Source: a virus. From it: a DNA stretch of 64,000 nucleotides. The stretch is taken from positions 62,001 through 126,000 of the IMG/VR virus record IMGVR_UViG_3300018080_000116. The stretch is one strand, 5' to 3'. The position numbers and the translations under genes were made by a program. Each line of letters begins with the position of its first letter. Positions within the stretch are counted from its first letter, which is position 1. The notes below the pieces were generated by a model that was given only the letters and a program-made list of their open reading frames with translations, searched no databases and was not told the origin of the DNA. Positions 1 through 64,000 of the stretch are shown here, piece after piece.

Positions 1-564
1 GGTATATGGGAAGAGCTAGGCTATCGTTGTGTGTTCATCCTGGGTGCCATGATAAGCATTATGTTTGCCAACTGGTTTTGGGGATGGCTTTTGGTAATCT
101 TCGTTATCATCGCCATCGTTGGTGGACTCGCCATGATGGCCAAGAGCGAAGGTAATCCCATTGTTATTGGCATCGCCGCCCTGTTCATTGTCTTTTGCTT
201 CTTCCTCATGTACTGGACCTGGAACCTGGAAGACCCGGTGTACTGGCTATACCTGAACGTCGTCTTCCCGATTCTAAGTTTCATCAGCTTTGGAGCACTC
301 GACCCGATCCTGAACTTTCAACCAGAACATGCGCCCGCTCTGTTCATCATGGGTGCAATCTCGGCCAATGCCAAGTTCCGAGACGGTCACAAATACCAGG
401 GCATCATCGGCTACTTCAACTCGTGGATCGCCGGTTTCGTCCTGCTGTACGCCATGCTGTACTACGGACTGTTGACCGCCATCATCGTACACGCTATCTA
501 CGACATCGAATTTGCCGTCGTCCGGTACATCGGTCGCAAGGTGGACAACTTACAGGAAGGGTGA
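1..564 (+). CDS. CPBP-family (CAAX-type) intramembrane protease-like protein, 5' partial
   Basis: The reading frame is open to the left edge, so the true start lies outside the window; a GTG at 31 or ATG at 49 would cut off the most telling motif. The first residues read EELGYR, which matches motif 1 (EExxxR) of the CPBP/Abi membrane metalloproteases, and HAIYD near residue 172 matches the last HxxxN/D motif. The middle FxxxH motif is not clear (FGALDP is the nearest match), so activity is uncertain. About five hydrophobic segments are visible. Family members cleave membrane proteins or prenylated peptides and some confer bacteriocin or phage immunity. It heads the visible part of the small-gene operon. 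Confidence 0.5.
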   Translation, partial: GIWEELGYRCVFILGAMISIMFANWFWGWLLVIFVIIAIVGGLAMMAKSEGNPIVIGIAALFIVFCFFLMYWTWNLEDPVYWLYLNVVFPILSFISFGALDPILNFQPEHAPALFIMGAISANAKFRDGHKYQGIIGYFNSWIAGFVLLYAMLYYGLLTAIIVHAIYDIEFAVVRYIGRKVDNLQEG

Positions 565-566
565 AG

Positions 567-797
567 ATGATTAGAGACCATTTGCTCCAATGGCGAAAAA
601 ACAACAAGGCCGAAAACTACGCCGACTACTTAGAGTCGGTCAAGAAACTTCCCGTGGAGGATCGGCCTGCCGCATTTGCGCTGTGGGGTATTCGTAGCTT
701 CGACGATATACCGTTTGTACTGGCGACTATGCACCACGTTGAAAGGGGTGCTAAAGATTTGGAGAACGAGCCAACAGAAAACAGGTTGGAGAGGTAA
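567..797 (+). CDS. hypothetical protein, 76 aa
   Basis: Start ATG lies two bases after the upstream stop, with AGGAAGGGTGAAG acting as ribosome binding site. The product is a small soluble, charged protein with no family I recognise (begins MIRDHLLQWRKNN, contains the stretch PAAFALWGIRSFDD). It is followed directly by the next gene with no gap, which supports it as a member of the operon. Confidence 0.7.
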   Translation: MIRDHLLQWRKNNKAENYADYLESVKKLPVEDRPAAFALWGIRSFDDIPFVLATMHHVERGAKDLENEPTENRLER

Positions 798-1049
798 ATG
801 AGCGACTGCTATTACTGTGCATGGAAGAACGGCCACCACGATCCCAACTGCCCGCAAAGACAGTTGCACTCGGAGACCGTATTCGTCTTGCACAAGACCT
901 TATGGGAGGCCGGGTACAAAAAGGGCAGGGGCGGACAAGAACCAACCAGCGACGATCCGGTCTACCTGCTAGGCTATGGCCGAGGCGTCGTCGCCCTTGA
1001 GGAAGCAGAGAACGGCTTTGATCCAGTACATGAAGGGAGACAATGGTGA
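798..1049 (+). CDS. small Cys/His-rich protein, 83 aa
   Basis: The ATG abuts the upstream TAA. The N-terminus has CYYC-x7-HHDPNC, a possible metal-binding cluster of three Cys and two His in the first 20 residues; the C-terminal part is charged. No named family recognised. Overlaps the next start by seven bases (ATGGTGA). Confidence 0.7.
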   Translation: MSDCYYCAWKNGHHDPNCPQRQLHSETVFVLHKTLWEAGYKKGRGGQEPTSDDPVYLLGYGRGVVALEEAENGFDPVHEGRQW

Positions 1050-1309
1050 TTATCGACGACCAAACAGTAACGCCCGAAATCGCAGAGCAAGCACCCGATT
1101 ACCAACAAATTTATTGGGGGTGTGCGATCCTCGCCAGTCACGCAGACAGGAAGGGTAAGCGAAACCTCAACTGTTCGCATGACACTCTGCATATTTGCTT
1201 CCACACCGAAGAACACGAACTGGACGAGGAAGAACGTTCGATCCTCGAAGCGTGTGGCTTCGAGTGGGACGATGCCCTGGGACAGTGGGAGCGACGGACA
1301 TCATGCTGA
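1043..1309 (+). CDS. hypothetical acidic protein, 88 aa
   Basis: Starts inside the end of the previous gene (ATGGTGA), typical translational coupling. Sequence is acidic in the second half (EEHELDEEERSILEACGFEW). The tail pattern 'ACGFEWDDALGQWER' resembles short phage proteins in which a region re-derives a value from modified sequence, but I cannot name a family. Confidence 0.7.
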   Translation: MVIIDDQTVTPEIAEQAPDYQQIYWGCAILASHADRKGKRNLNCSHDTLHICFHTEEHELDEEERSILEACGFEWDDALGQWERRTSC

Positions 1310-1641
1310 GAGACACCATCGACTTCGACACCTTCAAGGAACACTTCATCGACCAGCCCGATGGGTACTTCCCCGTCTACGCATCCTTTGAGGAAGTGGA
1401 CGACGACGAAGACATGCCCGAAGATGCCCAATACTACAAGGTGGTCGAACTGGACATGATCTGCGAGTGGCGGATGCCCGATGGCAAGGTCAAGTTCATC
1501 CAGGTGCCCTTTGAGACCAAGGAACAACTCGAAGCCATTGTGGCCTACTTGCACGTGGCCGCTGGCCTGTTGCACGAGGCCATCAGCAAACGCAACAACG
1601 AACTGTTGCCCGAAGCCGAGGCCGAAGGTTGGTGGAAATGA
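1303..1641 (+). CDS. hypothetical protein, 112 aa
   Basis: ATG chosen because it overlaps the upstream stop as ATGCTGA; a longer in-frame start at 1195 would overlap the previous gene almost fully. The product is acidic with a run EEVDDDEDMPED near residue 30 and ends EGWWK. No known domain recognised; cytoplasmic by composition. Confidence 0.7.
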   Translation: MLRDTIDFDTFKEHFIDQPDGYFPVYASFEEVDDDEDMPEDAQYYKVVELDMICEWRMPDGKVKFIQVPFETKEQLEAIVAYLHVAAGLLHEAISKRNNELLPEAEAEGWWK

Positions 1642-1778
1642 CTAGCTGGCAAACCATAGGACAGTACCAATACGAGTACGACGAGAACGGCTACACCGGC
1701 TGGTATCGTTGTGTAGGTGGACGCCTCGCCGATGGGCGCTGGCCAGAGTGGAACAGCAAAACAGGAGCACAACAATGA
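1638..1778 (+). CDS. very small protein, 46 aa
   Basis: Fills the gap between two neighbours exactly: its ATG overlaps the upstream stop (ATGA) and its stop overlaps the next start (ATGA). The product is aromatic-rich (YQYEYDENGYTGWYRC, then GRWPEW), unlike random translation. Function unknown. The double four-base overlap is the main evidence that it is real. Confidence 0.6.
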   Translation: MTSWQTIGQYQYEYDENGYTGWYRCVGGRLADGRWPEWNSKTGAQQ

Positions 1779-2104
1779 AATCACAAGCCTTACCAGCGTT
1801 CTTGCCAGCCGTCGTGTTTGTAGCCGTCTGTTTCCTCGGTTCGTGCAGCCCGCCACAATCGCCACAAGCGAAAACCCACCCGATGGCGTATGACATCGAG
1901 AACCCCATCCAAATCAATACAGGGCAAAAGGTCATGTTCCTGACATGGCACAACTTCGATGAATGGCTGCAAGAGAACCGAGGAAGGGTCTCCATCCATG
2001 CCCTGAGTCACAGCAGTTCCCATATCATCGTCGTCTACAGCGACGGCGTAGTAGAATCGCCCCCCGGCCACGGCCTGGGTGAATACATACCACCGAGTCA
2101 ATGA
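1775..2104 (+). CDS. lipoprotein, 109 aa
   Basis: Start ATG overlaps the previous stop (ATGA). The N-terminus has a short basic head (MKSQ), a hydrophobic stretch and a lipobox FLGSC at about residues 21-25, so it should be exported, lipidated on Cys and anchored in a membrane. The mature part has a domain of about 80 residues containing HNFDEWLQENRGRVSIHALS and HIIVVYSDG, a mixed alpha/beta pattern. A phage-encoded lipoprotein could act in superinfection exclusion, but nothing in the sequence proves that. Confidence 0.75.
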   Translation: MKSQALPAFLPAVVFVAVCFLGSCSPPQSPQAKTHPMAYDIENPIQINTGQKVMFLTWHNFDEWLQENRGRVSIHALSHSSSHIIVVYSDGVVESPPGHGLGEYIPPSQ

Positions 2105-2114
2105 GGAAACAATC

Positions 2115-2318
2115 ATGCAAGAACTGGCAATTATCGTCATGTTGTTGTGGGTGTCGATGACCGTATTTTCCATCGGCCTGTACTACCACGAGCGAGAAAG
2201 AGTGCCCGTGTTGATCCTTGCCTTCATCATGCCGCCCCTGTTGATCGGCAGAGCACTCGGTAGCATGATGCAAGACTTGCATGACCTTGCGGAAATGAAG
2301 AGAAGAGAACCAAGGTGA
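2115..2318 (+). CDS. small membrane protein, 67 aa
   Basis: ATG at 2115 has GAGGAAAC eight bases upstream; the longer in-frame start at 2079 would overlap the lipoprotein gene. Two hydrophobic segments (about residues 3-22 and 29-46) followed by a charged tail (MKRREPR). Probably an inner-membrane protein. No family recognised. Confidence 0.65.
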   Translation: MQELAIIVMLLWVSMTVFSIGLYYHERERVPVLILAFIMPPLLIGRALGSMMQDLHDLAEMKRREPR

Positions 2319-2337
2319 AGCCCGCAGAGGAATAATA

Positions 2338-2751
2338 ATGTTCAGAACCAGACAAGAGTTTGACGACGCCAACGCAGCCGCCAGGATCATCGAACTGGAT
2401 GGGGTGGGAGGCTATCACACGTGCTGCCAGCGATTCGGTGAAGCAGTGGCCAACGCCCTCTTGACGCTGTACCTAAGACGAGGCGAAACAAGCCCGCATG
2501 AGTCAGACAGGAAACTCGCCGTCGCCAAAGTGTTGAAAGAACACGGCCTCGTTGTGCCACGTACCGACGACGAGCTATACAAAGTCATCGAAGAACAAAC
2601 CAGGGGCCTGGGCAACCTGAACCGAGCGGGTATGTCCGCAGGTGAACAAGCACTGTTCGATGCCCTCACAACCATCCAGGTCGCCGCCGCAACCCGTGGA
2701 GATCGGATTACAACCGTGCCGCAGATCGCACGAGTGGAGAGATCAAAATGA
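2338..2751 (+). CDS. hypothetical protein, 137 aa
   Basis: Start preceded by GAGGAATAATA. Mostly alpha-helical soluble protein; contains GGYHTCCQRFGEAVANALLTLYLRRGE, then a second helical part rich in E and A. No signal peptide. Stop overlaps the next start (ATGA). Family unknown. Confidence 0.7.
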   Translation: MFRTRQEFDDANAAARIIELDGVGGYHTCCQRFGEAVANALLTLYLRRGETSPHESDRKLAVAKVLKEHGLVVPRTDDELYKVIEEQTRGLGNLNRAGMSAGEQALFDALTTIQVAAATRGDRITTVPQIARVERSK

Positions 2752-3089
2752 ACCCGTTTGCAGTGTTCCTCGTCGCCATCATCGTAGGCACCCTGGCCCT
2801 CATACTCACCATCGTGTCAATGGGCTACAGGAGCCTAAGACTTGAGATCAAACAGCGAACGTACAAATACGTCATGGCACACACCGATCCCAAGTGTGAT
2901 ATTGCCAGCCACCAGTTTGATCTGATCGACGGCATGAGTGACTTCGAGCGATTGTCCTTCCTCGAACAAATGGCCAAGTTCGAGGGGGCCAAAAGTGACA
3001 AGCCACCTAAGACGTTCAATGACATACCAGCCGCCAGTGCAAATGCAATGGTGCTCGGTGTACTCGAAGAAAGAAAGGCAACAGCATGA
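2748..3089 (+). CDS. single-pass membrane protein, 113 aa
   Basis: Begins with one strong hydrophobic helix (residues 4-25) followed by a charged cytoplasmic-type domain with LRLEIKQRTYKYVMAH and DFERLSFLEQMAKFEG. ATGA overlaps on both sides tie it to its neighbours. Could be a membrane anchor for a soluble domain; function unknown. Confidence 0.7.
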   Translation: MNPFAVFLVAIIVGTLALILTIVSMGYRSLRLEIKQRTYKYVMAHTDPKCDIASHQFDLIDGMSDFERLSFLEQMAKFEGAKSDKPPKTFNDIPAASANAMVLGVLEERKATA

Positions 3090-3703
3090 GCGACATCATT
3101 TGGAAAACCTATTCTCCCGAATTCAGTGAAAAACCGCATTGGCGTGCGATGTATGACGGTCGCCGTGAAATGATCGTCTGCCAACTTGCCGAAGACCAAT
3201 ACTACGCCGAGGTCGATGGCTGCGACTGTAGCAACCACAAGACCCTAGAAGAAGCACAAGCCGCCTGTATCAAACGAGCCAGCAGGAGGGTCCACGTTAA
3301 GGCCACCACCACCGACACACCCACAACCGAAGAACAATACGCCAGTGGTTGGGGCAATAATGCACGTGAAACCACCGTCACTGGTGACGTGAGACAAATC
3401 ACCATCGAGGTCGATGAAGACAATCGGTTCGGTATCACCGTTGACGATGGGCGCATTATCCTCACCACCTATGGCCGAGCACTGTCCATGCTTGTGCCAC
3501 AAAACCTCGTCATGGAGACCGACCAGAGACAGTTCCAAAGGATGCGTAACAGCGTCCAACACCAGGATGATATGATGGCACGCTTGTGTGCCGACCTGGG
3601 TGAAAAGGAAACCTGGAAACGTATCATGGACCAGGACGATGATCTGCGGTTCAGTGCCGCCCTCGTCCAAGTTTACCGCAACACCTACGGAGAAGATGAA
3701 TGA
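3086..3703 (+). CDS. hypothetical protein, 205 aa
   Basis: Coupled to both neighbours by ATGA overlaps. The first 65 residues contain an EVDGCDCSNHKTLEEAQAAC stretch; the middle (about 95-145) is predicted beta-rich (DVRQITIEVDEDNRFGITVDDGRIILTT), and the end is helical. Two-domain soluble protein of unknown role. Confidence 0.7.
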   Translation: MSDIIWKTYSPEFSEKPHWRAMYDGRREMIVCQLAEDQYYAEVDGCDCSNHKTLEEAQAACIKRASRRVHVKATTTDTPTTEEQYASGWGNNARETTVTGDVRQITIEVDEDNRFGITVDDGRIILTTYGRALSMLVPQNLVMETDQRQFQRMRNSVQHQDDMMARLCADLGEKETWKRIMDQDDDLRFSAALVQVYRNTYGEDE

Positions 3704-4248
3704 ACAATCGAGATGAAGCCCTGCGACAAGGACAGCGAGTCCAAGACGCCCTCGGTCAAATGATAACCACCACCGAAGAGACTATCACTCGCATGAGACA
3801 AAAGTGTGGTGAAGGGCTTGGTAGTGAAGATGCGTCCACACTCGCCATCATCCTCGGCAACCAAACCACCACGATGCTGGCGCTCAGCCAACTCAACATC
3901 ATGGTGATGATGCTGCTGCAAGGCCCGCAAGAGGAAGATTGTGCGGCCAAACCCTTCGACTTCAACGAGGCCGTCCAAGAACAAATGCGCAACATGGGCA
4001 GCGAAACAGCCACCGTGGGACCGTTGGGAAGCAACCAACAAACGCATCCCTTCTCTTCCATGCTCGCCTGTGTCGATCAACTCAGCGACGAAGCAGCCAC
4101 CCTTCTCATGGAAGCAGGCCCGCACCTATCTGAAATCCCCGTAGACGTGAACCGCCGACTGCTGCCGCCCAACACCCAGGAAGGCGACGTGCTCAAGGTG
4201 ACATTCACACAAGACCCGGAAGAAAAAGCCCGAAGACTAGGACGATGA
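3700..4248 (+). CDS. hypothetical helical protein, 182 aa
   Basis: ATGA overlap with previous and next genes. Long amphipathic helices dominate residues 1-75 (Met- and Gln-rich), with a second domain around LACVDQLSDEAATLLMEAGPHL. No membrane segment, no recognised family. Possibly an assembly or interaction protein. Confidence 0.7.
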   Translation: MNNRDEALRQGQRVQDALGQMITTTEETITRMRQKCGEGLGSEDASTLAIILGNQTTTMLALSQLNIMVMMLLQGPQEEDCAAKPFDFNEAVQEQMRNMGSETATVGPLGSNQQTHPFSSMLACVDQLSDEAATLLMEAGPHLSEIPVDVNRRLLPPNTQEGDVLKVTFTQDPEEKARRLGR

Positions 4249-4463
4249 CCCAAGCATACCGATACAGATATGCCACGAGAAAACGACGACCACCCAAAGA
4301 TCGCCTGGGACGTGAGATCAAAGCAGGCGACATGGTGAGCGTCCAACAAGCCGGTACGTTCGAGGTCAGAGAACAAGACGGCGAACTGGTCTTCGAGCCC
4401 TATAACCGTGGACCCGAACTGGTCAGACACTATTTTATGAACGACTTGGAGATCGTCCAATGA
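4245..4463 (+). CDS. small basic protein, 72 aa
   Basis: Start overlaps the upstream stop (ATGA). N-terminus is very basic (RYRYATRKRRPPKDRLGR), then a segment GDMVSVQQAGTFEVREQDGELVFEPY with the look of an SH3-like or KOW-like small barrel. That arrangement suits nucleic-acid binding, but this is inferred from pattern only. Confidence 0.65.
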   Translation: MTQAYRYRYATRKRRPPKDRLGREIKAGDMVSVQQAGTFEVREQDGELVFEPYNRGPELVRHYFMNDLEIVQ

Positions 4464-4777
4464 AACTCAGCGACGACGGCAACTTCATCCTCCTGGGGGA
4501 GTACACCTACGATCCATTCATCAAGCCAGAGGAATGGAAACAAATCGTAGCCCAAGCCAAAGAACAATTCCCCGGTGTGGATTACATCCTGTTCAAGTGC
4601 CCCATGTACCTCGGCCTCGCCTCAATCTCCGAAACCCTGGACTTCATGGGCCTCACGCAAGAAATGATGGCACGTGGCGTGTTCGTCATGGGGTCCAACA
4701 AGAAAGTCAACATTATGACCAACTCCCAAATGGGTGAACTGGTCCAACTAATCCAAGACAACGACATGCTTACGTGA
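4460..4777 (+). CDS. hypothetical protein, 105 aa
   Basis: Coupled to the previous gene by ATGA. Alpha/beta pattern (NFILLGEYTYD, FPGVDYILFKCPMYLGL, GVFVMGSNKKVNIMT). Its stop lies inside the left arm of a perfect 13-bp inverted repeat at 4776-4804, which ends the run of coupled genes. Family unknown. Confidence 0.7.
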   Translation: MKLSDDGNFILLGEYTYDPFIKPEEWKQIVAQAKEQFPGVDYILFKCPMYLGLASISETLDFMGLTQEMMARGVFVMGSNKKVNIMTNSQMGELVQLIQDNDMLT

Positions 4778-4804
4778 TCGACACGTCCGCAGGACGTGTC
4801 GATC
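4776..4804 (+). terminator. perfect 13-bp hairpin, no T-run
   Basis: Arms 4776-4788 and 4792-4804 are perfectly complementary with a GCA loop. It is followed by AAAACCC rather than a T-run, so it is a weak candidate for an intrinsic terminator; RNA processing or partial attenuation between two operon parts fits as well. Confidence 0.5.
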
Positions 4805-4839
4805 AAAACCCGTTTCATCGACATATAGGAGCAACCCAA

Positions 4840-5175
4840 ATGAGATACCTACCACTCGCCATCTGCCTCGCCCTTATGGTCGTCGCCTGCGTCATATTCA
4901 ATGGTGCCCTACTCCTGATCGGCGGCATCGGTGCGGCAGCCTGTGCGACCTACCTTCACGAGCACAAGATCGAATACAGCCCCGTGGTGATCGTAGCACG
5001 GCCCCTAACGCCCGGACAGCCGAACGTAGCAGTGGCACGTCCAATCACGCCAGGAGAGCCACACGTGGCCTCTGCGAGGCCCCTGAGCGTGGAGGAAGAG
5101 GTCGCCATGACAATCCACCGACCCACCGGACAACATGGCCGCAAGCCCCCAAGGAATGGAAGGTTTGACGCATGA
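4840..5175 (+). CDS. membrane protein with Pro-rich tandem repeats, 111 aa
   Basis: ATG at 4840 has TAGGAG nine bases upstream; a GTG at 4774 would place the start inside the hairpin. Two hydrophobic helices (about residues 4-24 and 25-42) are followed by three copies of a roughly 16-residue repeat: VIVARPLTPGQPNV, VAVARPITPGEPHV, VASARPLSVEEE. The repeats may form an extended linker or a binding array outside the bilayer. Function unknown. Confidence 0.65.
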   Translation: MRYLPLAICLALMVVACVIFNGALLLIGGIGAAACATYLHEHKIEYSPVVIVARPLTPGQPNVAVARPITPGEPHVASARPLSVEEEVAMTIHRPTGQHGRKPPRNGRFDA

Positions 5176-5303
5176 GCCAAGTCATCGGTGCCACCATCCT
5201 ACTTGTTGTCTGCACACTGGCCCTCTTCGTCTGTGTGTGGGGATGGTACAGATTGCTCAAGAGCATGTTCGGAGAAGACGACAATGATCCTGGGGCCACT
5301 TGA
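5172..5303 (+). CDS. single-pass micro-protein, 43 aa
   Basis: Starts with ATGA over the upstream stop. One hydrophobic helix (about residues 5-24) then KSMFGEDDNDPGAT. Its 3' end overlaps the next gene by 20 bases. Such short membrane proteins in phage often modulate host envelope proteins; nothing more specific can be said. Confidence 0.6.
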   Translation: MSQVIGATILLVVCTLALFVCVWGWYRLLKSMFGEDDNDPGAT

Positions 5304-5469
5304 GTCAAGCGTGCTCGGCCTCCTGTCCCTACACTCAGGATGGACCGCCGAACTACTGGCACAAGAGATTGAAAGGCCAACGTCCCAGGTCCACAAAATA
5401 ATTTTGAGACTGCAAGACAAGGGCCTGATCGGAGAGAACTGGCAACCTACGAAACGAGGGAGGGACTAA
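5284..5469 (+). CDS. winged-helix (MarR-like) DNA-binding protein, 61 aa
   Basis: Contains a minimal helix-turn-helix: VLGLLSLHSGWTAELLAQEI, then ERPTSQVHKIILRLQDKGLI, then the wing ENWQPTKRG. This is the pattern of small MarR/TrmB-type winged helices, in which the SQVHKIILRLQDK helix reads DNA. The start is taken at ATG 5284 since an earlier start would extend through the upstream micro-protein. Likely a transcription regulator, possibly of this operon. Confidence 0.65.
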   Translation: MILGPLESSVLGLLSLHSGWTAELLAQEIERPTSQVHKIILRLQDKGLIGENWQPTKRGRD

Positions 5470-5470
5470 C

Positions 5471-5773
5471 GTGGCTAAGGTATTCTGTGAATGTAACTCG
5501 ACATCGTGCTTCTGTCAGGTCGAAATACCCGACAAAGACTACCTGAAAATAGTCAACGCACGCCTTGTTGTGATTGCGGAGAACTGTAGTCACGGTCCCG
5601 ATCCAACCGATACCCTGGTAGAGCGCCACGATCAATTCAGCACCTACAGGGAAATGGACTCGCCACCATCCCAGCGAAGGGAAGAACCCCATATAACGAA
5701 ACGATGCTACGTGTGTGATGCGTCCATCGACTACAGCAGCAACCGATGCCCCCGATGTAATGCGAGAGTGTAA
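5471..5773 (+). CDS. Cys-rich protein with C-terminal zinc ribbon, 100 aa
   Basis: GTG start one base after the upstream stop. The N-terminal 55 residues (CECNSTSCFC, then VVIAENCSHGPD and LVERHDQFSTY) resemble a small actinobacterial-type domain with a Cys-x-Cys cluster and the phrase VERHDxY. The C-terminus has CYVCDAS-x9-CPRCNARV, a classic two-CxxC zinc ribbon. Role unknown; zinc ribbons of this kind often bind nucleic acids or proteins. Confidence 0.65.
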   Translation: MAKVFCECNSTSCFCQVEIPDKDYLKIVNARLVVIAENCSHGPDPTDTLVERHDQFSTYREMDSPPSQRREEPHITKRCYVCDASIDYSSNRCPRCNARV

Positions 5774-6111
5774 TGCTTAACCAAGAACAAGTCCAAGCCC
5801 TGATCGTATGCCGCCTACTGGCAACGGAAGGCACCTGCAACAGCTTCCATATCGGTCACGTTGAGGGACAACTACGTGCATTGGCCGCAGTCCTCAACGA
5901 CGGCCAGCCCGCCGCACCACAATGCGGCCATGATCTTGCTGAGTACCTCGCCGAGGTAGGCATACCCTACACCCTCGACGATAAACAAAACATTCTGTGG
6001 GACGAACAGTGGATGCAAGACCACTGCTTCACCGCCGAACCCAACCCCATTAAACGAGATGACGTGCCACCACTGGTTTGGAAACACCCCTTTATGAAGA
6101 GAGGTTGGTAA
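5773..6111 (+). CDS. hypothetical protein, 112 aa
   Basis: TAATG overlap with the upstream stop. N-terminal helical half (QVQALIVCRLLATEGTCNSF), C-terminal half rich in aromatic and acidic residues (NILWDEQWMQDHCF). No recognised family; soluble. Confidence 0.65.
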   Translation: MLNQEQVQALIVCRLLATEGTCNSFHIGHVEGQLRALAAVLNDGQPAAPQCGHDLAEYLAEVGIPYTLDDKQNILWDEQWMQDHCFTAEPNPIKRDDVPPLVWKHPFMKRGW

Positions 6112-6464
6112 TGAGCAACGAAACACTCGCCGACCGTAAGGCCACACTCGAACGTATCAGTGGTCTCACCGTCACCATACGCACTGAGAAGAACCAGCGT
6201 GTCTTCTCCTTCGCCCGGCCCGAGACACCACACCTGCATGTCAAGGAAGCCTGGACCTACCCCAAAGCCAAGTGCTTCGCCGAAGGTGTGCGAGTGGGGC
6301 GTGATCTAGGGGCCATGCAAGGCATGAACAAAGCCATCGCCATCGCCGAGCATCTAAGGGACAACCCTGACATCGCCGAGGCAGCCGCACGAGCACACGG
6401 CCTCCAACCACCAGAAGACACCGGAGCTATAAGAACTAGGATCGAGTGGGGAGATCAATCCTGA
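6111..6464 (+). CDS. hypothetical protein, 117 aa
   Basis: TAATG overlap with the previous stop; the longer in-frame start at 6078 is rejected for that reason. Mixed alpha/beta protein with a helical end (AIAIAEHLRDNPDIAEAAARAHG). Its 3' end runs into the first GGATATATCC-type repeat block. Confidence 0.65.
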   Translation: MSNETLADRKATLERISGLTVTIRTEKNQRVFSFARPETPHLHVKEAWTYPKAKCFAEGVRVGRDLGAMQGMNKAIAIAEHLRDNPDIAEAAARAHGLQPPEDTGAIRTRIEWGDQS

Positions 6465-6503
6465 GAGATATATCCTGCCAGGATATATCCTATGGATGTA
6501 TCC
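6454..6503. promoter_or_regulatory. GGATATATCC iteron block 1
   Basis: Four repeats ending in ATCC at 6461, 6475, 6490 and 6503, so spaced 13-15 bases; the best copy GGATATATCC (6481-6490) is a perfect 10-bp palindrome. It sits just upstream of the beta-helix gene at 6554. Similar blocks occur at 12513-12535 and 21061-21106. Probably an operator for a DNA-binding protein; an RNA role is also possible because each copy exposes GGA. Confidence 0.6.
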
Positions 6504-6553
6504 TATGATGCACACAACCAAGCCCCACAACCCCCAACCAGGAGATCATAGTT

Positions 6554-7009
6554 GTGCAAGTACGAGTGAATAACAACGTCATCACCGTGCCCGAAGGGTC
6601 AAACGTCAACGTCATCAACAACCAAGTCTTCGTCAACGGCAAACCGTGGCTCGATACAGACCAAACAAAAGCCGCCCTCAATGATGGCGTACTCAAGGTC
6701 GTCGTCGAAGGGAACGCCCTCAACGTAGCTTGTGACTGTGCCCTTGAGGTCCAGGGTGACGTACAAGGCGACGTAAAGGCAGAAGGCAGCGTCAGGGTCG
6801 AAGGAAACGTAGGGCGCAACGTAGAGGCCGTTGGGAGCGTCCGTTGCGGTGGCGTGACCGGCTACGTGAAGTCAGATGGCACTGTCAACTGCGACAACGT
6901 GGGCGGCAACGTAGAAGCCGGTGGTAGCATCAAGGCTAATGACATCCAGGGCAATGCCAAAGCAGGTGGCAGCGTTAAGGCCAATCGCATCGGCAGCGCT
7001 TCCCTCTAA
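6554..7009 (+). CDS. bactofilin-like beta-helix protein, 151 aa
   Basis: GTG start with CAGGAGATC upstream. After about 65 residues (beta-rich NNNVITVPEGSNVNVINNQVFVNGKPW), residues 70-148 consist of short repeats of the form G-[ND]-V-x-[AV]-x-G-S-[VI] (VQGDVKAEGSV, VGRNVEAVGSV, VGGNVEAGGSI), the signature of a right-handed parallel beta-helix as in bactofilins and polymer-forming DUF583-type proteins. Bactofilins polymerise without nucleotides and scaffold cell-envelope processes. In a phage it might scaffold or build a fibre; this is inference. Confidence 0.65.
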   Translation: MQVRVNNNVITVPEGSNVNVINNQVFVNGKPWLDTDQTKAALNDGVLKVVVEGNALNVACDCALEVQGDVQGDVKAEGSVRVEGNVGRNVEAVGSVRCGGVTGYVKSDGTVNCDNVGGNVEAGGSIKANDIQGNAKAGGSVKANRIGSASL

Positions 7010-7095
7010 GGAAACGTCACCACTTAATAACAACCGAGCAAGCCCCGCAAAGCGTTACTACCGGACCATAATAAACCTCATAACAAAGCAGCCTC

Positions 7096-7302
7096 ATGGC
7101 CATCTCTCCCAACGAAATACTCAACAGGCTAATAGGTGACCTGAACGAAGCCCACGATCAATTACTACCAGATGGTAGACAACGTGACTTCGCACGAGCA
7201 CAAGAGGCAAGAGAGACCATCCAGCAGGCACTCAAGAAAGCCAGGAACCTCCAACGCTGCCTCCCTCTCAAACAGTTCGACCCCAATGACCTGGAAGACT
7301 AA
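7096..7302 (+). CDS. helical protein, 68 aa
   Basis: Last gene of the first operon, 86 bases after the beta-helix gene. Predicted two long helices (EILNRLIGDLNEAHDQL and ARAQEARETIQQALKKARNLQRC). No strong ribosome binding site is visible. Possibly a small DNA- or protein-binding helical hairpin; family unknown. Confidence 0.6.
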   Translation: MAISPNEILNRLIGDLNEAHDQLLPDGRQRDFARAQEARETIQQALKKARNLQRCLPLKQFDPNDLED

Positions 7303-7349
7303 ACACCATCCAGGGCGTTATTAGGACTGGTGGTGATGACATAGGACAA

Positions 7350-7376
7350 GCCCCACTCGCCGCAGGCGAGTGGGGC
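7350..7376. terminator. perfect hairpin, 12-bp stem, loop GCA
   Basis: Arms 7350-7361 and 7365-7376. Core CACTCGCC/GGCGAGTG is shared with the hairpins at 7741 and 7864. No T-run follows on either strand. Confidence 0.5.
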
Positions 7377-7740
7377 AGCGTCCATCTACTCCCAACCACC
7401 ATTTCTAAAACAAAACACCCCTTAATTCACATTCTTATTGTCTCATCAATCAAGCCAAAGTGGGATGGCTGCCCACCTGGGGCCTGAAAGGCTCTAGGAT
7501 CGTGGGAGAGAAGCCCAGATTGGATAAAAACATGGGTTTCAAGCCACAACCCCTTCTCACCGGTTAAGTCCTTGTTGGGACTAGGGCAGGACTAAGGTTA
7601 TTTTGCAGCAGCCATTTATGATCTGAATGGTAGTCCCTGCGCCCTGTTCTACATGATGTTCAACAGACCCGAGCCGAGGGGCGGCGACCGCATGTTCAAC
7701 ACCGGATCGGAATATAAACATTAAGATTCGAGCGGACATA

Positions 7741-7772
7741 ACCCACTCGCCACAGGCGAGTGGGTTTCTTTT
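7741..7772 (+). terminator. intrinsic terminator, 11-bp stem
   Basis: Arms 7741-7751 and 7755-7765, loop ACA, followed by TTCTTTT. Shares its core with two other hairpins in this gap. The best intrinsic terminator for transcripts leaving the first operon. Confidence 0.65.
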
Positions 7773-7863
7773 AACTTTAACACTATGAGACGCCGCCCAC
7801 CGATTATAAGTCTTATAACTGTCTCATAACTGTTGTTGAACATATTCCAGGCAACGTTATAAG

Positions 7864-7888
7864 ACTCACTCGCCTGCGGCGAGTGAGT
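7864..7888. terminator. perfect hairpin, 11-bp stem, loop TGC
   Basis: Arms 7864-7874 and 7878-7888; third copy of the CACTCGCC core. Its left arm overlaps the right half of the GTTATAAGAC inverted repeat (7856-7865). Confidence 0.5.
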
Positions 7889-7994
7889 CATGTCCTACAC
7901 CACGAGCACCGATTATATTGAAACTAATTCGACGGCGGGCCTCGGCTATAATGCAATGATGTTGCATATCAGCCGACAGGTGTAAGTCCACCAA

Positions 7995-8023
7995 GCGTGC
8001 TCCGGGCGTAGCCCGGAGCACGC
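7995..8023. terminator. perfect hairpin, 13-bp stem, loop GTA
   Basis: Arms 7995-8007 and 8011-8023, GC-rich, no T-run. One of several triloop hairpins in this gap. Confidence 0.5.
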
Positions 8024-8172
8024 AGTAGCATGTCCAACACCCTTGGAATCTTATCCAACAAGCACAAAACTTTAATTGAAATGATTCCAAACAAGTCTTT
8101 AAGAGTTGCGGGCCGCATGTCGAACAGAGGCGACGGCGAGGCGGCTTGATCGCTTGGTGTTGAGCGGGAGTT

Positions 8173-8203
8173 GACTGTCCCACTGCGAAGCAGTGGGACA
8201 GTC
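8173..8203. terminator. perfect hairpin, 14-bp stem, loop GAA
   Basis: Arms 8173-8186 and 8190-8203. No T-run on either strand. Confidence 0.5.
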
Positions 8204-8220
8204 AGTCGGCTTGTGCGACG

Positions 8221-8247
8221 ATGTGCCGCCCCTATACAACTGGTCTT
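8221..8247 (-). promoter_or_regulatory. promoter-like element, leftward copy (CAGTTGTATAGGGGCGG)
   Basis: Read leftward it gives ACAAGACCAGTTGTATAGGG followed by GCGGCA. The same string, with small changes, occurs rightward at 8354-8381, so the two form a long imperfect inverted repeat around an AT-rich block. A third, leftward copy is at 23032-23052. Confidence 0.4.
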
Positions 8248-8353
8248 GTGGATTTTGAGATTTATTATCCGATTTTTGAATTTGGATTTTTGGATTTGCG
8301 GCCTGCGATTTGTTGGACAAGTACAGATGTATGACACACATTGGCGAAACCTA

Positions 8354-8381
8354 CGACAAGATCAGTTGTATATGGGGGCGG
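8354..8381 (+). promoter_or_regulatory. promoter-like element, rightward copy (CAGTTGTATATGGGGGCGG)
   Basis: Mirror partner of 8221-8247. TGTATA followed by a G-run and GCGG matches the 3' half of the 13-copy promoter-like element, but no CGAACC box is present at the usual distance. Confidence 0.4.
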
Positions 8382-8389
8382 CAGGCCGG

Positions 8390-8416
8390 GCTCCTGGCGG
8401 CTGCGCCGCCAGGAGC
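8390..8416. terminator. perfect hairpin, 12-bp stem, loop TGC
   Basis: Arms 8390-8401 and 8405-8416, immediately upstream of the first full promoter-like element. A near-identical hairpin (CCTGGCGGC TGC GCCGCCAGG core) sits at 14448-14476, again just before such an element. Confidence 0.5.
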
Positions 8417-8439
8417 TAGAATAAATTTTAGAATTCAGC

Positions 8440-8472
8440 GAACCCTTTCGGCTGAGCCGTGTATAAGGGGGC
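8440..8472 (+). promoter_or_regulatory. promoter-like element P1
   Basis: GAACC at 8440-8444, 17 bases, TATAA at 8462-8466, then GGGGGCG. First of 13 copies. Precedes the gene at 8568 with a leader of about 95 bases that contains a 9-bp hairpin (8472-8497). Confidence 0.7.
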
Positions 8473-8497
8473 GGACCCGAGGTCATAGTCGGGTCCG
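8472..8497 (+). promoter_or_regulatory. 5'-leader hairpin
   Basis: Arms 8472-8480 and 8489-8497 (CGGACCCGA/TCGGGTCCG) right after the P1 start region, so it would sit at the 5' end of the transcript. May protect the RNA or tune expression. Confidence 0.45.
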
Positions 8498-8567
8498 GGC
8501 CGTCTGCCTGTCGGCCTGCAAAGGGTGCGAACCCCAACAGGCCCCGTTTTCACCCAAGGAGATCGAG

Positions 8568-8843
8568 ATGAGCGACACGAAGACCGCCGTCCGCAATTGG
8601 GACGGCTACGACCATGTTGGTCAGATCATGGCCTACGAGCAGGGCGATCTGGACGACGATCAGGCGATCCGCTTGATCCAGTACCTCGTGGACACCGGTT
8701 TGGCCTGGAGCCTCCAGGGTTCCTATGGCAGGATGGCCCAGAGGATGATCCAGGTGGGCCTCGTCGCCCCTCGGCCCAACCTCGCCCCGCTGTACGGCAG
8801 CGTGGAAGAGTACGTCGAGGACAACGAGTTTCAGCGAGGCTAA
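8568..8843 (+). CDS. DUF7417-like small protein, 91 aa
   Basis: ATG at 8568 with AAGGAGATCGAG upstream; the longer open frame would include the promoter. The core IMAYEQGDLDDDQAIRLI, QYLVDTGLAWSLQG, YGRMAQRMI, GLV matches a short family I know from many phage and mobile-element genomes (YEqGel-x-airLfQhLvdtGLaw-LQG-YGR), of unknown function. Monocistronic cassette: promoter P1, leader, gene, hairpin 8856-8883. Confidence 0.7.
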   Translation: MSDTKTAVRNWDGYDHVGQIMAYEQGDLDDDQAIRLIQYLVDTGLAWSLQGSYGRMAQRMIQVGLVAPRPNLAPLYGSVEEYVEDNEFQRG

Positions 8844-8855
8844 GACGATCAGCAG

Positions 8856-8883
8856 GCCCCTCCCCCGCTGGCGGGGGAGGGGC
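8856..8883 (+). terminator. perfect hairpin, 13-bp stem
   Basis: Arms 8856-8868 and 8871-8883 (GCCCCTCCCCCGC and its complement), followed by AGGAAAAAAG rather than T. Directly upstream of promoter-like element P2. Confidence 0.5.
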
Positions 8884-8896
8884 AGGAAAAAAGACC

Positions 8897-8929
8897 GAAC
8901 CTTTTCTGTGGAACTGTGTATAAGGGGGC
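8897..8929 (+). promoter_or_regulatory. promoter-like element P2
   Basis: GAACC at 8897-8901, 17-base spacer, TATAA at 8919-8923, then GGGGGCGAA. Drives the gene at 9057 through a leader of about 125 bases. Confidence 0.7.
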
Positions 8930-9056
8930 GAACCGAGTATTAGTGCCGTGGGGAGTTCACTTCGGGTCGTGTGCCCGTTGGAGCGTTGCGGCTAGTTCGA
9001 CAGGTTTCGAGGCACCTTCTGGCCTGTCATCGCACCTATCCTGAAAGGATGGACCG

Positions 9057-9986
9057 ATGGCAGACCGTACCTACACTCTGACGTTCAATTCCCTGACCCT
9101 GGATACCACGAACCTCCGCATGGACAAGCGAGGGGGTCAGGAGGTCATCGACTACTTCTTCCTCGATGACACGTACACGATCCAGGACGACGAGATCGTC
9201 GATGTCGCCACCTTCCGCAGGTTGCTGGAAGAGGGTGACGAGACGACAATCGTGGAGATCGACGGCGACCGGACGGTGTTGAAGGTCGAGATCGACCTGT
9301 ACCCGATCCACAAGCCCGATCCGCCGACGCTGGCGTGCATGAAGACGCACATGGACGGTGCCCACTGCGGTCTCGGCGACTGGTATGACGAGATCGAGCA
9401 GGGCATCCAGGAGGCGCTGAACCAGGGTCCGGAGCACGAGTGGACGACTGGTTGGTATGCCAGCAAGAAAGAGATCGCTTCCGCCCGGATCACCAATGCC
9501 GAGGGTGGCATCCGGATCGAGGTCTCGGTCTCTGACGACTTCGACACTCCCGGCATGGGCGAGCGAGTCATTCAGCACACCACCGACCTGGAGACGATCC
9601 GGACGGCGATCTACGAAGCGTGGGAGGGTGCAGAGGACGACCAAAAGGACAATCGTGCCTATGCAGGCTACAGCATCCTCACCGAGGTCGATCTGGCTGA
9701 ACATTGGAAGGGGTGCAACGTGTTCCCCGAGCCCAAGGGCAAGGGGCAGGTCTGCATTGACTACTACATCGCTTGTGTGAGTCCGTTTGACGAAGAGTTC
9801 CCGCCCGGCGACAATTATCACGAGTGGGGGTTCCAGGGCGGCAGCGACGACGTACCCAAGCACGTGAGGGACCAGCTTGCCGAATGGGCCGAGCGTCACA
9901 AATATGGTGATGCCGAGGGCGAGTCTCTGACCGTCGAAGGGTACACGATCAAACCCTGGGACGAAAATAAAATTGGAAAAGACTGA
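9057..9986 (+). CDS. hypothetical acidic protein, 309 aa
   Basis: ATG at 9057 with GAAAGGATGGACCG just upstream. Acidic and probably beta-rich in the first 85 residues (YTLTFNSLTLDTTNLRMD, TTIVEIDGDRTVLKVEIDLYP), then a middle part with HMDGAHCGLGDWYDEI and a C-terminal part with NYHEWGFQGG. No known family. Sole gene of its cassette, with its own promoter-like element upstream and another starting at its stop codon. Confidence 0.7.
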   Translation: MADRTYTLTFNSLTLDTTNLRMDKRGGQEVIDYFFLDDTYTIQDDEIVDVATFRRLLEEGDETTIVEIDGDRTVLKVEIDLYPIHKPDPPTLACMKTHMDGAHCGLGDWYDEIEQGIQEALNQGPEHEWTTGWYASKKEIASARITNAEGGIRIEVSVSDDFDTPGMGERVIQHTTDLETIRTAIYEAWEGAEDDQKDNRAYAGYSILTEVDLAEHWKGCNVFPEPKGKGQVCIDYYIACVSPFDEEFPPGDNYHEWGFQGGSDDVPKHVRDQLAEWAERHKYGDAEGESLTVEGYTIKPWDENKIGKD

Positions 9987-10017
9987 ACCTTTTAAGAGGG
10001 TCGGTGTATAAGGGGGC
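9985..10017 (+). promoter_or_regulatory. promoter-like element P3
   Basis: GAACC starts at 9985, inside the stop codon (TGA 9984-9986) of the preceding gene; TATAA at 10007-10011 after 17 bases, then GGGGGCGA. Short leader to the gene at 10059. Confidence 0.7.
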
Positions 10018-10058
10018 GACGGCAACATTGCCGTCGCCCCTATCCGAAGGAGAACCCC

Positions 10059-10535
10059 ATGAGCGACCTTTATCGACGCCGGTTGGAAGCACGAGTCAAG
10101 GCAGTCAACCGAGCCCACGCCGAGGCCAATCGCCTGTGTGCCCTGTTTCGAGCCCATTTCACCGATCTGGTGGGCAAGAAGATTCTGACCGTTGACGGCA
10201 ACTTCATGGCCCGAGTCAAGCAGGCGATGCCCGAATTGCCCCATACGGACGGCCTGATGGTGTATCGCTACCGCAGCGAGTATTCTCTGACGTTCGTGGT
10301 CAAGACGAACGAGATGATCGAGGGCGAGCACTCCTGCCTGTACTATGAAGCGTCGTTCGACGTGGGCAACCTGGACGGCCAGAACCTCAAAGAGATCGAC
10401 CAGCGCCCGTGTGAGTACCGGACGGACTTCACGGCGGAAGAGATCGCCGACCTGCGAGCGGATTACCAGCAGAAGCAGAAGATCGCCGACGCTGCCAAAT
10501 CGGCCTTGTACCCCTTTGGCGAGCACGACAGATAA
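10059..10535 (+). CDS. hypothetical protein, 158 aa
   Basis: ATG at 10059 with GAAGGAGAACCCC upstream. Helical N-terminus (RRLEARVKAVNRAHAEANRLC), a beta-type middle (LMVYRYRSEYSLTFVVKT) and a helical C-terminus (FTAEEIADLRADYQQKQKIA). Soluble; family unknown. Single-gene cassette between P3 and P4. Confidence 0.7.
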   Translation: MSDLYRRRLEARVKAVNRAHAEANRLCALFRAHFTDLVGKKILTVDGNFMARVKQAMPELPHTDGLMVYRYRSEYSLTFVVKTNEMIEGEHSCLYYEASFDVGNLDGQNLKEIDQRPCEYRTDFTAEEIADLRADYQQKQKIADAAKSALYPFGEHDR

Positions 10536-10550
10536 AATTCAGAATTGACC

Positions 10551-10584
10551 GAACCCTTTGCGGCTGAGCCGTGTATAAGGGGGC
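10551..10584 (+). promoter_or_regulatory. promoter-like element P4
   Basis: GAACC at 10551-10555, 18-base spacer, TATAA at 10574-10578, then GGGGGCGAAC. Spacer GCGGCTGAGCCG is nearly the same as in P1. Upstream of the gene at 10686. Confidence 0.7.
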
Positions 10585-10685
10585 GAACCTGGGAGGCAAC
10601 AAACGGCTGGCGGGTAGATGTGCCCTTCGCATCCTTAGAAAAGCCAGCGGCCTCCCACCTTTCTGTCACTCAGTTGGAGAACCCC

Positions 10686-11687
10686 ATGTCGTATCACGAA
10701 GCCACCCAAGCGTTGGAACGTTGCCTGCTCGACCGTCGTCTGGTCGGCAGCAACCAGTACGTTGTGTCCAGCAGCACGCTGGAACCGGATGGACGCCGCC
10801 GCAAGGCGCTGATCCGCCGCCTTCTCAAGGAAGGCATGATGACCGCCCACGAGCAGGGTATGCTCGATGCCTTCGATCCCACCGACAAGGTGTTGACCGG
10901 CCTGACGCCGGATGTCGTGGACTTCAAGGCCAAGTGGGAAGAGGGTCGTCGTGACCGTGAGGTCCGCTACTACGCTCGTGACCGCTGGTTCATCCGGTTC
11001 GAGGAACTGAGCTACGCCGAGCGGCTGGGCATCCTCGATCTGGCAGGTGAGATGGGGGTCCGCTTCTACGTCGTGGATGGCACGCCGCTGAACTACTCGG
11101 CGAGCCACTATGCCGACGAGCCCGGCATCCAAGAGGATCGAGGCTCGTGCGAGTGGCACGGCCCGTTTGCGACCCTGGATCAGGCTCAGGAGCAGCGGTC
11201 GAAGTGCTACGCTCGCAGCAGTGGTATGCGGTGCGGCTACGAGATTGTGTTCGACACCGAGGAACTGGAAGCCCACATCGACGAAGCCTGCTTCGAGGAA
11301 CGGTTCCAGGAATACTACCCGAAGCTCTTCGCCTGGGCGCTGGTCAAGTGCGGCATCCTGTCCGAAGACGAGGCATACGAGACGTACCAGCAGGGCGACG
11401 AGACCAAGAAGCGCCCGCTGGTGACCGTCGCCGATGGGCACGGTCTCATCATCGGCAACCGAGCCAACGTGTCGGCCAAGCCCGACCAGTGGCAGGCCGA
11501 TGTCACCAAGGGCATCGACCGCCTGATCGACCAGATCGCCCAGGCCCAGGCCAAGCTGGAACTGTATCGCAAGATCGAGAAGGGGCTGGCGGCATACGTC
11601 GGTGGGTTCGCACAGTTCCTCGAAGACTACAAGGGACACCTGCGGACGGCCTTGCAGCAGGAAGACAACGAAGCCGAAGCAGCCTGA
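10686..11687 (+). CDS. hypothetical protein, 333 aa
   Basis: ATG at 10686 has TTGGAGAACCCC upstream; the frame is open to 10545 but that stretch contains the promoter. Helical N-terminal 90 residues with basic patches (DGRRRKALIRRLLKEGMM), a middle with FIRFEELSYAERLGILDLAGEMG and a C-terminal coiled region (GIDRLIDQIAQAQAKLELYRKIEKG). No known family. The coiled C-terminus suggests oligomerisation. Confidence 0.7.
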   Translation: MSYHEATQALERCLLDRRLVGSNQYVVSSSTLEPDGRRRKALIRRLLKEGMMTAHEQGMLDAFDPTDKVLTGLTPDVVDFKAKWEEGRRDREVRYYARDRWFIRFEELSYAERLGILDLAGEMGVRFYVVDGTPLNYSASHYADEPGIQEDRGSCEWHGPFATLDQAQEQRSKCYARSSGMRCGYEIVFDTEELEAHIDEACFEERFQEYYPKLFAWALVKCGILSEDEAYETYQQGDETKKRPLVTVADGHGLIIGNRANVSAKPDQWQADVTKGIDRLIDQIAQAQAKLELYRKIEKGLAAYVGGFAQFLEDYKGHLRTALQQEDNEAEAA

Positions 11688-11705
11688 TTGGGGAGTTGCA
11701 ACCCT

Positions 11706-11738
11706 GAGCCCCCGGCCCTTGGGCCGGGGGCTCCTTCT
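11706..11738 (+). terminator. strong GC hairpin with short T-rich tail
   Basis: Arms 11706-11717 and 11722-11733 (GAGCCCCCGGCC and complement), then CTTCTAA. Separates the gene ending at 11687 from the next cassette. Confidence 0.6.
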
Positions 11739-11739
11739 A

Positions 11740-11754
11740 AGTTCGGATGTATAA
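11740..11754 (+). promoter_or_regulatory. promoter-like element, class II (AGTTCGGATGTATAA)
   Basis: Second conserved element of the region: AGTNC-x-x-ATGTATAA. Placed directly after the hairpin and 15 bases before the gene at 11769, so its transcript would have almost no leader. Confidence 0.5.
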
Positions 11755-11768
11755 CGGAGCCCCATACC

Positions 11769-11909
11769 ATGACAGCCAACAGGTTCAACGCCCTTTGTTG
11801 CGAAGCCCTAGTCCACCCGGCGATTGCTCTTGAGAACGAAGAGATCGTCGAGGCATTGCGGCAGAGGAATGACGCCAGGGTCGAGGCCCTGTTGCGAGAG
11901 GAATTCTAA
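11769..11909 (+). CDS. micro-protein, 46 aa
   Basis: ATG at 11769 with ACGGAGCCCCATACC upstream. Small helical protein (NEEIVEALRQRNDARVEALLREEF). Overlaps the next start as TAATG. Function unknown. Confidence 0.6.
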   Translation: MTANRFNALCCEALVHPAIALENEEIVEALRQRNDARVEALLREEF

Positions 11910-12097
11910 TGATCCAGGTACTTGAAGCCCAGTCCGACCGGTTTCGCATCGTCATGCAGATCGGTGCATTGTACGCCAGCATCAATCTCAAGACAGGCCA
12001 GTGTCAGACCACGAGCGGCGATATGTGGTTCGACAGCGACCTGGACGAAGTTGTGGGCATGATCCGCCACGAGCGGAGCATCCGGAGGGCAGCATGA
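11909..12097 (+). CDS. hypothetical protein, 62 aa
   Basis: Starts on the last base of the previous stop. Beta-hairpin-like N-terminus (FRIVMQIGALYASINLKTGQC) and helical end (LDEVVGMIRHERSIRRAA). Function unknown. Stop overlaps the next ATG as ATGA. Confidence 0.65.
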   Translation: MIQVLEAQSDRFRIVMQIGALYASINLKTGQCQTTSGDMWFDSDLDEVVGMIRHERSIRRAA

Positions 12098-12315
12098 AGA
12101 TCGTAGTCGGCGACTCAGTTCGCCAAGCAACGTACCCTGAGGGTCGTCAGTTCGGCCCGGTACGCACGGTCACATCAACCGACCGAAAGCCCGGCCAGTT
12201 CGGCGAGCAAGCCTTCTGGTGTGGCAACCTGGGCCTGACGACATTGTGTGCCGTCAAGGTCGAGCCCCAAAGGAGAGACCATGATCTTAGGCAGCAGCCA
12301 CCACAAGAACACTGA
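12094..12315 (+). CDS. hypothetical protein, 73 aa
   Basis: ATGA overlap with the upstream gene. Starts MKIVVGDSVRQATYPEG and carries GPVRTVTSTDRKPGQFGEQAFWCG, a pattern seen in small SH3-like folds. The last 35 bases overlap the next gene in another frame; the start of that gene has its own Shine-Dalgarno sequence, so both are kept. Confidence 0.55.
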   Translation: MKIVVGDSVRQATYPEGRQFGPVRTVTSTDRKPGQFGEQAFWCGNLGLTTLCAVKVEPQRRDHDLRQQPPQEH

Positions 12316-12469
12316 GCGCACCATCCCCATCGAATGTGAGCCGGGCGGCGGCTACATCATACTGACCGCCGACGAGTTCGACCGACTCCAGCAGGGCGAG
12401 CCGGTCAAGAAGCGTAGCGGCGACTGCCGTGGCGACTTCGAGATTGTCGCCCAAATAGTTCGAAAATAA
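12281..12469 (+). CDS. hypothetical protein, 62 aa
   Basis: ATG at 12281 follows AGGAGAGACC. Beta-rich with IPIECEPGGGYIILTADEFDRLQQGEP, then a basic end (KKRSGDCRGDFEIVAQIVRK). Family unknown. Promoter-like element P5 begins two bases after its stop. Confidence 0.6.
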   Translation: MILGSSHHKNTERTIPIECEPGGGYIILTADEFDRLQQGEPVKKRSGDCRGDFEIVAQIVRK

Positions 12470-12471
12470 CC

Positions 12472-12505
12472 GAACCCTTTCCCCACCAGCCGTGTATAAG
12501 GGGGC
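12472..12505 (+). promoter_or_regulatory. promoter-like element P5
   Basis: GAACC at 12472-12476, 18-base spacer, TATAA at 12495-12499, then GGGGGCGA. Followed at once by iteron block 2, so the block would lie in the first 40 transcribed bases. Confidence 0.7.
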
Positions 12506-12512
12506 GACCCCA

Positions 12513-12535
12513 GGATACATCCGTAGGATATATCC
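12513..12535. promoter_or_regulatory. GGATRYATCC iteron block 2
   Basis: GGATACATCC (12513-12522) and GGATATATCC (12526-12535), exactly 13 bases apart. Located between P5 and the gene at 12560, a position that fits a roadblock operator or an RNA-level control site. Confidence 0.6.
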
Positions 12536-12559
12536 CACTCAGTCAGGAGAGACTCGCAC

Positions 12560-12820
12560 ATGTCCCATCCCACCGCCCAAGAGGTCGCAGACATCCTCAG
12601 TAGCTTTGTCAATGGCATGAGGAGCGACGACGTGGCAGAACTGGTCGATCTGATGCAGCGTGACCACCCGACCTTGGTCACCAACAAGGGCCGACTTTTT
12701 CTGGCCTTCTTCGAGGCCGGAACTGATGACAACGGCGACCTGCGGCGTGAGGCCCTGGCCAAGCTATCCCAGGCCATTGCCGATCTGCCGGTCGAGGTAA
12801 AGCACCTACCGTACATATGA
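12560..12820 (+). CDS. helical protein, 86 aa
   Basis: ATG at 12560 with CAGGAGAGACTCGCAC upstream. Mainly alpha-helical (AQEVADILSSFVNGM, DVAELVDLMQRDHPTLV, REALAKLSQAIADLPVEV). No named family. It is the target of the P5/iteron control unit. Confidence 0.65.
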   Translation: MSHPTAQEVADILSSFVNGMRSDDVAELVDLMQRDHPTLVTNKGRLFLAFFEAGTDDNGDLRREALAKLSQAIADLPVEVKHLPYI

Positions 12821-12853
12821 TCCTTTCTCCTTGACTGGGTGACAGGGACGTAG

Positions 12854-12879
12854 GGGCCCGGCCCACCAGGGCCGGGCCC
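12854..12879 (+). terminator. GC hairpin, 11-bp stem, loop ACCA
   Basis: Arms 12854-12864 and 12869-12879 between the genes at 12560 and 12920; no T-run, so termination is probably partial. No separate promoter is visible for the next gene. Confidence 0.45.
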
Positions 12880-12919
12880 TGAACCCCGCACCACAAGCAC
12901 CACATTACTGGAGATCACC

Positions 12920-13951
12920 ATGGCCAGGAAAAAGAAGAAGAGAGATGGGCGAGAGATCAGGGCAGAGATTCAGAAGGAGATGACCGAGCGAATTGTGCAG
13001 GCCATCAAGGACGGCAAGCCGCCCTGGCGCAAGCCCTGGAGCAGCAGCCCGAACGCTGGTTGGCCGAAGAACATTGCCAGCAAGAAGCCGTACCGTGGCA
13101 TGAACCCCTTGCTGTTGACCTGTACGTGCATGGACTACGGCTACGATAGCTGTTGGTGGGGCACGTACAAGCAGTGGGGCGACCTGGGATGTCAGGTCAA
13201 GAAGCGGCCCGACGATGTGGAGTATTGGGGCACGAGGATCGTCTACTGGAGCCCGGTGCAGAGCACCCGCCCCAAGGACAAGGACGACCCGGACGGCGAG
13301 CGTGAGAAGTTCACGTGGTTCATGCTCAAGACCTACACGGTGTTCAACCTGGAGCAGGTTGACGACCCGGACGGCAAGCTTGAGAAGTTCGTCATCGACA
13401 AGGAGAAGCCCCAGATCGCCCCCGAGGCCATCGAAGACCCGGTGTTCGATATGGCTCGTGAGGTGATCGCTGCCACCGGTGCCAAGATCAGCCATGGTGG
13501 CGACCGAGCTTTCTACCGATTGCCCCAGCCCTACGAGGACTGGCCGAACCACAAGAGTGGTGACACGATCCGGCTGCCCAAGCCCGAGACCTTCGTGGCA
13601 CCTCAAGATTACTACTACACGGCCTTCCACGAGCTAGGGCACTGGAGCGAGGTGCGTCTGGGCCAGAAGGATGAGAAGTACGCCTTCAACGAACTGGTTG
13701 CTGAAATGGCGTCCTGCTTCATGGCCTCAGCATGTCAGATTCCGCAGTCCGATGTGATGGACAATCACGAGCGCTACATGGCCTCGTGGTTGGGCCGGAT
13801 GGGCGACGACCCGTCCTTCATCTTCAAGGCCAGCACGCTCGCAGCAAAGACCACTGAGCACCTGCTGAGCTACAGCGGCCACGAGGATGTGATCGGCGGT
13901 CAGCATGGCACTAAGGAGCTTGAGGGCGAGGAGCAGGCAGCCGCCGCTTAA
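12920..13951 (+). CDS. ArdC-like antirestriction / zincin protein, 343 aa
   Basis: N-terminal domain (about residues 10-150) matches the ArdC single-stranded-DNA-binding domain: ITERIVQAIKDG-type start, PPWRKPW, RGMNPLLL, WWGTYKQW, then FMLKTYTVFNLEQ. C-terminal domain is a zinc-metallopeptidase: HELGH at residues 237-241 with a following ELVAEMAS helix supplying the third ligand. ArdC proteins are carried by plasmids and phages; they bind ssDNA and block type I or II restriction. Two DDPDG segments (about 115 and 147) look like inserted acidic loops. Well supported by motifs and length. Confidence 0.85.
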   Translation: MARKKKKRDGREIRAEIQKEMTERIVQAIKDGKPPWRKPWSSSPNAGWPKNIASKKPYRGMNPLLLTCTCMDYGYDSCWWGTYKQWGDLGCQVKKRPDDVEYWGTRIVYWSPVQSTRPKDKDDPDGEREKFTWFMLKTYTVFNLEQVDDPDGKLEKFVIDKEKPQIAPEAIEDPVFDMAREVIAATGAKISHGGDRAFYRLPQPYEDWPNHKSGDTIRLPKPETFVAPQDYYYTAFHELGHWSEVRLGQKDEKYAFNELVAEMASCFMASACQIPQSDVMDNHERYMASWLGRMGDDPSFIFKASTLAAKTTEHLLSYSGHEDVIGGQHGTKELEGEEQAAAA

Positions 13952-13961
13952 GAAGGGAAGG

Positions 13962-13995
13962 AGATCTCGCCCGGCCTGGGCCGGGCGAGATCTTG
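13962..13995 (+). terminator. strong hairpin, 15-bp stem
   Basis: Arms 13962-13976 and 13979-13993 (AGATCTCGCCCGGCC and complement) just after the ArdC-like gene, followed by TTGATAC. Likely terminator or RNA-stabilising end. Confidence 0.55.
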
Positions 13996-14004
13996 ATACT
14001 CATC

Positions 14005-14166
14005 ATGAAAAAGTATTGGTTCAAGACATCGAGTGGTTCAGTCGTGGGCATGCATGGTTTTGGTGAGGTGAATGCCCTGGCGAACCTAAGGCACTGTCTG
14101 CCGCAGATCGAGGTTGTGTACAGGTGTGACAGCGAGGGCAACCCAAGGAGGATCTGCGAGGACTAG
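14005..14166 (+). CDS. micro-protein, 53 aa
   Basis: ATG at 14005 only 11 bases after the hairpin; no promoter element or strong ribosome site is visible. Product MKKYWFKTSSGSVVGMHGFGEVN... contains one plausible beta-alpha unit and ends NPRRICED. Weakly supported, though it ends before a good terminator (14241). Confidence 0.45.
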   Translation: MKKYWFKTSSGSVVGMHGFGEVNALANLRHCLPQIEVVYRCDSEGNPRRICED

Positions 14167-14240
14167 TATATAGCAGAACAATGGTGCTGCGAGCGGATCG
14201 ATGGGAGTGGTGCCCCAGAAGGACCGACCTGCTCGCCTCT

Positions 14241-14284
14241 AGAAGCCCGCTGGGATGGCATGGCCTCCAGCGGGCTTTCTTCAT
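14241..14284 (+). terminator. intrinsic terminator, 13-bp stem and T-run
   Basis: Arms 14241-14253 (AGAAGCCCGCTGG) and 14267-14279, followed by TTCTTC. A conventional rho-independent terminator for the ArdC transcript and its small downstream gene. Confidence 0.75.
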
Positions 14285-14370
14285 GCGCAATTTGTGAGAT
14301 TTATTCTGGATTTTTCTTTTTTGGATTTTCGAATTGATCTCGGGATTTTTCATTTGCGCAGTGGGATTTT

Positions 14371-14385
14371 AGTCCAGATGTATAA
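14371..14385 (+). promoter_or_regulatory. promoter-like element, class II (AGTCCAGATGTATAA)
   Basis: Matches AGTNC-x-x-ATGTATAA, directly after the AT-rich GATTTTT block. No gene follows before the next copy 40 bases on. Confidence 0.45.
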
Positions 14386-14410
14386 CACGTGGTTGGCCTG
14401 GACGGTTTTA

Positions 14411-14430
14411 AGTGCAGATGTATAAGGGGG
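14411..14430 (+). promoter_or_regulatory. promoter-like element, class II with G-run
   Basis: AGTGCAGATGTATAA followed by GGGGGCGG, so it joins the upstream half of the class II element to the downstream half of the P element. Confidence 0.5.
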
Positions 14431-14447
14431 CGGCACCGCCGAGCCGG

Positions 14448-14476
14448 GTGCCCTGGCGGCTGCGCCGCCAGGGCAC
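14448..14476. terminator. perfect hairpin, 13-bp stem, loop TGC
   Basis: Arms 14448-14460 and 14464-14476. Near copy of the hairpin at 8390-8416 and likewise placed right before a P element (P6 starts at 14478). Confidence 0.5.
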
Positions 14477-14477
14477 C

Positions 14478-14511
14478 GAACCTTTCGGCGTCGAGCCGTG
14501 TATAAGGGGGC
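14478..14511 (+). promoter_or_regulatory. promoter-like element P6
   Basis: GAACC at 14478-14482, 18-base spacer, TATAA at 14501-14505, then GGGGGCGA. Precedes the gene at 14562. Confidence 0.7.
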
Positions 14512-14561
14512 GATCCGGCTGGTGCCGGGTGGCACCGGCCACTGACAAGGAGGCCCAAGCC

Positions 14562-14705
14562 ATGACTATGCAAGAACTGAACGACCTGAGCCGCAGGCAG
14601 TTGGAGGCCGAGGCGATCCGCCGTGGCTACCGTCCCGACCCGGACGACACCGACGAAGACCTGCGGAGCGTGATCCACCAGCGAGACCAAAGGAAGGCAG
14701 CATGA
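14562..14705 (+). CDS. SAP-like mini-domain protein, 47 aa
   Basis: ATG at 14562 with a good AAGGAGG eight bases upstream. The sequence LNDLSRRQLEAEAIRRGYRPDPDDTDEDLRSVIHQR follows the helix-loop-helix spacing of SAP / Rho-N-type motifs (eL-x4-rG...dtkedLi-x-I), which bind nucleic acids. Coupled to the next gene by ATGA. Confidence 0.6.
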   Translation: MTMQELNDLSRRQLEAEAIRRGYRPDPDDTDEDLRSVIHQRDQRKAA

Positions 14706-14983
14706 TCGTACCGAACGGCGACGAGGCGTATGCCCTGTCCGAGCGATATGACGAGCCGAGCGAGGCTGATCTGTTCGACGTGGACGATGCCCAGGCGATC
14801 AAGGCCAGCAACCGGCAGGCCAAGGTGGGCACCAGGGTGATCTGCCCGACCTGCGGTTGCCGGTTCACGAAGCGATCCTATCAGCACGTGTTCTGCCGGT
14901 CCAAAGGCCGAGGGAACTGCAAGGATCGGTTCCACAACCTCGCCAGCCCGGAGCGACTGGCGAGGGCCAGGGCGTGGTCCTAG
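14702..14983 (+). CDS. zinc-finger protein, 93 aa
   Basis: ATGA overlap with the previous gene. Acidic N-terminus, then ICPTCGCRFTKRSYQHVFCRSKGRGNC, a CxxC-x15-17-C-x7-C cluster that resembles zinc fingers used to recognise nucleic acids or other proteins in phages. Its stop codon overlaps the stop of the leftward gene 14980-15156 (CTAG). Confidence 0.65.
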   Translation: MIVPNGDEAYALSERYDEPSEADLFDVDDAQAIKASNRQAKVGTRVICPTCGCRFTKRSYQHVFCRSKGRGNCKDRFHNLASPERLARARAWS

Positions 14984-15156
14984 TACATGAACCGCTGCGC
15001 CTTGATCTTCGCTTGCAGGTCGAGGCGGCGATCTTCGTCGCCGTCTTCGTCCATCCGCATTAGATCGTCAACCTCGTGCCACTCCAGGCCGCAGTAGGTG
15101 CAGCCGAGGTCACGGAAGTCAACTGGCAGGGGTTGGCAGCATCGTGGGCAACGCAT
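14980..15156 (-). CDS. zinc-ribbon micro-protein on the opposite strand, 58 aa
   Basis: The only leftward gene in the rightward block. ATG at 15156 with CGGAGAATACA upstream. The product starts MRCPRCCQPL and has CTYCGLEW, so two CxxC knuckles 14 residues apart form a zinc ribbon; the rest is acidic then basic (DEDGDEDRRLDLQAK). The stop shares CTAG with the convergent gene. Likely a small regulator or binding protein. It has no visible promoter of the P type. Confidence 0.65.
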   Translation of the reverse strand: MRCPRCCQPLPVDFRDLGCTYCGLEWHEVDDLMRMDEDGDEDRRLDLQAKIKAQRFMY

Positions 15157-15253
15157 TGTATTCTCCGGGTTAGAGTGTTGGGCGAGCGACCTGCCCGCCC
15201 TTCACTTCCCTTTAGGCACCTGCGGCGGCAAGAAATAAAAAGAAAATTAGACC

Positions 15254-15287
15254 GAACCTTTTTTGATCTTGTGTGTATAAGGGGGCG
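15254..15287 (+). promoter_or_regulatory. promoter-like element P7
   Basis: GAACC at 15254-15258, 17-base spacer, TATAA at 15276-15280, then GGGGGCGAAC. Unlike other copies it precedes an RNA-type segment, not an open reading frame. Confidence 0.7.
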
Positions 15288-15474
15288 AACGGTGGGTGAG
15301 CAGCCCCGCAAGTCGCAGCAAGGCACGCTGCGAGCCGTCCCAGGCCGACCCGCTGACGAGGCAAACAGGCCATTCACTGATCCCCGCTCGTCTCAACCGT
15401 TATCAGTGTGGGTTGAGTGGTGTAAGGCGCAAGCCAGGGGGCACACCCAACATGGCGTTGGGAGGTACGAGGGT

Positions 15475-15543
15475 TCGATCATGGTGTAGTGGTAGCACAC
15501 CGGCGTGCAGCCGGAAGTATGGGTTCGAGTCCCATTGATCGTC
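15475..15543 (+). tRNA. tRNA-like gene with atypical anticodon arm (Cys GCA or Ala TGC)
   Basis: T arm is perfect (ATGGG-TTCGAGT-CCCAT, 15519-15535). Acceptor arms TCGATCA (15475-15481) and TGATCGT (15536-15542) pair at six of seven positions. D arm GTGT...GCAC has the usual GG in its loop. The anticodon arm is odd: CCGGC-GTGCA-GCCGG gives a five-base loop, or CCGG with a seven-base loop CGTGCAG that lacks U33. Total is 69 bases, about two short. No CCA is encoded (TCTTA follows), which fits the CCA-adding enzyme at 47486. Could be a functional oddity, a tRNA mimic or a decayed tRNA. Confidence 0.55.
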
Positions 15544-15551
15544 TTATCTGC

Positions 15552-15710
15552 GGTACGACTGCTGGCCCAGAGAGGTCAGCAGGTAGGGAATAGAGTCCTG
15601 TAGGAGTGCGAGATCGCTGCTGTGTACGAGGTGGGGAACCCGGCACGAGTGGCCCTTTGAGCCTACAGGTGAATACCGGAGAACGTCAGCCCCGTGGCGT
15701 TGAGCGTACC
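15552..15710 (+). ncRNA. candidate structured RNA
   Basis: Nested inverted repeats: GGTACG (15552-15557) with CGTACC (15705-15710) closes the unit; inside are TGCTGGCC (15561-15568) with GGTCAGCA (15575-15582), and CCTGTAGG (15597-15604) with CCTACAGG (15662-15669). Lies downstream of P7 and the tRNA-like gene. I do not recognise it as RNase P, tmRNA, 6S or SRP RNA. Based on base pairing only. Confidence 0.35.
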
Positions 15711-15869
15711 AACGAAACATGATTCGCTGCTTTGTGGTGTAATGTCAGCACTCTCGCCTTGAGTACCCGAGTCCGAGCCCCTGGTCATGCGGAGGGCAGA
15801 CGACTCGGCGAAATTGGCGGGGGGTCCGGGTGCATAGTCCCGGCTGAGCGGCGTTTTAAAAATTATGCC

Positions 15870-15902
15870 GAACCCTTTTCAGTTTGGCGTGTATAAGGGT
15901 GC
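15870..15902 (+). promoter_or_regulatory. promoter-like element P8
   Basis: GAACC at 15870-15874, 17-base spacer, TATAA at 15892-15896, then GGGTGCGAAC. Drives the gene at 15936. Confidence 0.7.
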
Positions 15903-15935
15903 GAACATCACGCACCTTTTAACGGAGTGGTCCCC

Positions 15936-16298
15936 ATGCTGAATCGAAAGATTGCCCTTTACGTCCCTGGCACAACTGACGTGAACGTGCCCGCCCCCGA
16001 GCAGCAGGCAGCCGCCGTTGTCCATGCTCTCGAACAGTTCGCCGAGTGGTTCGGTGGGGCGACCGTGATCGACGGTCAAGGGGCGTGGATGAGCGACGAA
16101 CACGGTCTCGTGGTCGAGCCCGTCCGCATCGTCTACTGCTTCACCGACGCCGAGGGATTGGCCAAGCATCTGAGTGAAGTCAAGCTGTTGGCCCGGCACG
16201 TCTGCCGAGCCATGTCCCAAGAGTGTGTCAGTCTGGAAGTGGCTGGCGAGTTGCAGTTCATCGAAGTCGCCGAGGTCGCCGACGAGAAGGTGGCCTAG
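15936..16298 (+). CDS. conserved-type small protein, 120 aa
   Basis: ATG at 15936 with ACGGAGTGGTCCCC upstream, preferred to the GTG at 15927. The sequence has the cadence of a known uncharacterised family of mobile elements: HALEQFAEWFGGATVIDGQG, AWMSDEHGLVVEPVRIVY, then a helix with HVCRAMSQECVSLEV. The middle phrase recalls DUF3574-type proteins (ferredoxin-like fold), a distant guess. Followed by a strong terminator. Confidence 0.6.
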   Translation: MLNRKIALYVPGTTDVNVPAPEQQAAAVVHALEQFAEWFGGATVIDGQGAWMSDEHGLVVEPVRIVYCFTDAEGLAKHLSEVKLLARHVCRAMSQECVSLEVAGELQFIEVAEVADEKVA

Positions 16299-16308
16299 TG
16301 TCCCATCT

Positions 16309-16340
16309 GAGCCCCCTGGGCATCGCCCAGGGGGCTCTTT
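16309..16340 (+). terminator. intrinsic terminator, 13-bp stem
   Basis: Arms 16309-16321 and 16325-16337 (GAGCCCCCTGGGC and complement), loop ATC, followed by TTTGAG. Confidence 0.7.
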
Positions 16341-16370
16341 GAGTGTCCCCTGACCAACGGAGCCAAAACC

Positions 16371-16634
16371 ATGAAGTCGCACGCACGCCCCCGTCTGGCA
16401 GCCGAGACGATTCCGCCGTTGACCGGTGCCTCGGTGATCCAGCCCGGCCACCCGTACTACACTCAGTACGTCAAGTGGCTCGAAGCCCGCAAGGCCGAGC
16501 TAGGCCCCGAGGCAGCCGTGAGCAACAAGCGCAAGGGGCGTTTGTTCTTGGCAGCCCATCCGCACCTGAAGCGCTGTTGGGAAGGCGTGATCCTTCACGC
16601 CCGCCGAATCGAGGCCGAGAAAAAAGCAGCATAA
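16371..16634 (+). CDS. small basic protein, 87 aa
   Basis: ATG at 16371 with AACGGAGCCAAAACC upstream. Basic protein (VKWLEARKAEL, SNKRKGRLFLAAHPHLKRCWEGVILHARRIEAEKK). No promoter element lies between the terminator and the start, so it may depend on read-through. Nucleic-acid binding is plausible from charge only. Confidence 0.6.
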   Translation: MKSHARPRLAAETIPPLTGASVIQPGHPYYTQYVKWLEARKAELGPEAAVSNKRKGRLFLAAHPHLKRCWEGVILHARRIEAEKKAA

Positions 16635-16638
16635 GACC

Positions 16639-16671
16639 GAACCCTTTTTCGTTTCGTGTGTATAAGGGGGC
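16639..16671 (+). promoter_or_regulatory. promoter-like element P9
   Basis: GAACC at 16639-16643, 17-base spacer, TATAA at 16661-16665, then GGGGGCGAAC. Starts five bases after the previous stop; leads to the gene at 16770. Confidence 0.7.
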
Positions 16672-16769
16672 GAACCGAGCAGAACGAAAGACCGGAACAA
16701 GACTAAACAGGTTTGGTTATTCCTGGTTCTGCTCTTTCCTAACCCCCATTCCTTACGGAGACCCGGATC

Positions 16770-17504
16770 ATGTTGCGAAGCGTCGAGAAGCCCAATTCCC
16801 CCGTCCTGTCCGACCCCTTGTTCATCATGGCCATCGTGCCGATCCTCGCCGCCTTCCGCCGCATGGGCGAGCGGATCGCCGATCTGGTGGCCGTCGAAGA
16901 TGACAACCTCGAACCCGTGTTCGACAAGCGGATCGAGCAAAACAACCTGGGCGTGGTCGTCGATGGCCTGTCGCCCGTGGTGATCGAGACCGCCCGCTAT
17001 TCGATGCGAGTCGGCGGCAAGCTGGTTGTCAGTGCCGAAGCCAAGTCCCTGCTGGTCGATGGCGAGTTGTACGACTTCGACATGACTTGTGCGTGGCATC
17101 CCCAGGTCGAAGTCGAAATGCAGGCCCTCTTGAAGCGCCTGAACGTCCCGATCCTCTTGTTGATGGCAGGTCTCGGCTACAACCTGCGGCCCCGCCACGA
17201 GGTCATTCCCGGCCTGCTGGTGATCCACCTGGGCCAGAAGAAGGTCGAGCCCAATTCCGCCGCACAGGCCCCCTTCCGGCCCGCTGAGGCCGCTTCCGAT
17301 GGCCCGAGCGTCATGTACCCCGGCCACCACAACGAGGGCTACCAGCCCGCCCAGGAGCCCGTGCGTTGCTCCTGCCAGGACGACAACCCCTCGTGGGACG
17401 GCCCGAGCAACTGTGCCGGTTGCGAGAACTTCGCCATCTGCCACCCGGCAGCCGCCGCCGAGGCCAACGTGTTCGTGGGAGAGCCGCTTCGCAAGGCCGC
17501 ATGA
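16770..17504 (+). CDS. hypothetical protein with C-terminal Cys cluster, 244 aa
   Basis: ATG at 16770 with TTACGGAGACCCGGATC upstream. Residues 15-35 are hydrophobic-helical, then an alpha/beta body (VVIETARYSMRVGGKLVVSAEAKSLLVDGELYD). The C-terminal 50 residues carry CSCQDDNPSWDGPSNCAGCENFAIC, a six-Cys cluster that may bind zinc or an Fe-S centre. No family recognised. Confidence 0.65.
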   Translation: MLRSVEKPNSPVLSDPLFIMAIVPILAAFRRMGERIADLVAVEDDNLEPVFDKRIEQNNLGVVVDGLSPVVIETARYSMRVGGKLVVSAEAKSLLVDGELYDFDMTCAWHPQVEVEMQALLKRLNVPILLLMAGLGYNLRPRHEVIPGLLVIHLGQKKVEPNSAAQAPFRPAEAASDGPSVMYPGHHNEGYQPAQEPVRCSCQDDNPSWDGPSNCAGCENFAICHPAAAAEANVFVGEPLRKAA

Positions 17505-17516
17505 TCCGGCCCGGCT

Positions 17517-17556
17517 TGCCTGCCGCCGCCCGGCGCAGCGGCGGCAGGCAGCCATT
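17517..17556 (+). terminator. strong hairpin, 13-bp stem, AT-rich tail
   Basis: Arms 17517-17529 and 17538-17550 (TGCCTGCCGCCGC and complement), then GCCATTTATTTT. Just upstream of P10. Confidence 0.6.
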
Positions 17557-17573
17557 TATTTTAGAATTAGACC

Positions 17574-17606
17574 GAACCTTTGCCCGCCATCTGTGTATAA
17601 GAGGGC
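17574..17606 (+). promoter_or_regulatory. promoter-like element P10
   Basis: GAACC at 17574-17578, 17-base spacer, TATAA at 17596-17600, then GAGGGCGAAC (one G changed to A). Precedes the gene at 17644. Confidence 0.7.
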
Positions 17607-17643
17607 GAACAAAGTTTCTGTCCCCAACCTTACGGAGAACCTC

Positions 17644-18420
17644 ATGTCCAACGCACCCATCCAGTACGTGACCGAGAACGAGTTGATCGGCATTTTGACC
17701 CGGATCAACACCGCCCAACCCTTCGGCGTGGTCGCCCTGACCATGCCCTCGTGCTTCTCGACTCGCAGGGGCGGCAGCCGCAAGAAAACGGAGCCGCTCT
17801 GCCCGCCCGTGATGAAGCGGCAGCGTGTCAGCGGCATCAGCAACTTCGATTACCTGCGCAGCCGCAACAACGACAACGCCCGTGAGTGGTCCCGGCAGGT
17901 CGAAGCGCTGAAGGCCGAGGGCAAGACCAAAGAGGCGGCAGACCTGGAACAGCAGGGGCCGGAACAGCACGAGTTGGGCAGCCGCAGCGACGACCGTGAG
18001 CGGATCGAGGGCACCGTCCTGGTCCGCCGCCCGTCCACCGGCCACGTCTACCTGCAAATGATGATCCCGACCGGCCATCACCCCTCGTGGCCCAAGGGTC
18101 GCCACGAAACGAGCTACTGTTACCTGCCCGATCATCGTGGCCTGCTGCTGGAAAGCTACGCCAAGGGCAAGCCGAGCAAGGCCCATGCCGAGGCGTACCC
18201 CGAGCACGTGTTGGCAGCCATACCCGCCGTCGAGTACAGCCTGGAAGGCGATGGCGATGAAAGCCTCGCCGACTGGCTCAAGCCGTACAAGCGGCGAGAC
18301 GACGAGCCGCACGACTTCGACTACCGTGAGTACCGCTTCGATCATATCCTCGAAGTGCGTGCCGAGGGCATCCGCTACATCGTCCGCCGTGGCGAGGAAG
18401 CCCAGGCGAAGACCGCATAA
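17644..18420 (+). CDS. hypothetical protein, 258 aa
   Basis: ATG at 17644 with TTACGGAGAACCTC upstream. Contains KRQRVSGISNFDYLRSRNNDNAREW and a central beta-type region ERIEGTVLVRRPSTGHVYLQMM. Several His- and Arg-rich loops. Soluble, family unknown. The gene ends at a textbook terminator. Confidence 0.65.
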   Translation: MSNAPIQYVTENELIGILTRINTAQPFGVVALTMPSCFSTRRGGSRKKTEPLCPPVMKRQRVSGISNFDYLRSRNNDNAREWSRQVEALKAEGKTKEAADLEQQGPEQHELGSRSDDRERIEGTVLVRRPSTGHVYLQMMIPTGHHPSWPKGRHETSYCYLPDHRGLLLESYAKGKPSKAHAEAYPEHVLAAIPAVEYSLEGDGDESLADWLKPYKRRDDEPHDFDYREYRFDHILEVRAEGIRYIVRRGEEAQAKTA

Positions 18421-18434
18421 CGGTTTGGGGACCG

Positions 18435-18476
18435 GCCCGGCTGCGTGATAAGGAGCGCAGCCGGGCACTCTTTTTT
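18435..18476 (+). terminator. intrinsic terminator with six-T tail
   Basis: Arms 18435-18445 (GCCCGGCTGCG) and 18456-18466, loop of 10, followed by ACTCTTTTTT. One of the clearest rho-independent terminators of the window. Confidence 0.8.
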
Positions 18477-18484
18477 GCACCGCA

Positions 18485-18499
18485 AGTTCGCATGTATAA
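18485..18499 (+). promoter_or_regulatory. promoter-like element, class II (AGTTCGCATGTATAA)
   Basis: Same AGTNC-x-x-ATGTATAA pattern, directly behind the terminator and 12 bases before the gene at 18512. Confidence 0.5.
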
Positions 18500-18511
18500 C
18501 AGGACACGACC

Positions 18512-18754
18512 ATGCTGAAATCAAGCGACCCCAACAACACCGAAGACCTTGTTTCGATCTTCAACGAGTGGGCCGAAAACACGTTTGTGTGGCCCGCTGG
18601 CCACGAGCCCCAAATGACATCGTTTTTTGAGCACGGCCAGTGGTGGGTGCAAGACATCAACAGCGATGCCACCTGGAGCGTCGTAGATGCGGAAGGTGGC
18701 GATGCCGTCGCCGGTTACAGTTTCGAGCAGATCACCGATGGGGAACTGGCATGA
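18512..18754 (+). CDS. hypothetical acidic protein, 80 aa
   Basis: ATG at 18512 with AGGACACGACC upstream. Trp-rich acidic protein (FNEWAENTFVWPAGHEPQ, EHGQWWVQDINSDATWSVVDAEGGD). First of three coupled genes; function unknown. Confidence 0.65.
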   Translation: MLKSSDPNNTEDLVSIFNEWAENTFVWPAGHEPQMTSFFEHGQWWVQDINSDATWSVVDAEGGDAVAGYSFEQITDGELA

Positions 18755-19014
18755 CACTGGACCCCACCGACGAACGCCGAGCCGAACACGGCCACCTAAC
18801 ACCAGCCCAACATGAAGCCCTGATGGAAGCCTGTGTGCAGGTGTATATGGCGGCGGATGGCATCGAGACCGTCCCCGAGTATGCCGCCCGAGCCGCCCTG
18901 GCAGGCGAAGGGCCAGACACGCTCGCCGCCATGCTGCCCGACGACACCGATCACTGCCGCCGCCTGGGCGTCAACTTCGATCCCGAAACCGGAGAGGAAT
19001 GGCCCGATGAATAA
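18751..19014 (+). CDS. hypothetical protein, 87 aa
   Basis: ATGA overlap with the previous gene. Helical (LTPAQHEALMEACVQVYMAADGIETV), ends with DPETGEEWPDE. Unknown family. Confidence 0.65.
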   Translation: MTLDPTDERRAEHGHLTPAQHEALMEACVQVYMAADGIETVPEYAARAALAGEGPDTLAAMLPDDTDHCRRLGVNFDPETGEEWPDE

Positions 19015-19357
19015 CGTAGACAGCAGCCACGTGCAGATCACCGTCACCTGCGAGCGCTGCGGCCACACCTGGGACGTTGAAGACTATGATGCCCTGAGTG
19101 TGCAGGCCGCTGAGCAGGCCGCAAGGGAAGCCGAGTGCCAGAACTGCAACGCCACGTCCCGGCAGGTGAGGTTCTACAACATCAAGTGGGACACCACCGA
19201 CGACGATCACCCGGACGGCCAGGACGTGGATCTGCCCGACGACGTGACCCTCGAAGTCGATGGCGACGTGGACCTGGACACCGAGGGTGCCGACGTGCTC
19301 AGCGACAAATACGGCTGGTGCGTGTTCAGCTTCGACTATGAAGAGACCGAACCTTAG
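19007..19357 (+). CDS. zinc-ribbon protein with acidic tail, 116 aa
   Basis: Eight-base overlap with the previous gene (ATGAATAA). Starts with VQITVTCERCGHTWDVEDYDALSVQAAEQAAREAECQNC: two CxxC knuckles separated by about 26 residues, the layout of rubredoxin-like zinc ribbons. The C-terminal half is very acidic (DGQDVDLPDDVTLEVDGDVDLD). Its last codons contain the GAACC box of P11. Confidence 0.65.
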   Translation: MNNVDSSHVQITVTCERCGHTWDVEDYDALSVQAAEQAAREAECQNCNATSRQVRFYNIKWDTTDDDHPDGQDVDLPDDVTLEVDGDVDLDTEGADVLSDKYGWCVFSFDYEETEP

Positions 19358-19382
19358 CGCCCCTTCGTGTGTATAAGGGTGC
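19349..19382 (+). promoter_or_regulatory. promoter-like element P11, overlapping a gene end
   Basis: GAACC at 19349-19353 lies inside the coding sequence of the preceding gene (its last sense codons read GAA CCT), with an 18-base spacer, TATAA at 19372-19376 and GGGTGCGAAA. Drives the gene at 19397. Confidence 0.7.
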
Positions 19383-19396
19383 GAAAGGAAACCACC

Positions 19397-19762
19397 ATGC
19401 AAGAGATCAGCGCCTTTGCCATTCTGATCGCCAGCGACGGCGAGCCCATTCGAGTCCACCCCCAGATGGCCGGTGTGAAAACCGGCTTCGCCCGGATCGG
19501 CAACCCCTACTTCGACGGCGATCCCGATTGGCGACTCAAGGACGGCAACACCGTCATCGAGTGCCAACCCAGCGACTCCAGGGCGATCCCCGTGGCCGAT
19601 GCCTACCAGAAACTACGAGCAGCCTGGGAGGCGGAAGCGGCTGAACTCCAGGCCGAGGAAGAGGCGTGGGAACGTGAGTGGGCCGAGCGCAACGAACAAC
19701 GCAGGTGGGACGAAACCATCGGCCACCTGTACCTCATCCAAGATCGTTTAATGGGAATCTAA
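19397..19762 (+). CDS. hypothetical protein, 121 aa
   Basis: ATG at 19397 with AAAGGAAACCACC upstream. N-terminal half beta-type (AFAILIASDGEPIRVHPQM), C-terminal half a long charged helix (AEAAELQAEEEAWEREWAE). Family unknown. Single-gene cassette between P11 and P12. Confidence 0.65.
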   Translation: MQEISAFAILIASDGEPIRVHPQMAGVKTGFARIGNPYFDGDPDWRLKDGNTVIECQPSDSRAIPVADAYQKLRAAWEAEAAELQAEEEAWEREWAERNEQRRWDETIGHLYLIQDRLMGI

Positions 19763-19764
19763 CC

Positions 19765-19797
19765 GAACCTTTTGCGGCGAACTGTGTATAAGAGTGC
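19765..19797 (+). promoter_or_regulatory. promoter-like element P12
   Basis: GAACC at 19765-19769, 17-base spacer, TATAA at 19787-19791, then GAGTGCGAAA. Two bases after the previous stop. Confidence 0.7.
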
Positions 19798-19811
19798 GAA
19801 AGGACGCCACC

Positions 19812-19964
19812 ATGCTTTACTCAGTCCCCTACCGACGAACGGACGGCAGCCTCGACAGCTATTTTCTGTTCACCAACAGACAGCCCCCGGAAGGGGCCAG
19901 CCCCGTTCTGATCCCCAACAAGGAACCCAAACATGAGCCAGCCGACTTATCGAAGGCTGCCTGA
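19812..19964 (+). CDS. micro-protein, 50 aa
   Basis: ATG at 19812, ten bases after AAAGGACGCC, close behind P12. Product MLYSVPYRRTDGSLDSYFLFTNR... then Pro-rich. Its last 32 bases overlap the next gene in another frame. Function unknown. Confidence 0.55.
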   Translation: MLYSVPYRRTDGSLDSYFLFTNRQPPEGASPVLIPNKEPKHEPADLSKAA

Positions 19965-20358
19965 CGGCAGCGTGACCGTGGATGCACCCGGCACCTGCGG
20001 CAAGCCGTTCGCCAACGTCCTGCGGATCGTCGAAGACGACAACGCCAACCCCGGCATCAAGATCACCACGTCCAGCGGCATCGTGGGTAGCAACCTGCTG
20101 CGGCAGGTGCTCGCCGACCTGGAGTCTGGCGATTACCTGCTCAAGATGACCGAGGGCGGACCCGAGCCCCCTCGCCCCTCGATCACCGTCCGGTGGGGCA
20201 GCGAGAGCACCCGCAAAGACAACCCCGACCTGGAAGACGGCGACAAGTTCGAGTTCGACACCGAGGCCGAGGTCAACGCCTTCACCGAAGCACTCGCCGC
20301 CGCCGATGGATGGGCCGAGTGGGAGATCATCGAACCGGAGGACGAGACCACCAACTGA
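19933..20358 (+). CDS. hypothetical protein, 141 aa
   Basis: ATG at 19933 with CAAGGAACCCAAAC upstream. Beta-rich beginning (YRRLPDGSVTVDAPGTCG), acidic second half (DNPDLEDGDKFEFDTEAEVNAFTEAL). Family unknown. Followed by a strong terminator at 20486. Confidence 0.65.
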   Translation: MSQPTYRRLPDGSVTVDAPGTCGKPFANVLRIVEDDNANPGIKITTSSGIVGSNLLRQVLADLESGDYLLKMTEGGPEPPRPSITVRWGSESTRKDNPDLEDGDKFEFDTEAEVNAFTEALAAADGWAEWEIIEPEDETTN

Positions 20359-20485
20359 ACACCACCACCGCAGCCCGGTGGCACCTAACCAAAGCCCGCA
20401 CCCAAGGGTGTGCGTGAGCAGGGGGTGAGGCCGAACACATAAAGCCTCATGGGCCTGCAACCAGTACAACCTCTTTTCTCCTGAG

Positions 20486-20520
20486 CGCCCACCGGCCCGA
20501 GGCCGGTGGGCGTTTTTATT
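20486..20520 (+). terminator. intrinsic terminator with T-run
   Basis: Arms 20486-20497 (CGCCCACCGGCC) and 20501-20512, loop CGA, followed by TTTTTATTTT. Very clear. Confidence 0.85.
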
Positions 20521-20533
20521 TTCAAATTACACC

Positions 20534-20567
20534 GAACCCCAGGCAGGCGAGCCGTGTATAAGGGGGC
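20534..20567 (+). promoter_or_regulatory. promoter-like element P13
   Basis: GAACC at 20534-20538, 18-base spacer, TATAA at 20557-20561, then GGGGGCGAAA. Last copy of the series; drives the gene at 20583 with a very short leader. Confidence 0.7.
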
Positions 20568-20582
20568 GAAAGGAACAATGCC

Positions 20583-21056
20583 ATGACCAAGCAACTGACC
20601 CTCATCGACAACGACTTCACCATCGACAAGCGGTTCGTGCTTGGTGGCAAGGCCGTCTTCACGGTCTCGAACAACAAGGGTCAGCACTACACCTACTTGG
20701 TGCAGCACAAGCCCGCCGACGACAAGTACCCCGAGGCGTACTTCGTCCGGTTGCTGACCGGCCCGGACAACATGGGCGATTACACGTACCTGGGCAAGCT
20801 CGACCAGCGTACCGGTTTCATGCAGTTGTCCCCCAAGAGCAAGATGAACGCCGACTCCCTGCCGGTCAAGGTCGTCCGCTGGGCATTGGCAAGGGTTATC
20901 TGGCCCGAGGCCCAGGTGCCCGAGGGCTACGGCATCCACGGCGAGGGTCGCTGCGGTCGCTGTGGTCACCCTCTCACTCACCCCGATGGGGTCAGCCCCG
21001 AGGGTCACCGGTTCGGATTCGGCCCGACCTGCTGGGCCAAACTCGTTGGAGGCTAA
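20583..21056 (+). CDS. DUF6011-type zinc-knuckle protein, 157 aa
   Basis: ATG at 20583 with AAAGGAACAATGCC upstream. First 115 residues are a beta-rich domain (KAVFTVSNNKGQHYTYLV, AYFVRLLTGPDNMGDYTYLG). The C-terminus GRCGRCGHPLTHPDGVSPEGH followed by RFGFGPTCWAKL is the DUF6011 motif (CgrCGrpLt...G.GptC), a small zinc-binding domain common in phage and actinobacterial proteins. Function unknown; a substrate-recognition role in the N-terminal domain is possible. Confidence 0.7.
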   Translation: MTKQLTLIDNDFTIDKRFVLGGKAVFTVSNNKGQHYTYLVQHKPADDKYPEAYFVRLLTGPDNMGDYTYLGKLDQRTGFMQLSPKSKMNADSLPVKVVRWALARVIWPEAQVPEGYGIHGEGRCGRCGHPLTHPDGVSPEGHRFGFGPTCWAKLVGG

Positions 21057-21060
21057 GAGA

Positions 21061-21106
21061 TCAATCCCAGCGATATATCCCACCGATGTATCCTGGGGAA
21101 GTATCC
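21061..21106. promoter_or_regulatory. GATATATCC iteron block 3
   Basis: Four repeats ending in ATCC at 21067, 21080, 21093 and 21106, spaced exactly 13 bases. Closely resembles block 1 including the leading GATCAATCC. Between the gene ending at 21056 and the gene starting at 21140. Confidence 0.6.
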
Positions 21107-21139
21107 TGCGTTCTGTCCCTTAAACCTACGGAGATCATC

Positions 21140-21481
21140 ATGCAGTTTGTCGCCCACCCGCCCCGTCGCCTGCGTTCCCACCTGCGGCGTCTCGCCCAGG
21201 CCCAGGCCCTCCCGCTGCTGCTGGTTGGCCCGAAGCACACCGGCATCCGCCACGGCTACTGGTACGCCACGATCTACAACGGCCTGCTCGTGGCCATCAC
21301 CAAGAAGCCGGTCGCCACCAGGGACGAGGGGCGTGGCCCCGAGGCCCTGCACCGGTTCGGTCGCAAGGCCAGCGAGTACCGTGTGCGGAGCGGCAGCTAC
21401 GTGCAGGCCCAGGTCATCGAGGGCGGCAAGAAGGTCGCCCCCAAGTGGGACGCCCGCACCGGTCGCCGGATCGCCGCCTAG
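21140..21481 (+). CDS. basic protein, 113 aa
   Basis: ATG at 21140 with CTACGGAGATCATC upstream, downstream of iteron block 3. Strongly basic (PPRRLRSHLRRLAQAQALPL, WDARTGRRIAA) with a beta-type centre (YWYATIYNGLLVAITKK). A nucleic-acid-binding role would fit the charge; family unknown. Confidence 0.65.
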   Translation: MQFVAHPPRRLRSHLRRLAQAQALPLLLVGPKHTGIRHGYWYATIYNGLLVAITKKPVATRDEGRGPEALHRFGRKASEYRVRSGSYVQAQVIEGGKKVAPKWDARTGRRIAA

Positions 21482-21530
21482 AATCGTCTGTGCGGCCCGC
21501 TGAGGTACTTTCACCCCCGGAGGCAACACC

Positions 21531-21731
21531 ATGCTCACCATCGACGAGAACGACGCCAGGAACGACGTGGAAGGCCAGGACGCCGAGATCAACGACCCCT
21601 GCGGCATGTGCGGTGGCCAGCTTGAGCCCCTCGGCCAACTGGCCTGCCTGCTGCACCTACGTTGCCGCAACTGCGGCATGATGTTCAACCGGCCCGTGGC
21701 CGGATGCGGCGACGGTGGCCGCATGTTCTAG
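21531..21731 (+). CDS. zinc-ribbon protein, 66 aa
   Basis: ATG at 21531 with CGGAGGCAACACC upstream. Acidic first 20 residues then CGMCGGQLEPLGQLACLLHLRC with RNCGMMFN: a two-CxxC zinc ribbon (Cys 24, 27 and 45, 48). Followed by a terminator. Function unknown. Confidence 0.65.
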   Translation: MLTIDENDARNDVEGQDAEINDPCGMCGGQLEPLGQLACLLHLRCRNCGMMFNRPVAGCGDGGRMF

Positions 21732-21739
21732 TGATCCCC

Positions 21740-21776
21740 AGACCCACCGGGCAGCCGCCCGGTGGGTCTCTCTTTT
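21740..21776 (+). terminator. intrinsic terminator
   Basis: Arms 21740-21752 (AGACCCACCGGGC) and 21757-21769, loop AGCC, followed by CTCTTTT. Confidence 0.75.
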
Positions 21777-21786
21777 GGAGCGTACC

Positions 21787-21939
21787 ATGTTAGGTCTCAA
21801 CGGCGAGGTCATCAGAGCCATGCAGCGACTCGGCATCGAGCCCCCGTCGCTACCGATGCGACCCTCGCCTCCCCTCGTCCCGGCTGATCGCCAGGACGAC
21901 AGCACCACCAACGGAGAAAACGATGAAGGCGTTAATTGA
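21787..21939 (+). CDS. micro-protein, 50 aa
   Basis: ATG at 21787 with TTGGAGCGTACC upstream, right after the terminator. Short helix (LNGEVIRAMQRLGIE) then Pro-rich and acidic tail. Overlaps the next gene by 17 bases. Weakly supported beyond its ribosome site. Confidence 0.5.
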   Translation: MLGLNGEVIRAMQRLGIEPPSLPMRPSPPLVPADRQDDSTTNGENDEGVN

Positions 21940-22735
21940 AGTCGATCTTGCCGGTTGCGAAGGCATCCACCGGCAGCAGGCGCTCGACGTGCTCGCCGCC
22001 GTAGTGGACGGCAGCACCATGAGCGAGGCCCTTAGCACCGGCCTGTTCAACAGCAGCCTGTTCGAGTTGAGCAGGTTGGCCAAGCCTCAGTATGAGGGCG
22101 GCAACTGCCCGGACTGCGGCGAGCCGATCCCCGACGATGCGACGTTCGGCGACGGCTGCGAGAACTGCGAACACGTCTTCGTATGGGGGCACGATGAAGG
22201 CGACGAGCCCGAGGCCCCCGGCGTCAACTCATTGCGAGTGGTCGGCCTGGATGAAGGCATGAGGGTCGCCGTCCCGCACCTGACGGTCTACGTCGATCCC
22301 GAGCGAGTCGGCACCCCGTTCATGGTGGACGAGGATGGCCCGGACGACGAGCACGGCAGGCGATGCCCTGGCAGCAGTGGCAACCGCTACGCCTCGGCAG
22401 AGGCAGCAGGCCAGTACGTGGCCCGCTGGTTGAGCGATCCCCATGACGACCGTGGGTTACACCCTCTCGGCACTCGGAGTGGCACCCACGTGTCGGTGGT
22501 GGATGGTGGCACCGAGGTACGCCCCTGCATCGTGGACGTGGACAACAACACCGTCACCTTCCTCGACCCCAGCGACACGCATGGGCTCAAGGCGGCAAGG
22601 CCCGACAGTGAGTACCTGCTGATCCACAACGACCCCTTCTACTCCAACTGCCACCAACACCCTGTTGCCCACGTCAGCAGGAAGCCCGAGGACTGGCCCA
22701 CTGCCGAGACCGAGGACACGTACTACTACGAGTAG
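21923..22735 (+). CDS. hypothetical protein with zinc ribbon, 270 aa
   Basis: ATG at 21923 with ACGGAGAAAACG upstream. Residues 1-55 helical, then a zinc ribbon CPDCGEPIPDDATFGDGCENCEHVF (about residues 60-84), then an acidic body with LDEGMRVAVPHLTVYVDPE and a His-rich end (NDPFYSNCHQHPVAHVS). Last gene of the rightward block. Family unknown. Confidence 0.65.
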   Translation: MKALIEVDLAGCEGIHRQQALDVLAAVVDGSTMSEALSTGLFNSSLFELSRLAKPQYEGGNCPDCGEPIPDDATFGDGCENCEHVFVWGHDEGDEPEAPGVNSLRVVGLDEGMRVAVPHLTVYVDPERVGTPFMVDEDGPDDEHGRRCPGSSGNRYASAEAAGQYVARWLSDPHDDRGLHPLGTRSGTHVSVVDGGTEVRPCIVDVDNNTVTFLDPSDTHGLKAARPDSEYLLIHNDPFYSNCHQHPVAHVSRKPEDWPTAETEDTYYYE

Positions 22736-22741
22736 ATCATA

Positions 22742-22772
22742 GCGAGCACCAGGGCATCACCCTGGTGCTCGC
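22742..22772. terminator. hairpin, 13-bp stem
   Basis: Arms 22742-22754 (GCGAGCACCAGGG) and 22760-22772; no T-run. Directly after the last gene of the block. Confidence 0.5.
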
Positions 22773-22775
22773 ACT

Positions 22776-22829
22776 GCACCACACCACACGTGCCATGCAC
22801 CACACCACACGTACCGTGTGGTGTGGTGC
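22776..22829. repeat. GCACCACACCACACGT direct plus inverted repeat
   Basis: The 16-base unit occurs at 22776-22791 and 22797-22812; its inverse follows at 22815-22829, so the second copy can form a 15-bp hairpin with loop TAC (22797-22829). The tail CTCACTATCTTTT could serve as a weak terminator. Confidence 0.6.
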
Positions 22830-22963
22830 TCACTATCTTTTGTGCAACTCGTGAGGATTTGCCAATGAGGTAGCTAGGGATTTGTCATGTGTTGCTGTGG
22901 ATTTATAGCAGCACACGATCACCGCATCACCACCACGCTGCTGCCCGCAGTGCTCGCACCATG

Positions 22964-22978
22964 AGTGCGGATGTATAA
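22964..22978 (+). promoter_or_regulatory. promoter-like element, class II (AGTGCGGATGTATAA)
   Basis: Matches AGTNC-x-x-ATGTATAA. No gene starts within 200 bases; a 14-bp hairpin follows 10 bases later, so it could make a short RNA or be a relic. Confidence 0.45.
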
Positions 22979-22987
22979 GCAGGACCA

Positions 22988-23018
22988 TGCGCCCCTGGTG
23001 CTACGCACCAGGGGCGCA
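22988..23018. terminator. perfect hairpin, 14-bp stem, loop TAC
   Basis: Arms 22988-23001 (TGCGCCCCTGGTGC) and 23005-23018, no T-run. Confidence 0.5.
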
Positions 23019-23031
23019 GCCTGGGCCAGCA

Positions 23032-23052
23032 CCGCCTCTATACAACTGCCCT
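23032..23052 (-). promoter_or_regulatory. promoter-like element, leftward (GGCAGTTGTATAGAGGCGG)
   Basis: Third copy of the CAGTTGTATA element seen at 8221 (leftward) and 8354 (rightward). It points to the hairpin at 22988 and to no gene. Confidence 0.35.
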
Positions 23053-23134
23053 CGTTGCATAATTTCTAATGCAAAAATTATTTTCAATTTCCTTTGGCGC
23101 TGGTCCCATACCCCCACCCCCTTGACAGGCTTTT

Positions 23135-23184
23135 GGGACTCCTTTTCTTTTTTCAACGGGACTCCTAAAAAATCTGGGACTCCT
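23135..23184. repeat. three GGGACTCCT repeats
   Basis: Copies at 23135-23143, 23158-23166 and 23176-23184 in the 60 bases before the sulfotransferase start. They may be operator sites; on the opposite strand each reads AGGAGTCCC. Confidence 0.5.
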
Positions 23185-23194
23185 AAATATTTCC

Positions 23195-23740
23195 ATGGCC
23201 GTATATTTGCGAAATTGCGTTTTCATTCATGTTCCCAAGACTGGAGGAACATGGGCAGGACAAGTTCTGAAGGAGTTGGGATTGGTCATTCACGGTCGTT
23301 GTGGCAATCATGATTCTCCTGTGCTTCACAAGCCGGGATTTGCTTTTGTTCGTCATCCTGAGGGTTGGGCATCATCTTGGTGGTGTCATCGTCGAAGGCA
23401 CAATTGGGAATGGCGAGACAGGAGATTGGAAAACGCCTGCAAATCGAAAGACTTCAGGGGTTGGGTCAAGAACATCATTCAGCATCCTGGCATTTTGAAA
23501 TCTAGTCTGGAGGACTTCATTGGGTGCTACTCTGACGATCTCCAATTGGGCCGAACAGAAACGATAAGGAGAGATCTGATTGATTTCCTTTCGCAGTTCG
23601 GCGAGAAGTTTGATGCCGATTTCATTCGCAAAAAGCCGAGAGTCCATGTGAGCAAAGGTTGCCCCACGATTCCCGATGATTTACTGGAAGACTTTCGTGC
23701 CAGTCAGTACGACTATTACGAGAAGTATGGTTACCTGTAA
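23195..23740 (+). CDS. sulfotransferase-family protein, 181 aa
   Basis: The start region VFIHVPKTGGTWAGQVL is the 5'-phosphosulfate-binding loop of PAPS-dependent sulfotransferases (PKTGGTW), and FAFVRHPEGWASSWW (about residues 49-63) is the 3'-phosphate-binding segment (R-x-P-x-S type). Such enzymes move sulfate from PAPS to sugars, lipids or peptides; this short form (181 aa versus the usual 220-300) is complete by motifs. It stands alone with non-coding DNA on both sides, has no Shine-Dalgarno sequence, and is visibly richer in A/T than the block before it, which suggests recent acquisition. It may modify a surface glycan. Confidence 0.8.
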   Translation: MAVYLRNCVFIHVPKTGGTWAGQVLKELGLVIHGRCGNHDSPVLHKPGFAFVRHPEGWASSWWCHRRRHNWEWRDRRLENACKSKDFRGWVKNIIQHPGILKSSLEDFIGCYSDDLQLGRTETIRRDLIDFLSQFGEKFDADFIRKKPRVHVSKGCPTIPDDLLEDFRASQYDYYEKYGYL

Positions 23741-23744
23741 AAAT

Positions 23745-23774
23745 GGCCCGCTCGGGCGTGAGCCTGGGCGGGCC
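23745..23774 (+). terminator. hairpin after the sulfotransferase gene
   Basis: Arms 23745-23757 and 23762-23774 pair over 13 positions (two of them G-U), loop GTGA. No T-run follows. Confidence 0.5.
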
Positions 23775-23994
23775 GGTGTCGAACGTCGAAGGTCTTGTCT
23801 GGCTGATCCTGTCCGACAACTATCTGGGTGACGAACTCGGGCGAGAATCCAGAATATTTCGGGTTGGGTTATTGGCGGGTAATTGGTGGGGAAATTGTGG
23901 GGGAATAGCGAATTTGCGCAGATCCGTCTCAGATCTGAGACAATTTATAAATCGACGAGAACTCTACGTGCGCCAAAAGGCGCTTGGGGGCCAC

Positions 23995-24618
23995 AAGTCC
24001 TTGGCAGTCCTAGAGTTATTACTTTTCGAACGTTCTGCAACGTTCCGGAACGTTGGGAACCCTGGGAACTCGATTTAGGTAAGTCGTTATCAGCGATGGA
24101 CTTACGCTAACTCAAATTTGAGCTTCTATAGATTATCTAATCTTGTTGGCGATCAATTAGATTTTTCTCGACGCAAGTCCTTATCACGCAGCAACTTGAG
24201 AAAAAATTCAGAAAATTTAGCGAATCACATGAAAACCTTCCGGGTTTTCACCGTACTATCAGTACGGGCGACTTCTTGATTTAGATGGCCCTCGGCGTGT
24301 TCAAGGCGGGTGAAGCGGGCCCTTTTCAATTAGATAAGTCCTTTGCTGCCAATGGTTTCCGTATTAGATCTACGCAAATCGAAGGGTTCCCGAGGGCCTG
24401 ATTTGTCGTAACTTAGGCAATCTGGATATGGCTAGGCAGGCGAAATCGCCGAAACTATTGCTCGTGCGAATGCACATGTGCATCATTTTCACCAATTTGG
24501 AGTGTCAGCAAGACCTGCCGGTCGGAATCAGACCGGAACTGGTTCGGAACTGGTACGGAAAATGTGGCATGATTGCGAATTCGTTTAGTTTATGATGGCC
24601 CTTTCGTACCAAGGACTT
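23995..24618. repeat. dispersed AAGTCCTT motif
   Basis: AAGTCCTT at 23995-24002, 24175-24182 and 24336-24343; AAGTCGTT at 24081-24088; inverted GGACTTAC at 24098-24105 and AAGGACTT at 24611-24618. Flanks are also alike (TTATCAGCG, TTATCACGC, TTGCTGCC). A related TAAGTCCTT lies at 7564. Confidence 0.45.
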
Positions 24619-24793
24619 ACGACGGATTACTAATAAGTGTGTGCGTTACACGATTTGTAACGAGTGCTACCCAGAAGGTAGCAGAAATTTAGTTGGCCCT
24701 ACACCGATAGGTGTATCCCCGAGGGTTGACATTTCTGGGAGAGATGTTCCAATTGGCGGAATACTGCCGTTGCCTCTACATGGAGGGTTGGCC

Positions 24794-24991
24794 ATGACGT
24801 TCCTTACGAAGCCACCTCCCGCTCTCGATCCCTCGCTGGTCGAAGTCATCTATCAGGCGCATTCGGAGTAGGAAGTCAAAGACGCCACGCTGGACTTCCT
24901 CATCGCTCGCTACCCCATCCGGATTCCTTTGGGGGAAGCGAAGCGGATTCTTGTGGATGCGATCAGGATGTTCCGAGAGCGAGGGTTCTAG
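24794..24991 (+). pseudogene. short gene interrupted by an in-frame amber codon
   Basis: ATG at 24794 has GGAGGGTTGGCC upstream. The frame reads MTFLTKPPPALDPSLVEV-IYQAHSE, then TAG at 24869-24871, then continues as EVKDATLDFLIARYPIRI-PLGEAKRILVDAIRMF to a TAG at 24989-24991. The part after the amber has normal amphipathic helices, and the final stop overlaps the convergent methyltransferase stop (CTAG) as true genes here do. Many genes in the window end in TAG, so recoding of amber is unlikely in general; nonsense mutation, read-through or a sequence error are the options. Confidence 0.5.
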
Positions 24992-25569
24992 GAAAGAACT
25001 TTCCGGACGATAGCTTCAATGCTGTACTCGCCAAGCGAGTGTTCGTAGTCACCTGCGGACTTGAACCCCTCGTCCAAGATCCTTAGCTGGATGACTCTGG
25101 CCCGTGGCAGTGCGCCAAGAATTTCGTCGAGCAACCCCTTTGTGGTAGGTGGCGCATCTTCTTCTGGCCTGTGGGGAACCCAGAAGGTTTTGTGATCGTG
25201 ATTCCACCTACTTGGTGGTGCGAGTTTCTTTTCATAGAGATCACGATGAGGGACCAGAACTATTAGGTGGCCTCCCGGCTTCAAGATGCGATACCAATTG
25301 AACAGTGCCCTTTTTGGGTTCTTTACATGTTCGAGAATATGACTGGCGTGGACGACATCGTAGTGATTGTTTGGCACGCCTTTCATAAAGGTTGCATCTC
25401 CATCTCCTTTACACATGTCCCACACGGTCCAATTTTCATTATCGGGATGGAGTTGGGTTTGTGGTTTGCAGCCGCCGCCAATGTCGATGCCCTTTGCATT
25501 TGGTGGGGCGAACTTGTCATACCAACCTTCACGTTCTCTGCGATCTTTTGCTTTCAATATCTCTGTCAT
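24988..25569 (-). CDS. class I SAM-dependent methyltransferase, 193 aa
   Basis: Methyltransf_11-type fold: GIDIGGGCKP (about residues 27-36) is the SAM-binding loop, VWDMCKGDG follows strand 2, and ASHILEHVKNPKRALFNWYRILKPGG (about 74-99) is the typical EHV-NP-LKPGG segment. Substrate unknown; small-molecule, lipid or sugar methylation is most common in this group. Starts right after the stop of the next leftward gene (TAAATG). Confidence 0.85.
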   Translation of the reverse strand: MTEILKAKDRREREGWYDKFAPPNAKGIDIGGGCKPQTQLHPDNENWTVWDMCKGDGDATFMKGVPNNHYDVVHASHILEHVKNPKRALFNWYRILKPGGHLIVLVPHRDLYEKKLAPPSRWNHDHKTFWVPHRPEEDAPPTTKGLLDEILGALPRARVIQLRILDEGFKSAGDYEHSLGEYSIEAIVRKVLS

Positions 25570-26274
25570 TTATGCAGCCCTATACCTCCAGATGACCTTC
25601 GGCAACCTGAAGTCCTCTCTATATGTAAGAGAGTCTGCATCGGGATAAATATAAGCCATGACGATTCTGGAGCCGTCGTGCGGATCAAAAGCAGAGCGGA
25701 TCTGTCCATCATCAAGACGCAGCATAGAAGGACGACTTGCATCGTTGTATTGTTCGAGCATCCGGCGAGCCGTCGCTTTCACTTGATTGGCGTCACGGAC
25801 ACGAATGGTCATGCCATCCTGGGAAAGTACAGCATAGAGTTCAGCATCACCCCTGAGATCTCTACCGGGTTTGCCACGCCATTCAACCTTTACGGCGATG
25901 TCACTGCCACTATCTCGGAATTTGGCTTGGATGGCGGTCTTCTGCCCACCATCAACTCTCCAGCCGTCGATCTTGCGGTGCATGTCCTGTTGCATTGAAG
26001 ATTGTTCAATTTCCCAACCAGAGACCTCAGCCAGAGCTTTAAGGATGAGAGATTCAATGCTTTTGCCAGCATCGACACGGGTCTGTACGTCCATGCCTGA
26101 AATCTCACCACGACCAACCTCTTCTTCGCCACGCACTTTCAGCTTGCGAAGTCTGGCCCTGCTTGGGTCGTTACCAAACGCACCGGGCACATGGCCTCTT
26201 CTAGGTCCACGCCCCTGTCCGAATCTGAAGCGATTAGCTTCGTCTATTCGTAACCACAATTCGTAAAAATCCAT
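25570..26274 (-). CDS. hypothetical protein with capsid-targeting-like N-terminus, 234 aa
   Basis: ATG at 26274 is chosen because the product then begins MDFYELWLRIDEA, which matches the short F-x-x-[WF]-[LMCV] tag seen on seven other proteins here. It is followed by a basic, Gly-rich stretch (RFGQGRGPRRGHVPGAFG). The body (residues 80-234) has alternating strands and helices (WRVDGGQKTAIQAKFRDSG, IRVRDANQVKATARRMLEQY) reminiscent of a restriction-endonuclease-like fold (xQAKF, a possible E/Q-x-K core). I would not assign a function on that alone. Confidence 0.6.
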   Translation of the reverse strand: MDFYELWLRIDEANRFRFGQGRGPRRGHVPGAFGNDPSRARLRKLKVRGEEEVGRGEISGMDVQTRVDAGKSIESLILKALAEVSGWEIEQSSMQQDMHRKIDGWRVDGGQKTAIQAKFRDSGSDIAVKVEWRGKPGRDLRGDAELYAVLSQDGMTIRVRDANQVKATARRMLEQYNDASRPSMLRLDDGQIRSAFDPHDGSRIVMAYIYPDADSLTYREDFRLPKVIWRYRAA

Positions 26275-26322
26275 GCAAGTATATAGCAACCACTTTCATA
26301 AATAACGCAGGAGACAATCGTA

Positions 26323-26700
26323 ATGAATTTTCGGAAATGGCTAGAGGCATCAATGGACCCACCCAGTCTGGGCGATTTCATGAATTGGGCGAACAAGAGG
26401 GAAGATCACATGTACTCCAAGGGCGTCAAGGATGCCCAGGACGACAACTATGATCCGCCCGGAATGGGAAGCCCATTGTCTTCTGATTGGCGTTTTTCTT
26501 ACATGCTGGGATGGCGAGCCATGGGAAAAAGAATCCCACCAGGAAAGACTAGCCGCTCATCCTTGAGCGACCGAGAATGGTTTGCCATGAAATTGCGGGA
26601 GAAAAGATATGCCGCAGCCAGCCCTGACAAATACATCGATGCCACTGCCGCTCAAGATCCCAAGTGGAATGACCCCGACTACAACCCAGAAGAAGGTTAG
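26323..26700 (+). CDS. hypothetical protein with capsid-targeting-like N-terminus, 125 aa
   Basis: One of two rightward genes in the leftward block. ATG at 26323 with AGGAGACAATCGTA upstream and TTCATAAATAACG before that (similar to a T4-type late promoter TATAAATA). Starts MNFRKWLEASMDPP, the same tag as several neighbours of the virion genes. The rest is hydrophilic with WRFSYMLGWRAMGKR. The stop overlaps that of the convergent gene (TTAG). Possibly co-packaged; function unknown. Confidence 0.65.
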   Translation: MNFRKWLEASMDPPSLGDFMNWANKREDHMYSKGVKDAQDDNYDPPGMGSPLSSDWRFSYMLGWRAMGKRIPPGKTSRSSLSDREWFAMKLREKRYAAASPDKYIDATAAQDPKWNDPDYNPEEG

Positions 26701-27173
26701 CTTCTTCTGAAATAATAGCCGTTCGTACATTCATCGTACTTGGTCAAACCGAAGACGAAATCGGCCTCACTGAAATGAGCACCAATTTCCATATAGCGAT
26801 CAGCCGCATCACGGTCGCCCGCAGCGCCCGTATTACGGTCGTAATACTTGTGGGCCATCTGAGCCAGATGGTAAGCGTGGTCACGAGCGGAGAAGTCTTC
26901 CGGCAACTGGATCTCCGTCCTCTTGACGATCTCGTGCCATTGATGGGGTTTATGCGCCTGAGCTTCGAGCCTGAGCAAATGAAGCATGGCAAGCCCCGCC
27001 GCCCGGAAGTATTCATCTCCCGTGTTGACACAATCGACGGCTACTTCGAGACTATTCCAGTATTTTCGCCGGGACTCTTCAGTCTCGATCCATGTTTTGA
27101 GCGTGGCCAGTTCTTCGTCCGTGGCCTTGCGTAGATCGTCCTCACGCACTCTCCAGTTCACCAACCTTGCCAT
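26697..27173 (-). CDS. hypothetical helical protein, 158 aa
   Basis: ATG at 27173 with GGAGAGAAAGAG upstream; a longer in-frame start is possible but overlaps the previous gene fully. Helical throughout (DDLRKATDEELATLKTWIETEESRRKYW, RDHAYHLAQMAHKYYDRN). Family unknown. Confidence 0.65.
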   Translation of the reverse strand: MARLVNWRVREDDLRKATDEELATLKTWIETEESRRKYWNSLEVAVDCVNTGDEYFRAAGLAMLHLLRLEAQAHKPHQWHEIVKRTEIQLPEDFSARDHAYHLAQMAHKYYDRNTGAAGDRDAADRYMEIGAHFSEADFVFGLTKYDECTNGYYFRRS

Positions 27174-27369
27174 CTCTTTCTCTCCTTGTTCTGTCTGCGA
27201 GATCCTGCCACCATTGTACCTGTTCGACAAGCTCAGATTTATCGACACCGAACTTGTCCATAAGGTTCATGACATCTATGTAGGCCAAGCCGCCGTAGAG
27301 GGGCATTTCTGCCCGCAACCAACCTCTTAGCATGCACTCGACGACTTCACGCTCCCTCTCCGTCAGCAT
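27142..27369 (-). CDS. small helix-turn-helix-like protein, 75 aa
   Basis: ATG at 27369 with AAGGAGACAACGAG upstream. Starts LTEREREVVECMLRGW, similar in wording to the start of LuxR/sigma-4-type helix-turn-helix domains, but the second and third helices are not clear (YIDVMNLMDKFGVDKSEL). Overlaps its downstream neighbour by 32 bases. Treat DNA binding as a guess. Confidence 0.55.
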   Translation of the reverse strand: MLTEREREVVECMLRGWLRAEMPLYGGLAYIDVMNLMDKFGVDKSELVEQVQWWQDLADRTRRERDGKVGELESA

Positions 27370-27679
27370 CTCGTTGTCTCCTTGCCATTTGGGCCAGCAA
27401 CTTGCCTATGATCGGAAGTTCTTCTTCCAGCTTATCGAGCTTCTTGTCATTCTCGGCCTGCCGTTCATCCATCTTCTCTTTCCATTGTTGGTCAATGAAG
27501 TGGGTGGCCTTGGCCAAGCAGGCTTGATATTCCTTCTGCGTGATGATCCCCTTGGACATCAAAGCAATGACAAGAGCATAGTGGTTGATTAGGTGGATCT
27601 GATTCGTGCCGATGAGCACTTCATTGTAATTCGGACCCTGGATCAGTTGACGAAGTGTGTCCTTCGTTTCGTCACTCAT
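27347..27679 (-). CDS. hypothetical helical protein, 110 aa
   Basis: ATG at 27679 has GGGAGCT directly upstream, better placed than the ATG at 27688. Long helices with a charged coiled coil near residues 60-90 (WKEKMDERQAENDKKLDKLEEEL). Overlaps both neighbours by a few bases. Function unknown. Confidence 0.65.
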   Translation of the reverse strand: MSDETKDTLRQLIQGPNYNEVLIGTNQIHLINHYALVIALMSKGIITQKEYQACLAKATHFIDQQWKEKMDERQAENDKKLDKLEEELPIIGKLLAQMARRQRDADGEGA

Positions 27680-28188
27680 AGCTCCCATGTGTCTAATACC
27701 TCATTATCTTTTTCAGCCGCTTTTTCAAAAAGCTTCTTCATCCGTTCTTTGGCCGGTTCCCAACCCTTGCGCTTATGGAATGTCTCAACTAAGGTGGAAA
27801 ACACATGCATGTTGGGGTGAAAGCGACCTTCCCAAAAGCGAGAGGGGTTTTCTTCGTTCAAGCAGTTTTCGATAGCCGCTGCCGTCGCCGCCGATCTTGA
27901 GATCCCCGCTTGACAATGAACCATTATAGTGCCAATGTCATCTCTTTCCCAGAACGATTCTACGAAGTCCCAGATCTTGTGTGCATCATCTTCTGAAAAA
28001 AGACTGCCATGAGCAGGAGACATGGGAGCATCAATATCGCCAAAAGAGCACTGTAGCAGGCCAAGACGCTTAACGCCACTAATTTTTGGATGTTCATCGA
28101 AACTGTCTATGCTAATACAGACCCAGGGTTCGTCACACTCGAATTCCTTCGCTTTGCTCTTAGAGAGTACCACCAAGTTCTTTTTCAT
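27676..28188 (-). CDS. dual-specificity / tyrosine phosphatase-like protein, 170 aa
   Basis: Contains HCQAGISRS (His91 to Ser99), the C-x5-R catalytic loop of protein tyrosine phosphatases (Cys92, Arg98), preceded by a hydrophobic strand (IGTIMV). Asp residues in the FGDIDAP segment could provide the general acid. Length and layout match small viral and bacterial dual-specificity phosphatases. ATG at 28188 with AAAGGATAAACGG upstream. It may dephosphorylate host proteins or RNA 5' ends; substrate unknown. Confidence 0.8.
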   Translation of the reverse strand: MKKNLVVLSKSKAKEFECDEPWVCISIDSFDEHPKISGVKRLGLLQCSFGDIDAPMSPAHGSLFSEDDAHKIWDFVESFWERDDIGTIMVHCQAGISRSAATAAAIENCLNEENPSRFWEGRFHPNMHVFSTLVETFHKRKGWEPAKERMKKLFEKAAEKDNEVLDTWEL

Positions 28189-28207
28189 CCGTTTATCCTT
28201 TCTATGG

Positions 28208-28232
28208 GCGTCCGAGGCGAAGCCGAGGACGC
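28208..28232 (-). terminator. imperfect hairpin between two leftward genes
   Basis: GCGTCC...GGACGC with an inner GGC-GAA-GCC helix and a two-base internal loop. Lies between the genes at 28252 and 28188; no T-run. Confidence 0.35.
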
Positions 28233-28251
28233 ATTCTGAATGAGTATGTAT

Positions 28252-28827
28252 TCACTTGTTTTGGGATCTTATCGAACGGGCTGGGACTACTGGCACGCCC
28301 TGGTCTTCTGGCTTTCGATCAAGCTTCTTTACATGGATCGCTTCGATCTCCATGTCTGGGAAATAGCCAATGCGTAAGATCTTGTGGGTTTTTTGTTCAG
28401 TAAGTTCAGCCGGTTCATACTCATAGCCGTCCATTCCGCCAGACCAGCCGCCTGCGCAGTAGAATCCGGTCTTAACAAACCGGATGTCACAGACATAGTA
28501 TCTCTTTCCCTTTTTGCTTTCGTCGTACTTGGTGTGGATCTCTCGGGCGGAACCCCCAAATCGTTCAGCTTTTAATTTGGCGTAGGCAACAGCCCTTCGG
28601 ACACGTTCATAAACATCCGAATGGAAACTCTTGGTGCCGTAGGGAGAATACGGCGGGAAGATGGAGAGGCCCATGTCCTTGACAAACTTCTTGATTGCCT
28701 CGCCGTGTTCTGCCTCTAGTTCGGCGATAGCATCGTCAACGGTTTTGGGATAGCCGCAGCGAACGAAGATATGAGGTTCGACGATCTCTATCCAATCGCC
28801 AACCCTTATGATGCTATCTTTCTTCAT
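28252..28827 (-). CDS. hypothetical protein, 191 aa
   Basis: ATGA overlap with the previous gene. Begins with a small beta-type region (IIRVGDWIEIVEPHIFVRCGYP), then a helical acidic part, then a beta region with SKKGKRYYVCDIRFVKTGFYCAGG. Gly-rich loop CAGGWSGGMDGYEYEP. No family recognised. First of a coupled series. Confidence 0.65.
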   Translation of the reverse strand: MKKDSIIRVGDWIEIVEPHIFVRCGYPKTVDDAIAELEAEHGEAIKKFVKDMGLSIFPPYSPYGTKSFHSDVYERVRRAVAYAKLKAERFGGSAREIHTKYDESKKGKRYYVCDIRFVKTGFYCAGGWSGGMDGYEYEPAELTEQKTHKILRIGYFPDMEIEAIHVKKLDRKPEDQGVPVVPARSIRSQNK

Positions 28828-29114
28828 ACCCGCAATGCAACCTTCTCTTCTTTGGTCAGTTTAGCAACACCGGACTTGTAAGCCGGGACCATGTGAGAGG
28901 GAATTATAGCATCAGGCGAGAGATGAAGGATAGGTGAACCTTTAGGGCAGCCTCTTAGTGTGCCGGGCGGGAAGCGAACGTGGACGGTCACACGGCCAGC
29001 CGTTATTACCTTATCAACCTCACCCTCTTTCCACTGAAGGTTGGTTTGGGTTGTCAGGTGATAAACACCCTTCTTAACAACCGTGACTTTCACGCCGGGC
29101 CTAATATGTGACAT
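28824..29114 (-). CDS. SH3/KOW-like small protein, 96 aa
   Basis: TGATG overlap with the previous gene. RPGVKVTVVKKGVYHLTTQTNLQWKEGEVDKVITAGRVTVHVRFPPGT has the strand-turn-strand spacing of a KOW/SH3-like barrel. Ends with a charged helix. Function unknown. Confidence 0.6.
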   Translation of the reverse strand: MSHIRPGVKVTVVKKGVYHLTTQTNLQWKEGEVDKVITAGRVTVHVRFPPGTLRGCPKGSPILHLSPDAIIPSHMVPAYKSGVAKLTKEEKVALRV

Positions 29115-29344
29115 CAGATGTATTCCTCGATGATCTTGAGAACAGCCTTGATGTCGTCACCAGCCAGATCCAGTGTGGTTTCGCCTATCAAGAACTGAGC
29201 TTCGTCGGGGAAATATTCTTCCCCGTCATCGGTTTGCAGGGGGCCGTAGTTGTCTCGGAACACCTTGTCAGCATGTTGAAGCTTCTCTTGGATTATCCTG
29301 ACAATAACAGGCGGCATGAATTTAGGCACGACGACCCCTTTCAT
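29114..29344 (-). CDS. hypothetical protein, 76 aa
   Basis: Overlaps the ATPase gene by 23 bases. Begins KGVVVPKFMPPVIVRIIQEKLQHADKVF, then an acidic, probably helical part ending LKIIEEYI. Could assist the neighbouring ATPase; no direct evidence. Confidence 0.6.
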   Translation of the reverse strand: MKGVVVPKFMPPVIVRIIQEKLQHADKVFRDNYGPLQTDDGEEYFPDEAQFLIGETTLDLAGDDIKAVLKIIEEYI

Positions 29345-30176
29345 TCACGTTCACGGGTGGCATCAATTCCAGGCGGAACGTCTTCGTGTTGAGATACATG
29401 GGCACTTCTGGATGTGCGCCTTTCCAGCGATTCTTCAATACGCAGCATCGAAACACATGGGTATTCCAAGAAACGGGAGTGTGGTCATAACGCATTTGGA
29501 GAACAACCGAAGGCATGTAGGCCAGCGGGCGATAATCCACAGCCGCCACCCCGAACTCATCATTCAATTTTTGTGTTGTAATCGAAAGAACAATGGCACA
29601 ATCGTGATCGTATGCCATGCCAACCAGTTGATGCAGCGTGTCCATCCTGCGTTTGGCTCGATAGTTGTAGGGCGTCTCCCCAGTTTGATACCAATTTCGG
29701 AAAGGAAGGGTTCCGAAGCTCTCGTCGAAAAGGATGTCGTGATTGCCCAACGCCCGATGCCAATTAGACTCGACATCTTGAGGCATGTATGAGGCGGGCA
29801 GCAGAGAGTAATCACCAAAATAATCAGTGGGGTAATACCACAAGTGCCCCTCAAAAGGGAGCGTGTTGGCACCCCTGTGAGCCAACAGGTGGGCCGTGCC
29901 CTGTTCAGGCACAAATCCCGCAGAACTTTTCTTGGCGGCATTGAGTGCCATGGTTCGCATGAGAGCCGATTTGCCAGAACCGGCTTTGCCCATGACAACT
30001 GAGACGGTTCCTCGGCGAAGACCGCCTCCTAACGCCTCGTCGAGCATTGGAAATCCGGTTGTAATAAGCTGTTCATCCAGCTTGACGATCTTCTTTTTCT
30101 TTTCCGCCACCAGAAGCGTCGGTGCCGCCACAAACGTCCCGATCACTCCCAACATCTGCCGTCTGTTTAGATTCAT
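29322..30176 (-). CDS. RecA-superfamily ATPase with Tat-type leader, 284 aa
   Basis: Start taken at ATG 30176 (MNLNRRQMLGVIGTFVAAPTLLVAEKKKK...), which overlaps the preceding gene as ATGA. Residues 5-24 look like a twin-arginine signal. The body is a RecA/DnaB/KaiC-type ATPase: FPMLDEALGGGLRRG, Walker A GKAGSGKS (63-70), Walker B-like HDILFDES, then a RecA-type strand AIVLSITTQ. Such ATPases drive helicases, recombinases or packaging aids in the cytoplasm, so a Tat leader is paradoxical. Either the leader has another meaning here or the protein is membrane-tethered. Confidence 0.7.
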   Translation of the reverse strand: MNLNRRQMLGVIGTFVAAPTLLVAEKKKKIVKLDEQLITTGFPMLDEALGGGLRRGTVSVVMGKAGSGKSALMRTMALNAAKKSSAGFVPEQGTAHLLAHRGANTLPFEGHLWYYPTDYFGDYSLLPASYMPQDVESNWHRALGNHDILFDESFGTLPFRNWYQTGETPYNYRAKRRMDTLHQLVGMAYDHDCAIVLSITTQKLNDEFGVAAVDYRPLAYMPSVVLQMRYDHTPVSWNTHVFRCCVLKNRWKGAHPEVPMYLNTKTFRLELMPPVNVNERGRRA

Positions 30177-30781
30177 TGCAAGTTCTCCCAGTGTGCTTCC
30201 ATGCGAAAGCTGCCCTTCTCGCACATGAAGTCCATGCGGTCAATGTAGGATCGAGGATGACCGCTCGCCCAATACCAATACGACGGGTAATCAACATGCG
30301 CCCACACATCGGCATCGGGAGAGCCATGAAGCGGACTGCCCTCCCATATGGCAAAGCCCCTCTGGCCCGACAGCCACAGGGTAGCATCTGGATTTTCTCG
30401 CAGATGATAGAAATTCCCCTTCCCCTCTTTCCACGCAGGCTTAAAGGCCATCATGTGGGAGATTGTGAAAGGGTGGGCCATGACCCACTTCACCGGGCCT
30501 TTTTCTTTCCAAATGATCTCGCACAAATGCCAGTAAAACCCTTCAATGCGTTCGTTCACCAACAGATGTTCGGACTTGACATTGCCGTAGTGTAAATGCT
30601 TGGGCGCATCATGCAGCATGTCGAACGTCCGCACATCATGCTGGGGAATATGTCCCGGTTCGGGTTCCAGGATCTTTACTTCGTGTCTTCCTGGCTTGAG
30701 GGGAAGAAAAGCAGAAGCAGGCAAGACCACTGCGGCTCCCGCCGCAGTGGTCATTTTCAAAAAGTCCCTTCGATTATGCAT
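30173..30781 (-). CDS. Tat-leader protein, 202 aa
   Basis: Starts MHNRRDFLKMTTAAGAAVVLPASAFLP: twin-arginine RRDFLK, hydrophobic core and an ASA-type cleavage site near residue 24. The mature part is rich in His and Trp (HHxx-like HGSPDADVWAHVDYPSYWYWASGHPRSY), which could bind metal. Family unknown. The leader DNA is almost identical to that of the next gene upstream. Confidence 0.65.
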   Translation of the reverse strand: MHNRRDFLKMTTAAGAAVVLPASAFLPLKPGRHEVKILEPEPGHIPQHDVRTFDMLHDAPKHLHYGNVKSEHLLVNERIEGFYWHLCEIIWKEKGPVKWVMAHPFTISHMMAFKPAWKEGKGNFYHLRENPDATLWLSGQRGFAIWEGSPLHGSPDADVWAHVDYPSYWYWASGHPRSYIDRMDFMCEKGSFRMEAHWENLQ

Positions 30782-31283
30782 GGGGTCTCCTTTTTTGCTG
30801 TGCGGTCATAATGCAGACGTTGTTTTCCATGGCGACCCTTCTCCACATTTCCATTTCGGAGGGGAGTTCTCTCAAGTCAGAGAAAGACAGGGACTTCACG
30901 ACATCTCGCTTGGTCATGGGTTGACCAGCGATCAAAAGTCTGGCTTCGGGCCATGTGGCTTTTGCCACAGCAACCTTTGATACCAGATTGCGGGGCCCGT
31001 AGATGAACCAGACCTTCATGGGGTAGCTCATGTTCTCGTCGGCTTCGATGGAATCTTCTACCGCTCTCATAAAATCCCATTCCCGTTCTCGGTCTCTGAA
31101 GATCATTGGAACCCGAACGAGATCGGTTCCATCACCTTTGGCATCGATTTGACAATCATTGCTTTGTGTGGAAACGTAGTAGATTTCGCTCGCCTGTTTC
31201 ACTGGCGTGGCGAAAGAGAGGGGCAAGACCACTGCGGCTCCCGCCGCAGTGGTCGTTTTCAAAAAGTTTCTTCGGTTAATCAT
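30720..31283 (-). repeat. 62-bp leader-coding direct repeat
   Basis: Copies at 30720-30781 and 31222-31283 differ at about six positions, with the first 33 bases identical. Each contains a perfect 12-bp hairpin (arms GACCACTGCGGC and its complement, loop TCCC; 30725-30752 and 31227-31254). The copies encode the Tat-type leaders of two adjacent but otherwise unlike proteins. Confidence 0.7.
30774..31283 (-). CDS. Tat-leader protein, 169 aa
   Basis: ATG at 31283 with GGAGGAAACA upstream, also ATGA-coupled to the preceding gene. Starts MINRRNFLKTTTAAGAAVVLPLSFATP. The rest has an alpha/beta layout with RVPMIFRDREREWDFMRAVEDSI and ends in a strand ENNVCIMTAQQ, like the last core strand of RecA-fold proteins, but no Walker A is present. 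Possibly a degenerate partner of the ATPase at 29322; this is a guess. Confidence 0.6.
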   Translation of the reverse strand: MINRRNFLKTTTAAGAAVVLPLSFATPVKQASEIYYVSTQSNDCQIDAKGDGTDLVRVPMIFRDREREWDFMRAVEDSIEADENMSYPMKVWFIYGPRNLVSKVAVAKATWPEARLLIAGQPMTKRDVVKSLSFSDLRELPSEMEMWRRVAMENNVCIMTAQQKRRPHA

Positions 31284-31456
31284 TGTTTCCTCCAAACGAA
31301 TCCGGTTCGTTCACATCGAATGCCCGCCCGAGTCCACACGATTCTATCGCAGTTCTCAAAGGATCGCACGGTGTTTCTTTTAGATGGTGCGTCCTTGTGA
31401 GCCACATGAGGGTCGTATGCCCTCTGAACAGGCGGCGCTTGTCGTGGAGCATTCAT
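31280..31456 (-). CDS. micro-protein, 58 aa
   Basis: ATG at 31456 overlaps the upstream stop (ATGA), and its own stop overlaps the next ATG (ATGA). Basic, Cys-poor protein (MNAPRQAPPVQRAYDPHV..., ends RTGFVWRKQ). No family; supported mainly by the two couplings. Confidence 0.55.
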   Translation of the reverse strand: MNAPRQAPPVQRAYDPHVAHKDAPSKRNTVRSFENCDRIVWTRAGIRCERTGFVWRKQ

Positions 31457-31665
31457 TTTCGAGGGTCCGGTAGAAGGTACATGGGCCACAAGATCGCCAG
31501 CCCGGCACATATCGCTGCTTTGCCCCAGTTGATACCGATGCCGGGCTCCCACCAGCGTCCGAATTTATGATCGGGCTGGGCAAACATCAAGATAAAGCTC
31601 GTGGTCCATCCAATCAAGTAGACTGTGAAGAGGGTAGAGATGATCCATCCGATGATTGCAATCAT
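31453..31665 (-). CDS. small membrane protein, 70 aa
   Basis: Two hydrophobic helices (about residues 2-27 and 48-66) with HKFGRWWEPGIGINWGK between them. Starts ATGATTGC after GAGATTAAC. Function unknown. Confidence 0.65.
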   Translation of the reverse strand: MIAIIGWIISTLFTVYLIGWTTSFILMFAQPDHKFGRWWEPGIGINWGKAAICAGLAILWPMYLLPDPRK

Positions 31666-31672
31666 GTTAATC

Positions 31673-31720
31673 TCAGTTTTGCAAAAAGGCTACCCCGATT
31701 TTGTAGGTCTTTTTGTCCAT
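31673..31720 (-). CDS. possible 15-residue leader peptide
   Basis: ATG at 31720 overlaps the upstream stop as TGATG; reads MDKKTYKIGVAFLQN then TGA, eight bases before the membrane protein start. Could couple translation of its neighbours. Too short to be certain. Confidence 0.3.
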   Translation of the reverse strand: MDKKTYKIGVAFLQN

Positions 31721-32082
31721 CAGTCTTTTACCTCTCTATACAGGCTTTGTTTCAGCCGCTTCCACTGCCCGCCGATATTATTTGCGTGTATGGAATGAAG
31801 CCCCTGAAAAAGGTTGACGGTGCTATCAGTGCGAACGAACACGCACACTTGGGTTCCCCCTTCTTCTGTCCTCCACAAGTACCATTCCCCCAGATCGGTC
31901 GGACACCGAGACCAGTTTTCTCGATCTCGTTTTTCCTCAGCTTGGATCTGGATGTCCATCAAGAGGGATTCAGCGGCTTGCAGGGTGGCAAAGCTGCCAT
32001 CTGAATGGCGTATCTCTAGCGGATTCTCACACTCAACTGTCCACCCTTCGGACATCAATAGTTCGATCATATTGTCATCCAT
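31720..32082 (-). CDS. hypothetical protein, 120 aa
   Basis: ATG at 32082 has GGAGG six bases upstream; an in-frame ATG at 32088 is too close to it. Begins MDDNMIELLMSEGWTVECENP, with beta segments (GEWYLWRTEEGGTQVCVFVRTD). Overlaps its upstream neighbour by eight bases. Family unknown. Confidence 0.65.
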   Translation of the reverse strand: MDDNMIELLMSEGWTVECENPLEIRHSDGSFATLQAAESLLMDIQIQAEEKRDRENWSRCPTDLGEWYLWRTEEGGTQVCVFVRTDSTVNLFQGLHSIHANNIGGQWKRLKQSLYREVKD

Positions 32083-32236
32083 TGTCATCCTCCGTAATGA
32101 AGTTGCTTTCCCACCCTTCATGGTACGTTCCGTTGGCATCGTAGCCCTTGACGTACCAGTCGGCGGCGTACATTCCGTAGTGCTCTTTGGTCCGGGATAC
32201 AACCCGGACGAGGACAACTTTAGTCGTTTGGCCCAT
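32075..32236 (-). CDS. small protein, 53 aa
   Basis: Fills the gap between two neighbours. Reads MGQTTKVVLVRVVSRTKEHYGMYAADWYVKGYDANGTYHEGWES..., a plausible small beta protein. ATG at 32236 overlaps the previous gene by 17 bases; the stop overlaps the next start by eight. Confidence 0.6.
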   Translation of the reverse strand: MGQTTKVVLVRVVSRTKEHYGMYAADWYVKGYDANGTYHEGWESNFITEDDNG

Positions 32237-32423
32237 GGCTTGCCACACCCCTTGTTTGGCGTTCCTGGATGACTTCCACCATCCGAATCCAATCCCATTG
32301 TAGGTTCGGGCTGCATCGGATCTCGGTGAACTTAATCATGGCTTCCTGATCGGAATCGGCCTCAAACCGTGTGTAGAGTTTTTCTGGGATGTCATGTCGG
32401 GCGTGATAGACTTCGTATTTCAT
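32220..32423 (-). CDS. hypothetical protein, 67 aa
   Basis: ATGA overlap with the previous gene. Begins MKYEVYHARHDIPEKLYTRFEADSDQEAMIKFTE, a beta-alpha-beta start like many short phage proteins, and ends in a charged tail. Function unknown. Confidence 0.65.
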   Translation of the reverse strand: MKYEVYHARHDIPEKLYTRFEADSDQEAMIKFTEIRCSPNLQWDWIRMVEVIQERQTRGVASHGPND

Positions 32424-32734
32424 GTTTTCTTGTGTCTTGTAATGTCGAGTAGGTACAGGAATAGAACAATAACGCCAAGGATCAAAGCCACTATGATGGC
32501 GGCTGCGAACAAAGTCCCAAGAAGGAGGGCAAAACCACCAATGATAGTCCCATCATTAAACTCCCACGCCAACTCCGGTGTCCCCCACAACCAGTTGAAG
32601 GCGGTTGTGGTGGGGCCGACTATTTGTCTCCAGCAGGAGAGCAGCAGCATGATTGGCTTGCCGAAGATGGCCAAGACAACGCATGTCATTGTCACATAAA
32701 CCAACAGTCGTCCGGTGGTGTATTGCTTCAACAT
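32420..32734 (-). CDS. membrane protein, 104 aa
   Basis: Three hydrophobic segments (about residues 9-33, 38-50 weak, and 65-98), ending TRHKKT. Probably an inner-membrane protein; role unknown. Overlaps both neighbours slightly. Confidence 0.65.
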   Translation of the reverse strand: MLKQYTTGRLLVYVTMTCVVLAIFGKPIMLLLSCWRQIVGPTTTAFNWLWGTPELAWEFNDGTIIGGFALLLGTLFAAAIIVALILGVIVLFLYLLDITRHKKT

Positions 32735-32973
32735 GACACAAATAAGGGTCCATTCGGTCCCACATATGCCCCAAGTGTGTTGAATTGAAAGTATTCAATG
32801 GCGTCTTCTTCGGTTGCGCCATCTTTCATGAGGATGTCAATGCATTTGATGCTGCTGTAGACGGCTCGACAGGGTTCACATGCGTTATGCGTAAACCCTA
32901 TGATGGCATCATCGAACCCATCGGCGAACAGGGCATCCTCATTTCTTTCTGCGATCTGTTCTTTTAGATTCAT
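32728..32973 (-). CDS. hypothetical protein, 81 aa
   Basis: Begins MNLKEQIAERNEDALFADGFDDAIIGF. Contains HNACEPCRAVYSS, a CxxC motif that could be redox-active or metal-binding. First gene after the hairpin at 33017. Family unknown. Confidence 0.65.
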   Translation of the reverse strand: MNLKEQIAERNEDALFADGFDDAIIGFTHNACEPCRAVYSSIKCIDILMKDGATEEDAIEYFQFNTLGAYVGPNGPLFVSC

Positions 32974-33016
32974 TCTTTTAATTTTGTTTTCTTTTCCCTA
33001 GTGCTTCCGATGGACA

Positions 33017-33050
33017 AACGCCCCGTGCCACCGGCACGGGGCGTTCTTTT
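33017..33050. terminator. bidirectional-type terminator, 13-bp stem
   Basis: Arms 33017-33029 and 33033-33045 (AACGCCCCGTGCC), loop ACC. TTCTTTT follows on the rightward side; TTTGTCC on the leftward side, where the genes actually run. Confidence 0.6.
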
Positions 33051-33073
33051 GATTGTGATTTAATCTGGCTTAT

Positions 33074-33280
33074 TTACCAAGCCAGTACGACGCCATCCCC
33101 TCGTCGGATAATCTCAAAGCCCATTGTCTTGAGAGCGGGCCAGATTTTTCCTTCTGCCATGCCTTTTGGGGGCAATGGGAGGGAGATGTTTCGCAGCGGA
33201 GAGATGAATCGGTTCCTTCCCGCTCGCTCAATTTCACGAGCCCTTAGGGTAATCTCGGAGACATACCGGCTGGCTTCCAT
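33074..33280 (-). CDS. hypothetical basic protein, 68 aa
   Basis: ATG at 33280 preceded by AAGGAAAAAGGA, better than the GTG at 33307. Helical start (SEITLRAREIERAG), then FISPLRNISLPLPP and a C-terminal part KTMGFEIIRRGDGVVLAW. Family unknown. Confidence 0.6.
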   Translation of the reverse strand: MEASRYVSEITLRAREIERAGRNRFISPLRNISLPLPPKGMAEGKIWPALKTMGFEIIRRGDGVVLAW

Positions 33281-33310
33281 TCCTTTTTCCTTGTTTGCCC
33301 CTGTCACGCC

Positions 33311-33772
33311 CTACTTCTTCACGACGTACTTGGTTCCTTCCACGACGATCCATTCCATGGTCCTGAGATCGACTTGACGCATTTGGGGACCGGTTTCGAC
33401 CAGTTCTTCCACCTGGGCGTAGCCCGTGTCGTTGGTGGCGAGGAATCGGCAGATCATGTTACGGTCGGAGCCGTCTTTCTTGACGAATTGGATCTGGATG
33501 GGTTTGTTGGGGCTATCCTTGAGGATGCCGATGATCTTGGTTCGGCTGAGGGTGACTTCTTCTTCAACGAAGTTGCCTGAGAACCCTTTTTGGATCAGTG
33601 GTTCGCCTTGGACGGTGAACATCTGGTCTTGTTCGATGTTCTTGACGACGAGGCACAGGTCTCCGTCTTTGTTTTTTACTTCCTCCACGATGGTGTAGAA
33701 GTGAAAGGCGACGACATCGCCTTTTTTGACTTTGGTGGGATCGAGTTCATTGATTACTTTGTCTTCGTTCAT
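33311..33772 (-). CDS. hypothetical protein, 153 aa
   Basis: ATG at 33772 with GGAGAAAGGAAAACCA upstream. Mostly beta (VKKGDVVAFHFYTIVEEVKNKDGDLCLVVKNIEQDQMF). Looks like a small barrel plus a second domain. No family recognised. Lies between two Tat-leader clusters. Confidence 0.65.
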   Translation of the reverse strand: MNEDKVINELDPTKVKKGDVVAFHFYTIVEEVKNKDGDLCLVVKNIEQDQMFTVQGEPLIQKGFSGNFVEEEVTLSRTKIIGILKDSPNKPIQIQFVKKDGSDRNMICRFLATNDTGYAQVEELVETGPQMRQVDLRTMEWIVVEGTKYVVKK

Positions 33773-33791
33773 TGGTTTTCCTTTCTCCTTG

Positions 33792-34346
33792 TTAATCGGT
33801 AAGAGCGTTCAATTCTTCCGGCCATTTTGATTTTCCGCTTATCGCAATATCGGCCAGATCACCCAGGAGATCCCATTGGACGTTGAAGGTGTCACCTTCT
33901 CGGAGGTACGTGTCCAGTTCTCGGAAAGATCTCAACACCAGAGACTCTCCATCTGGAAAGGGGCTTTTTTTATAGAACAGTTGGAGGGACAGGCGGGACA
34001 CGTGAAAGAGAGAGTCACGGGCAACGAAGTGGCCCGTGACTCTGAAGGTTGCGTCTTCGTAGACGACTTTAGTGTCATCCAGGATGTAGCAAGCAGTTGC
34101 GGGCTTGCCGAGGTGGATCATTTGTCTTGAGCCGACCGAGCGTCTGCCCGTGATGTCCATGAAAGCCGTGAAGCTTTCGGCCAGTCGTTGTTTGGCGTCA
34201 TCGAGTGATGAGTGGGAGACGACGAGTCGATCTTTGGGCGGCTCGTCGATACCGAAGTTATCGTCAGTGAGCAGCGAAAAGGGGATGAATGCTGCGGATG
34301 CCCCAGCGGCGGCTGTTTTCAGGAAGTTCCTGCGGGTGTGCGACAT
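33792..34346 (-). CDS. Tat-leader protein, 184 aa
   Basis: Starts MSHTRRNFLKTAAAGASAAFIPFSLL, a clear twin-arginine signal. The mature part begins with a KDRLVVSHSSLDDAKQRLAESFTAFMDI helix and then beta-rich repeats. ATG at 34346 with CGGAGTTAATA upstream. Family unknown. Confidence 0.65.
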   Translation of the reverse strand: MSHTRRNFLKTAAAGASAAFIPFSLLTDDNFGIDEPPKDRLVVSHSSLDDAKQRLAESFTAFMDITGRRSVGSRQMIHLGKPATACYILDDTKVVYEDATFRVTGHFVARDSLFHVSRLSLQLFYKKSPFPDGESLVLRSFRELDTYLREGDTFNVQWDLLGDLADIAISGKSKWPEELNALTD

Positions 34347-34382
34347 TATTAACTCCGTCTAATAATGGAATCGGAGAAACGA

Positions 34383-34415
34383 AGAGCGACTGCGGCATCC
34401 TGCCGCAGTCGCTCT
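34383..34415 (-). terminator. intrinsic terminator, 15-bp stem
   Basis: Arms 34383-34397 and 34401-34415, loop TCC. Reading leftward the hairpin is followed by TCGTTTCTCC. It ends the lipoprotein unit at 34480. Confidence 0.65.
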
Positions 34416-34479
34416 CTCCCCATGCGAGGCTTTACAATCCTTATGCCTCCCCTGCCACAACGTCCCATGTTGTGGACTT

Positions 34480-34884
34480 CTACTGGCTAGATCCTTCTGC
34501 CTCGTTTTCACCTTGGGGGTTGAGCAACTCTTCCTTGCTTCTCCATGCTTTGCGAAGTTCGATCTTACTCATCCCGGCCCATTTGTCAATACAGGTTTGG
34601 TGTTGCTCGTCGGTGAGTCGCCCTTCTTCTTTTGCGGTGTTGGCCCAAGCAGTCAGGCTTGTTTTGTATTGTTCCTTGGCCATTTCGTTGAAAACGATTT
34701 GCGTTGTTGTTTCCTGAAAGCCGGTGGGTGGGTGTGCGATGAATTCTTCACCGTCTGCGGCTTGGCCCATTTCGTCGATCTGGGCGAGATCATCATGGGG
34801 AGCTTCATCGGGCGCAATCTCGGGCTGGGGTTCTTGGCAGCCAACGAAGAGGACAAAGGCTAGGAGGGGCAGCAGGCGTTTCAT
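34480..34884 (-). CDS. lipoprotein, 134 aa
   Basis: Starts MKRLLPLLAFVLFVGCQEPQPE: short hydrophobic signal with lipobox FVGC (Cys 16). The mature part is acidic then helical (IVFNEMAKEQYKTSLTAWANTAKEEGRL, QTCIDKWAGMSKIELRKAWRSKEELL). Should be membrane-anchored outside the cytoplasm. ATG at 34884 with GGAAAACCA upstream. Confidence 0.75.
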   Translation of the reverse strand: MKRLLPLLAFVLFVGCQEPQPEIAPDEAPHDDLAQIDEMGQAADGEEFIAHPPTGFQETTTQIVFNEMAKEQYKTSLTAWANTAKEEGRLTDEQHQTCIDKWAGMSKIELRKAWRSKEELLNPQGENEAEGSSQ

Positions 34885-35038
34885 TGGTTTTCCTTAGACA
34901 TCCGTGGGCTTGGAGGGTATTGATTACGTGGTCGGCGGCAGTATCAGTGTCCATGCCTGATACATCAATTTTGAGTCCTATGTCAATGGCGTTTCGGAGG
35001 GCGGCGATGATTTCGGCTCGGGCGGTTTCATACTGCAT
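34805..35038 (-). CDS. small protein overlapping both neighbours, 77 aa
   Basis: Starts MQYETARAEIIAALRNAIDIGLKIDVSGMDTDTAADHVINTL, which is well-formed helical protein; the last 27 residues overlap the lipoprotein gene in another frame and are low-complexity. Overlaps the upstream gene by 61 bases. Probably real in its N-terminal part. Confidence 0.45.
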   Translation of the reverse strand: MQYETARAEIIAALRNAIDIGLKIDVSGMDTDTAADHVINTLQAHGCLRKTNETPAAPPSLCPLRWLPRTPARDCAR

Positions 35039-35382
35039 GATCTTTCACCATAATACATGTAAACATTTTCATAATACCAATCAATGGTGAACGCCAGGAA
35101 GACACAATGTTCCGGGCAGTTCTCTTTTATAGCTTCGGGCAGCGAGATGTATTTGCTGCGAAGAACGTCTTTGGTTTTGGTCTTTCCAAACCATCCCTCA
35201 ACCTCTTCTTGACACACAACGAAATCCTTCCACACGAGGATTTCGCCAGTCCCCTCGCCTGTGGCCACCTTTTTTTTGACGACGTAGACACGTTCGAGGC
35301 TAGTGATGTCGAACGAGACGAGGGCGGCGGCATTTTGGGCGGCTGTTGCTGCGGCGGGTTGTGGCACGGGTTTACCTAACAT
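34978..35382 (-). CDS. hypothetical protein, 134 aa
   Basis: ATG at 35382 overlaps the upstream TAG stop. An Ala/Pro-rich start (GKPVPQPAAATAAQNAAALV), a beta segment LERVYVVKKKVATGEGTGEILVWKDFVVCQEEVEG, and an aromatic run AFTIDWYYENVYMYY. Family unknown. Confidence 0.6.
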   Translation of the reverse strand: MLGKPVPQPAAATAAQNAAALVSFDITSLERVYVVKKKVATGEGTGEILVWKDFVVCQEEVEGWFGKTKTKDVLRSKYISLPEAIKENCPEHCVFLAFTIDWYYENVYMYYGERSCSMKPPEPKSSPPSETPLT

Positions 35383-35660
35383 GTTTCTTGTTTGACTCGC
35401 TCCAGGTTGGCGAGCAGGTTGTATTTGATGACCCAATGCAGGTGCGGATTATAGATGATGTCGTGTCTAATTTGCAAGTAGTCTTTTTCGTCTTGGCAAG
35501 CCATAATCCTCTTGCAGAATTCGCCATCGAGTGCCTTGATACCGAGTGGTGTTTTACAGCAGAAAAAGAAGCTGCTGTTGAGAGGTGCTTGATCGACGTA
35601 GACGGCATCCATGCCGCCGCAGTCTTCAAGCGTGAAGGGCAGGTCCATCTGGATCAACAT
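35376..35660 (-). CDS. hypothetical protein, 94 aa
   Basis: ATG at 35660 is the first start after the preceding gene and overlaps its stop; an ATG at 35647 is the alternative. Beta-rich beginning (MDLPFTLEDCGGMDAVYVDQAPLNS) with FFFCC, and a helical end. The longer open frame to 35912 is out of phase with the Tat-leader gene and is rejected. Confidence 0.6.
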   Translation of the reverse strand: MLIQMDLPFTLEDCGGMDAVYVDQAPLNSSFFFCCKTPLGIKALDGEFCKRIMACQDEKDYLQIRHDIIYNPHLHWVIKYNLLANLERVKQETC

Positions 35661-36223
35661 CCGTCTTGCACCTTTGAGATTGCGTGGACTCCAAGCAGTT
35701 TTACATTCTTTGACACGACAGTGACATATCGCTCTTCTTGGCAGGGGGTGACATCGAAAAGTTCTCTCTCGGTGTCGGCTTGAACGGCGGTGCGGAAGAC
35801 AATATCTTTGGGCATGCCTCTTTTGGGCAACACCAATTCCCTGAGTCGTCGGCCTTCGGGGGTGTCGAGGCATTGGATGTCGCAAATAACCCAATCCTCG
35901 TGGGTGTCGCAATCATGAAGAAACTCGAATTTTGTAGCAACGTGAGAGATTTCGCTGAGACGGATCTTACAATCTTTGGGCATGCCGATTTGGCCCCACA
36001 CGCCTTCTTTGGGAATTCGGTCAACCATTTCCTCGATGGCTTTCCGGGGGTAAATGTTCATGTTCTTGGTGGGGCGGTCAAGAACAAGCGTCCGGACGTG
36101 TACGAGTTTGTCGGGAGGTTTCGCCACGGCTTCAACGACCGGTGGCGTGTCCTCGAAAGAGATGGGGATCGCTGCGGCGGATGCGGCTGCCGCTGCCGTT
36201 TTCAAAAAACTCCTTCTATCCAT
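35654..36223 (-). CDS. Tat-leader protein, 189 aa
   Basis: Starts [28 protein letters not shown] at ATG 36223. Mature part has [30 protein letters not shown] and a beta segment [19 protein letters not shown], with [25 protein letters not shown] at the end. The phrase [17 protein letters not shown] recalls phage structural or prohead-protease type proteins (S78-like start 'YPRKAIEEM...'), but catalytic residues are not evident. Overlaps CsrA by eight bases. Confidence 0.6.
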
Positions 36224-36422
36224 CGTCTTCCCGGCCTCCTTGATCTGCCCGCTGGATTGCTTCCCAGACTTCCCTGCGGTGAACGCACTTCCACTCCTTG
36301 GGAGCGTTGATGCCGAGTCGGACTTTATCGCCTCGGATTTCAACGACCACGATGTCAATTACGTTGTCGGGATCGGGGCCAACAACAATGCTTTCATTTT
36401 TCTTTCTGGACAACACGAGCAT
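36216..36422 (-). CDS. csrA: CsrA carbon-storage regulator homologue, 68 aa
   Basis: [47 protein letters not shown] match CsrA/RsmA from end to end, including the RNA-contacting N-terminal strand (LSRKxxE) and the C-terminal VHRxEVxE strand. CsrA dimers bind GGA in hairpin loops near ribosome sites and block translation or alter mRNA life. ATG at 36422 with AAGGAGATTCCC, itself a GGA site. Encoded among Tat-leader genes; may adjust host or phage mRNA translation. Confidence 0.92.
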
Positions 36423-36435
36423 GGGAATCTCCTTT

Positions 36436-37071
36436 TTAACAGAGTTCGTTAATGAGAGCGTCCTTCAGTTCTCCATCGAGCTTCAGGGGTTCGCCAAGGG
36501 GTTGGAAACCACACACATGAACGGCGTAGAATTCGTCAAGGGCAGCTTCGTCAAAACCACGGAAGCAATCAATCATTTCGCCGAAATACAAGTCCATCGT
36601 AAGCAGTTCCCAACCGCTCTTCGTGAACTGACTTCCAATAGATACTGGATGAACGTCGGCGAGACATTCTTGTCTGTTGTTGGCGAAGTCCCAGAGCGTT
36701 ACGATCCTGGAATCAACAACATAGTCCAGCTTTCCACCTTCTCGCTTAAACGGCGTGGGCTTCGACCAATCCCATAGATCTTGTGACAGAACTTTGGCGT
36801 CCTTGAGAGTGAAAGTCAGCCGCAATGATCCGACGAGGCCCCGTGCATCCCCATTGAAGCGCCGGTAAGTCCAAAAGAAATTGGGAATCCAATTGATGCC
36901 TTCGATGTGAAGTCCCAGTTGGTCGTCACGACCATAAACGTCGCCGTACTTGGTAATGGGTTTGGGTTTCGGCTTTGGAAGAACGGGTTCGTAAGAAATC
37001 AGCGGAGCCACAATCGGCAATGACAGAGCGGCGGCAGTGTTCCTCAAAAAGTCACGTCTTGTGGCGATCAT
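36436..37071 (-). CDS. Tat-leader protein, 211 aa
   Basis: ATG at 37071 with GAGGAGAAAGAAAG upstream gives [29 protein letters not shown]. Then a Pro/Lys linker ([16 protein letters not shown]) and an acidic alpha/beta body with [23 protein letters not shown]. Many aromatic residues. Family unknown; predicted to be exported. Confidence 0.65.
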
Positions 37072-37195
37072 CTTTCTTTCTCCTCTCATGGAACTTGGAA
37101 ACATCGAAATCAATTTTGACTCGATGGTTCTTGCGCAAAACAATCACTCCCGACCTGCGGTCGGAAGTGATTTTGATGACTTTCTTGTTTTTCAT
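37052..37195 (-). CDS. basic micro-protein, 47 aa
   Basis: ATG at 37195 overlaps the upstream stop (ATGA). Reads MKNKKVIKITSDRRSGVIVL... with [27 protein letters not shown], basic and beta-like, reminiscent of a CsrA-type start but too short. Overlaps the next gene by 20 bases. RNA binding is possible. Confidence 0.55.
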   Translation of the reverse strand: MKNKKVIKITSDRRSGVIVLRKNHRVKIDFDVSKFHERRKKDDRHKT

Positions 37196-37365
37196 TGCCC
37201 CACGGCCTTAATCAGATCGGGCAGGCTTGAAGAGAAACCCGCAAGCAGGAAACCAACAAACAGGAACCAACCCCATCCTTCCTTTTCTTTCACGGCCAAG
37301 AAGGCGGCAACGATGAAGCAGGTGATGGACGGTAGTAGGGACAGGAATAAAACTAATAGGGCCAC
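37192..37365 (-). CDS. small membrane protein, 57 aa
   Basis: GTG at 37365 with AAGGAGAACATC upstream is a better start than the long frame from 37683, which overlaps the next gene. Two hydrophobic helices (about residues 2-22 and 31-50). Function unknown. Confidence 0.6.
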   Translation of the reverse strand: MALLVLFLSLLPSITCFIVAAFLAVKEKEGWGWFLFVGFLLAGFSSSLPDLIKAVGQ

Positions 37366-37375
37366 GATGTTCTCC

Positions 37376-37927
37376 TTAACAGATGGCGGTCGGTGCGGCA
37401 CAACGGGGGTGAAGGTATATTCCTTCGACCTTTTGTAGAGTGGATTCGGGAATGACCCCAACATTGATCCACAGTTGGTTTTTGAGCGTGCGAACCAAAA
37501 CCAACTTAACCGCTCCATAGCAAACCCAATGTTCGTCGTCGATTCGTCTCTCGTAACAAACAGCATCGCTTTTCCGGAGGAACGCTTTGATGTTTTTCTC
37601 GTAGAATTCAATGTCGGTTGGCTCGCCCGTGGCGAAGTCGGTCCCACGGACACCTTCCCAGGGGGTTTCGTCAAAAAGCACATCCCCGTTGATGAGGTAT
37701 GGCCCCATCATTTCGATCACAGGCAGGAGTCCAGCGGGAGTCATCTCCACCCTAATGACACTGCCGGGTTTGGAAGGTTCGCCCCTTTTCAACTCCTCAT
37801 ACTCCATATCCCACTTCCAATCGGGGTATCTCAATCGGTCGGTATCGGTATAGGCTTCGGCGGCGACGGGTATGGCAGCACCAGCAAGTGCGATTGGGGC
37901 GGCTTTGAGAAAAGTGCGTCGTTCCAT
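37376..37927 (-). CDS. Tat-leader protein, 183 aa
   Basis: ATG at 37927 with GGAGGAATCC upstream gives MERRTFLKAAPIALAGAAIPVAAEAYTDTD, a twin-arginine signal with an AEA cleavage site at about residues 23-25. The mature part is charged with VIRVEMTPAGLLPVIEMMGPYLINGDVLF and the end has LWINVGVIPESTLQKVEGI. Related in layout to the protein at 35654 (both have a VIRVEM/VRTL strand followed by a DVLFDE / DCKI segment), which suggests a family. Role unknown. Confidence 0.65.
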   Translation of the reverse strand: MERRTFLKAAPIALAGAAIPVAAEAYTDTDRLRYPDWKWDMEYEELKRGEPSKPGSVIRVEMTPAGLLPVIEMMGPYLINGDVLFDETPWEGVRGTDFATGEPTDIEFYEKNIKAFLRKSDAVCYERRIDDEHWVCYGAVKLVLVRTLKNQLWINVGVIPESTLQKVEGIYLHPRCAAPTAIC

Positions 37928-37938
37928 GGATTCCTCCA

Positions 37939-38523
37939 TCAATGTTCATGAAAACACATATCACAAGCGTCCTGCCAACAATAATGACCGCAAGCCTCGC
38001 AGTCATTTGGGCACTCAAACATGCCCACAGCGATTGGAAGTGAGTTAATCGCCGCAACTGGAATCCCCATTGTAGGTTGTGGGAAATCCGTGTCAAGAGA
38101 TTCTCGCAGAATCATGTTGGGCAGTTCAGCCAACTTCAAGAGGGGTTTAAGAAGATCCCTCCGTCGAGTGGTTGACCGGAATAGCGTATCAGGTGTATTC
38201 CTGACAATCTCTATGACTTTTTCAACATACTCTTCGGAGTAGTAATCCCCTCCGGAGTGCCAACGAAAGAAATCTGGCTGGAATCTTTTCAATTCGGCTA
38301 GTACCTTCTCTACGAAGTCTTTCCGCTTGGATGCACGGTAGCGTGCAAGGGTTGCCTTGCGCACCGAGTCCATTTTGAAATTATTCCGGCGAGCGTAGCA
38401 GGCTGGCTTGCCATTACGGCCCTTGAGGCACCAACTCGTCGGCTTGCAGGTTAGATGTGGTGGGAGATTGAAGATGTAGACTTTCGCCCCCATCTTGCTG
38501 TTGCCCTTGATGAGCAGATTCAT
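37939..38523 (-). CDS. GP88-family protein, 194 aa
   Basis: Opening GNSKMGAKVYIFNLPPHLTC-x4-WC-x9-ACYARRNNF matches the GP88 domain of mycobacteriophage proteins, which has conserved Cys residues around residues 26-42 and a SGGDYYSEEYVEKV segment. A second Cys-rich cluster is at the end (CPNDCEACGHYCWQDACDMC). Family function is unknown; a metal or Fe-S role is plausible. ATG at 38523 with GGAGAAGTACG upstream. Overlaps the upstream lipoprotein gene by 110 bases. Confidence 0.75.
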   Translation of the reverse strand: MNLLIKGNSKMGAKVYIFNLPPHLTCKPTSWCLKGRNGKPACYARRNNFKMDSVRKATLARYRASKRKDFVEKVLAELKRFQPDFFRWHSGGDYYSEEYVEKVIEIVRNTPDTLFRSTTRRRDLLKPLLKLAELPNMILRESLDTDFPQPTMGIPVAAINSLPIAVGMFECPNDCEACGHYCWQDACDMCFHEH

Positions 38524-38770
38524 CGTACTTCTCCAATTCGTATTCCACTACGTCAGACCAAGTAAGCTCGCCGAGATCGTTAGCGTATCTGATGCGGTAT
38601 TTGTAGCCTTTGGCCCAGCCATTGTAGCTGAAACTATTGACAATGGTAGCCGTTTTGTCCAGTGCGGGAACATAAACTATTTCCCCGCAGACAAACTTGT
38701 TGTTGGGCTCGTTATCGGCTGGAGCGCAACCGAAAATCAACAAAATCAAGATGAACAGCGACTTTTTCAA
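38414..38770 (-). CDS. lipoprotein, TTG start, 118 aa
   Basis: TTG at 38770 with AAAGGAG seven bases upstream reads MKKSLFILILLIFGCAPADNEP: a lipobox IFGC at Cys 15. An ATG at 38797 would place extra residues before the hydrophobic core. The mature part is a beta-type domain (VCGEIVYVPALDKTATIVNSF, YRIRYANDLGELTWSDVVEYEL) like small SH3-type barrels. The last 36 codons overlap GP88 in another frame. Confidence 0.6.
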   Translation of the reverse strand: MKKSLFILILLIFGCAPADNEPNNKFVCGEIVYVPALDKTATIVNSFSYNGWAKGYKYRIRYANDLGELTWSDVVEYELEKYDESAHQGQQQDGGESLHLQSPTTSNLQADELVPQGP

Positions 38771-38783
38771 TCCGGGGCTCCTT

Positions 38784-39509
38784 TCAGACGGATTCATAGC
38801 GGGTGCAACAGTGTGGCCGAAAATCATAGACTGCGAAGGGCTCGAACTTGTGTGGATCGGATCGAGGGGGAAACTCAATTTCTCTAGTCAAGAACATACG
38901 ACCCCAGCCCCACTTACAACGACAGCTTGATCCGCTGGGCCACGTGATCTCTTTGCCCTCCGGGTGAAAACAAACAACCCTGTTTTCGTAAGGCAGGATT
39001 ACCTCACGCATGTTGGTTTGCGAAACGAACTTCCCATGGTCTTTGTATTCACTCCAGCGACTATGGACATACCCTTCGATGGCCGAGTCAAGCCAGTCGA
39101 AAAGATACTTGTCATCCCCACCATCTTTATGCAGTTTGCGGAAGTAGGAGCGGATTCTTCCCCAGTGAGAGGGAACCACGGGCAGGCCATAGGCTTCGTG
39201 TAATTTACACCACTCACACTCGGGCACCAACTCTGCATAGTCCTTGCCCGGCATGCGATGCAATCGAAGGTTTTCTTCCGTGCAGGCATCCACCCAGAAT
39301 GTTCCCCGGCAGAGTTTGCAGCGGTACTTAGCATCCGGGCCGTCACCGAACATGAACTCAAAGTGTCTCCATCCGGACACCGATCCGGACACTTTGTCCG
39401 GTTTCTTGTCCGGATTGGCCTTAATAATCGGTGTATTAAGTCCTAGCGGAACGACACAAGTAGCGGCGGCTGTCGCCGCCGATACTTTAAGGAAGTCACG
39501 TCTACGCAT
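38784..39509 (-). CDS. Tat-leader protein with Cys clusters, 241 aa
   Basis: Starts MRRRDFLKVSAATAAATCVVPLGLNTP at ATG 39509, AGGAGCTTACA upstream. The body has CKLCRGTFWVDAC and CEWCKLHEAYG, so three pairs of Cys at about residues 63-103 could form a zinc module; the end has SCRCKWGWGRMF and RPHCC. A zinc-binding exported protein would be unusual. Function unknown. Confidence 0.65.
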   Translation of the reverse strand: MRRRDFLKVSAATAAATCVVPLGLNTPIIKANPDKKPDKVSGSVSGWRHFEFMFGDGPDAKYRCKLCRGTFWVDACTEENLRLHRMPGKDYAELVPECEWCKLHEAYGLPVVPSHWGRIRSYFRKLHKDGGDDKYLFDWLDSAIEGYVHSRWSEYKDHGKFVSQTNMREVILPYENRVVCFHPEGKEITWPSGSSCRCKWGWGRMFLTREIEFPPRSDPHKFEPFAVYDFRPHCCTRYESV

Positions 39510-39518
39510 TGTAAGCTC

Positions 39519-39749
39519 CTATGCTGCTGCGGCCTGCACCGCCATGATGAACCGTTGGTCTTCTTCAAGCATCATTTCTTTAACGGCTCGTTCCCTCATC
39601 AAATCAAGTAGGTCTTGGTGGGCTTGACCAAGACGGCGGACCTTGGGTTGGGGTGGAACTGGATCTTTGGGCTGCGGCGTGCAACCCAAGGGAACAACCG
39701 CCGCCGCCATGCTGGCGGCGACGGTTTTTAAAAAACTTCGACGGTTCAT
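39519..39749 (-). CDS. Tat-leader lipoprotein, 76 aa
   Basis: Starts MNRRSFLKTVAASMAAAVVPLGCTPQPKD: twin-arginine plus lipobox PLGC (Cys 23), so a Tat-dependent lipoprotein. The mature part is a Pro linker and one helix (LGQAHQDLLDLMRERAVKEMMLEEDQRF). First of the Tat cluster in transcription order. A leftward TAGATAATG motif lies 29 bases before its start (39778-39786). Confidence 0.7.
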   Translation of the reverse strand: MNRRSFLKTVAASMAAAVVPLGCTPQPKDPVPPQPKVRRLGQAHQDLLDLMRERAVKEMMLEEDQRFIMAVQAAAA

Positions 39750-39803
39750 GGGGCCACCTGGGGTTAGTTCCGCTCGGCATTATCTAAAATGAGCAATCCA
39801 AAG

Positions 39804-40562
39804 TCAAGTATGGATCTTCGGAATGGGTCGAGGCAAAAATTGCGAAAGCCGCTTATAGCAAAAAGAGTTGCACGGCTTACGATCCAAGATTCTGTAGGGC
39901 GAAATAACGGAACCTTCATACAGGTGGAAGAAGCTCCATGCGCTTACTTCGACCAATTCACTTCTTCCTTTGACGTGGCAGTGGAACCACGGCCTTCCGC
40001 CCGCATCCCAATTGACGGGATAGTAGTCTTTTCCCCAATCTTTTTCATCCAACATCTCGACTGCTTGAAGGATTTCTTGAAATTCTGGCAAGGCTTGTTC
40101 ATAAGAGGCCACAGGTGCGGGCCGAAAAGAGCATGGAATCTTTTCCACTAGCCAAGCGGAGCCGCACGGGTGGTAATATCCGGCACGATGCTTGTAGGAA
40201 GATGTCATCCACTTATCTCCCTGGATGATTGGGGAGACCAAATCCCGCAACCATTCGTCGTTGAATATCACGCAGTCGGGTTCAATGATAACCAAAACAT
40301 ACACATCATTGAATTTGCACCACAGGGCAGCCTCGTCTAGTCCCGCACCATGATCCTGGTTGCCTTCTTTGTATCTTTCGCCCTCACTACAGACAGTGAC
40401 TTGCTTGGATTCTGCGAAGTCGATTTCCTCCTGGGTAAGGTCGTGATTGACCATCAGCAGGTTCAGATCGGGATGCACCTCACGAAAAGAGCCGAGGGAG
40501 ATCCGCATCCAATCGAGATTGTGTTCTGTATGGTATCCGACTAAAGCAACAGTGATATTCAT
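39804..40562 (-). CDS. glycosyltransferase-like protein, 252 aa
   Basis: Starts MNITVALVGYHTEHNLDWMRISLGSF, the first strand of a GT-A fold; NLLMVNHDLTQEE and VLVIIEPDCVIFNDEWLRDLV (about residues 90-110) carry a DxD-like metal site (EPDC). Layout resembles small GT2-type glycosyltransferases. With the sulfotransferase and the methyltransferase it suggests sugar modification. ATG at 40562 with TTAGGAC upstream. Confidence 0.6.
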   Translation of the reverse strand: MNITVALVGYHTEHNLDWMRISLGSFREVHPDLNLLMVNHDLTQEEIDFAESKQVTVCSEGERYKEGNQDHGAGLDEAALWCKFNDVYVLVIIEPDCVIFNDEWLRDLVSPIIQGDKWMTSSYKHRAGYYHPCGSAWLVEKIPCSFRPAPVASYEQALPEFQEILQAVEMLDEKDWGKDYYPVNWDAGGRPWFHCHVKGRSELVEVSAWSFFHLYEGSVISPYRILDRKPCNSFCYKRLSQFLPRPIPKIHT

Positions 40563-40585
40563 GTCCTAAGAGAGTCAGGCGCACG

Positions 40586-40623
40586 AAAAAGGCCCGCCCA
40601 GGTAGGGGATACCTGGGCGGGCC
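40586..40623 (-). terminator. intrinsic terminator with T-run, leftward
   Basis: Arms 40591-40604 and 40610-40623 (14 bp), loop GGGGA; read leftward it ends in TTTTT (40590-40586). Ends the unit beginning with the histidine phosphatase. Confidence 0.8.
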
Positions 40624-40649
40624 TCCAACGAAAGGAGAAAAGAAACGAG

Positions 40650-40964
40650 CTAGTCCCACCACATGCGGATGAGAAGTCCGTCCCTATGCCAATAGGAATC
40701 ATACTCTTGTGGGCGCATATTTGCAACCGCAGATGCCAACCACGACAAATGGTTCCAAAGCTCGTTTTTGGAAAGGTTGTCGGTAATGAGGATGACAGCC
40801 GTCCCATCATCATTTTTCCAGGACGGCACATCCTCCACATCCACAAACTCATACGCAATATCCTCGAACCATTCGAGGAAGGAGGCCCGGCCAGCAAAGC
40901 GATTAACAGCGGATTCGCTTAGTTGGCATTCGGACTCAAAAAGCACGCTTGTTTCTTCAGGCAT
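40650..40964 (-). CDS. hypothetical protein, 104 aa
   Basis: Eight-base overlap with the previous gene (ATGCCTGA). Starts MPEETSVLFESECQLSESAVNRF, then an acidic alpha/beta region. Aromatic end (YWHRDGLLIRMWWD). Family unknown. Confidence 0.65.
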   Translation of the reverse strand: MPEETSVLFESECQLSESAVNRFAGRASFLEWFEDIAYEFVDVEDVPSWKNDDGTAVILITDNLSKNELWNHLSWLASAVANMRPQEYDSYWHRDGLLIRMWWD

Positions 40965-41406
40965 AGGTGCTTCCCCAAATTTCGAAAAACAAATGGATCA
41001 ATCGTCTGTCTTTACACTCTTTGTCGTTGCTGAAGATCATCAGCAGGATGTTGTCATTCACCTGTGTATCGACACTGGCCATGGTGAAGTAATCGGTGCG
41101 ATAGACGGGCTTTAGATGACCAATCGCCTTGCGAACACGCCCTACGTAGAGATCGTCGCCTTTCGTGATGATGCCCTCATCTAAGGGCCGGTCGCAGTGA
41201 ACGCATACGCCTCCAGTTTGTTCGCCGGTCAAGAACCAGTAATCGTCGGTGCAATCATCTAGCGGCAGGCGGCGATCACGCTCCTCGAAGCCAAAGTGAT
41301 CGTAGATGTCCTGCATCAACTCGAAGTACGTTTTGATCGCCTTCAGCATGTTCATTGTGTTCACTTGGGTGGTGAGATGGTACATGTTCTGTCGCCGAGA
41401 TGCCAT
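40957..41406 (-). CDS. hypothetical protein, 149 aa
   Basis: ATG at 41406 with GGGAGCCTGA upstream. Contains CVHCDRPL (CxxC) near residue 67 and a helical N-terminus (MLKAIKTYFELMQDIYDHF). Family unknown. Overlaps its upstream neighbour by 46 bases, which argues for coupling. Confidence 0.6.
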   Translation of the reverse strand: MASRRQNMYHLTTQVNTMNMLKAIKTYFELMQDIYDHFGFEERDRRLPLDDCTDDYWFLTGEQTGGVCVHCDRPLDEGIITKGDDLYVGRVRKAIGHLKPVYRTDYFTMASVDTQVNDNILLMIFSNDKECKDRRLIHLFFEIWGSTYA

Positions 41407-41987
41407 TCAGGCTCCCGCAGTTGATGCAGGAATTCACCGGCAACTAACACGCCCATTCTTAAGATATGTTCACACAGAGAGTCCCCTTCTTGTCGTTTAA
41501 CCTCAAACTCTTCGGCTGTACCTTCGGTTATGTCCAGCGATCCCTTTTTCAATCGACTTTCCCACCAACCGCCATAACCACCAGTTCGATAGAATCGTTC
41601 TTGCGCATCGAACTTTTCATCCCAGTCCATGGTTGTGGAACCATTTTCAAGGACGAGAAAGAAATCGAAATCATCTGGCTTGTTGACATGCCCTCTGCTG
41701 TACCAGCGAATCGGCCATATGCCCCGGAGTGATCTCGCCCACACCTCTTTTTCCACGGCTGAGCCGAAAGCAATTACTGCTTTGATGTTGGCCCATCCAC
41801 CCAGTTTGTTGATGACAAAATCGTCCAGAGATACGGCGTTAAAGACGACATCCCCGTTGGGGTAGATGATACTAACTGAATCGTAGGCAGAGTAATTTTT
41901 GGTGCCATAATTTCGAGCCTTTTCAATCATCTCTTGAAACTGCTCGATGGAGACGGGCCCGAACACTTTATTTGATACGCTGGCCAT
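41361..41987 (-). CDS. nucleotidyltransferase-like protein, 208 aa
   Basis: ATG at 41987 shares a base with the upstream TAA (TAATG). The phrase KAVIAFGSAVEKE (about residues 62-74) followed by NKPDDFDFFLVLE (about 95-107) matches the GS-x...-DxD core of NTase-fold proteins (DNA pol beta superfamily), although the usual G[S/G]xxxG spacing is loose. Such proteins transfer nucleotides to tRNA, proteins or antibiotics, or act as toxins. The C-terminal half is helical. Function not determined. Confidence 0.6.
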   Translation of the reverse strand: MASVSNKVFGPVSIEQFQEMIEKARNYGTKNYSAYDSVSIIYPNGDVVFNAVSLDDFVINKLGGWANIKAVIAFGSAVEKEVWARSLRGIWPIRWYSRGHVNKPDDFDFFLVLENGSTTMDWDEKFDAQERFYRTGGYGGWWESRLKKGSLDITEGTAEEFEVKRQEGDSLCEHILRMGVLVAGEFLHQLREPEWHLGDRTCTISPPK

Positions 41988-42328
41988 TACTTCTGGTCCA
42001 TCATGTTTGGCATGAAGATATTCTCTGGTTGCGCCATGTGTTTGCGGCGACTCTGAATCATCTTCACTAGGGTAATGCCCACAAAAATGCCCGCCGAATA
42101 CCCAGTTGCCCAAGCAACATAACAGTGCCATGTTGTCAAGTTTTTCATGACTTGGCTGATGGCAACCAGCCACACCAGGGTTTCGAAGAACCCCAGACCC
42201 GCAGCGATCCACCGATTTCCCTGGGTAACATAGATGACCTTCATCGTTCCCAGGGAAACATCAACTACACGTGCAAGAAAAATCCCTACCGGGATCGCAA
42301 TGTAGTTTAGAAGTTGTACATCTGTCAT
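41987..42328 (-). CDS. DUF5698 / UPF0316-type membrane protein, 113 aa
   Basis: Three to four transmembrane helices with ARVVDVSLGTMKVIYVTQGN (the conserved R-x-x-D-x-S-x-x-T segment) and FFETLVWLVAISQVMKNL, and ATGYSAGIFVGI: a good match to UPF0316/DUF5698 membrane proteins. Those usually carry a further cytoplasmic DUF2179 domain, absent here. Function unknown in all hosts. Confidence 0.8.
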   Translation of the reverse strand: MTDVQLLNYIAIPVGIFLARVVDVSLGTMKVIYVTQGNRWIAAGLGFFETLVWLVAISQVMKNLTTWHCYVAWATGYSAGIFVGITLVKMIQSRRKHMAQPENIFMPNMMDQK

Positions 42329-42636
42329 TAGTCCAACTCTTTTAACTTCAGAATCTTCATCACCTCCATCAGAGCGAGGGAGGCGGACGCTTCGGTTCGG
42401 TACTTGCCGATGACTTTGTGTTGTTCGCTATATCGTGTGATATACCTGGACTCATACTCGCTCCAGCTTCGATAGGGCTCAAGAAATTTAGCCTTCAACT
42501 GGAAGCGTCTTCTCCAGAAAAAGATGATACCGGGCGGCTTCACATAGAAATGGGTGGCATTGGTGAGATTGGTTAGGTACTGACTCGACTTAAACCAATA
42601 CTCCCCATTGGGCGATACGGCGGCAATTGCATCCAT
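42328..42636 (-). CDS. hypothetical basic protein, 102 aa
   Basis: Starts MDAIAAVSPNGEYWFKSSQYLTNL, then a basic part FFWRRRFQLKAKFLEPYRSWSEYESRYITRYSEQHK. Overlaps the next gene as TAATG. RNA or DNA binding is possible. Family unknown. Confidence 0.65.
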   Translation of the reverse strand: MDAIAAVSPNGEYWFKSSQYLTNLTNATHFYVKPPGIIFFWRRRFQLKAKFLEPYRSWSEYESRYITRYSEQHKVIGKYRTEASASLALMEVMKILKLKELD

Positions 42637-42639
42637 GTC

Positions 42640-42906
42640 TCATCCTAAATCAGGGGGCTCATTTCCACCCTCTTCAACATACTTCTTTTGCGGGGGCTTT
42701 GTCGAGTGCTTTTCCCTGGCCTCCCTTAACGCCACCAGCAAGTGTCTCATGACATCCTTGTCCGTGTAGGCCCCCAATTCTGGCGGAAAGATCAATCGTT
42801 CGACAGCCCAAATCAGCGGAGCTATCTTGCGAGTTGAGGGCGCATACATCAATGCGGCCACCTCTTGTGCCAATTGAGCATCATTTAACTTGTCGCCTTC
42901 TTGCAT
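42640..42906 (-). CDS. hypothetical protein, 88 aa
   Basis: ATG at 42906 shares a base with the upstream TGA (TGATG). Helical (LAQEVAALMYAPSTRKIAPLIWAVERLIF) and acidic at the end. Possibly related to the T4 small protein class that binds polymerases; no direct evidence. Confidence 0.6.
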   Translation of the reverse strand: MQEGDKLNDAQLAQEVAALMYAPSTRKIAPLIWAVERLIFPPELGAYTDKDVMRHLLVALREAREKHSTKPPQKKYVEEGGNEPPDLG

Positions 42907-43118
42907 CACACTTCCTCCAGTGATTCTATGGCGTTTTCCATGACATTAGCACCCATGGTTGCCGACATGTTGCGAATGGTCATCTGGAATTGATTGGCGT
43001 CAAAATCGTCCCGCACTTCACTGGCGGGACGAATGATAATGCCCACAAACGTTTCTCGACGGGCCAACTCATTGATTAGCTCTTCCGAGGTGGCCAGTTC
43101 CAATGCTTCATCTATCAT
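42906..43118 (-). CDS. hypothetical protein, 70 aa
   Basis: ATG at 43118 with GAGGGCATA upstream, preferred to the TTG at 43133. Helical acidic start (DEALELATSEELINELARRE), then a beta-strand (TFVGIIIRPA). Family unknown. Confidence 0.6.
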   Translation of the reverse strand: MIDEALELATSEELINELARRETFVGIIIRPASEVRDDFDANQFQMTIRNMSATMGANVMENAIESLEEV

Positions 43119-43125
43119 TATGCCC

Positions 43126-43740
43126 TCACTCAAAAATCATGTCTACAGCAATTATGGTCTTGAACGTAGGAACCCCTATGTGGTCCACCAAAAGTTGTTT
43201 CTTTGCCTCAACTGCCGCCATATACCATTCGGCATGGCTCTTCTCATGCAGCTTTTTCAAAAAGTATTCCGGATCTTCGTGGCCGCAATGCTTGGCGAAT
43301 TTCTTAAAATGCCTTTTCTGAAGGGTGTCGGCATGTTTCGTGTGCGACTTCAATTCCTCTATCTTGCCCCAAGAGCCTGCCGCCATGTCATGCACCATGA
43401 CGGTTGCGTTAGTGTCAGCATACCGATAACCCGGAGTGCCAAACCCCAACAAAAAACTTCCACAACTCATGGCTTTGCCGACAGCAATAGTCGCCACCGG
43501 AAGAGATGCGTTTTCAATGTCGGCCAACATAGAGAGTAGACTGTAAACATACCCGCCGAATGAATCAATTAAAACTGGGACTACAGGCTGTCCGGTGTTG
43601 TGGGCCTTCCTCATTTCTTCCGAAAACTTCTTGGCCGCATATTCATCAAAATCATTCACTCGGATCACGATGGGTTCATCAACTAGTTCGGAATGCTTCC
43701 CCTTCACACGAGGGTCCACCTCTAGCAAACTTTTCATCAT
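43126..43740 (-). CDS. ClpP-like serine protease, 204 aa
   Basis: ClpP/crotonase-fold protease: PVLIDSFGGYVYSLLSMLADIE (about residues 55-76), AVGKAMSCGSFLLGFG with nucleophile Ser92, VMVHDM with His117, and LLVDHIG with Asp186 form a plausible catalytic triad. Shares about the length of ClpP (190-210 aa) but the sequence is divergent, closer to phage prohead/ClpP-like proteases. It could mature capsid proteins or degrade host proteins. Start ATG at 43740 (MMKSLL). Confidence 0.85.
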   Translation of the reverse strand: MMKSLLEVDPRVKGKHSELVDEPIVIRVNDFDEYAAKKFSEEMRKAHNTGQPVVPVLIDSFGGYVYSLLSMLADIENASLPVATIAVGKAMSCGSFLLGFGTPGYRYADTNATVMVHDMAAGSWGKIEELKSHTKHADTLQKRHFKKFAKHCGHEDPEYFLKKLHEKSHAEWYMAAVEAKKQLLVDHIGVPTFKTIIAVDMIFE

Positions 43741-43751
43741 TCACATCTTTC

Positions 43752-44411
43752 TCAAAAATCAGTCAGGCCGACTAATATCGGCTTGTTGTGCTCTAGGTAG
43801 GTTACACTTCCACAAGAAATCTTACAACCCCAACAGCAATCGTCGCATCGCACTTGACAAAAAGAAGCTGGATCAGACATTGCCAATGCAAGCTGAGACA
43901 TGTTTACAACATAATCACAGTGCGACACAACAATGGAATTTTGAGGTAGGATCTCTAAGACGTGTCGGATACGTTCCAAAAAAGCGGCAATTGATTCATC
44001 CTCATATCGCTTCTCATAAAGAGGACCGATTGACTTTTCTATTTCAATCTCCTCAAAGATGGAGTCCATTGTTTCCCGGCAGCGACGAACTGGACTGCAA
44101 AAAACTTTGAAATCGGGGAGGTTGAATCGAACCATAAGAAAATTAGCCACACGCTTACATTGCATGTGGCCTATCTCTGAAATGCCGGGGTCGTACTCTT
44201 CTTCGGTCGGTTGGGCGTGACGGATCAAGAGTATTTTCTTCAGATAGAACTGGGAGTCATCATCAAGAAGGAATCTCCCAGTTCTTGGGTCAAGGAAGCC
44301 AGACTGTAACTCCCGCTCCTGGTCCTCAGGAGACAGTTTGTTGTAAGCCTCGCCATGGTTGCGACCGGTTACAACCTTGCCATTCGAATACAATGCCGCC
44401 TGCAAACACAT
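43752..44411 (-). CDS. histidine phosphatase (phosphoglycerate mutase-like), 219 aa
   Basis: Contains ILLIRHAQPTEEE (the RHG-type catalytic His, here RHA) at about residues 60-72 and VFCSPVRRCRETMDSI (the second Arg-containing motif), then VVSHCDYV with the second catalytic His. An N-terminal extension of about 60 residues (MCLQAALYSNGKVVTGRNHG...) is unlike standard family members. The family removes phosphate from sugars, nucleotides or phosphohistidine. A leftward TAGATAATG lies 23 bases upstream of the ATG (44434-44442). Confidence 0.8.
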   Translation of the reverse strand: MCLQAALYSNGKVVTGRNHGEAYNKLSPEDQERELQSGFLDPRTGRFLLDDDSQFYLKKILLIRHAQPTEEEYDPGISEIGHMQCKRVANFLMVRFNLPDFKVFCSPVRRCRETMDSIFEEIEIEKSIGPLYEKRYEDESIAAFLERIRHVLEILPQNSIVVSHCDYVVNMSQLALAMSDPASFCQVRCDDCCWGCKISCGSVTYLEHNKPILVGLTDF

Positions 44412-44433
44412 GATGTCCCCCTTTCGTCTCTTT

Positions 44434-44442
44434 CATTATCTA
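44434..44442 (-). promoter_or_regulatory. late promoter-like motif TAGATAATG
   Basis: Leftward copy 23 bases before the histidine phosphatase start. Related strings precede 39749 (39778-39786), 49033 (TAGATATAG, 49054-49062) and 49736/49813 (palindrome TAGATATATCTA, 49753-49764), and TAGATGACA precedes Hsp20 (44647). Confidence 0.4.
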
Positions 44443-44676
44443 GGGACACGGCTTCTCGTTCTTTCGTTATGGTAGTGCTATTCAGAAAAAAAGACAAGGT
44501 TGTGAAAATTAAACCCGCTAACACATGAAAAATGTGGCACAGAATGCCACAAAACCTGTAACCAAAATTGAAACTGAATACTCTACTATATGTAGAAGGC
44601 CCAGACTACCATGCTGGGTAACAACCGGACGCAATGGTGCGACGGTTAGATGACACACACTCAAAGGAGGTGTACT

Positions 44677-45165
44677 ATGACTAGAGGTAGAGGTTTATGT
44701 AAACGCAATAGGGACTCACTTCTCGGAGCATCTAGGAACGACCTGTTCTGGCCGTTCGAGGATCACTTCAACCGGCTCTTTGATGAGCTTTTCAACGGCC
44801 ACAGTGCCTTCGACCGTGGAAAAGCAGGCTATCCCAAAATGGACATCACAGAAGTGGATGGTGTTTTGAAAATCACAACTGCAATTCCTGGGGTCAAGCC
44901 TGAACACGTGAAAGTAGAGTTGCTTGAAGATCGTGTTTGCATCAGCGGAAAGATGGAAGAGAAGTACCACAGCCCAGAAGACGCCCATCAATATATCAAG
45001 GAATTGAGAACATCCAGCTTCAGTCGAGAGGTCATGCTTCCGGAAGGCGTTAGAGGGCAAGACCCCGATGCTACAATCGAAGATGGAATCCTTGAATTGT
45101 CGTGGGCCCTGCCAGATGAAAAGAGGAAGCCACCGGTCAAAGAGATCGAAGTAAAGGCTCTCTAA
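44677..45165 (+). CDS. Hsp20 small heat-shock protein, 162 aa
   Basis: ATG at 44677 preceded by a near-perfect AAAGGAGGTG. Alpha-crystallin domain about residues 50-150: MDITEVDGVLKITTAIPGVKPEHVKVELLEDRVCISG, FSREVMLPEGV-x4-PDATIEDGILELSWALP. The N-terminal 45 residues carry FEDHFNRLFDELF, typical of bacterial class A sHsps. ATP-independent chaperones of this family occur in T4-like cyanophages, where they may protect host or phage proteins. Alone on the plus strand, with its own promoter region and a bidirectional terminator. Confidence 0.92.
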   Translation: MTRGRGLCKRNRDSLLGASRNDLFWPFEDHFNRLFDELFNGHSAFDRGKAGYPKMDITEVDGVLKITTAIPGVKPEHVKVELLEDRVCISGKMEEKYHSPEDAHQYIKELRTSSFSREVMLPEGVRGQDPDATIEDGILELSWALPDEKRKPPVKEIEVKAL

Positions 45166-45168
45166 AAC

Positions 45169-45201
45169 AAAACCCCCTGGCCATCGGCCAGGGGGTTTTT
45201 T
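45169..45201. terminator. bidirectional terminator
   Basis: Arms 45171-45182 (AACCCCCTGGCC) and 45186-45197, loop ATC, with A-run before and T-run after, so it can end Hsp20 rightward and the leftward gene 45201-46247. Confidence 0.85.
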
Positions 45202-46247
45202 CATACTCGTGGTTCAATAAGTTCGCTGGGCACAGGCGTCTGGATTACGATGCCGCCTTCGTTGTCGAAATTCTCTGGCATCTTTGGAGGTTTCGGTCCT
45301 GGCGTGGCGTATTCAATTTCTTCTTGTTGCGGCGGCGAGGGTGGTGTGAGTTGTTGTGTGGTCTGCGGTGGAGGGAGCACGGGAACCGAAGTGGCTTGCG
45401 GTTTTTGGCTCTTCTTGTACGACTGCACAAGTTCCATCATATACTCCATGCTGGTGGTTTGATCGTACTGTCCCAAGATGTCCATGGGATCAAATGCGCC
45501 CAAAGTGAACTGAGAAGGATCTTGGAAAAGGAAATGTTTCTTCGAGAAGTATGGCGGCACTCCCACCTTGTAATGAATGACGCAGGCGTTGGGTATGGCC
45601 TCAACACTGTTTAAGAGGTCACATTCATAATACCTTCCCTGGAACATGGCGAGATTAAACAGTTCATACATAGCCATCAACCAAGCGGCATGATCCACAT
45701 CGTCCCAGTTTGAGTGGTCTTTTCTAAATTTGTCCATGTAATGCATCACCCGGACAAAGAAGAGGGCGGAAACATTTTTAAAAGCCAAAAAACCGCTGCC
45801 TCCCAGCCAGGGCAATTCACCCGCATCGCCCCGATCTACCAAGACCTTCTTGATGTGAGATCGCAACCTTCTTTTTAAGTTGGCGTTTTCCCGTTCGACG
45901 TTGAAATAGATGTCTTGCATCCCTGTTTCTTCCAATGGCTTGTAAAGAACCATATCGGGATGAAGAACGGCAAAGGGCGTGCTGAGCATGTTGTTGGTTA
46001 AAGCCGCCATCAACGCATAAGGTTTATTGAGGGGTTTGTAACCCTGCTCTTCACCATGGTTGTTGTGGGCAAACTTTCTTTCATGCTCCATCAGGTTTCT
46101 GGTGAAACCGCCATACTGGGGCGTGTTGTTTTCGGCAATGCCTATTAACAGTTTATCTTGCAGACCGTGTTTTTTGAAACTCTCGATTAGAAGTTCCACT
46201 TGCCAACGGTGGTAGGGATTGTTTTCAATGCTAACGAAATAATCCAT
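45201..46247 (-). CDS. glycosyltransferase-like protein, 348 aa
   Basis: First 250 residues look like a GT-A domain: YHRWQVELLIESFKKHGLQDKLLIGI, then STPFAVLHPDMVLYKPL with an HPDM metal-type motif (about residues 91-107), and LGGSGFLAFKN. C-terminal 90 residues are Pro/Gln-rich (PPPQTTQQLTPPSPPQQEE), an extended tail for protein contacts. ATG at 46247 with GGAGGATCT upstream. May glycosylate a surface structure; assignment is moderate. Confidence 0.55.
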   Translation of the reverse strand: MDYFVSIENNPYHRWQVELLIESFKKHGLQDKLLIGIAENNTPQYGGFTRNLMEHERKFAHNNHGEEQGYKPLNKPYALMAALTNNMLSTPFAVLHPDMVLYKPLEETGMQDIYFNVERENANLKRRLRSHIKKVLVDRGDAGELPWLGGSGFLAFKNVSALFFVRVMHYMDKFRKDHSNWDDVDHAAWLMAMYELFNLAMFQGRYYECDLLNSVEAIPNACVIHYKVGVPPYFSKKHFLFQDPSQFTLGAFDPMDILGQYDQTTSMEYMMELVQSYKKSQKPQATSVPVLPPPQTTQQLTPPSPPQQEEIEYATPGPKPPKMPENFDNEGGIVIQTPVPSELIEPRV

Positions 46248-46275
46248 AGATCCTCCAATGCGTTAATGGAGTGTG

Positions 46276-46650
46276 CTATGGATTATTTTCCCTCCACCAA
46301 TAAACCTTGTGGTTGTTGAAGTACCGCCCCTTCCTCAGATTACGCATGTCTTCGGGGTCATCTGGATTCCAAAATCGAACATAGGTGTTGTCGCCATTTA
46401 ATCCCACTGGAGAAAATGTCACATATATTCGCTTGTGGTGCCTCCACTGTTTGGGAATGCGGAACACCCACATTTTTTTGCCATCTTTAGCTTTGATCCG
46501 AAAGTTGCCAAAGCCACCTTCGTTGACAAGCAGATAAGCCTTTCCCCACACGCACCTCTCATTCGTAGCGACGGACTCATCCTTCCACGATACGAGATGG
46601 GCCGCATCATCTGTTCCGGTTGACATCGCAATCACTAGCAGTAGTAACAT
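46276..46650 (-). CDS. secreted protein, 124 aa
   Basis: ATG at 46650 overlaps the upstream TAA (TAATG). Signal peptide MLLLLVIAMSTGTDDAAHLV. The mature part is beta-rich and basic (KRIYVTFSPVGLNGDNTYVRFWNPDDPEDM), ends HKVYWWRENNP. Family unknown. Confidence 0.65.
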   Translation of the reverse strand: MLLLLVIAMSTGTDDAAHLVSWKDESVATNERCVWGKAYLLVNEGGFGNFRIKAKDGKKMWVFRIPKQWRHHKRIYVTFSPVGLNGDNTYVRFWNPDDPEDMRNLRKGRYFNNHKVYWWRENNP

Positions 46651-47363
46651 TATTTTGCTCGAATTGGAATGTGTTGAACCCAAGCACGCCCATTGGGGTG
46701 CTGCGGCGGGTAGACTCGGTGCATGGTCACCTTTTGGAGATTGTGGTATCTCTTTTGGAGGTCCATGCCGAGTTTGATGAAGTGGGGGATGTGATCCGAA
46801 CGGTCATCCCAGAAGTCAATTTGCACAATTCCATCATGCATCAACTTCTTCTCAATGATGTATTTTTTGTGGGCGATGGTGCTCCCATCTGGCTTATTCT
46901 TCTTTCCGGAACGAGGATAATCTGGCTCGGTGATGAAATCGCCAGAGTAGAATTCATCGTGGGGGTTGGGCTCGTCATCCTCGCCATCATGCTTGGTGAG
47001 GTGTTTCAATGCCTTTTTGTTGGTGGGCGATACATGCCGCTTGCCAATAAGCCCCTGCCCCGCAAGAAGCTGGCGCACACGATCAGAGATGATCCCACGT
47101 CGGCCTGTCATTAAGACGGCATGGGTATCTGGGTCGGCTTTGGCCTCCAAGAAGGCTCGGACCACTTCTTCGTTGAATGTAACACCATCTGGCAACGACG
47201 CTTGGCTGCCCCACCAATCTTTTCCATTCCACCCCATTCTGTCCTTTTCTTCCTGGGACTCGGGCTTCAGTGGCGAGTTGGCAAGGGTGCCGTCAAAGTC
47301 GAAGATGGCCAATTTGGTCTGACCGGGCATTTGTTGCATCCATTCTCGGAAACTGATTTTCAT
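46650..47363 (-). CDS. HAD-superfamily phosphatase (SAK type) with capsid-targeting-like N-terminus, 237 aa
   Basis: Starts MKISFREWMQQM, the shared tag, then LAIFDFDGTLANSP (DxDxT, Asp22/Asp24) and VLMTGRRG (motif II Thr), with WWGSQASLPDGVTFNEEVV typical of the HAD_SAK_1 phage family (Swiss-army-knife RNA-repair-like). The C-terminal DFWDDRSDHIP carries the last Asp motif (about residues 187-197). These enzymes hydrolyse phosphate from nucleic-acid ends or small molecules. The tag suggests packaging into the virion. Confidence 0.8.
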   Translation of the reverse strand: MKISFREWMQQMPGQTKLAIFDFDGTLANSPLKPESQEEKDRMGWNGKDWWGSQASLPDGVTFNEEVVRAFLEAKADPDTHAVLMTGRRGIISDRVRQLLAGQGLIGKRHVSPTNKKALKHLTKHDGEDDEPNPHDEFYSGDFITEPDYPRSGKKNKPDGSTIAHKKYIIEKKLMHDGIVQIDFWDDRSDHIPHFIKLGMDLQKRYHNLQKVTMHRVYPPQHPNGRAWVQHIPIRAK

Positions 47364-47453
47364 ACGAATATCTATCAGAGCGAAGCCATTTTACGAAGAA
47401 AGCTCGTAATTCACAATAGACACGAGAACCCGAAGAAGGTTCGCCGCAAAATG

Positions 47454-47484
47454 AAAAACGCCCGGCGAAAGCCGGGCGTTTTTT
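47454..47484. terminator. bidirectional terminator
   Basis: AAAAACGCCCGGC GAAA GCCGGGCGTTTTTT: arms 47454-47466 and 47471-47483, a GNRA loop and T-run on both strands. Ends the CCA-enzyme gene. Confidence 0.85.
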
Positions 47485-47485
47485 C

Positions 47486-49033
47486 TTAACCTTGGCCGAC
47501 GCCAAGTTTGCCCAGGAATTTTTCAACCTCCAGGGCATCTACGGCTTGGCCTCTCATGTGGTTTGGCAGCTTACCACTGCCACCACAGTAGGCACAACCA
47601 CCACCTTGGCAACCAGGACACCTATCTCGGTCGGAACCTTCGATTTCACCCCACTGTGCCAGCGGTCGGTCTTCATCTGCGAACATTCGCACGCTCTTGG
47701 CCCAGGTGGGTCTGGGGTCTCTAACTTTGCCCTTCTCTGTGAGACGGAACATGTTGACCCATTCTCTGACCTGTTCTGGGCTTAGACCGGTCCCCCTAAT
47801 GCGTTTCAACATTACTGCTCGGTCTTGCGGTGAGAATTCTAGAAGTTGCAGCAGGAACATAACCGCACGTCGTTCTTGATTGGCCCAACCGGTTGGTGTG
47901 GCTTGCCCTCTTATGTCTCTCGATCCGCCCAAGGCCGCTTCAACTGCTTCTAGCGGGTTACCTTGAAGCAACCAAGCCAGAGCAAGCGACTTATCTCTGC
48001 GAGAGGAAAATTCTGAGGGGATATTCATGTTGAGTCTCACCCCTGGGAACACTCGTTCCGACAGACCGGTTCTATCGTAGATCTTAACGTATCTTTCAAC
48101 ATCCACATCGGGGTGCAGCAAACCTTTGAGAAACTCATCTCGCACTCTTTCGAGGGCCACACCACGCAGATCAACAAAGTCTTGCAGCGCATCTTCGATG
48201 TCTGGGTCCATTCTGGACCCCTTGCCGAATCGACAGTGAAATCGCACGGCTCGCATCACACGCAACTTATCTTCATTGAATCTATCTCTTGCTTTGCCTA
48301 CCGTTCGGACGACTTGATTTTTGATGTCATGCCACCCCTTCCCGGTGGGATCGTAGAGCCTGTTATTTTCGCCATCGGATTTGGTCAGTTCAATATACAT
48401 GGCGTTGATTGTGAGGTCTCTTCTGCTTGCGTCTTCGTGGGGGTTGTCCACGAAATCCACCAGGGCGGCACCATCGGTCACCTTGGCGTCACGACGAAAA
48501 GTAGCAATTTCAAACTCCTCGCCATCCACCACAGCGCTGATAACAAATACCTTGCCCGATTCATCTCGTCCCTTAACGAACCAAGTTTTCCTATCACTCT
48601 TGCTGGATGTTTTGGGGCGGAAGGTGAGTCTGAGTGGCTTGGCATTTTCATCATTTTTACCACTGCGATCAGGCGACATGGTGAAGCCTGCTGAGGAGAG
48701 AATGAGCGCAATTTGTTCTGGGGTGGCATTGCTTGCCAAATCGTAATCCTTGATGGACTTCCCGGCGATGAAATCACGAACGGGACCGCCCACCAGAAAC
48801 AGTGACTTCTTCTGCATGGTGATGGGCTTGCCATCGGTGTTGTCCATCAGCTTGATGTTACCGCTATTCAAGAAAGCTTCAATCAGGGGCCGCATTTTGG
48901 CTGGAGGAATGAATCCCTTTTCCATCTGAATGAATTCTTTCTTCCAGTCTTTGCCCGCATTGCCACTCGCATCGGGCTGGCCTTCTTCTTTCAGCACAAC
49001 AAACTGCTTAAATGATGGTATTTCAGGCTTCAT
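47486..49033 (-). CDS. tRNA nucleotidyltransferase / poly(A) polymerase family enzyme, 515 aa
   Basis: Class II pol-beta-fold head: FLVGGPVRDFIAGKSIKDYDLA (about residues 79-100) with GG and DYD (96-98), SRRDLTINAMYIE and FNEDKLRVMRAVRFHCRFG in order, exactly as in CCA-adding enzymes and bacterial poly(A) polymerases. The C-terminal 40 residues have CPGCQGGGCAYCGGSG, a DnaJ-type zinc finger added to the usual layout. The N-terminus MKPEIPSFKQFVVLKEEG carries the shared tag. It could add CCA to the tRNA-like RNA at 15475, which lacks CCA, or tail RNAs. Confidence 0.85.
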   Translation of the reverse strand: MKPEIPSFKQFVVLKEEGQPDASGNAGKDWKKEFIQMEKGFIPPAKMRPLIEAFLNSGNIKLMDNTDGKPITMQKKSLFLVGGPVRDFIAGKSIKDYDLASNATPEQIALILSSAGFTMSPDRSGKNDENAKPLRLTFRPKTSSKSDRKTWFVKGRDESGKVFVISAVVDGEEFEIATFRRDAKVTDGAALVDFVDNPHEDASRRDLTINAMYIELTKSDGENNRLYDPTGKGWHDIKNQVVRTVGKARDRFNEDKLRVMRAVRFHCRFGKGSRMDPDIEDALQDFVDLRGVALERVRDEFLKGLLHPDVDVERYVKIYDRTGLSERVFPGVRLNMNIPSEFSSRRDKSLALAWLLQGNPLEAVEAALGGSRDIRGQATPTGWANQERRAVMFLLQLLEFSPQDRAVMLKRIRGTGLSPEQVREWVNMFRLTEKGKVRDPRPTWAKSVRMFADEDRPLAQWGEIEGSDRDRCPGCQGGGCAYCGGSGKLPNHMRGQAVDALEVEKFLGKLGVGQG

Positions 49034-49079
49034 ATTTATCTTCCACTTGTTTGCTATATCTAGGGCATTCTATCAAAAA

Positions 49080-49736
49080 TCAGGCGGCACCGGAAGCCGC
49101 AGGTTGCTGCTGTCTCTGGCCGGTCTGTTGTGAACCGCCAGCGATGTAGCTTTGGCTCGGCGAGCCCATCCCAGCATTTGCCAAAATATCTGGCAAATCT
49201 CTGCGGGCATCCAAAACATCTCTTGCGAAGTCCTTGTCACGCTGTCGTTCCAGGGTGTGTCCTGCAAATGGGAACAACACTTCAACCGGATAGACTTCTC
49301 CTTTTGCCGTCTGTTTGAGGAAGGTGGCCTTAGAGACCATTGCTTGTTGGATGTCGTATTGTTCAGTTCGGCCAGTGGCTTTCAATTGCTCGATTGCATT
49401 TTTCAGTCCGTGGTATTTTGCCAACGTCGGATCGTTGCCGACCTGCGCAGCATCCACAAGCACAGTAATGGTTAAACCAGAATCATCCAGACCTTCATAG
49501 CTTCCACCGTAACCAACGTAGGGCGTGGGAGCCTGGGTGGTCTTGTACATGCTCTTTTGAAAAACACTGGAAAGAGCGTCACCGCCTCGGTCAATCGCTT
49601 GAATGTGGTACGGCGTGGTGTCGTGTGCGGCACGTTGGAAGGGGTTGTACATCAACTGTCTCGTACCCGGATTTCGCAGGTAGTCAGTTGAAGCCTCCTG
49701 TGCCATCAGCCAATCTCTAAATCCTAAACTTTCCAT
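49080..49736 (-). CDS. hypothetical protein with capsid-targeting-like N-terminus, 218 aa
   Basis: Starts MESLGFRDWLMAQEASTDYLR. The body has Gly/Tyr-rich stretches (PYVGYGGSYEGLDDSGLTITVLVD) and a Gln/Pro-rich end (GGSQQTGQRQQQPAASGAA). ATG at 49736 with GAGGAAGCCC upstream. It is the divergent partner of the late-type operon. Family unknown; probable structural or virion-associated protein. Confidence 0.6.
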   Translation of the reverse strand: MESLGFRDWLMAQEASTDYLRNPGTRQLMYNPFQRAAHDTTPYHIQAIDRGGDALSSVFQKSMYKTTQAPTPYVGYGGSYEGLDDSGLTITVLVDAAQVGNDPTLAKYHGLKNAIEQLKATGRTEQYDIQQAMVSKATFLKQTAKGEVYPVEVLFPFAGHTLERQRDKDFARDVLDARRDLPDILANAGMGSPSQSYIAGGSQQTGQRQQQPAASGAA

Positions 49737-49752
49737 GGGCTTCCTCTAGTAA

Positions 49753-49764
49753 TAGATATATCTA
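49753..49764. promoter_or_regulatory. TAGATATATCTA palindrome between divergent genes
   Basis: Perfect 12-base palindrome 17 bases before the leftward gene (49736) and 49 bases before the rightward gene (49813). It offers TAGATATA on both strands, matching the motif upstream of 49033, 44411 and 39749, so it may be a shared promoter core. Confidence 0.4.
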
Positions 49765-49812
49765 TCCGTCGCAAACGGAATAATAAATCCTCCAGAGCTA
49801 TATATTTGTGTT

Positions 49813-50319
49813 ATGAGTAAAGAAAAAGAAAAAGAGGAACCAGAGATCATCCAGGAGGTAGACGAAGACCAACTGGACAGGGTGGTTCCTTCTATGAATG
49901 TAAGTCTCCCACAACCCAAGGAAGACGAAGAAGGGAGCTTGGTTTCTGATGAAGCCTTGATGGGGATTTACGGTGAAGTGCTCAAGAATCTCAGAGACGA
50001 CCGATGCCAAATCGACACATTCCTGAATGAATTCGCCGAAATGGTTATCAACAGTGGAGATGCTTCCTCTGCCAGTAAAGAGGCGTTGGTGAATTTGGTG
50101 AAAGCCAAAGTGGACGCAACCGACAAAATGTCCCGAATTGCTGATTTGATGACCAGAGTGAAACTTAAAGAGCGAGATACGTTTCCTCGTTATCTGGCAG
50201 CGAATCAAAAGAACACTATTAACATTGGTGGTGGAGATGACAAAAAGCAACTCATCCATGCCATCAACAAGAAGCTGAAACAACAAAAGAAAGCCGGTAA
50301 GGAATCAGAAGATGAGTAA
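49813..50319 (+). CDS. hypothetical helical protein, 168 aa
   Basis: ATG at 49813. Very acidic start (MSKEKEKEEPEIIQEVDEDQ), then long helices (DEALMGIYGEVLKNLRDDRCQI, LVNLVKAKVDATDKMSRIADLMTRVKLKERD) and a basic end (KKLKQQKKAGKESEDE). Layout recalls scaffold or small-terminase-type proteins; no firm match. First gene of the late-type operon, overlapping the next start. Confidence 0.6.
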   Translation: MSKEKEKEEPEIIQEVDEDQLDRVVPSMNVSLPQPKEDEEGSLVSDEALMGIYGEVLKNLRDDRCQIDTFLNEFAEMVINSGDASSASKEALVNLVKAKVDATDKMSRIADLMTRVKLKERDTFPRYLAANQKNTINIGGGDDKKQLIHAINKKLKQQKKAGKESEDE

Positions 50320-51646
50320 TCACAGACACAATCTAGAAAGTTGGTTGGCAGAGCAAGACATGCCCATGCTCGGTGGCCAACCAGATCCAGCGGGCGGTCA
50401 AGCGCCTGCGGGTGGTGCTCCTGGCATGGTTGGACCGGAACCGCAACAAGGAATGCCTCCAGCCGACCCCAACATCGCCAACATGCCACCTCAGGAAATG
50501 CCGGGTGCTGAACAAGGGGGACCACCTCCCGATGATGTCACACAAGATCCCCAGGCTCCTGACATGCCAGAAGAGAGCGAAGATGCTGACTTTGAGCAGT
50601 GGAAGAAGGAGTTCTTCAAGCTGGCAATCAAAGGCGACCCCCAAGAGATGCTGGAAATGTTGAATAAGGTTCGTGAATCCGATCAGGGTGAAGTTCAAGC
50701 TTATCAGCGAAAGTTCATTGAAGACAATTTTCAGATTCAGACATTGCGGCTCAATTCCAACATCGCAAAGGCATCTCAAGAAGTTCGCAAGCTCATTAAA
50801 GAACAACTAGATCAAAACAATCCAGCCTCCTCGGTGGTAAACCACCTCGGAGCCGTGTTGGAACTAGACCCTCTGCTCAACAACATCTTCATCAAGTTGG
50901 ATGGCTATGGGGGATTGAAGGGAGACCTGCACAGAAAGTTCCTAGCCGCTTTAATGGGCGCTGTGCAAGTGAGCAGTGGTGCAGACGGTGAAGACATCAT
51001 TTTCAACGAAAAGGAATACTCGATAATGATGAGCACTCGCTTCTCTGCCAAATGGGGCAAAGTGAAGTTGGGGGATTGGAGTCTTCGAGAAGATGATCCT
51101 CAGCGATACTTGTCTGAACCAGAATTAAAACGGCTTGAAGGTGGCAGCCCGGAAGAAAAGGACGTGCTTCGTCGCCGAATCGTTCTTGAATCCATTGCCG
51201 AGAAGTTCGAACAGCGTGCCTTTGTGTTCCATGTTGTTGACGACAATGGAGCAATCCACACCCTTGGTTGGGATGCAGCCGGTTCGTTAAGGGCGGCTTA
51301 CACCGAAGGCAAATTGGTAGTTAGAACCCGCCACGCAGAAAATTCAGAAGCAATGATTGATGATAATGGGCAGCTAATCCCTCTGATTGATCTTAACATT
51401 TATTACGTCAAGGAAACTGGTCAAACAGACGAAGAGGGGATGCCCGCAACTGAAGAGATTGAGTTTATGGAAAGAAGAAATGGCATGCTGTTTCTAACCG
51501 CAAGTTTGCAGACGATCAAAGAGTCGGCCTCTGCACTGCAAGGGGCGGTATTTAAGGAGACTCCATATAATGGAAATCCAAGCGATCTCAAAACTTTAAG
51601 GAGATGCGTGTACTCTACACACGACCTATTACTGAAGCAATGTTAA
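50312..51646 (+). CDS. probable virion structural protein, 444 aa
   Basis: Starts MSNHRHNLESWLAEQD, a variant of the shared tag. Residues 15-85 are a Pro/Gly/Gln-rich linker, followed by a helical region (FEQWKKEFFKLAIKG) and an alpha/beta C-terminus. No named family. Overlaps the previous gene by eight bases. Late, plus-strand position next to the tape measure supports a virion role. Confidence 0.55.
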   Translation: MSNHRHNLESWLAEQDMPMLGGQPDPAGGQAPAGGAPGMVGPEPQQGMPPADPNIANMPPQEMPGAEQGGPPPDDVTQDPQAPDMPEESEDADFEQWKKEFFKLAIKGDPQEMLEMLNKVRESDQGEVQAYQRKFIEDNFQIQTLRLNSNIAKASQEVRKLIKEQLDQNNPASSVVNHLGAVLELDPLLNNIFIKLDGYGGLKGDLHRKFLAALMGAVQVSSGADGEDIIFNEKEYSIMMSTRFSAKWGKVKLGDWSLREDDPQRYLSEPELKRLEGGSPEEKDVLRRRIVLESIAEKFEQRAFVFHVVDDNGAIHTLGWDAAGSLRAAYTEGKLVVRTRHAENSEAMIDDNGQLIPLIDLNIYYVKETGQTDEEGMPATEEIEFMERRNGMLFLTASLQTIKESASALQGAVFKETPYNGNPSDLKTLRRCVYSTHDLLLKQC

Positions 51647-51897
51647 CTTTCAACGAATTCTGCGAAAGCAAAGAAATAGAATCGTTGGCCAAGAAAGCCA
51701 AGGTAGACATTAAAGGTCTTTCCTGCCAGCAAATCAAAATGGGCATGAAAGTAGAAAAGGAACATGATGGCCCCATGGGCAAAGACACAGATGTCGTACC
51801 GGGACACGACAAGGGCACAATATTAAAAATTGTCGTAGCACACCTAAGGGAAGATCCCAAGTATTACACCAAATTGAAGAAGGTGGAGGGTGAATGA
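51640..51897 (+). CDS. DUF5661-type small protein with tag, 85 aa
   Basis: ATG at 51640 (MLTFNEFCESKEIESL) overlaps the previous stop (ATGTTAA); an ATG at 51604 is closer to an AAGGAG but would lack the tag. The body matches DUF5661 (MGMKVEKEHDGPMGKDTDVVPGHDKGTILKIVVAHLREDPKYYTKL). Function unknown; often found in phage and bacteria near structural genes. Confidence 0.7.
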   Translation: MLTFNEFCESKEIESLAKKAKVDIKGLSCQQIKMGMKVEKEHDGPMGKDTDVVPGHDKGTILKIVVAHLREDPKYYTKLKKVEGE

Positions 51898-52385
51898 AAA
51901 CATTCCATGAATTTGTTGACAAGAAAACAAGAAGAGCGAAGCGACAACTTCAGATTGTTGAAAAACTTCTCAAGCAACAGGGAATGACTGTTGGCAGTTT
52001 TTTGGAAGGTGATGATCCATACATCTTCCTCAAGGCCAACAAAGGCAGTGCGTCTTTCGAGGGCGTGCGCATATATAAGATCGGTGGCAACCTAGCCTAC
52101 CGCATCCAAAAGGAAGAGAAGACCCACCCTTACGGCAAAGCCTATTCCTTAGACATCGAGGGCATGTGGGATGATCTTATCGGCGACAAAATGGACGAAG
52201 AGGCAGCCGGTAAAAAGATCATTTCCGCAGTGAGAGAAGAGTTCGAGAATTTCTTCGCCAAAAGCCTCGACGCCGAAAAGCAACTCCGACAGGGAGACTT
52301 CGACAAGAAGGGCAACCCCATGGGCAATGTCATGCTTACAGGCACAGGTAGCGACTATTCAAACTTAGTACATAGCAAATCGTAA
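51894..52385 (+). CDS. hypothetical protein with capsid-targeting-like N-terminus, 163 aa
   Basis: ATGA overlap. Starts MKTFHEFVDKKTRRAKRQL, close to T4 MKTYQEF. Then helices and a mixed region (SASFEGVRIYKIGGNLAYRIQKEE). Probable internal virion or scaffold-associated protein. Family unknown. Confidence 0.65.
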   Translation: MKTFHEFVDKKTRRAKRQLQIVEKLLKQQGMTVGSFLEGDDPYIFLKANKGSASFEGVRIYKIGGNLAYRIQKEEKTHPYGKAYSLDIEGMWDDLIGDKMDEEAAGKKIISAVREEFENFFAKSLDAEKQLRQGDFDKKGNPMGNVMLTGTGSDYSNLVHSKS

Positions 52386-52386
52386 C

Positions 52387-53040
52387 ATGCCGGAAATGGG
52401 AGAACAGGGGCCTCAACTACAGGCTCCTCAACAAGCTGGAGGGGACTTCGTTGAAAGTCTATTCTCCCCGGTCACGCAGGGGCCGGTGGCCAATCCCGAT
52501 GCCGCTCGATCTCCCGACCCAATCGTGCGGAAAGGCAGTCTCATTAGTTTCAACTACATGTTCATGAAGCATGATCCTTATCCCATGGTAATTGTGACTG
52601 ATGTGCGGTACGGCCAAAGAATACGAGGTGTGAACCTCAACTACCTAACTTTTTTTGACATCAAGCAAATGTTGAATCGGTTTGGCGAAAATCCATCGTT
52701 TTCCTACCAGACAATAAAGTACGACAGAACATTATTAGCGGCCCTCGAAGCATTCCGAGAATACAAGTGGATGGGAGTAAGACAGTTAAGGAAACTGAAC
52801 AGTGACTTTCTCTTACAAACTATCGAGATGGCAAGAAACTATGATCCATCTCAAATGAATGCAATGAGACAGGCGGTGCAAGAACAGATCAAGCAACAGG
52901 TTACACCGAAAGCTGATGAAATAGCGGAGCCTGAAGGACTATATACTCCTCAACAGCCCACGGGTACTACCGGCACGATCCCAACTGTTCCCACCAAGCC
53001 TGCAAGCCAGCCAGCCATCGGCGGGGAAGGTAATCAGTAA
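52387..53040 (+). CDS. probable virion-associated protein, 217 aa
   Basis: Pro/Gln-rich start, then KGSLISFNYMFMKHDPYPMVIVTDVRYGQRIRGVNLNYLTF, which resembles a family of T4-like virion-associated proteins whose core reads YDxxPLVI-x-GxNLHYL. The middle is helical (LLAALEAFREYKWMGVRQLRKLNSDF), the end Pro/Thr-rich. Directly precedes the tape measure with no gap. Confidence 0.6.
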   Translation: MPEMGEQGPQLQAPQQAGGDFVESLFSPVTQGPVANPDAARSPDPIVRKGSLISFNYMFMKHDPYPMVIVTDVRYGQRIRGVNLNYLTFFDIKQMLNRFGENPSFSYQTIKYDRTLLAALEAFREYKWMGVRQLRKLNSDFLLQTIEMARNYDPSQMNAMRQAVQEQIKQQVTPKADEIAEPEGLYTPQQPTGTTGTIPTVPTKPASQPAIGGEGNQ

Positions 53041-56000
53041 ATGGCCCAACTCCAGGATATAACAGGACGCCTAGTCACAATGGAAGGAGAACTCTCCGAG
53101 ATGACTGGCGTTCTGCGCCAAATGCTTGCCAAGCAAGACATGGGTGCGGCCATTCCCTACATGGAAGAAGAGAAAACCAAGAATGAGGAGAGGAATACAA
53201 AGCTCGATGAAATTCGAGACATCATGCAAACCCTCAGCGACGACTTCAAGGAAGAGATGGACAATGCCGAGGATTATGCCGCCCAAATCAAAGAAGTAGT
53301 TGAAAGTCTAAGGGAAGCAAAAGGAACTGCTGGTGAAGCCACACCTGCGGCACCCACAGCGGCACCAACTGCTACCATGGGTTTCGATAACCTCGTTGGT
53401 TCGATGAGTGACGTACTCGGCAAAGATCAGGCTAAAATAGCCAAGTCGCTTACCACAGAAGAAAAATTATTGACGGCCATAGCCGCTTCCTCTAGGGCCA
53501 TTGAATCGCAAATCAGAACGCTAACAAGTGCCGCCACCACCAAAGGCTCAATCCACACGCAGGTGGACGGTTCAGATGTCATCAATGTCACCAATTCACT
53601 TCTTGAAGCCCAGATCAAAGAGAGATCTGGCAAGGACATCAAGGTAGATGTAGCACAGATTGGCGGGGGCGCTGGCGGGGGGACTGGCGGGGGTAGCGGT
53701 CCTGGTTCTGTGTTCCCAACTGACGGAGATGCAGCAGCGGCAGGCGAGACGGCAGGCAAAACTTATCGTGAACACTTTTACAAAGCCGGTATTTTCGGCA
53801 CCATGGCTGCTGCCCTGGCAGGCTTAATCAAAAAATTCAGTCCCATAGAACATTTATTCAAGGGCGTGGTTCAAGACGAACTTGAATTCATGCAAAACAT
53901 GCGTGCCACGGCTTTCGAGGTAGAAGGCATCTCGGCCTCCACACGAGGGCTACAAGAAGAATGGCAGCAAACTGGACGGGTGGTTGCACGCACGGGCATG
54001 AACCTGACCGAATTCCAGACACAGTACGTAAAAAACTTGCGTGCTGGCGTTATTTCTCAAAAGGCAGCCCTCGATGTTACCAAGACAGGGCTACATCTAT
54101 CCCAGATGATCGGTGCGAACCATGAGCAGACTTCAGATACACTCATGAATTGGCACAAAACCATGGGCATGAATCAGAATCAAATGGCCCAGTTCAGCAG
54201 ATCACTCCAGGATGTTGCACGACTAACCGGCGTGACTGGCGACAACTTAATGGAAGCCGTCAAAGCATCTGAAGAGCTTGTAAAGAATATGAGAAATGCA
54301 GGTCAGTTGACCGCAGCAGCCGCCGCCAACCTCACATCCACCATGGCTTCCGCCCAAAAACTTGGAGTGGCTGAAGGTGCGCAAGAAATAATGAAAGCTC
54401 TTACGGGCACAAATGCTTTGCTGCAAGAAACCAGTAAAGAAACGCAAACCTTCCTGTTTAATGCAGGTGTGCATGCCGGGAGGTTTGGAGATGTGTGGTC
54501 TGGAACCATCAGCCAAACCAAAGCAGGCATGAAAGATCTCGCTGGGGGTATGAAGGGGTTTGTCGAGAGTGTCATGGGGCAAACCATGGACGATTTCGAC
54601 AAACTCAGTAAAGAAGAAAAAGCGAAGCTGAACTTCATTGTCAAAAATGTCACCGGTAAATCCATCGATGAAGCTCGAAGAATTATTGAGTCCATCGAAG
54701 AAGGTGCCAAGACATATGGAGATCGAATATCAGACATCAACAAACGACTAAGGGAGGAAACGCTTACCCTCGAAGAGAGGAAGAAACTAGAAGAAGATAG
54801 ATTGGCCATGCAAATTGGCGGGGGCTTTGAATTCCTCACTGCATTCGACGAAGCCGCAAAGAAGGGGCTTGACATGAGTGCAGCCGTACAAGACGCCATG
54901 GCCAACAACGAGGATTTGGCAGCAAGCATGGGTTCTATGGGCCTAAACATAGACATGATGGGCCCAACCATGGCGCTTGAAAAAGCTGCACTTTTCACTG
55001 CTGAAAGGCTGAAGGAGGCGGGCGGTGCCGACTTTACACCACAAATCCAACGAGCGTTGGATACCGGTGATACCCAAGCCATGCGTGAAGTCTTATCCGA
55101 TATGAGTGCTGCCCAACAAGAGTTGGCCATGGACACCAAGAAGGGCCTCGATCCCATGACTGAGATGGCCCACAACTTCAACAAGCTGAACGAAACCGTT
55201 CGTGACTTCACGGGGCCAGCTTTAAGGTACATGTCTGGAATGATGATGTGGTTGGCGGTGATCGCTGGCGGCATTGGTTCCGTGTGGACTGCCGCTCTTG
55301 GCTTCGGCGAACTGAAAAAAGGTTTAGCCGGATTGTTTGGAATGGGCGGTGGTGCTGGCGATATGATGGAAGGGATGGACGAAGCAGGAATTGATGATGT
55401 ATTTAAGGCTGGCTTGGCCAAAGCGGGCGAATACGTGCCCCAAAGTATCAAGGATATGTTTGGTGCAGGACTCGGCAAGGCCAAAGATTTGATTGGTGCG
55501 GTCATTCCTGGCGCATTTGCAGACAGTGTTGCGGATGCTGGATTGGATACCGTAGGAGACGTGGTGGGGGATGCTGTTGCTGGCGGTGTGTCCGACGCTT
55601 TGACAGCTTCGACGGGAAGCATCACCACAGGCTTGGGTAGCGAGCTTGCAGATGGTATGACCAGCACACTTACCGCAGGTTTGGATGATGTGGGCGATCA
55701 TTTCACAAGCACTATTGTTGGAAACTTCGATGATGCTCTAGGTGGCGTGAACATAGAAGATGTGGGCTTGCTTGACCAAGCAGGCGACATCCTGGGGGGC
55801 GGGCCAGAAGGCGGAAAGGCACCTTCGTTCGATTGGGGTGGCATCGAAAAAATTGGCGAGGAATTGAAGAAAGCCGCCCCAACCCTCATCAAAGCAGCTA
55901 TTGGCCTCGCAATCGCTGCTGCGGCTGTAGTTCTACTCATCAAAGTCTTGCAGGCTGTTGGAATTGGCCCCAAGGAAGCAATGGAAGGGGCCATCACCAT

Positions 56001-59000
56001 TGCGGTCATTCTGGGAACCGTTGCTTTGATTGCTGGTGCTGTTTACGCCTCTGTACACGCATTGAAAGCCGCCAGCAAAATGTGGGGAGTAATTAAAGCC
56101 TCTTACAAAGACATGTTGATCGGTGCGGCTGTCATTGGGTTGATGGGACCGGCCATCGTTCTTTTGGCAACAGCAATCGTATTTGTTTGTAAAGAAATCA
56201 TGGGTGCATTTGGCATGGACGCTTCCACTGTAGCCAAAACCGCCATCGACATCGCAGCCATACTTGGTGCTGCCGCTGCTATTACAATTGCGGCAGCAGC
56301 AGGCGTTGCTGCAATTATGGGTGTTGGCGCTGCGCTTGGCTTGCTAACTGGGCCACAAGCGCTTGCAGCGCTTGCGGCCTTGGGTATTGGTGTAGCGGCC
56401 ATTCTTCTTGCTGTCCCGCTTTTGCTCACTCTTGCGGCAGGAGTTGTAAGGATCGCTCAGGGTGTCATGAGTATGATGGGCGTCGATGCCGCTGTAGCTG
56501 TTGAAGTTGGCAAAAATGTTGCCGCCCTTTTGGGTGCCACCGCACTCATCATTATCGGAACCGCAGCAGGACTTGCGGCTCTTTGGGGAATTGGCAAGGG
56601 CATAATGGCAATGTTTACCGGAGGCTTGGCACTTAAAACCTTGATTGAACTAGGCGTAGGAATAGCTGCTGTGTTAATTGCGGTCCCAATCTTACTCACG
56701 ATTGCCGCAGCGGTCGTGAAGATTGCCCAAGGCGTATTGGGCATGATGGGTGTTGATGCTGGCGTTGCCATGGAAGTCGCCAAAAATGTTGGCGGATTAC
56801 TTATAGCAGCAGCAGGCATTATCACAGGGGTGGGACTCGGACTTGCCGCCCTTTGGGGCATCGGCAAAGGCGTATTGATGCTTGTGAGCGGCCCACAATT
56901 CCTAGCAACACTGTTGGCCCTTGGGGTTGGAACCGCAGCCGTTTTGCTTGCCACACCAATACTTCTTGGGATTGCCGCTGCTGTAGTTAAGATAGCCCAA
57001 GGCGTACTAGGTGCAGCAGGAGTAGACGCTGCTACTGCTGCACAGGTAGGTGAAGATGTAAGTGCTTTGTTAAAAGCAGCAGCAGGCATTGTGATTGGAG
57101 TGGGTGCAGGTCTTGCCGCCCTGTACGGAATGGGTTGGGCCATGGTCACCTATCTGGCTGGCCCTCAGGCTCTAGTTGCCCTTGGCATGATGGCCTTGGG
57201 CGCTGTTGCGGTTAGGTTGGCCACCCCAATCATGTTGGGCATCGCAGCCGATGTTGTAAACTCTGCAAAAGAGATTCTGAAAGCAGAAGGAATGGATGCT
57301 GGCGCTGCCGCCAAAGTCGCTGAAGATGTTAAGGGGCTGTTGACGGCGACCGTTAAGATAGTCGCTGGTGTAGCTTCTGGAATTGCCCTTCTTACTGGAA
57401 TTGGCTGGGCACTTGGACTTTTGTCAGGCCCACTAGCACTAGGATTGATCCTCTCGCTGGCAGCCGGTGCGGCTGTGGTGAGATTGGTAACACCTATGTT
57501 GATTAAGTTTGCTGCCAGTCTACTTGACATATGCAAAGCGGCAGCAGGAGCCTATGTAGATCCCGCAGAGAGCCAAAAGGTGGTTGCGGCAATGGATGGC
57601 ATGGGTAAAGCAGCAAAAGCAATTGCCAATATGCTTGGGGCTTTTGTAAATGACATCGTGCCACTTACGCAAGGTTGGTTCCTTGGGTGGTTCGGCGCAT
57701 CTCCGCTTGACGAGCTAGATGATGCGATGCCCCAAGTAGAGGCAACCATTGATGTTTTAGCAAACTTTCTTGGTGATCTGATGCGAACGATGAGCGCCAA
57801 ATTCCCCGATGAAGGCCAACTCGCAGGATCTATCGAAATCATTAACAGCCTGGGGACCATGGCAAGCAGCGTAGCCGACGCCCTCGGGGTTGCCGCTGAA
57901 GAATTGCCTGATCTGACTGATGGTTGGTTCCTGGGTTGGTTTGGTGCATCTCCACTTGACGAACTGGCTGCATGCATACCTCAGATTAAGAGTAGCATGG
58001 ATATAATGTCCAAGTTCCTGGGTGAAGTAATGGTTGATTCCCTGGGCAACTTCCCCAGTATGGACAACATGACTCAGGGAATTGAGATCATCAAAAACAT
58101 GGGTGAGATGTCCACCAGCATATCAGCCGCCCTTGGTGAGGCAGCCGAGAAGTTGCCCGAGCTAACCGAAGGTGGATGGATACCATTCTTCTCCAGTTCG
58201 CCACTCGAAAAACTCGAAGAAGCTATTCCGGCTCTTACAGATGGCTTTGAAACGGTAGCCAAGTTCATGCGAGCGGTTATTGGCGTTACACACGATGTCT
58301 TTTCTGACCCAGATCAAGCCAAGAAAGATGTCGAATTGGTGACAGCCATTGGGACAGGTGCTACGGCGGTTGCTCAAGCACTTACAGTCTGTGGGAATGA
58401 CCTTGTGGAACTGACCGAAGACACAGGCTGGTTTGGCTGGGGCGATTCTGTAATCGAGCAGTTTGACGAAGCACGACCCGCTTTAAGAGACGCCTTCAAG
58501 TCGGTTGCTCGATTCATGAGAGATGTCATCACAATCGCCAAGGCGGAAATGGGCGACATTGAAAATGTGCAAGATGCCATCGACATTGTAAATGGCATGG
58601 GCACTATGGCTGGCAGTATCGCCAAAGCATTCTCGGTGATTGGTGAGGATCTTGTCCCGATGACTGAAGAGTCTGGCTGGGGCTGGTGGTCTGAAGAAGC
58701 CTTAACTAAACAACTGGAAGATGCAATCCCAGATCTTGAAGATGCCTTTGGCACCGTCGCTGGATTCTTGGGTACATGCGCAGAAGCCGTAATGAGCGAA
58801 TTCCCAGGAGAAGGCGAAGTTAAGACGGCTACGGATCTAATGACAGCACTCGGCCCAATGGTGGATGGTGTTGCCGATGCAATGAAAACCACATCCTTCG
58901 AGATGGTTCCCCTCGCTGGTTGGTCGGGCATTGAGAATTTAGAAGATGCCATCCCTGAATTGAGGATGTCATTCCGAACCATCTCAAGATTCTTGGGCGG

Positions 59001-62000
59001 AATAGTAGAAACACTGAAAGAACAATTTCCCTCCCCCAGAGATGTGCAGGTCGCAACATCGCTGCTGGAAAACATCGGCATAATGGTTGAATCTGTAGCC
59101 AAGGCTCTTGAGGCAACAGCATTTCACCTGCTTCCGCTCATACAGGATCAAAGAAGTTGGCTGGGCTTCTGGACAATAGAAGGTACGTCGTTGATGGACA
59201 AGCTGGTTGCGGCTGTTCCTGAGCTTCAAGCTGGGTTCACTGCTGTTGCCACATTCTTGGGTGGCATCATCAGGACGCTGCAACAGCAATTCCCGGCACC
59301 AAGAGACGTGCAAGTTGCCACACTCCTCATGGAGAACCTAGCCAAGCTTACACAGTCCATCGCTTTGGCCATGGAAACTGCGGCATGGAACCTCATTCCA
59401 CTCACTAAAGACAGTTTGTGGATCGCATTCTGGACAGGAAAGAGAGACAATTCGCTGCTCGATAGACTACAAGAGGCCCTCCCAGAACTAGATAAGGGCC
59501 TTACAGCAGTCCTTAAATTCTTGGGGGGAATTGTCAGGATTCTTCAGCAGCAATTCCCAGCACCAAGGGATGTGCAGGTCGCATCTCTTTTGATGCACCA
59601 TCTTGCAATCCTTACCGTTTCGATTGCATCAGCAATGAGAGTGGCCGCAAACCAATTGATCCCACTTACGCAAGACACAGGTTGGCTATGGTGGTGGAGA
59701 GAAGCGCCACTAACCGATCTTGAAGAAGCCATTCCCGACCTTGACAAGGGGTTGAGGGCAGTCATCAAGTTCTTGGGCGGCATCGTTGACGTTCTGCAAG
59801 AATCGTTCCCGAATCCAAGGGATGTGCAAGTTGCGACACTCCTTATGGAGAACATATCGAAGATGACTTTTGCTGCGGCAATGGCACTTCGTTACACAGC
59901 CTACGACCTGCTTCCGCTCGTACAAGACAGAAAATGGCTGTTCTTCTGGAGAGATAGTTCGCCGCTTGAAGAATTAGAAGAGGCGATCCCGGATCTCCAA
60001 AGAGGTATGCACGCAGTCATCAAGTTCTTGGGTGGCATTATTGATGTATTGAAAGAATCTTTCCCAAATCCAAGAGACGTTCAAGTTGCTTCTCTGCTCC
60101 TAACCCACATAGGAATCATGACTGCGGGTGCAGCACTTACGCTGCGTGAGGTGGCCTGGAACTTGTTGCCACTAATTCAAGAGCCTAGCTGGCTCTTCTT
60201 CTGGAGGGAGAAAAAGTCCTTGCTAGAAAAATTGCAAGAGGCCATCCCCGATCTCCAAGCAGGCATGCGTGCAGTATTCAGGTTCTTGGGCGGTATCATC
60301 GACACGCTTAAAGCTGAATTCCCAGAGCCACGAGATGTACTTGTTGCTACAAATCTCATGAGCAACATCGCCACCCTTACCAAAGGTGTATCCGGCACAT
60401 TGGGCACAGTAGCCGAAGAACTCATCCCATTAACTCAGGGTCGGTTCCTTGGGTGGTGGGGCTCCACACCTCTCGAAGATTTGGAAGCGGCAATTCCAGA
60501 TCTTCAGGAAGGGTTCCGCACCGTAATGAAGTTCTTCAACAGCCTCATCGGCCTTATGAAGGAAGAGTACCCAGACTTCAGCGACGTAGCTACAGCCGGT
60601 GTTTTCCTCATGTTTATGGCTGATGTGGCCAAGGGTGCTTCCACACTGTTGAACGTGGTGGCGGAAGAACTGCAACCACTCACGGAACGAAGATGGTTCG
60701 GCTTCTTTGATTCTAAACTGGCTGGCCTGGAAGAGGCCATTCCAACATTAGAAGAGGGTCTTGGCAAGGTCATGCGATTTATCAGAGACGGCGTGATCGA
60801 ACCCTTACGTGGATTCGCCAGACCAAATGAAATCCAACCCATGGTTGAAAGCATGGTGGCCACTGTAGAGGTGGTGAAAAACATCCCCAGATTCCTCGAA
60901 GAGCTAGTCAAGGCCATCGAACCTCTGGTGGGTGGATACCTATGGTCGCCAATTGATGGAATTGAAGCTAAGGTTACAGAGTTTGCCGAGAACTTCGGCA
61001 AGATTGCTTGGTTCATGCTTGATGCGGTCATCACACCACTGCACTTGTTGCCTGCCCCTGAAGAAATTCTGGCCATCAACCATAAGCTGGCAGCCATGTG
61101 CGGCGTCTTTGCTATGATCCCGGTCATGTTGGAATCCTTCACAAAACACCTGGGTGAATTGTCAAGCGGATATTTCTGGTCGCCGATTGATGGAATCGAA
61201 TCACAAGTTGAAGAATTCGCCACGAACTTCTACAACATCATCAAGTTCATGGACACGGGAATCATCATCCCACTTCAGATCTTGCCGCCAGTTGAAGAGT
61301 TATACCAAGTGATCGGCAAGCTAGTGGGTATGTCCAGTGTAATCAGCACCATCCCGATCCTGCTCAATACGTTTACTGAAACTTTAGGTGGGCTGACGAG
61401 CGGCTGGTTCTGGTCGCCACTTGACTCCATCGAATCACAATCCGAAGAGTTCGCCGAGAATTTCGGCAACATCCTCCACTTCATGCAAACAGGCATAATG
61501 GACCCGCTATTTGAGATGCCAGAAGCAGACATGTACAACGCCATGGTCCAAAAATTGACTGGCATGAAGAATGTCATCGAAGCTATCCCGCCTGTGTTGG
61601 CCTCTTTTACAGAAGGCTTGGCTGAACTTACACAGGGTTGGTTCTGGTCACCACTCGACTCCATTGAAGCCCAGGCCGATGAATTCGCCGAGAACTTCGG
61701 CGACATCATTCGCTTCTTTGAGTGGGGAATGATTTACCCGCTTATGATGTTGCCGTCCGCCGACGCCATCGGAGAACTGCACGCCAAGCTTCCGGCAATG
61801 GATATGATTATCCAGAGTATCCCACCCATGCTGGCTTCCTTCACGGAAAACCTCAGCAAGCTGACACAGGGTTGGTTCTGGTCACCGCTCGACTCCATCG
61901 AAGCTCAAGCTGAAGAGTTTGCCGAGAACTTCGGCAGCATTGCAATGTTCTTCCGAGTTGGAATGGTTTATCCACTCATGCTCCTCCCGTCCGCCGAGAC

Positions 62001-64000
62001 GATTGGAGAATTGCAGGCTAAGCTCCCAGCTTTAACACAGGTAATTCAAGCACTGGCACCCATGCTCACGACGTTCGCTGAGGAACTTGGGCCATTCGCT
62101 GGCGGTTGGTTCTGGTCACCACTGGATTCTATCGAATCTCAAACGGAAGAATTTGCCGAGAACTTCGGCAACATTGCACGCTTCATCAATGAAGGCGTCC
62201 TGGAACCACTCAAGCTTCTTCCAGAAGCCACAGAAATTGAAGCGTTGGCTGCCAGCGTGGAAGCTCTCGCCCAAGTATTCGGCGGACTAAGTGATGTGTT
62301 GGTTGCTTTGGCCGAGGCAACGGCTACGGTGGGTGAGACCGATTTGGGAAGCATGGATCTGGAAGGTGTAAAGGAAGCCTTGACGACTGTTGCTGGAATG
62401 AGCCCTGCACTGACTGCCGGTGGAGTAGAAGAAGCCGCTACTGGCGGCGCTGCTGGTGGTGCAGTAAAGATGGAGCCCGTTGAAAAATTTGCTGCTCTCG
62501 CCAAGGGCGGTACATTTGTTGCCAATGAACCCACAGCCTTGTTAGTCGGTGAAGCGGGACCAGAGCGAGTCATTGTTTCGCCACTCGAAGAAGCTGGTGT
62601 TGAAGCTCTACAATCTCAGATGGCACATGGCGGCACCGCAGGTGGTATAGCAAGCGGTCCTCCTGAAGTCAGCAGGGCAGCCATTGATGCCGAAGGCATC
62701 ATGGCTGCCTCCCAGCAGGCACAAACAGAAGTGGCCAATGCCCAAGCCAAGGCAAGGCACATCAACGAGAAGATCATGAATCAGATCTACTCAGAAGGCG
62801 TGACTCGCCACAGCGAAAACATGAAGACCAGGGCCAATGAAGCAAGGTCTGAAACGCTGCACAACGTCACTAAAACCAAAGATCACCTCGACAAATCTCT
62901 TGGAATGATGAAGGGCGGCATGACGGGCTTCTTTGAGAACATTGGTGGCTTCTTCCAGAACCTCAAAGACAACTTCTTTGGAGCATTTGGTGGCGATGAG
63001 GCCCAAAAGGCGATGCATGACGCCGAAGTGAATGCCATGAAGGAAGCCGAGGCATCCGGAAGGCTGCGTGACATCAAAGTGGCCAATGCCGCAGAAGAAG
63101 CGGGACTCAGTAAGGAAGCAGCCGCCGCACGAGCGGCAGAAGAAGCTGCGGCGAGAGAGTTGACTGACGAGCAAAAAACTGGTCTTGCTGGTGTCGAAAG
63201 CATGGCTGCAAAGCGACCACGAAAAGAAATGACGCCAGAAGAAGCAGTTCAAGAACACACCAGAATTCAAACCGAACAATCCCAACTAAGCACGGCTGAA
63301 GCCTCCCGTGCTCTGAGGGGCGGGGCTGGAAGCACAGATCTCGCTGACCTGCGAGCACAATATCGTGCTCCTCGAACAGGCTACAAGAGAAAGAGGTTCA
63401 CTGATCCAACTGCTGATGCCACAGTAGCAGCAGATGACAAAACTGTATGGACTGATAACCTACCGCCCGAACAAAGGGCGAGAATGGATGAGCGTGCTGT
63501 GTGGACTTCCGACATGTCGCCAGAACAGAAAGCACAATACATGCGGCGGCAAAGGAAGGGAGATGTCGTTGGCGGACAACCTCTGAGCGAGTGGACTGAT
63601 CCAACCGCCAACTTAAAGCCGGGCGAGAGTGTTTCCCCCGAACAGCAAGCGGCCTACTTCACAGACTTGACTCATGGAGTTCATAGTCGTTCTGGCAACA
63701 CACGAGTTGCACCGGGGGAATTTGACGCAGCGATGGCTGACATGACACCCGACTTTGGTGCCGAGCAAGCCAGACGACAAGCAACTGGCAAACCCACGAT
63801 GACGTTGGGCGCTGCAAGACATGAACAATTTGGCGTAGATTACGGTTCCACTTACGATCCCGGCTTGAATCGCAGAGCCGCCCGATACGAACAGAGTGGG
63901 ACAGGTGGCTCCCCAGTAGATAGATTGGATAGATGGGGCAGGGGCACCGACCGCAGTCAAATATGGGAAGGCATGGCCGCAGGCGGAAGCTTTGTTGCCC
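53041..64000 (+). CDS. giant tail tape-measure protein, 3' partial (at least 3653 codons)
   Basis: ATG at 53041 directly follows the previous stop; the frame stays open to the right edge. Layout: N-terminal coiled coil (residues 1-105); Gly-rich linker IGGGAGGGTGGGSG (about 207-220); helical region with tape-measure-type repeats of helices; six hydrophobic repeats of about 90 residues (nt 55960-57550, residues about 974-1500) with the recurring phrase G[VM]DA and LATPI; nineteen repeats of 78-88 residues (nt 57673-62338, residues about 1545-3100) with the core GW[FL]-x-WSPL-x-LEEAIPDL / GWFWSPLDSIE; then GGTFVANEPTALLVGEAGPERVIV (about 3156) as in other tape measures, a helical Ala/Glu region and a second GGSFVA at the edge. 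Tape-measure length sets tail length, so a very long tail (above roughly 540 nm at 1.5 A per residue) is expected if all of it is in the tail. Confidence 0.85.
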   Translation, partial: MAQLQDITGRLVTMEGELSEMTGVLRQMLAKQDMGAAIPYMEEEKTKNEERNTKLDEIRDIMQTLSDDFKEEMDNAEDYAAQIKEVVESLREAKGTAGEATPAAPTAAPTATMGFDNLVGSMSDVLGKDQAKIAKSLTTEEKLLTAIAASSRAIESQIRTLTSAATTKGSIHTQVDGSDVINVTNSLLEAQIKERSGKDIKVDVAQIGGGAGGGTGGGSGPGSVFPTDGDAAAAGETAGKTYREHFYKAGIFGTMAAALAGLIKKFSPIEHLFKGVVQDELEFMQNMRATAFEVEGISASTRGLQEEWQQTGRVVARTGMNLTEFQTQYVKNLRAGVISQKAALDVTKTGLHLSQMIGANHEQTSDTLMNWHKTMGMNQNQMAQFSRSLQDVARLTGVTGDNLMEAVKASEELVKNMRNAGQLTAAAAANLTSTMASAQKLGVAEGAQEIMKALTGTNALLQETSKETQTFLFNAGVHAGRFGDVWSGTISQTKAGMKDLAGGMKGFVESVMGQTMDDFDKLSKEEKAKLNFIVKNVTGKSIDEARRIIESIEEGAKTYGDRISDINKRLREETLTLEERKKLEEDRLAMQIGGGFEFLTAFDEAAKKGLDMSAAVQDAMANNEDLAASMGSMGLNIDMMGPTMALEKAALFTAERLKEAGGADFTPQIQRALDTGDTQAMREVLSDMSAAQQELAMDTKKGLDPMTEMAHNFNKLNETVRDFTGPALRYMSGMMMWLAVIAGGIGSVWTAALGFGELKKGLAGLFGMGGGAGDMMEGMDEAGIDDVFKAGLAKAGEYVPQSIKDMFGAGLGKAKDLIGAVIPGAFADSVADAGLDTVGDVVGDAVAGGVSDALTASTGSITTGLGSELADGMTSTLTAGLDDVGDHFTSTIVGNFDDALGGVNIEDVGLLDQAGDILGGGPEGGKAPSFDWGGIEKIGEELKKAAPTLIKAAIGLAIAAAAVVLLIKVLQAVGIGPKEAMEGAITIAVILGTVALIAGAVYASVHALKAASKMWGVIKASYKDMLIGAAVIGLMGPAIVLLATAIVFVCKEIMGAFGMDASTVAKTAIDIAAILGAAAAITIAAAAGVAAIMGVGAALGLLTGPQALAALAALGIGVAAILLAVPLLLTLAAGVVRIAQGVMSMMGVDAAVAVEVGKNVAALLGATALIIIGTAAGLAALWGIGKGIMAMFTGGLALKTLIELGVGIAAVLIAVPILLTIAAAVVKIAQGVLGMMGVDAGVAMEVAKNVGGLLIAAAGIITGVGLGLAALWGIGKGVLMLVSGPQFLATLLALGVGTAAVLLATPILLGIAAAVVKIAQGVLGAAGVDAATAAQVGEDVSALLKAAAGIVIGVGAGLAALYGMGWAMVTYLAGPQALVALGMMALGAVAVRLATPIMLGIAADVVNSAKEILKAEGMDAGAAAKVAEDVKGLLTATVKIVAGVASGIALLTGIGWALGLLSGPLALGLILSLAAGAAVVRLVTPMLIKFAASLLDICKAAAGAYVDPAESQKVVAAMDGMGKAAKAIANMLGAFVNDIVPLTQGWFLGWFGASPLDELDDAMPQVEATIDVLANFLGDLMRTMSAKFPDEGQLAGSIEIINSLGTMASSVADALGVAAEELPDLTDGWFLGWFGASPLDELAACIPQIKSSMDIMSKFLGEVMVDSLGNFPSMDNMTQGIEIIKNMGEMSTSISAALGEAAEKLPELTEGGWIPFFSSSPLEKLEEAIPALTDGFETVAKFMRAVIGVTHDVFSDPDQAKKDVELVTAIGTGATAVAQALTVCGNDLVELTEDTGWFGWGDSVIEQFDEARPALRDAFKSVARFMRDVITIAKAEMGDIENVQDAIDIVNGMGTMAGSIAKAFSVIGEDLVPMTEESGWGWWSEEALTKQLEDAIPDLEDAFGTVAGFLGTCAEAVMSEFPGEGEVKTATDLMTALGPMVDGVADAMKTTSFEMVPLAGWSGIENLEDAIPELRMSFRTISRFLGGIVETLKEQFPSPRDVQVATSLLENIGIMVESVAKALEATAFHLLPLIQDQRSWLGFWTIEGTSLMDKLVAAVPELQAGFTAVATFLGGIIRTLQQQFPAPRDVQVATLLMENLAKLTQSIALAMETAAWNLIPLTKDSLWIAFWTGKRDNSLLDRLQEALPELDKGLTAVLKFLGGIVRILQQQFPAPRDVQVASLLMHHLAILTVSIASAMRVAANQLIPLTQDTGWLWWWREAPLTDLEEAIPDLDKGLRAVIKFLGGIVDVLQESFPNPRDVQVATLLMENISKMTFAAAMALRYTAYDLLPLVQDRKWLFFWRDSSPLEELEEAIPDLQRGMHAVIKFLGGIIDVLKESFPNPRDVQVASLLLTHIGIMTAGAALTLREVAWNLLPLIQEPSWLFFWREKKSLLEKLQEAIPDLQAGMRAVFRFLGGIIDTLKAEFPEPRDVLVATNLMSNIATLTKGVSGTLGTVAEELIPLTQGRFLGWWGSTPLEDLEAAIPDLQEGFRTVMKFFNSLIGLMKEEYPDFSDVATAGVFLMFMADVAKGASTLLNVVAEELQPLTERRWFGFFDSKLAGLEEAIPTLEEGLGKVMRFIRDGVIEPLRGFARPNEIQPMVESMVATVEVVKNIPRFLEELVKAIEPLVGGYLWSPIDGIEAKVTEFAENFGKIAWFMLDAVITPLHLLPAPEEILAINHKLAAMCGVFAMIPVMLESFTKHLGELSSGYFWSPIDGIESQVEEFATNFYNIIKFMDTGIIIPLQILPPVEELYQVIGKLVGMSSVISTIPILLNTFTETLGGLTSGWFWSPLDSIESQSEEFAENFGNILHFMQTGIMDPLFEMPEADMYNAMVQKLTGMKNVIEAIPPVLASFTEGLAELTQGWFWSPLDSIEAQADEFAENFGDIIRFFEWGMIYPLMMLPSADAIGELHAKLPAMDMIIQSIPPMLASFTENLSKLTQGWFWSPLDSIEAQAEEFAENFGSIAMFFRVGMVYPLMLLPSAETIGELQAKLPALTQVIQALAPMLTTFAEELGPFAGGWFWSPLDSIESQTEEFAENFGNIARFINEGVLEPLKLLPEATEIEALAASVEALAQVFGGLSDVLVALAEATATVGETDLGSMDLEGVKEALTTVAGMSPALTAGGVEEAATGGAAGGAVKMEPVEKFAALAKGGTFVANEPTALLVGEAGPERVIVSPLEEAGVEALQSQMAHGGTAGGIASGPPEVSRAAIDAEGIMAASQQAQTEVANAQAKARHINEKIMNQIYSEGVTRHSENMKTRANEARSETLHNVTKTKDHLDKSLGMMKGGMTGFFENIGGFFQNLKDNFFGAFGGDEAQKAMHDAEVNAMKEAEASGRLRDIKVANAAEEAGLSKEAAAARAAEEAAARELTDEQKTGLAGVESMAAKRPRKEMTPEEAVQEHTRIQTEQSQLSTAEASRALRGGAGSTDLADLRAQYRAPRTGYKRKRFTDPTADATVAADDKTVWTDNLPPEQRARMDERAVWTSDMSPEQKAQYMRRQRKGDVVGGQPLSEWTDPTANLKPGESVSPEQQAAYFTDLTHGVHSRSGNTRVAPGEFDAAMADMTPDFGAEQARRQATGKPTMTLGAARHEQFGVDYGSTYDPGLNRRAARYEQSGTGGSPVDRLDRWGRGTDRSQIWEGMAAGGSFVA
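55960..57550 (+). repeat. six tandem 90-residue hydrophobic repeats in the tape measure
   Basis: The phrase G-[MV]-D-A (or GIG in the first unit) recurs at nt 55960, 56212, 56479, 56749, 57019 and 57289; the last three steps are exactly 270 bases. Each unit has two hydrophobic helices with LAALWGIG and LATPILLGIAAAVVKIAQG. Likely the membrane-interacting part of the tape measure. Confidence 0.75.
57673..62338 (+). repeat. nineteen tandem 78-88-residue repeats in the tape measure
   Basis: GW-type anchors at nt 57673, 57922, 58174, 58426, 58675, 58918, 59155, 59416, 59680, 59932, 60187, 60439, 60691, 60934, 61168, 61402, 61636, 61870 and 62104. Steps range 237-264 bases in the first fourteen and are exactly 234 (78 codons) for the last five. 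The last six units share a TTYGCCGAGAAYTTCGGC-like string, indicating recent tandem duplication. Confidence 0.8.

What the first reader, a model, noticed from the sequence alone, without database searches (positions are those of the whole stretch)
6454..21106. Three blocks of 13-base-spaced GGATATATCC repeats
Seen: blocks at 6454-6503, 12513-12535 and 21061-21106 hold two to four copies ending in ATCC, spaced 13-15 bases (exactly 13 in blocks 2 and 3). The best copy is a perfect palindrome. Block 2 lies between a promoter-like element and its gene. Inference: phased operator for a regulator, with 13-base steps giving an unusual non-helical phase; or RNA sites, since each copy displays GGA, the core of CsrA sites, and a CsrA homologue is encoded at 36216.
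Basis: partly seen in the sequence, partly recalled or inferred. Interest (0 to 1): 0.65.

Follow-up and report, generated by a model that had tools for sequence, protein, structure and literature searches.

The report
Dispersed phage operator arrays, 13-bp steps
A large uncultured bacterial virus carries clusters of a short half-symmetric DNA word, repeated about every 13 bases between its genes; a related virus has the same clusters right at its own special promoters, so they are most likely docking sites for a protein that switches viral genes off.

Summary
The repeats are real. Across the 138-kb phage genome there are 18 copies of GATNNATCC(T)R in five intergenic places (six clusters). Steps are mostly 13 bp. 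Dinucleotide shuffles give about 0.01 such pairs against 9 seen.

The decisive evidence came from relatives. The nearest structural relative (G001, 130.8 kb) has the same word at 13-bp steps in its early region. Five of its arrays or units sit at members of a 64-copy phage-specific promoter family, just upstream or downstream of the -10. Block 2 sits the same way at one of about 22 related promoters of this phage. In G001 the units point opposite to transcription; here they mostly point along it. A sequence-specific RNA signal such as CsrA/GGA therefore does not fit, while a DNA operator does. An unrelated 40-kb temperate phage (G054) has eight exact GGATGTATCC, including one between two divergent HTH_3 genes.

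Best reading: dispersed operator arrays for a repressor-like DNA-binding protein, not yet identified. CsrA is really encoded but is not supported as the ligand. New variant of a known kind, interest about 0.45.

The parts
6452..6503 (+). Array 1: four units (AGATCAATCC, AGATATATCC, GGATATATCC, GGATGTATCC), steps 14/15/13; the first unit overlaps the end of ORF 6111-6464
12513..12535 (+). Array 2: two units (GGATACATCC, GGATATATCC), step 13, about 13 bp downstream of the -10 of a phage promoter
21058..21106 (+). Array 3: four units (AGATCAATCC, CGATATATCC, CGATGTATCC, GGAAGTATCC), step exactly 13; begins 2 bp after the stop codon of ORF 20583-21056
12469..12507 (+). Class-A phage promoter (CCGAACCCTTT...GTGTATAAGGGGGCGA) directly upstream of array 2; one of about 22 related copies, all on the + strand, genome 12,880-82,555
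   Evidence: score 52.5; best in shuffled genome 11.7
12560..12820 (+). ORF downstream of promoter plus array 2 (86 aa, no family)
6111..6464 (+). ORF upstream of array 1 (117 aa)
6554..7009 (+). ORF downstream of array 1 (beta-solenoid-like, FapA E=0.001, below cut-off)
20583..21056 (+). ORF upstream of array 3 (DUF6011 at its C-terminus), led by class-A promoter at 20555
21140..21481 (+). ORF downstream of array 3 (113 aa, no family)
36216..36422 (-).
5284..5469 (+).

Best explanation
The blocks are arrays of DNA operators. Each unit, about 11-12 bp (GATRTATCCTR) with an 8-bp palindromic core GAT-NN-ATC, binds one protomer or dimer of a sequence-specific DNA-binding protein. Two to four units in tandem (up to about seven in the relative) raise occupancy. 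At promoters the protein covers the -35/upstream side or the start site and keeps the polymerase off. Between genes of one operon it would block or shed elongating polymerase, as stoperators do. Shown: the arrays, their non-chance nature, their intergenic placement, conservation in a relative at phage promoters, and independence of orientation. Inferred: protein binding, repression rather than activation, and the roadblock role. Not known: the protein, which may be phage- or host-encoded.
For: (1) 9 pairs vs 0.01 in shuffles; 18 units in five intergenic places although only about 10% of the genome is non-coding. (2) Units are conserved between arrays: 7-9 of 9 bases match unit by unit between the three four-unit arrays, and all three start with GATC(A/G)ATCC. 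(3) The nearest structural relative G001 (mostly 43-72% protein identity over the structural block) has GGATRYATCC 16 times (shuffled 0.45) in arrays with the same 13-bp step. (4) In G001, array units lie at five members of a 64-copy promoter family, unit centres -16/-33/-47, +19 to +45, -17, -35 to -89 and +15/+34 from the -10 start; here block 2 lies at +25/+38 of one. Sites on both sides of the -10 suit a repressor better than an activator. (5) Orientation against transcription is opposite in G001, as expected for a DNA site with a palindromic core. (6) Unrelated temperate phage G054: eight exact GGATGTATCC vs 0.055 in shuffles, among its most over-represented words, with a site and a one-mismatch site between two divergent HTH_3 genes.
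Against: No protein has been linked to the site: the phage's ParB-like, sigma-like, winged-helix and CsrA proteins have no detectable counterpart in G001, though both records may be incomplete. Only one of this phage's five places has a recognisable class-A promoter. In G001 14 of 30 early-region units lie within 80 bp of a promoter where 26% of positions do, only a modest excess, and the largest G001 cluster (120,913-121,388) lies in a non-coding stretch without such a promoter. Variable steps (13-16 bp) argue against rigid side-by-side cooperativity.
Confidence: 0.6

Rival explanations
1. RNA-level element: tandem units fold into hairpins in the mRNA between cistrons or in the leader and control translation, decay or termination (with or without CsrA).
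For: Units pair with one another; the 8339-8446 region folds at -45.5 kcal/mol, z about -5, and block 3 at z -3.2; four of six clusters fold better on the coding strand; arrays sit between cistrons or in leaders.
Against: Any tandem of near-palindromes folds this way on either strand. Central bases of neighbouring units often do not pair (AC/AC at 494, CA/AT at 83058, AC/CG at 8394-8407). Two clusters fold better on the non-coding strand. The strictly conserved ATCC is mostly on the coding strand here but on the opposite strand in G001. No Rfam match. GGA is missing from 6 of 18 units.
Confidence: 0.13
2. DNA site for replication, segregation or genome organisation rather than transcription (iteron/centromere-like sites for a ParB-like or initiator protein), with gene-edge placement because only gaps tolerate them.
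For: A ParB-like protein is encoded at genome 16964-17875 (a ParB-like PHROG family matches at 7e-9 in the set scanned; ParB_N 0.001 and HTH_ParB 0.015 for this protein). G001 has its biggest cluster in a long non-coding stretch. Tandem spacing resembles iterons.
Against: No ParA-type ATPase motif found. No ParB-like match in G001, which has the arrays. Sites are spread over more than 80 kb and touch individual promoters, with unit centres 15-19 bp from the -10 start at four G001 promoters.
Confidence: 0.17
3. Neutral or selfish short repeats copied around the genome without function.
For: Arrays are similar to each other and lie in gaps; two share some flank (ATCCTGGTCCA at 494-525 and 8437-8455).
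Against: Units are conserved while the spacers between them are not; the same word and step survive in a phage with mostly 43-72% protein identity; no terminal repeats or target duplications seen; placement at promoters in G001.
Confidence: 0.1

Closest known systems
Stoperators/operators of Cluster A mycobacteriophages (L5 repressor; PMC9283540)
   Same: Short repressor sites dispersed over a phage genome, in promoters and in short intergenic gaps
   Different: Stoperators are 13-bp asymmetric sites, bound by a repressor monomer, that must point along transcription; here units are half-palindromic, come in tandem arrays, and orientation differs between loci and between related phages; no repressor identified
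Start-associated sequences of Cluster K mycobacteriophages (PMC3203893)
   Same: Dispersed short phage-specific repeats in front of a subset of genes, absent from most other phages
   Different: SAS are tied to translation initiation sites and include bases that can pair with 16S rRNA; here the distance to the start is 10-60 bp and the ribosome-binding site is separate
Phage P1 C1 operators (from memory, not tested)
   Same: Many dispersed operators of one repressor in a large phage genome
   Different: Different, 17-bp asymmetric sequence, mostly single sites
CsrA/RsmA GGA sites (general knowledge)
   Same: A CsrA homologue is encoded and several units contain GGA
   Different: The conserved half is ATCC, GGA is often missing on the coding strand, units are self-paired rather than GGA-in-loop, and G001 lacks a detectable CsrA

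Membership tests
Dispersed phage operators (generic) | Same word at several intergenic sites, far above chance | tested here: met
Dispersed phage operators (generic) | Sites overlap or abut promoters | tested here: met
   Block 2; five G001 promoters; not seen for the other four places of this phage
Dispersed phage operators (generic) | Bound by an identified regulator | not testable with these tools
   No shared regulator found
Cluster A stoperators | Orientation follows the direction of transcription | tested here: not met
   Reversed at genome 8339-8446 and in the G001 arrays
Cluster A stoperators | Site sequence related to the L5-type 13-mer and an L5-type repressor encoded | not tested
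   No such repressor appeared among the family matches shown, but those lists were truncated and no direct search was made
Start-associated sequences | Tied to the start codon with a built-in ribosome-binding site | tested here: not met
   Array-to-start distances 10, 24, 33, 50, 59 bp
CsrA sites | GGA present in each site on the transcribed strand, preferably in a hairpin loop | tested here: not met
   12 of 18 units have GGA on the coding strand; where units fold, GGA is mostly in stems
CsrA sites | CsrA encoded alongside | tested here: met
   Pfam CsrA 7e-20; but no match in G001, which has the arrays
ParB/parS-like centromere | ParA partner and ParB encoded with the sites | tested here: inconclusive
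   ParB-like present, no ParA-type P-loop found, ParB-like not found in G001

The most novel reading that the evidence does not exclude
One operator word, GGATRTATCCTR, is shared by two related large phages and an unrelated 40-kb temperate phage because all three answer to the same regulator, most simply a conserved host protein. The arrays would then be a cross-phage regulon in which large phages gate a few of their many private promoters by a host signal.
Probability: 0.15. Interest if true: 0.75.

Novelty: new variant of a known kind. Interest (0 to 1): 0.45.

Why it matters
Little is known about gene control in large uncultured phages. This finding gives a concrete regulatory grammar for one lineage: 22-64 copies of a private promoter plus a small set of array operators that mark a few of them. 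It also gives DNA baits from which the unknown regulator could be fished. If the regulator proves to be a host protein, it would show how such phages read host state.

Tried and rejected
Exact GATNNATCC pairs in 42 structural relatives found nothing: the pattern was too strict and missed G001, which was caught later by counting single units. Three-unit pattern in all IMG/VR: 30 stretches, nearly all coding repeats of period 12 or 15. Exact-13 two-unit pattern: 0 in IMG/VR; 12 isolated pairs in bacterial/archaeal genomes, some terminator-like, none an array. These scans may omit records very near the window's genome. Class-A promoter pattern in IMG/VR: 0. Host identification by the PilM-like gene: none. 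Rfam: only a tRNA. Family scans of the called proteins for an obvious repressor: none among the families shown (lists truncated). The S24-peptidase-like protein (genome 28302-28628, 108 aa) has no room for an HTH domain and was dismissed as a LexA/CI-type repressor. Relatives of a G054 HTH_3 protein: only distant ones, none with the word. Text search for GGATATATCC: nothing relevant. De novo array search in four phages was too noisy to rank.

Full report
WHAT WAS CHECKED. The window is part of a 138,192-bp virus record (window = genome 62,001-126,000), 53% G+C. It encodes tail/baseplate proteins of a large myovirus-like lineage with at least 176 relatives in IMG/VR, the closest match among deposited phage records being an uncultured 595-kb phage at 46% identity. 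Two more places exist outside the window: genome 494/510, and 8339/8352 plus 8394/8407/8422/8437. Eighteen units give the consensus GATRTATCC(T)R: A at position 3 and ATCC at 7-10 are invariant, G2 and T4 17/18, a purine at 12 in 17/18, but the G at position 1 only 10/18. Pairs at 2-7 bases: 9 seen, 0.01 expected. Steps: seven of 13, one of 14, three of 15, one of 16.

ANATOMY. All clusters are intergenic or overlap the end of a gene: they begin 6 bp and 1 bp after stops, or overlap gene ends at genome 68464 and 8431. Block 2 is different: it lies just downstream of a phage-specific promoter. That promoter family (CCGAACC(C/T)TTT, about 10 bases, GTGTATAAGGGGGCGA) has about 22 copies, all on the + strand between genome 12,880 and 82,555; block 2's copy scores 52.5 while the best window in a shuffled genome scores 11.7 (the matrix was built from these copies). 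The four-unit arrays are similar unit by unit (7-9 of 9) while spacers differ. At genome 8339-8446 the units point against the flanking minus-strand genes, including an ORF of 183 aa (7777-8328) that starts 10 bp from the array.

RELATIVES. Exact-pair searches failed at first, but counting single units in fetched genomes showed that the nearest structural relative, G001 (IMGVR_UViG_3300022555_003222, 130.8 kb, 64% identity in the baseplate protein), holds GGATRYATCC 16 times against 0.45 in shuffles. Its arrays again step by 13: for example 97706/97719/97732 and 107298/107311/107324. The structural genes of the two phages are collinear in opposite orientation; G001's early genes run on the minus strand but its ATCC halves point plus, so the units face against transcription there and mostly along it here. 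G001's early region also carries 64 copies of a related promoter (AGTCCNGGTGTATAAC). Array units sit at five of them: upstream at -16/-33/-47, -17 and -35 to -89, and downstream at +15/+34 and +19 to +45 relative to the -10 start. The overall excess of units near promoters is modest (14 of 30 within 80 bp; 26% of positions are that close). One array may be in an equivalent place: array 3 here and the 107298 array in G001 both lie several hundred bases upstream of the same shared gene (genome 83923-84735 and G001 106105-106587).

AN UNRELATED PHAGE. A search for pairs at 14-15 bases found a 39.8-kb IMG/VR contig, G054 (IMGVR_UViG_3300045141_000322), with eight exact GGATGTATCC against 0.055 in shuffles. 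It encodes a tyrosine integrase and two divergent HTH_3 proteins, with a site and a one-mismatch site between them. Other sites abut start codons or overlap a stop codon. No protein of G054 resembles one of this phage convincingly. G054 was reached through a search for this very word, so a chance match between two unrelated operator words cannot be excluded.

DNA OR RNA. Arrays fold well as RNA, but so would any tandem of near-palindromes. Central bases of neighbouring units often mismatch, two of six clusters fold better on the non-coding strand, and the word switches strand between related phages. GGA, needed for CsrA, is missing from six of eighteen units on the coding strand. CsrA is real but has no counterpart in G001, which may be incomplete. 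Operator placement on both sides of the -10 is typical of repression; that repression occurs is inference.

VERDICT. Operator arrays of a dispersed regulatory system (confidence 0.6), regulator unknown. The system differs from Cluster A stoperators in having tandem, half-palindromic, orientation-free sites (PMC9283540) and from Cluster K start-associated sequences in not being tied to start codons (PMC3203893).

Noticed in passing
window 8460, 8917, 10005, 10572, 12493, 14499, 15274, 15890, 16659, 17594, 19370, 19785, 20555 (TGTATAAG of each): Large phage-specific promoter family CCGAACC(C/T)TTT-N~10-GTGTATAAGGGGGCGA, about 22 copies genome-wide, all on one strand; a related family with 64 copies in G001. 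A sigma-like protein (genome 17957-19174; Sigma70_r2 0.02, and a sigma-factor PHROG at 4e-4 among the proteins scanned) could serve it. Possibly of more interest than the finding itself.
   Followed up: partly
genome 10858, 30411, 33058, 60196 (L001 10858; L002 10411, 13058; L004 196): Second promoter-like family GTTTACAAT-N13/14-CTACAATT in front of several early genes.
   Followed up: no
window 30-38 kb, minus strand (e.g. 30173-30781, 30774-31283, 33792-34346, 35654-36223, 36436-37071, 37376-37927): Several small proteins with twin-arginine-type signals (RRDFLK/RRTFLK), plus a PilM-like gene at genome 579-1787; both would fit a planctomycete-like host, which was not established.
   Followed up: partly
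window 53080-64000 (genome 115080-126542): A single open frame of 3,820 codons at the start of the tail gene block, tape-measure-like.
   Followed up: no
genome 1844-10463 (L001): Cargo of radical SAM proteins, polysaccharide deacetylase, glycosyltransferases, sulfotransferase and a nucleotide-sugar epimerase.
   Followed up: no
G001 80-130 kb (L147-L149): The scanned G001 proteins include an IS605 OrfB/TnpB-type transposase (Cas12f1-like TNB domain); the exact ORF was not pinned down.
   Followed up: no
window 7290-8580: Long non-coding stretch with several near-identical G+C-rich hairpins (CACTCGCC...GGCGAGTG).
   Followed up: no
window 15475-15543: A single tRNA-Ala(TGC) between two class-A promoters.
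   Followed up: no

What the first reader, a model, noticed from the sequence alone, without database searches (positions are those of the whole stretch)
30720..31283. Leader-coding DNA copied between neighbouring genes, with a perfect hairpin inside
Seen: 62-base copies at 30720-30781 and 31222-31283 differ at about six positions while the genes behind them differ completely. Both copies contain a perfect 12-bp inverted repeat with loop TCCC that lies inside the leader coding sequence. Inference: leaders are swapped between genes by recombination at the DNA level, which would explain how one leader type reached nine genes. The hairpin could aid exchange, or act in mRNA as a brake near the start codon.
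Basis: partly seen in the sequence, partly recalled or inferred. Interest (0 to 1): 0.65.

Follow-up and report, generated by a model that had tools for sequence, protein, structure and literature searches.

The report
Phage genes sharing copied export tags
Nine neighbouring genes in a large bacterial virus carry a twin-arginine export tag at their start; in one adjacent pair the DNA for the tag alone was copied from gene to gene, and in this virus and distant relatives such tags sit on pieces of virus head-building proteins, a combination I have not seen described.

Summary
30720-30781 and 31222-31283 match at 56 of 62 bases and contain a perfect 12-bp hairpin (loop GGGA in the mRNA). Similarity falls to chance just before the start codon and 5 nt after the hairpin, and the two bodies are unrelated. 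Fifteen of 18 shared codons are identical (5.5 expected; 0 of 5000 resamplings), so this is a real leader-only DNA copy. The leader is a twin-arginine (Tat) signal peptide. Nine Tat-leader genes lie in a 10.4-kb accessory island. Only this record, of about 83 related phage records searched, exceeds the TIGR01409 cut-off.

The wider inference fails. The other leaders show no excess codon identity (78 against 71.5, P=0.21), and the hairpin occurs only in this pair. A bigger pattern emerged. In this phage and two relatives, every Tat-leader body with a clear phage relative is a paralogue or fragment of a head or packaging protein: protease twice, portal, terminase. The protease copies have lost catalytic residues.

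Most likely the leaders send these proteins to the host Tat translocase or membrane, perhaps as interfering decoys (inferred, untested). The hairpin is a chance palindrome or a local RNA element. A link to a phage CsrA gene in the island is suggestive only.

The parts
30720..30781 (-). Copied leader DNA, copy 1: start codon to codon 21 of g2 (MHNRRDFLKMTTAAGAAVVLP)
31222..31283 (-). Copied leader DNA, copy 2: start codon to codon 21 of g3 (MINRRNFLKTTTAAGAAVVLP)
30725..30752 (-). Perfect 12-bp hairpin, mRNA loop GGGA, inside the g2 leader
31227..31254 (-). Identical 12-bp hairpin inside the g3 leader
30173..30781 (-). g2: Tat leader + 178-aa body with no known relative
   Evidence: TIGR01409 26.3 bits (cut-off 16.7); no relatives
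30774..31283 (-). g3: Tat leader + 145-aa body with no known relative; its stop overlaps the g2 start
   Evidence: TIGR01409 26.9 bits
29322..30176 (-). g1: Tat-like N-terminus (MNLNRRQMLGVIGTFVAAP; not among the listed family matches) + RecA/KaiC/DnaB-type P-loop ATPase
33792..34346 (-). g4: Tat leader + body with no known relative; 5' UTR has hairpin 34383-34415 with GGA loop
   Evidence: TIGR01409 20.8 bits
35654..36223 (-). g5: Tat leader + prohead-protease-like body lacking the conserved His (GELDHP to GQIGMP) and Ser
   Evidence: TIGR01409 22.0 bits; phrog_207 E=2.5e-4; alignment A1; clade profile F7
36436..37071 (-). g6: Tat-like leader ([20 protein letters not shown]; 12.9 bits, below the 16.7 cut-off) + body with no known relative
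37376..37927 (-). g7: Tat-like leader (MERRTFLKAAPIALAGAAIPVAAEA, possible AEA cleavage site; 16.3 bits, just below 16.7) + body with no known relative
38784..39509 (-). g8: Tat leader + Cys-rich body with no known relative
   Evidence: TIGR01409 16.7 bits (at cut-off)
39519..39749 (-). g9: Tat leader + 52-aa tail; very weak major-head-protein match
   Evidence: TIGR01409 21.3 bits; phrog_2522 E=0.041
36216..36422 (-). csrA homologue overlapping the g5 start; possible regulator of the island
   Evidence: PF02599 E=7e-20
34383..34415 (-). 15-bp hairpin with GGA loop (GCAGGAUGC) in the 5' UTR of g4; matches the CsrB-type CAGGAUG element
   Evidence: motif from PMC7652899

Best explanation
The leader is a twin-arginine (Tat) signal peptide. 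Shown: nine Tat-type leaders lie in one 10.4-kb minus-strand accessory island of a large contractile-tailed phage, and a 46-62-bp stretch coding for the n- and h-regions of one leader was copied once between the adjacent genes g3 and g2 without their bodies. Also shown: in this phage and two relatives, Tat or Tat-like leaders are joined to paralogues or fragments of head/packaging proteins (prohead protease twice, portal, terminase). Inferred: the leaders bring folded phage proteins to the host Tat translocase during infection, for export or membrane tethering, and the bodies act as interfering or scavenging versions of head/packaging proteins. Inferred: the g2/g3 copy arose by short-tract gene conversion, template switching, or leader-primed recombination. 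Because both copies are in register at the start codon, recombination between them gives an intact in-frame leader-body gene, so leaders can serve as homology handles for swapping bodies. The hairpin is most simply a by-product of alternating Ala/Thr/Val codons that travelled with the copy; a local RNA role is possible.
For: Tat identity: TIGR01409 at or above the curated cut-off in six of nine proteins scanned whole and in seven of eight matches in the six-frame search; PF10518 matches; no convincing leader in the rest of the 138-kb record. Island: flanks are collinear with relative G001, where about 14 kb of the window corresponds to about 2.3 kb. Leader-only copy. Rarity: only this record is over the cut-off in two searches of related phage records, 49 and 35 records including itself; a leader tblastn in 50,697 phage records found only one hit, which reads as a bacterial solute-binding lipoprotein. 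Head/packaging pattern: g5 and LR756511 L184 match the clade protease profile, LR756511 L089 the portal profile and G032 L093 the terminase profile, all above the best shuffled or reversed decoy, supported by PHROGs. g5 and L184 share the loss of the protease His (GELDHP to G-GMP). In-frame recombinant.
Against: No export, cleavage or membrane localisation can be tested here; few leaders have an obvious AxA site. g1 is a P-loop ATPase, and ATP is absent from the periplasm, so export would inactivate it. Most of the nine bodies have no recognisable relative, so the head/packaging pattern rests on g5 plus three leader proteins in relatives. The L184 leader (MINRRCFIAECAYGL) is degenerate. No second genome with the island exists, so the age and direction of the g2/g3 copy cannot be read.
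Confidence: 0.62

Rival explanations
1. Whole-gene tandem duplication: g3 was duplicated with its leader and one body was later replaced or diverged beyond recognition, so nothing was swapped as a leader.
For: The genes are adjacent and overlap by 8 nt; a tandem origin is the simplest way to put two identical leaders side by side.
Against: The leader keeps 15/18 identical codons while the bodies show chance-level DNA identity and no protein match. Divergence cannot explain such a step; the body would have to be replaced outright, which is again leader-body reshuffling.
Confidence: 0.2
2. The hairpin is a selected RNA element in the island's mRNAs: its GGGA loop (with the GGA of the SD) is bound by the CsrA homologue encoded in the island, giving coordinated translational control.
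For: csrA (36216-36422) overlaps the g5 start. GGA in a stable hairpin loop within 70 nt of the start: 7/31 island genes against 8/181 others (P=0.002; GGA ranks first of 64 trinucleotides; 4/9 Tat genes, P=0.0017, or 0.011 counting g2/g3 once). The g4 5' UTR hairpin reads GCAGGAUGC. A 12-bp stem arises in only about 0.4% of synonymous versions of the leader.
Against: Idea formed after seeing the loops. SELEX-type CsrA sites favour stems of four or fewer contiguous pairs, an ANGGAN hexaloop and an upstream ACA (PMC7652899); the 12-bp GGGA hairpin fits none of these. Five Tat genes have no such loop.
Confidence: 0.15
3. The hairpin stalls DNA replication and causes the template switch that copied the leader (hairpin-aided exchange).
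For: The copied tract ends 5 nt beyond the hairpin, so a stem edge lies near one breakpoint. The genome holds 38 perfect stems of 11 bp or more.
Against: A single event; no other leader pair shows copying; the other hairpins, mostly intergenic (31/38), were not seen to carry neighbouring copied tracts.
Confidence: 0.1
4. Pure functional constraint: Tat leaders look alike because TatC recognises them, and the DNA similarity is convergent.
For: True for the other seven leaders, whose shared codons are at the synonymous expectation.
Against: For g2/g3: 15/18 identical codons, 0/5000 resamplings.
Confidence: 0.02

Closest known systems
Bacterial twin-arginine (Tat) signal peptides (TIGR01409, PF10518; consensus S/T-R-R-x-F-L-K)
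   Same: RRxFLK motif, short charged n-region, A/V/T/G-rich h-region, N-terminal position
   Different: Carried by nine genes of one phage island; bodies include a RecA/KaiC-like ATPase and an inactive prohead-protease paralogue rather than redox or secreted enzymes; no export shown
T4-type head/packaging proteins (prohead protease gp21, portal gp20, terminase gp17 families)
   Same: g5, LR756511 L184 and L089, and G032 L093 match the clade's own protease, portal and terminase profiles
   Different: Partial, extra copies preceded by Tat-type leaders; protease copies lack the conserved His, and g5 also the Ser
CsrA/RsmA-regulated mRNAs
   Same: GGA in hairpin loops near start codons, csrA gene in the same island
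   Different: Stem far longer and loop shorter than the SELEX/NMR consensus; binding not tested
Palindromic elements inserted in coding genes (Rickettsia palindromic elements; from memory)
   Same: In-frame palindrome in coding DNA
   Different: Only two copies in the record, and both moved with flanking leader DNA, not as an independent element

Membership tests
Tat signal peptide | Twin-arginine motif RRx[FLM]L near the N-terminus | tested here: met
   All nine
Tat signal peptide | Match to curated model TIGR01409 at or above cut-off | tested here: met
   g2, g3, g4, g5, g8, g9 at or above 16.7 bits (g7 16.3, g6 12.9, g1 not among the listed matches); 7 of 8 in the six-frame search
Tat signal peptide | Signal peptidase site (AxA) after the h-region | tested here: inconclusive
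   By eye: clear in g2 (ASA) and g7 (AEA), unclear in most others
Tat signal peptide | TatC-dependent export of the folded body | not testable with these tools
   Needs a reporter fusion
T4-type prohead protease (g5 body) | Profile similarity to the head maturation protease | tested here: met
   phrog_207 E=2.5e-4; clade profile F7, 18.9 bits, above all decoys
T4-type prohead protease (g5 body) | Conserved active-site His and Ser | tested here: not met
   GELDHP to GQIGMP; SSRG to FRTA
CsrA-binding site (leader hairpin) | GGA in a hairpin loop near the start codon | tested here: met
   Loop GGGA at CDS nt 41-44 of g2 and g3
CsrA-binding site (leader hairpin) | ANGGAN hexaloop on a short (four or fewer contiguous bp) stem | tested here: not met
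   GGGA tetraloop on a 12-bp stem; criteria from PMC7652899
Intrinsic terminator (leader hairpin) | U-tract immediately after the stem | tested here: not met
   Followed by UUGCC; not listed by the terminator scan
Full-length paralogues (g2, g3) | Homology along the whole gene | tested here: not met
   Chance identity outside nt 0-61; no body-body blastp match

The most novel reading that the evidence does not exclude
Large T4-like phages use Tat-type leaders as a mobile address tag: leader DNA is moved onto extra, truncated or inactivated copies of head and packaging proteins (protease, portal, terminase) and other proteins, sending them to the host Tat translocase or inner membrane, where they interfere with the assembly of competing phages (or anchor assembly), with leader homology allowing bodies to be exchanged and a phage CsrA regulating the set.
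Probability: 0.2. Interest if true: 0.88.

Novelty: new variant of a known kind. Interest (0 to 1): 0.6.

Why it matters
Lytic phages are not known to me to use the host Tat pathway on this scale, and four literature searches turned up no title or abstract reporting it. If Tat leaders are repeatedly put on pieces of head and packaging proteins, this would point to an unrecognised way in which phages address folded proteins to the membrane or periplasm, possibly to block competitors. The g2/g3 pair is a clean example of a signal peptide moving between genes at the DNA level in a virus.

Tried and rejected
Relatives sharing the island: viral scans with g2, g8 and g5 found none. Exact hairpin in IMG/VR: none. 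Leader DNA in phage records: none. Leader-like coding DNA in 84,980 genomes: two degenerate patterns gave zero hits although the looser one finds both window copies, so neither donor nor host was identified. Structure prediction of g2 and g3 from single sequences gave pLDDT 37 and 33; too poor for a fold search, so none was run. A hint that g2 resembles an HK97-type capsid domain came only from reading the sequence and was dropped. Rfam: nothing. PADLOC: only generic ATPase hits for g1. Terminator reading of the hairpin: no U-tract. A hit in MT836623 reads as a bacterial solute-binding lipoprotein, not a phage leader. The first run of the GGA-loop test mislabelled two genes and was redone.

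Full report
WHAT IS THERE. The two 62-nt copies named in the finding are real and in register. On the minus strand each starts at the ATG of a gene (g2, 30781..30173; g3, 31283..30774). They differ at six positions. Identity over nt 0-61 is 56/62, against 2-5 of 15 per block upstream and mostly 2-6 of 15 downstream. Both contain GACCACTGCGGC-GGGA-GCCGCAGTGGTC, a perfect 12-bp stem of -25.6 kcal/mol. The stop codon of g3 overlaps the start of g2 by 8 nt.

IS IT A DNA COPY? Tat-type leaders resemble each other as proteins, so I compared codons, not residues. At the 18 positions where g2 and g3 share a residue with synonymous choices, 15 codons are identical; synonymous resampling by local codon usage gives 5.5, and none of 5000 resamplings reached 15. 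The bodies show no DNA or protein similarity. This is a leader-only copy. The same test on the 28 leader pairs that leave out g2 gives 78 identical codons against 71.5 expected (P=0.21), so there is no DNA-level trace of one leader having spread to nine genes; those leaders are old, independently captured or convergent. Divergence within the copy is uneven (5/16 then 1/46, P=0.003), so the clearly copied tract may be nt 16-61. Because the copies are in register at the start codon, recombination between them would leave an intact in-frame leader-body gene.

WHAT THE LEADER IS. Nine genes between 29322 and 39749 begin with RRx[FM]L followed by an A/V/T/G-rich stretch. Six are at or above the curated cut-off of TIGR01409 when the whole proteins are scanned; seven of eight matches are over it in a six-frame search of the record. 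No convincing leader lies elsewhere in the 138-kb record. These are twin-arginine signal peptides by sequence. Export itself is untested. g1 has the weakest leader and is a RecA/KaiC/DnaB-type ATPase.

THE PHAGE AND ITS RELATIVES. The record is a fragment of a contractile-tailed phage with distant relatives among huge phages such as LR756511.1, 595 kb. A baseplate protein brings in 176 related IMG/VR loci. Two searches covered 49 and 35 records including this one; only this record passes the TIGR01409 cut-off. In G001 the genes flanking the island are collinear, and about 14 kb of window corresponds to about 2.3 kb, so the Tat genes sit in an accessory island. A short Tat-like ORF (MERRNFLAMLSMSAVLPFCGE) lies in that G001 gap just before the phosphatase gene. 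Weaker or single Tat-type leaders occur in G032, G020 and LR756511.

AN UNEXPECTED PATTERN IN THE BODIES. I built 70 protein families from the relatives and searched the Tat-leader bodies with them, using shuffled and reversed bodies as decoys. Four bodies score above every decoy, and all four hit the clade's head/packaging genes, which lie together in G001: g5 and LR756511 L184 (prohead protease), LR756511 L089 (portal) and G032 L093 (terminase). PHROGs agrees (phrog_207, phrog_213, phrog_5989). In both protease copies the conserved GELDHP has lost its His (GQIGMP, GELGMP), and in g5 the SSRG Ser is lost as well. Two pseudo-protease relatives without a twin-arginine leader exist (L185, L186), so leader and body are separable in evolution. 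g9 has a very weak major-head-protein match (E=0.041) that I do not count.

THE HAIRPIN. It exists only in g2 and g3; other leaders have perfect stems of at most 8 bp. Given the peptide, 12 bp arises in about 0.4% of synonymous sequences, and with about eight independent leaders inspected this is a few per cent. The record holds 38 perfect stems of 11 bp or more, 31 of them outside called genes (my own simple gene caller). The leader hairpin lacks a U-tract. A CsrA homologue lies in the island, and GGA in a hairpin loop near the start is commoner in island genes than elsewhere (7/31 against 8/181, P=0.002; first of 64 trinucleotides). The test was made after seeing the loops, and the 12-bp GGGA hairpin departs from the known CsrA site (PMC7652899). 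I rate this as a lead.

HOW IT MOST LIKELY WORKS. Shown: Tat-type leaders, a leader-only copy, leaders joined to head/packaging paralogues. Inferred: the leaders bring folded proteins to the host Tat machinery, ending in the periplasm or tethered at the membrane. T4-type prohead assembly starts at the inner membrane (established knowledge, from memory), so membrane-addressed pieces of portal, protease or terminase could interfere with competing phages. This last step is conjecture.

WHERE I STOPPED. The host is unknown, no close relative carries the island, most of the nine bodies are unassigned, and single-sequence structure models were too poor to use.

Noticed in passing
window 8418-20577, + strand: A repeated promoter-like element, CCGAACC(C)TTT..N..GTGTATAAGGGGGCGA, in front of many plus-strand genes (13 GTGTATAAG on the plus strand, none on the minus; 10 full matches). 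Probably the phage's own promoter class.
   Followed up: partly
whole record (L003-L007 and window): 38 perfect hairpins with stems of 11 bp or more and loops of 3-8 nt in 138 kb, 31 outside called genes; relative G001 is similarly rich (34 per 100 kb) while G005 and G022 have 8-11 per 100 kb.
   Followed up: partly
window 7344-7889: Three near-identical hairpins (CCCACTCGCC..GGCGAGTGGG) within 550 bp, outside called genes.
   Followed up: no
window 36216-36422: csrA homologue overlapping the Tat gene g5; CsrA genes also occur in relatives G005, G032, G034 and LR756511.
   Followed up: partly
window 58989-62184: Tandem coding repeats with periods of about 234 and 252-264 bp, all multiples of three.
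   Followed up: no
L184:1357-2250, L089:1348-1608, L093:1495-2190: Tat or Tat-like leaders on a pseudo-protease, a portal fragment and a terminase fragment in two other phages.
   Followed up: yes
L106:17336-17536: Short Tat-like ORF directly upstream of a dual-specificity phosphatase gene whose window homologue (27676-28188) has no leader.
   Followed up: partly
window 12920-13951 and 37939-38523: An ArdC-type protein (PF08401 with PF18818) and a Gp88-like protein (PF17338), the latter inside the Tat island.
   Followed up: no
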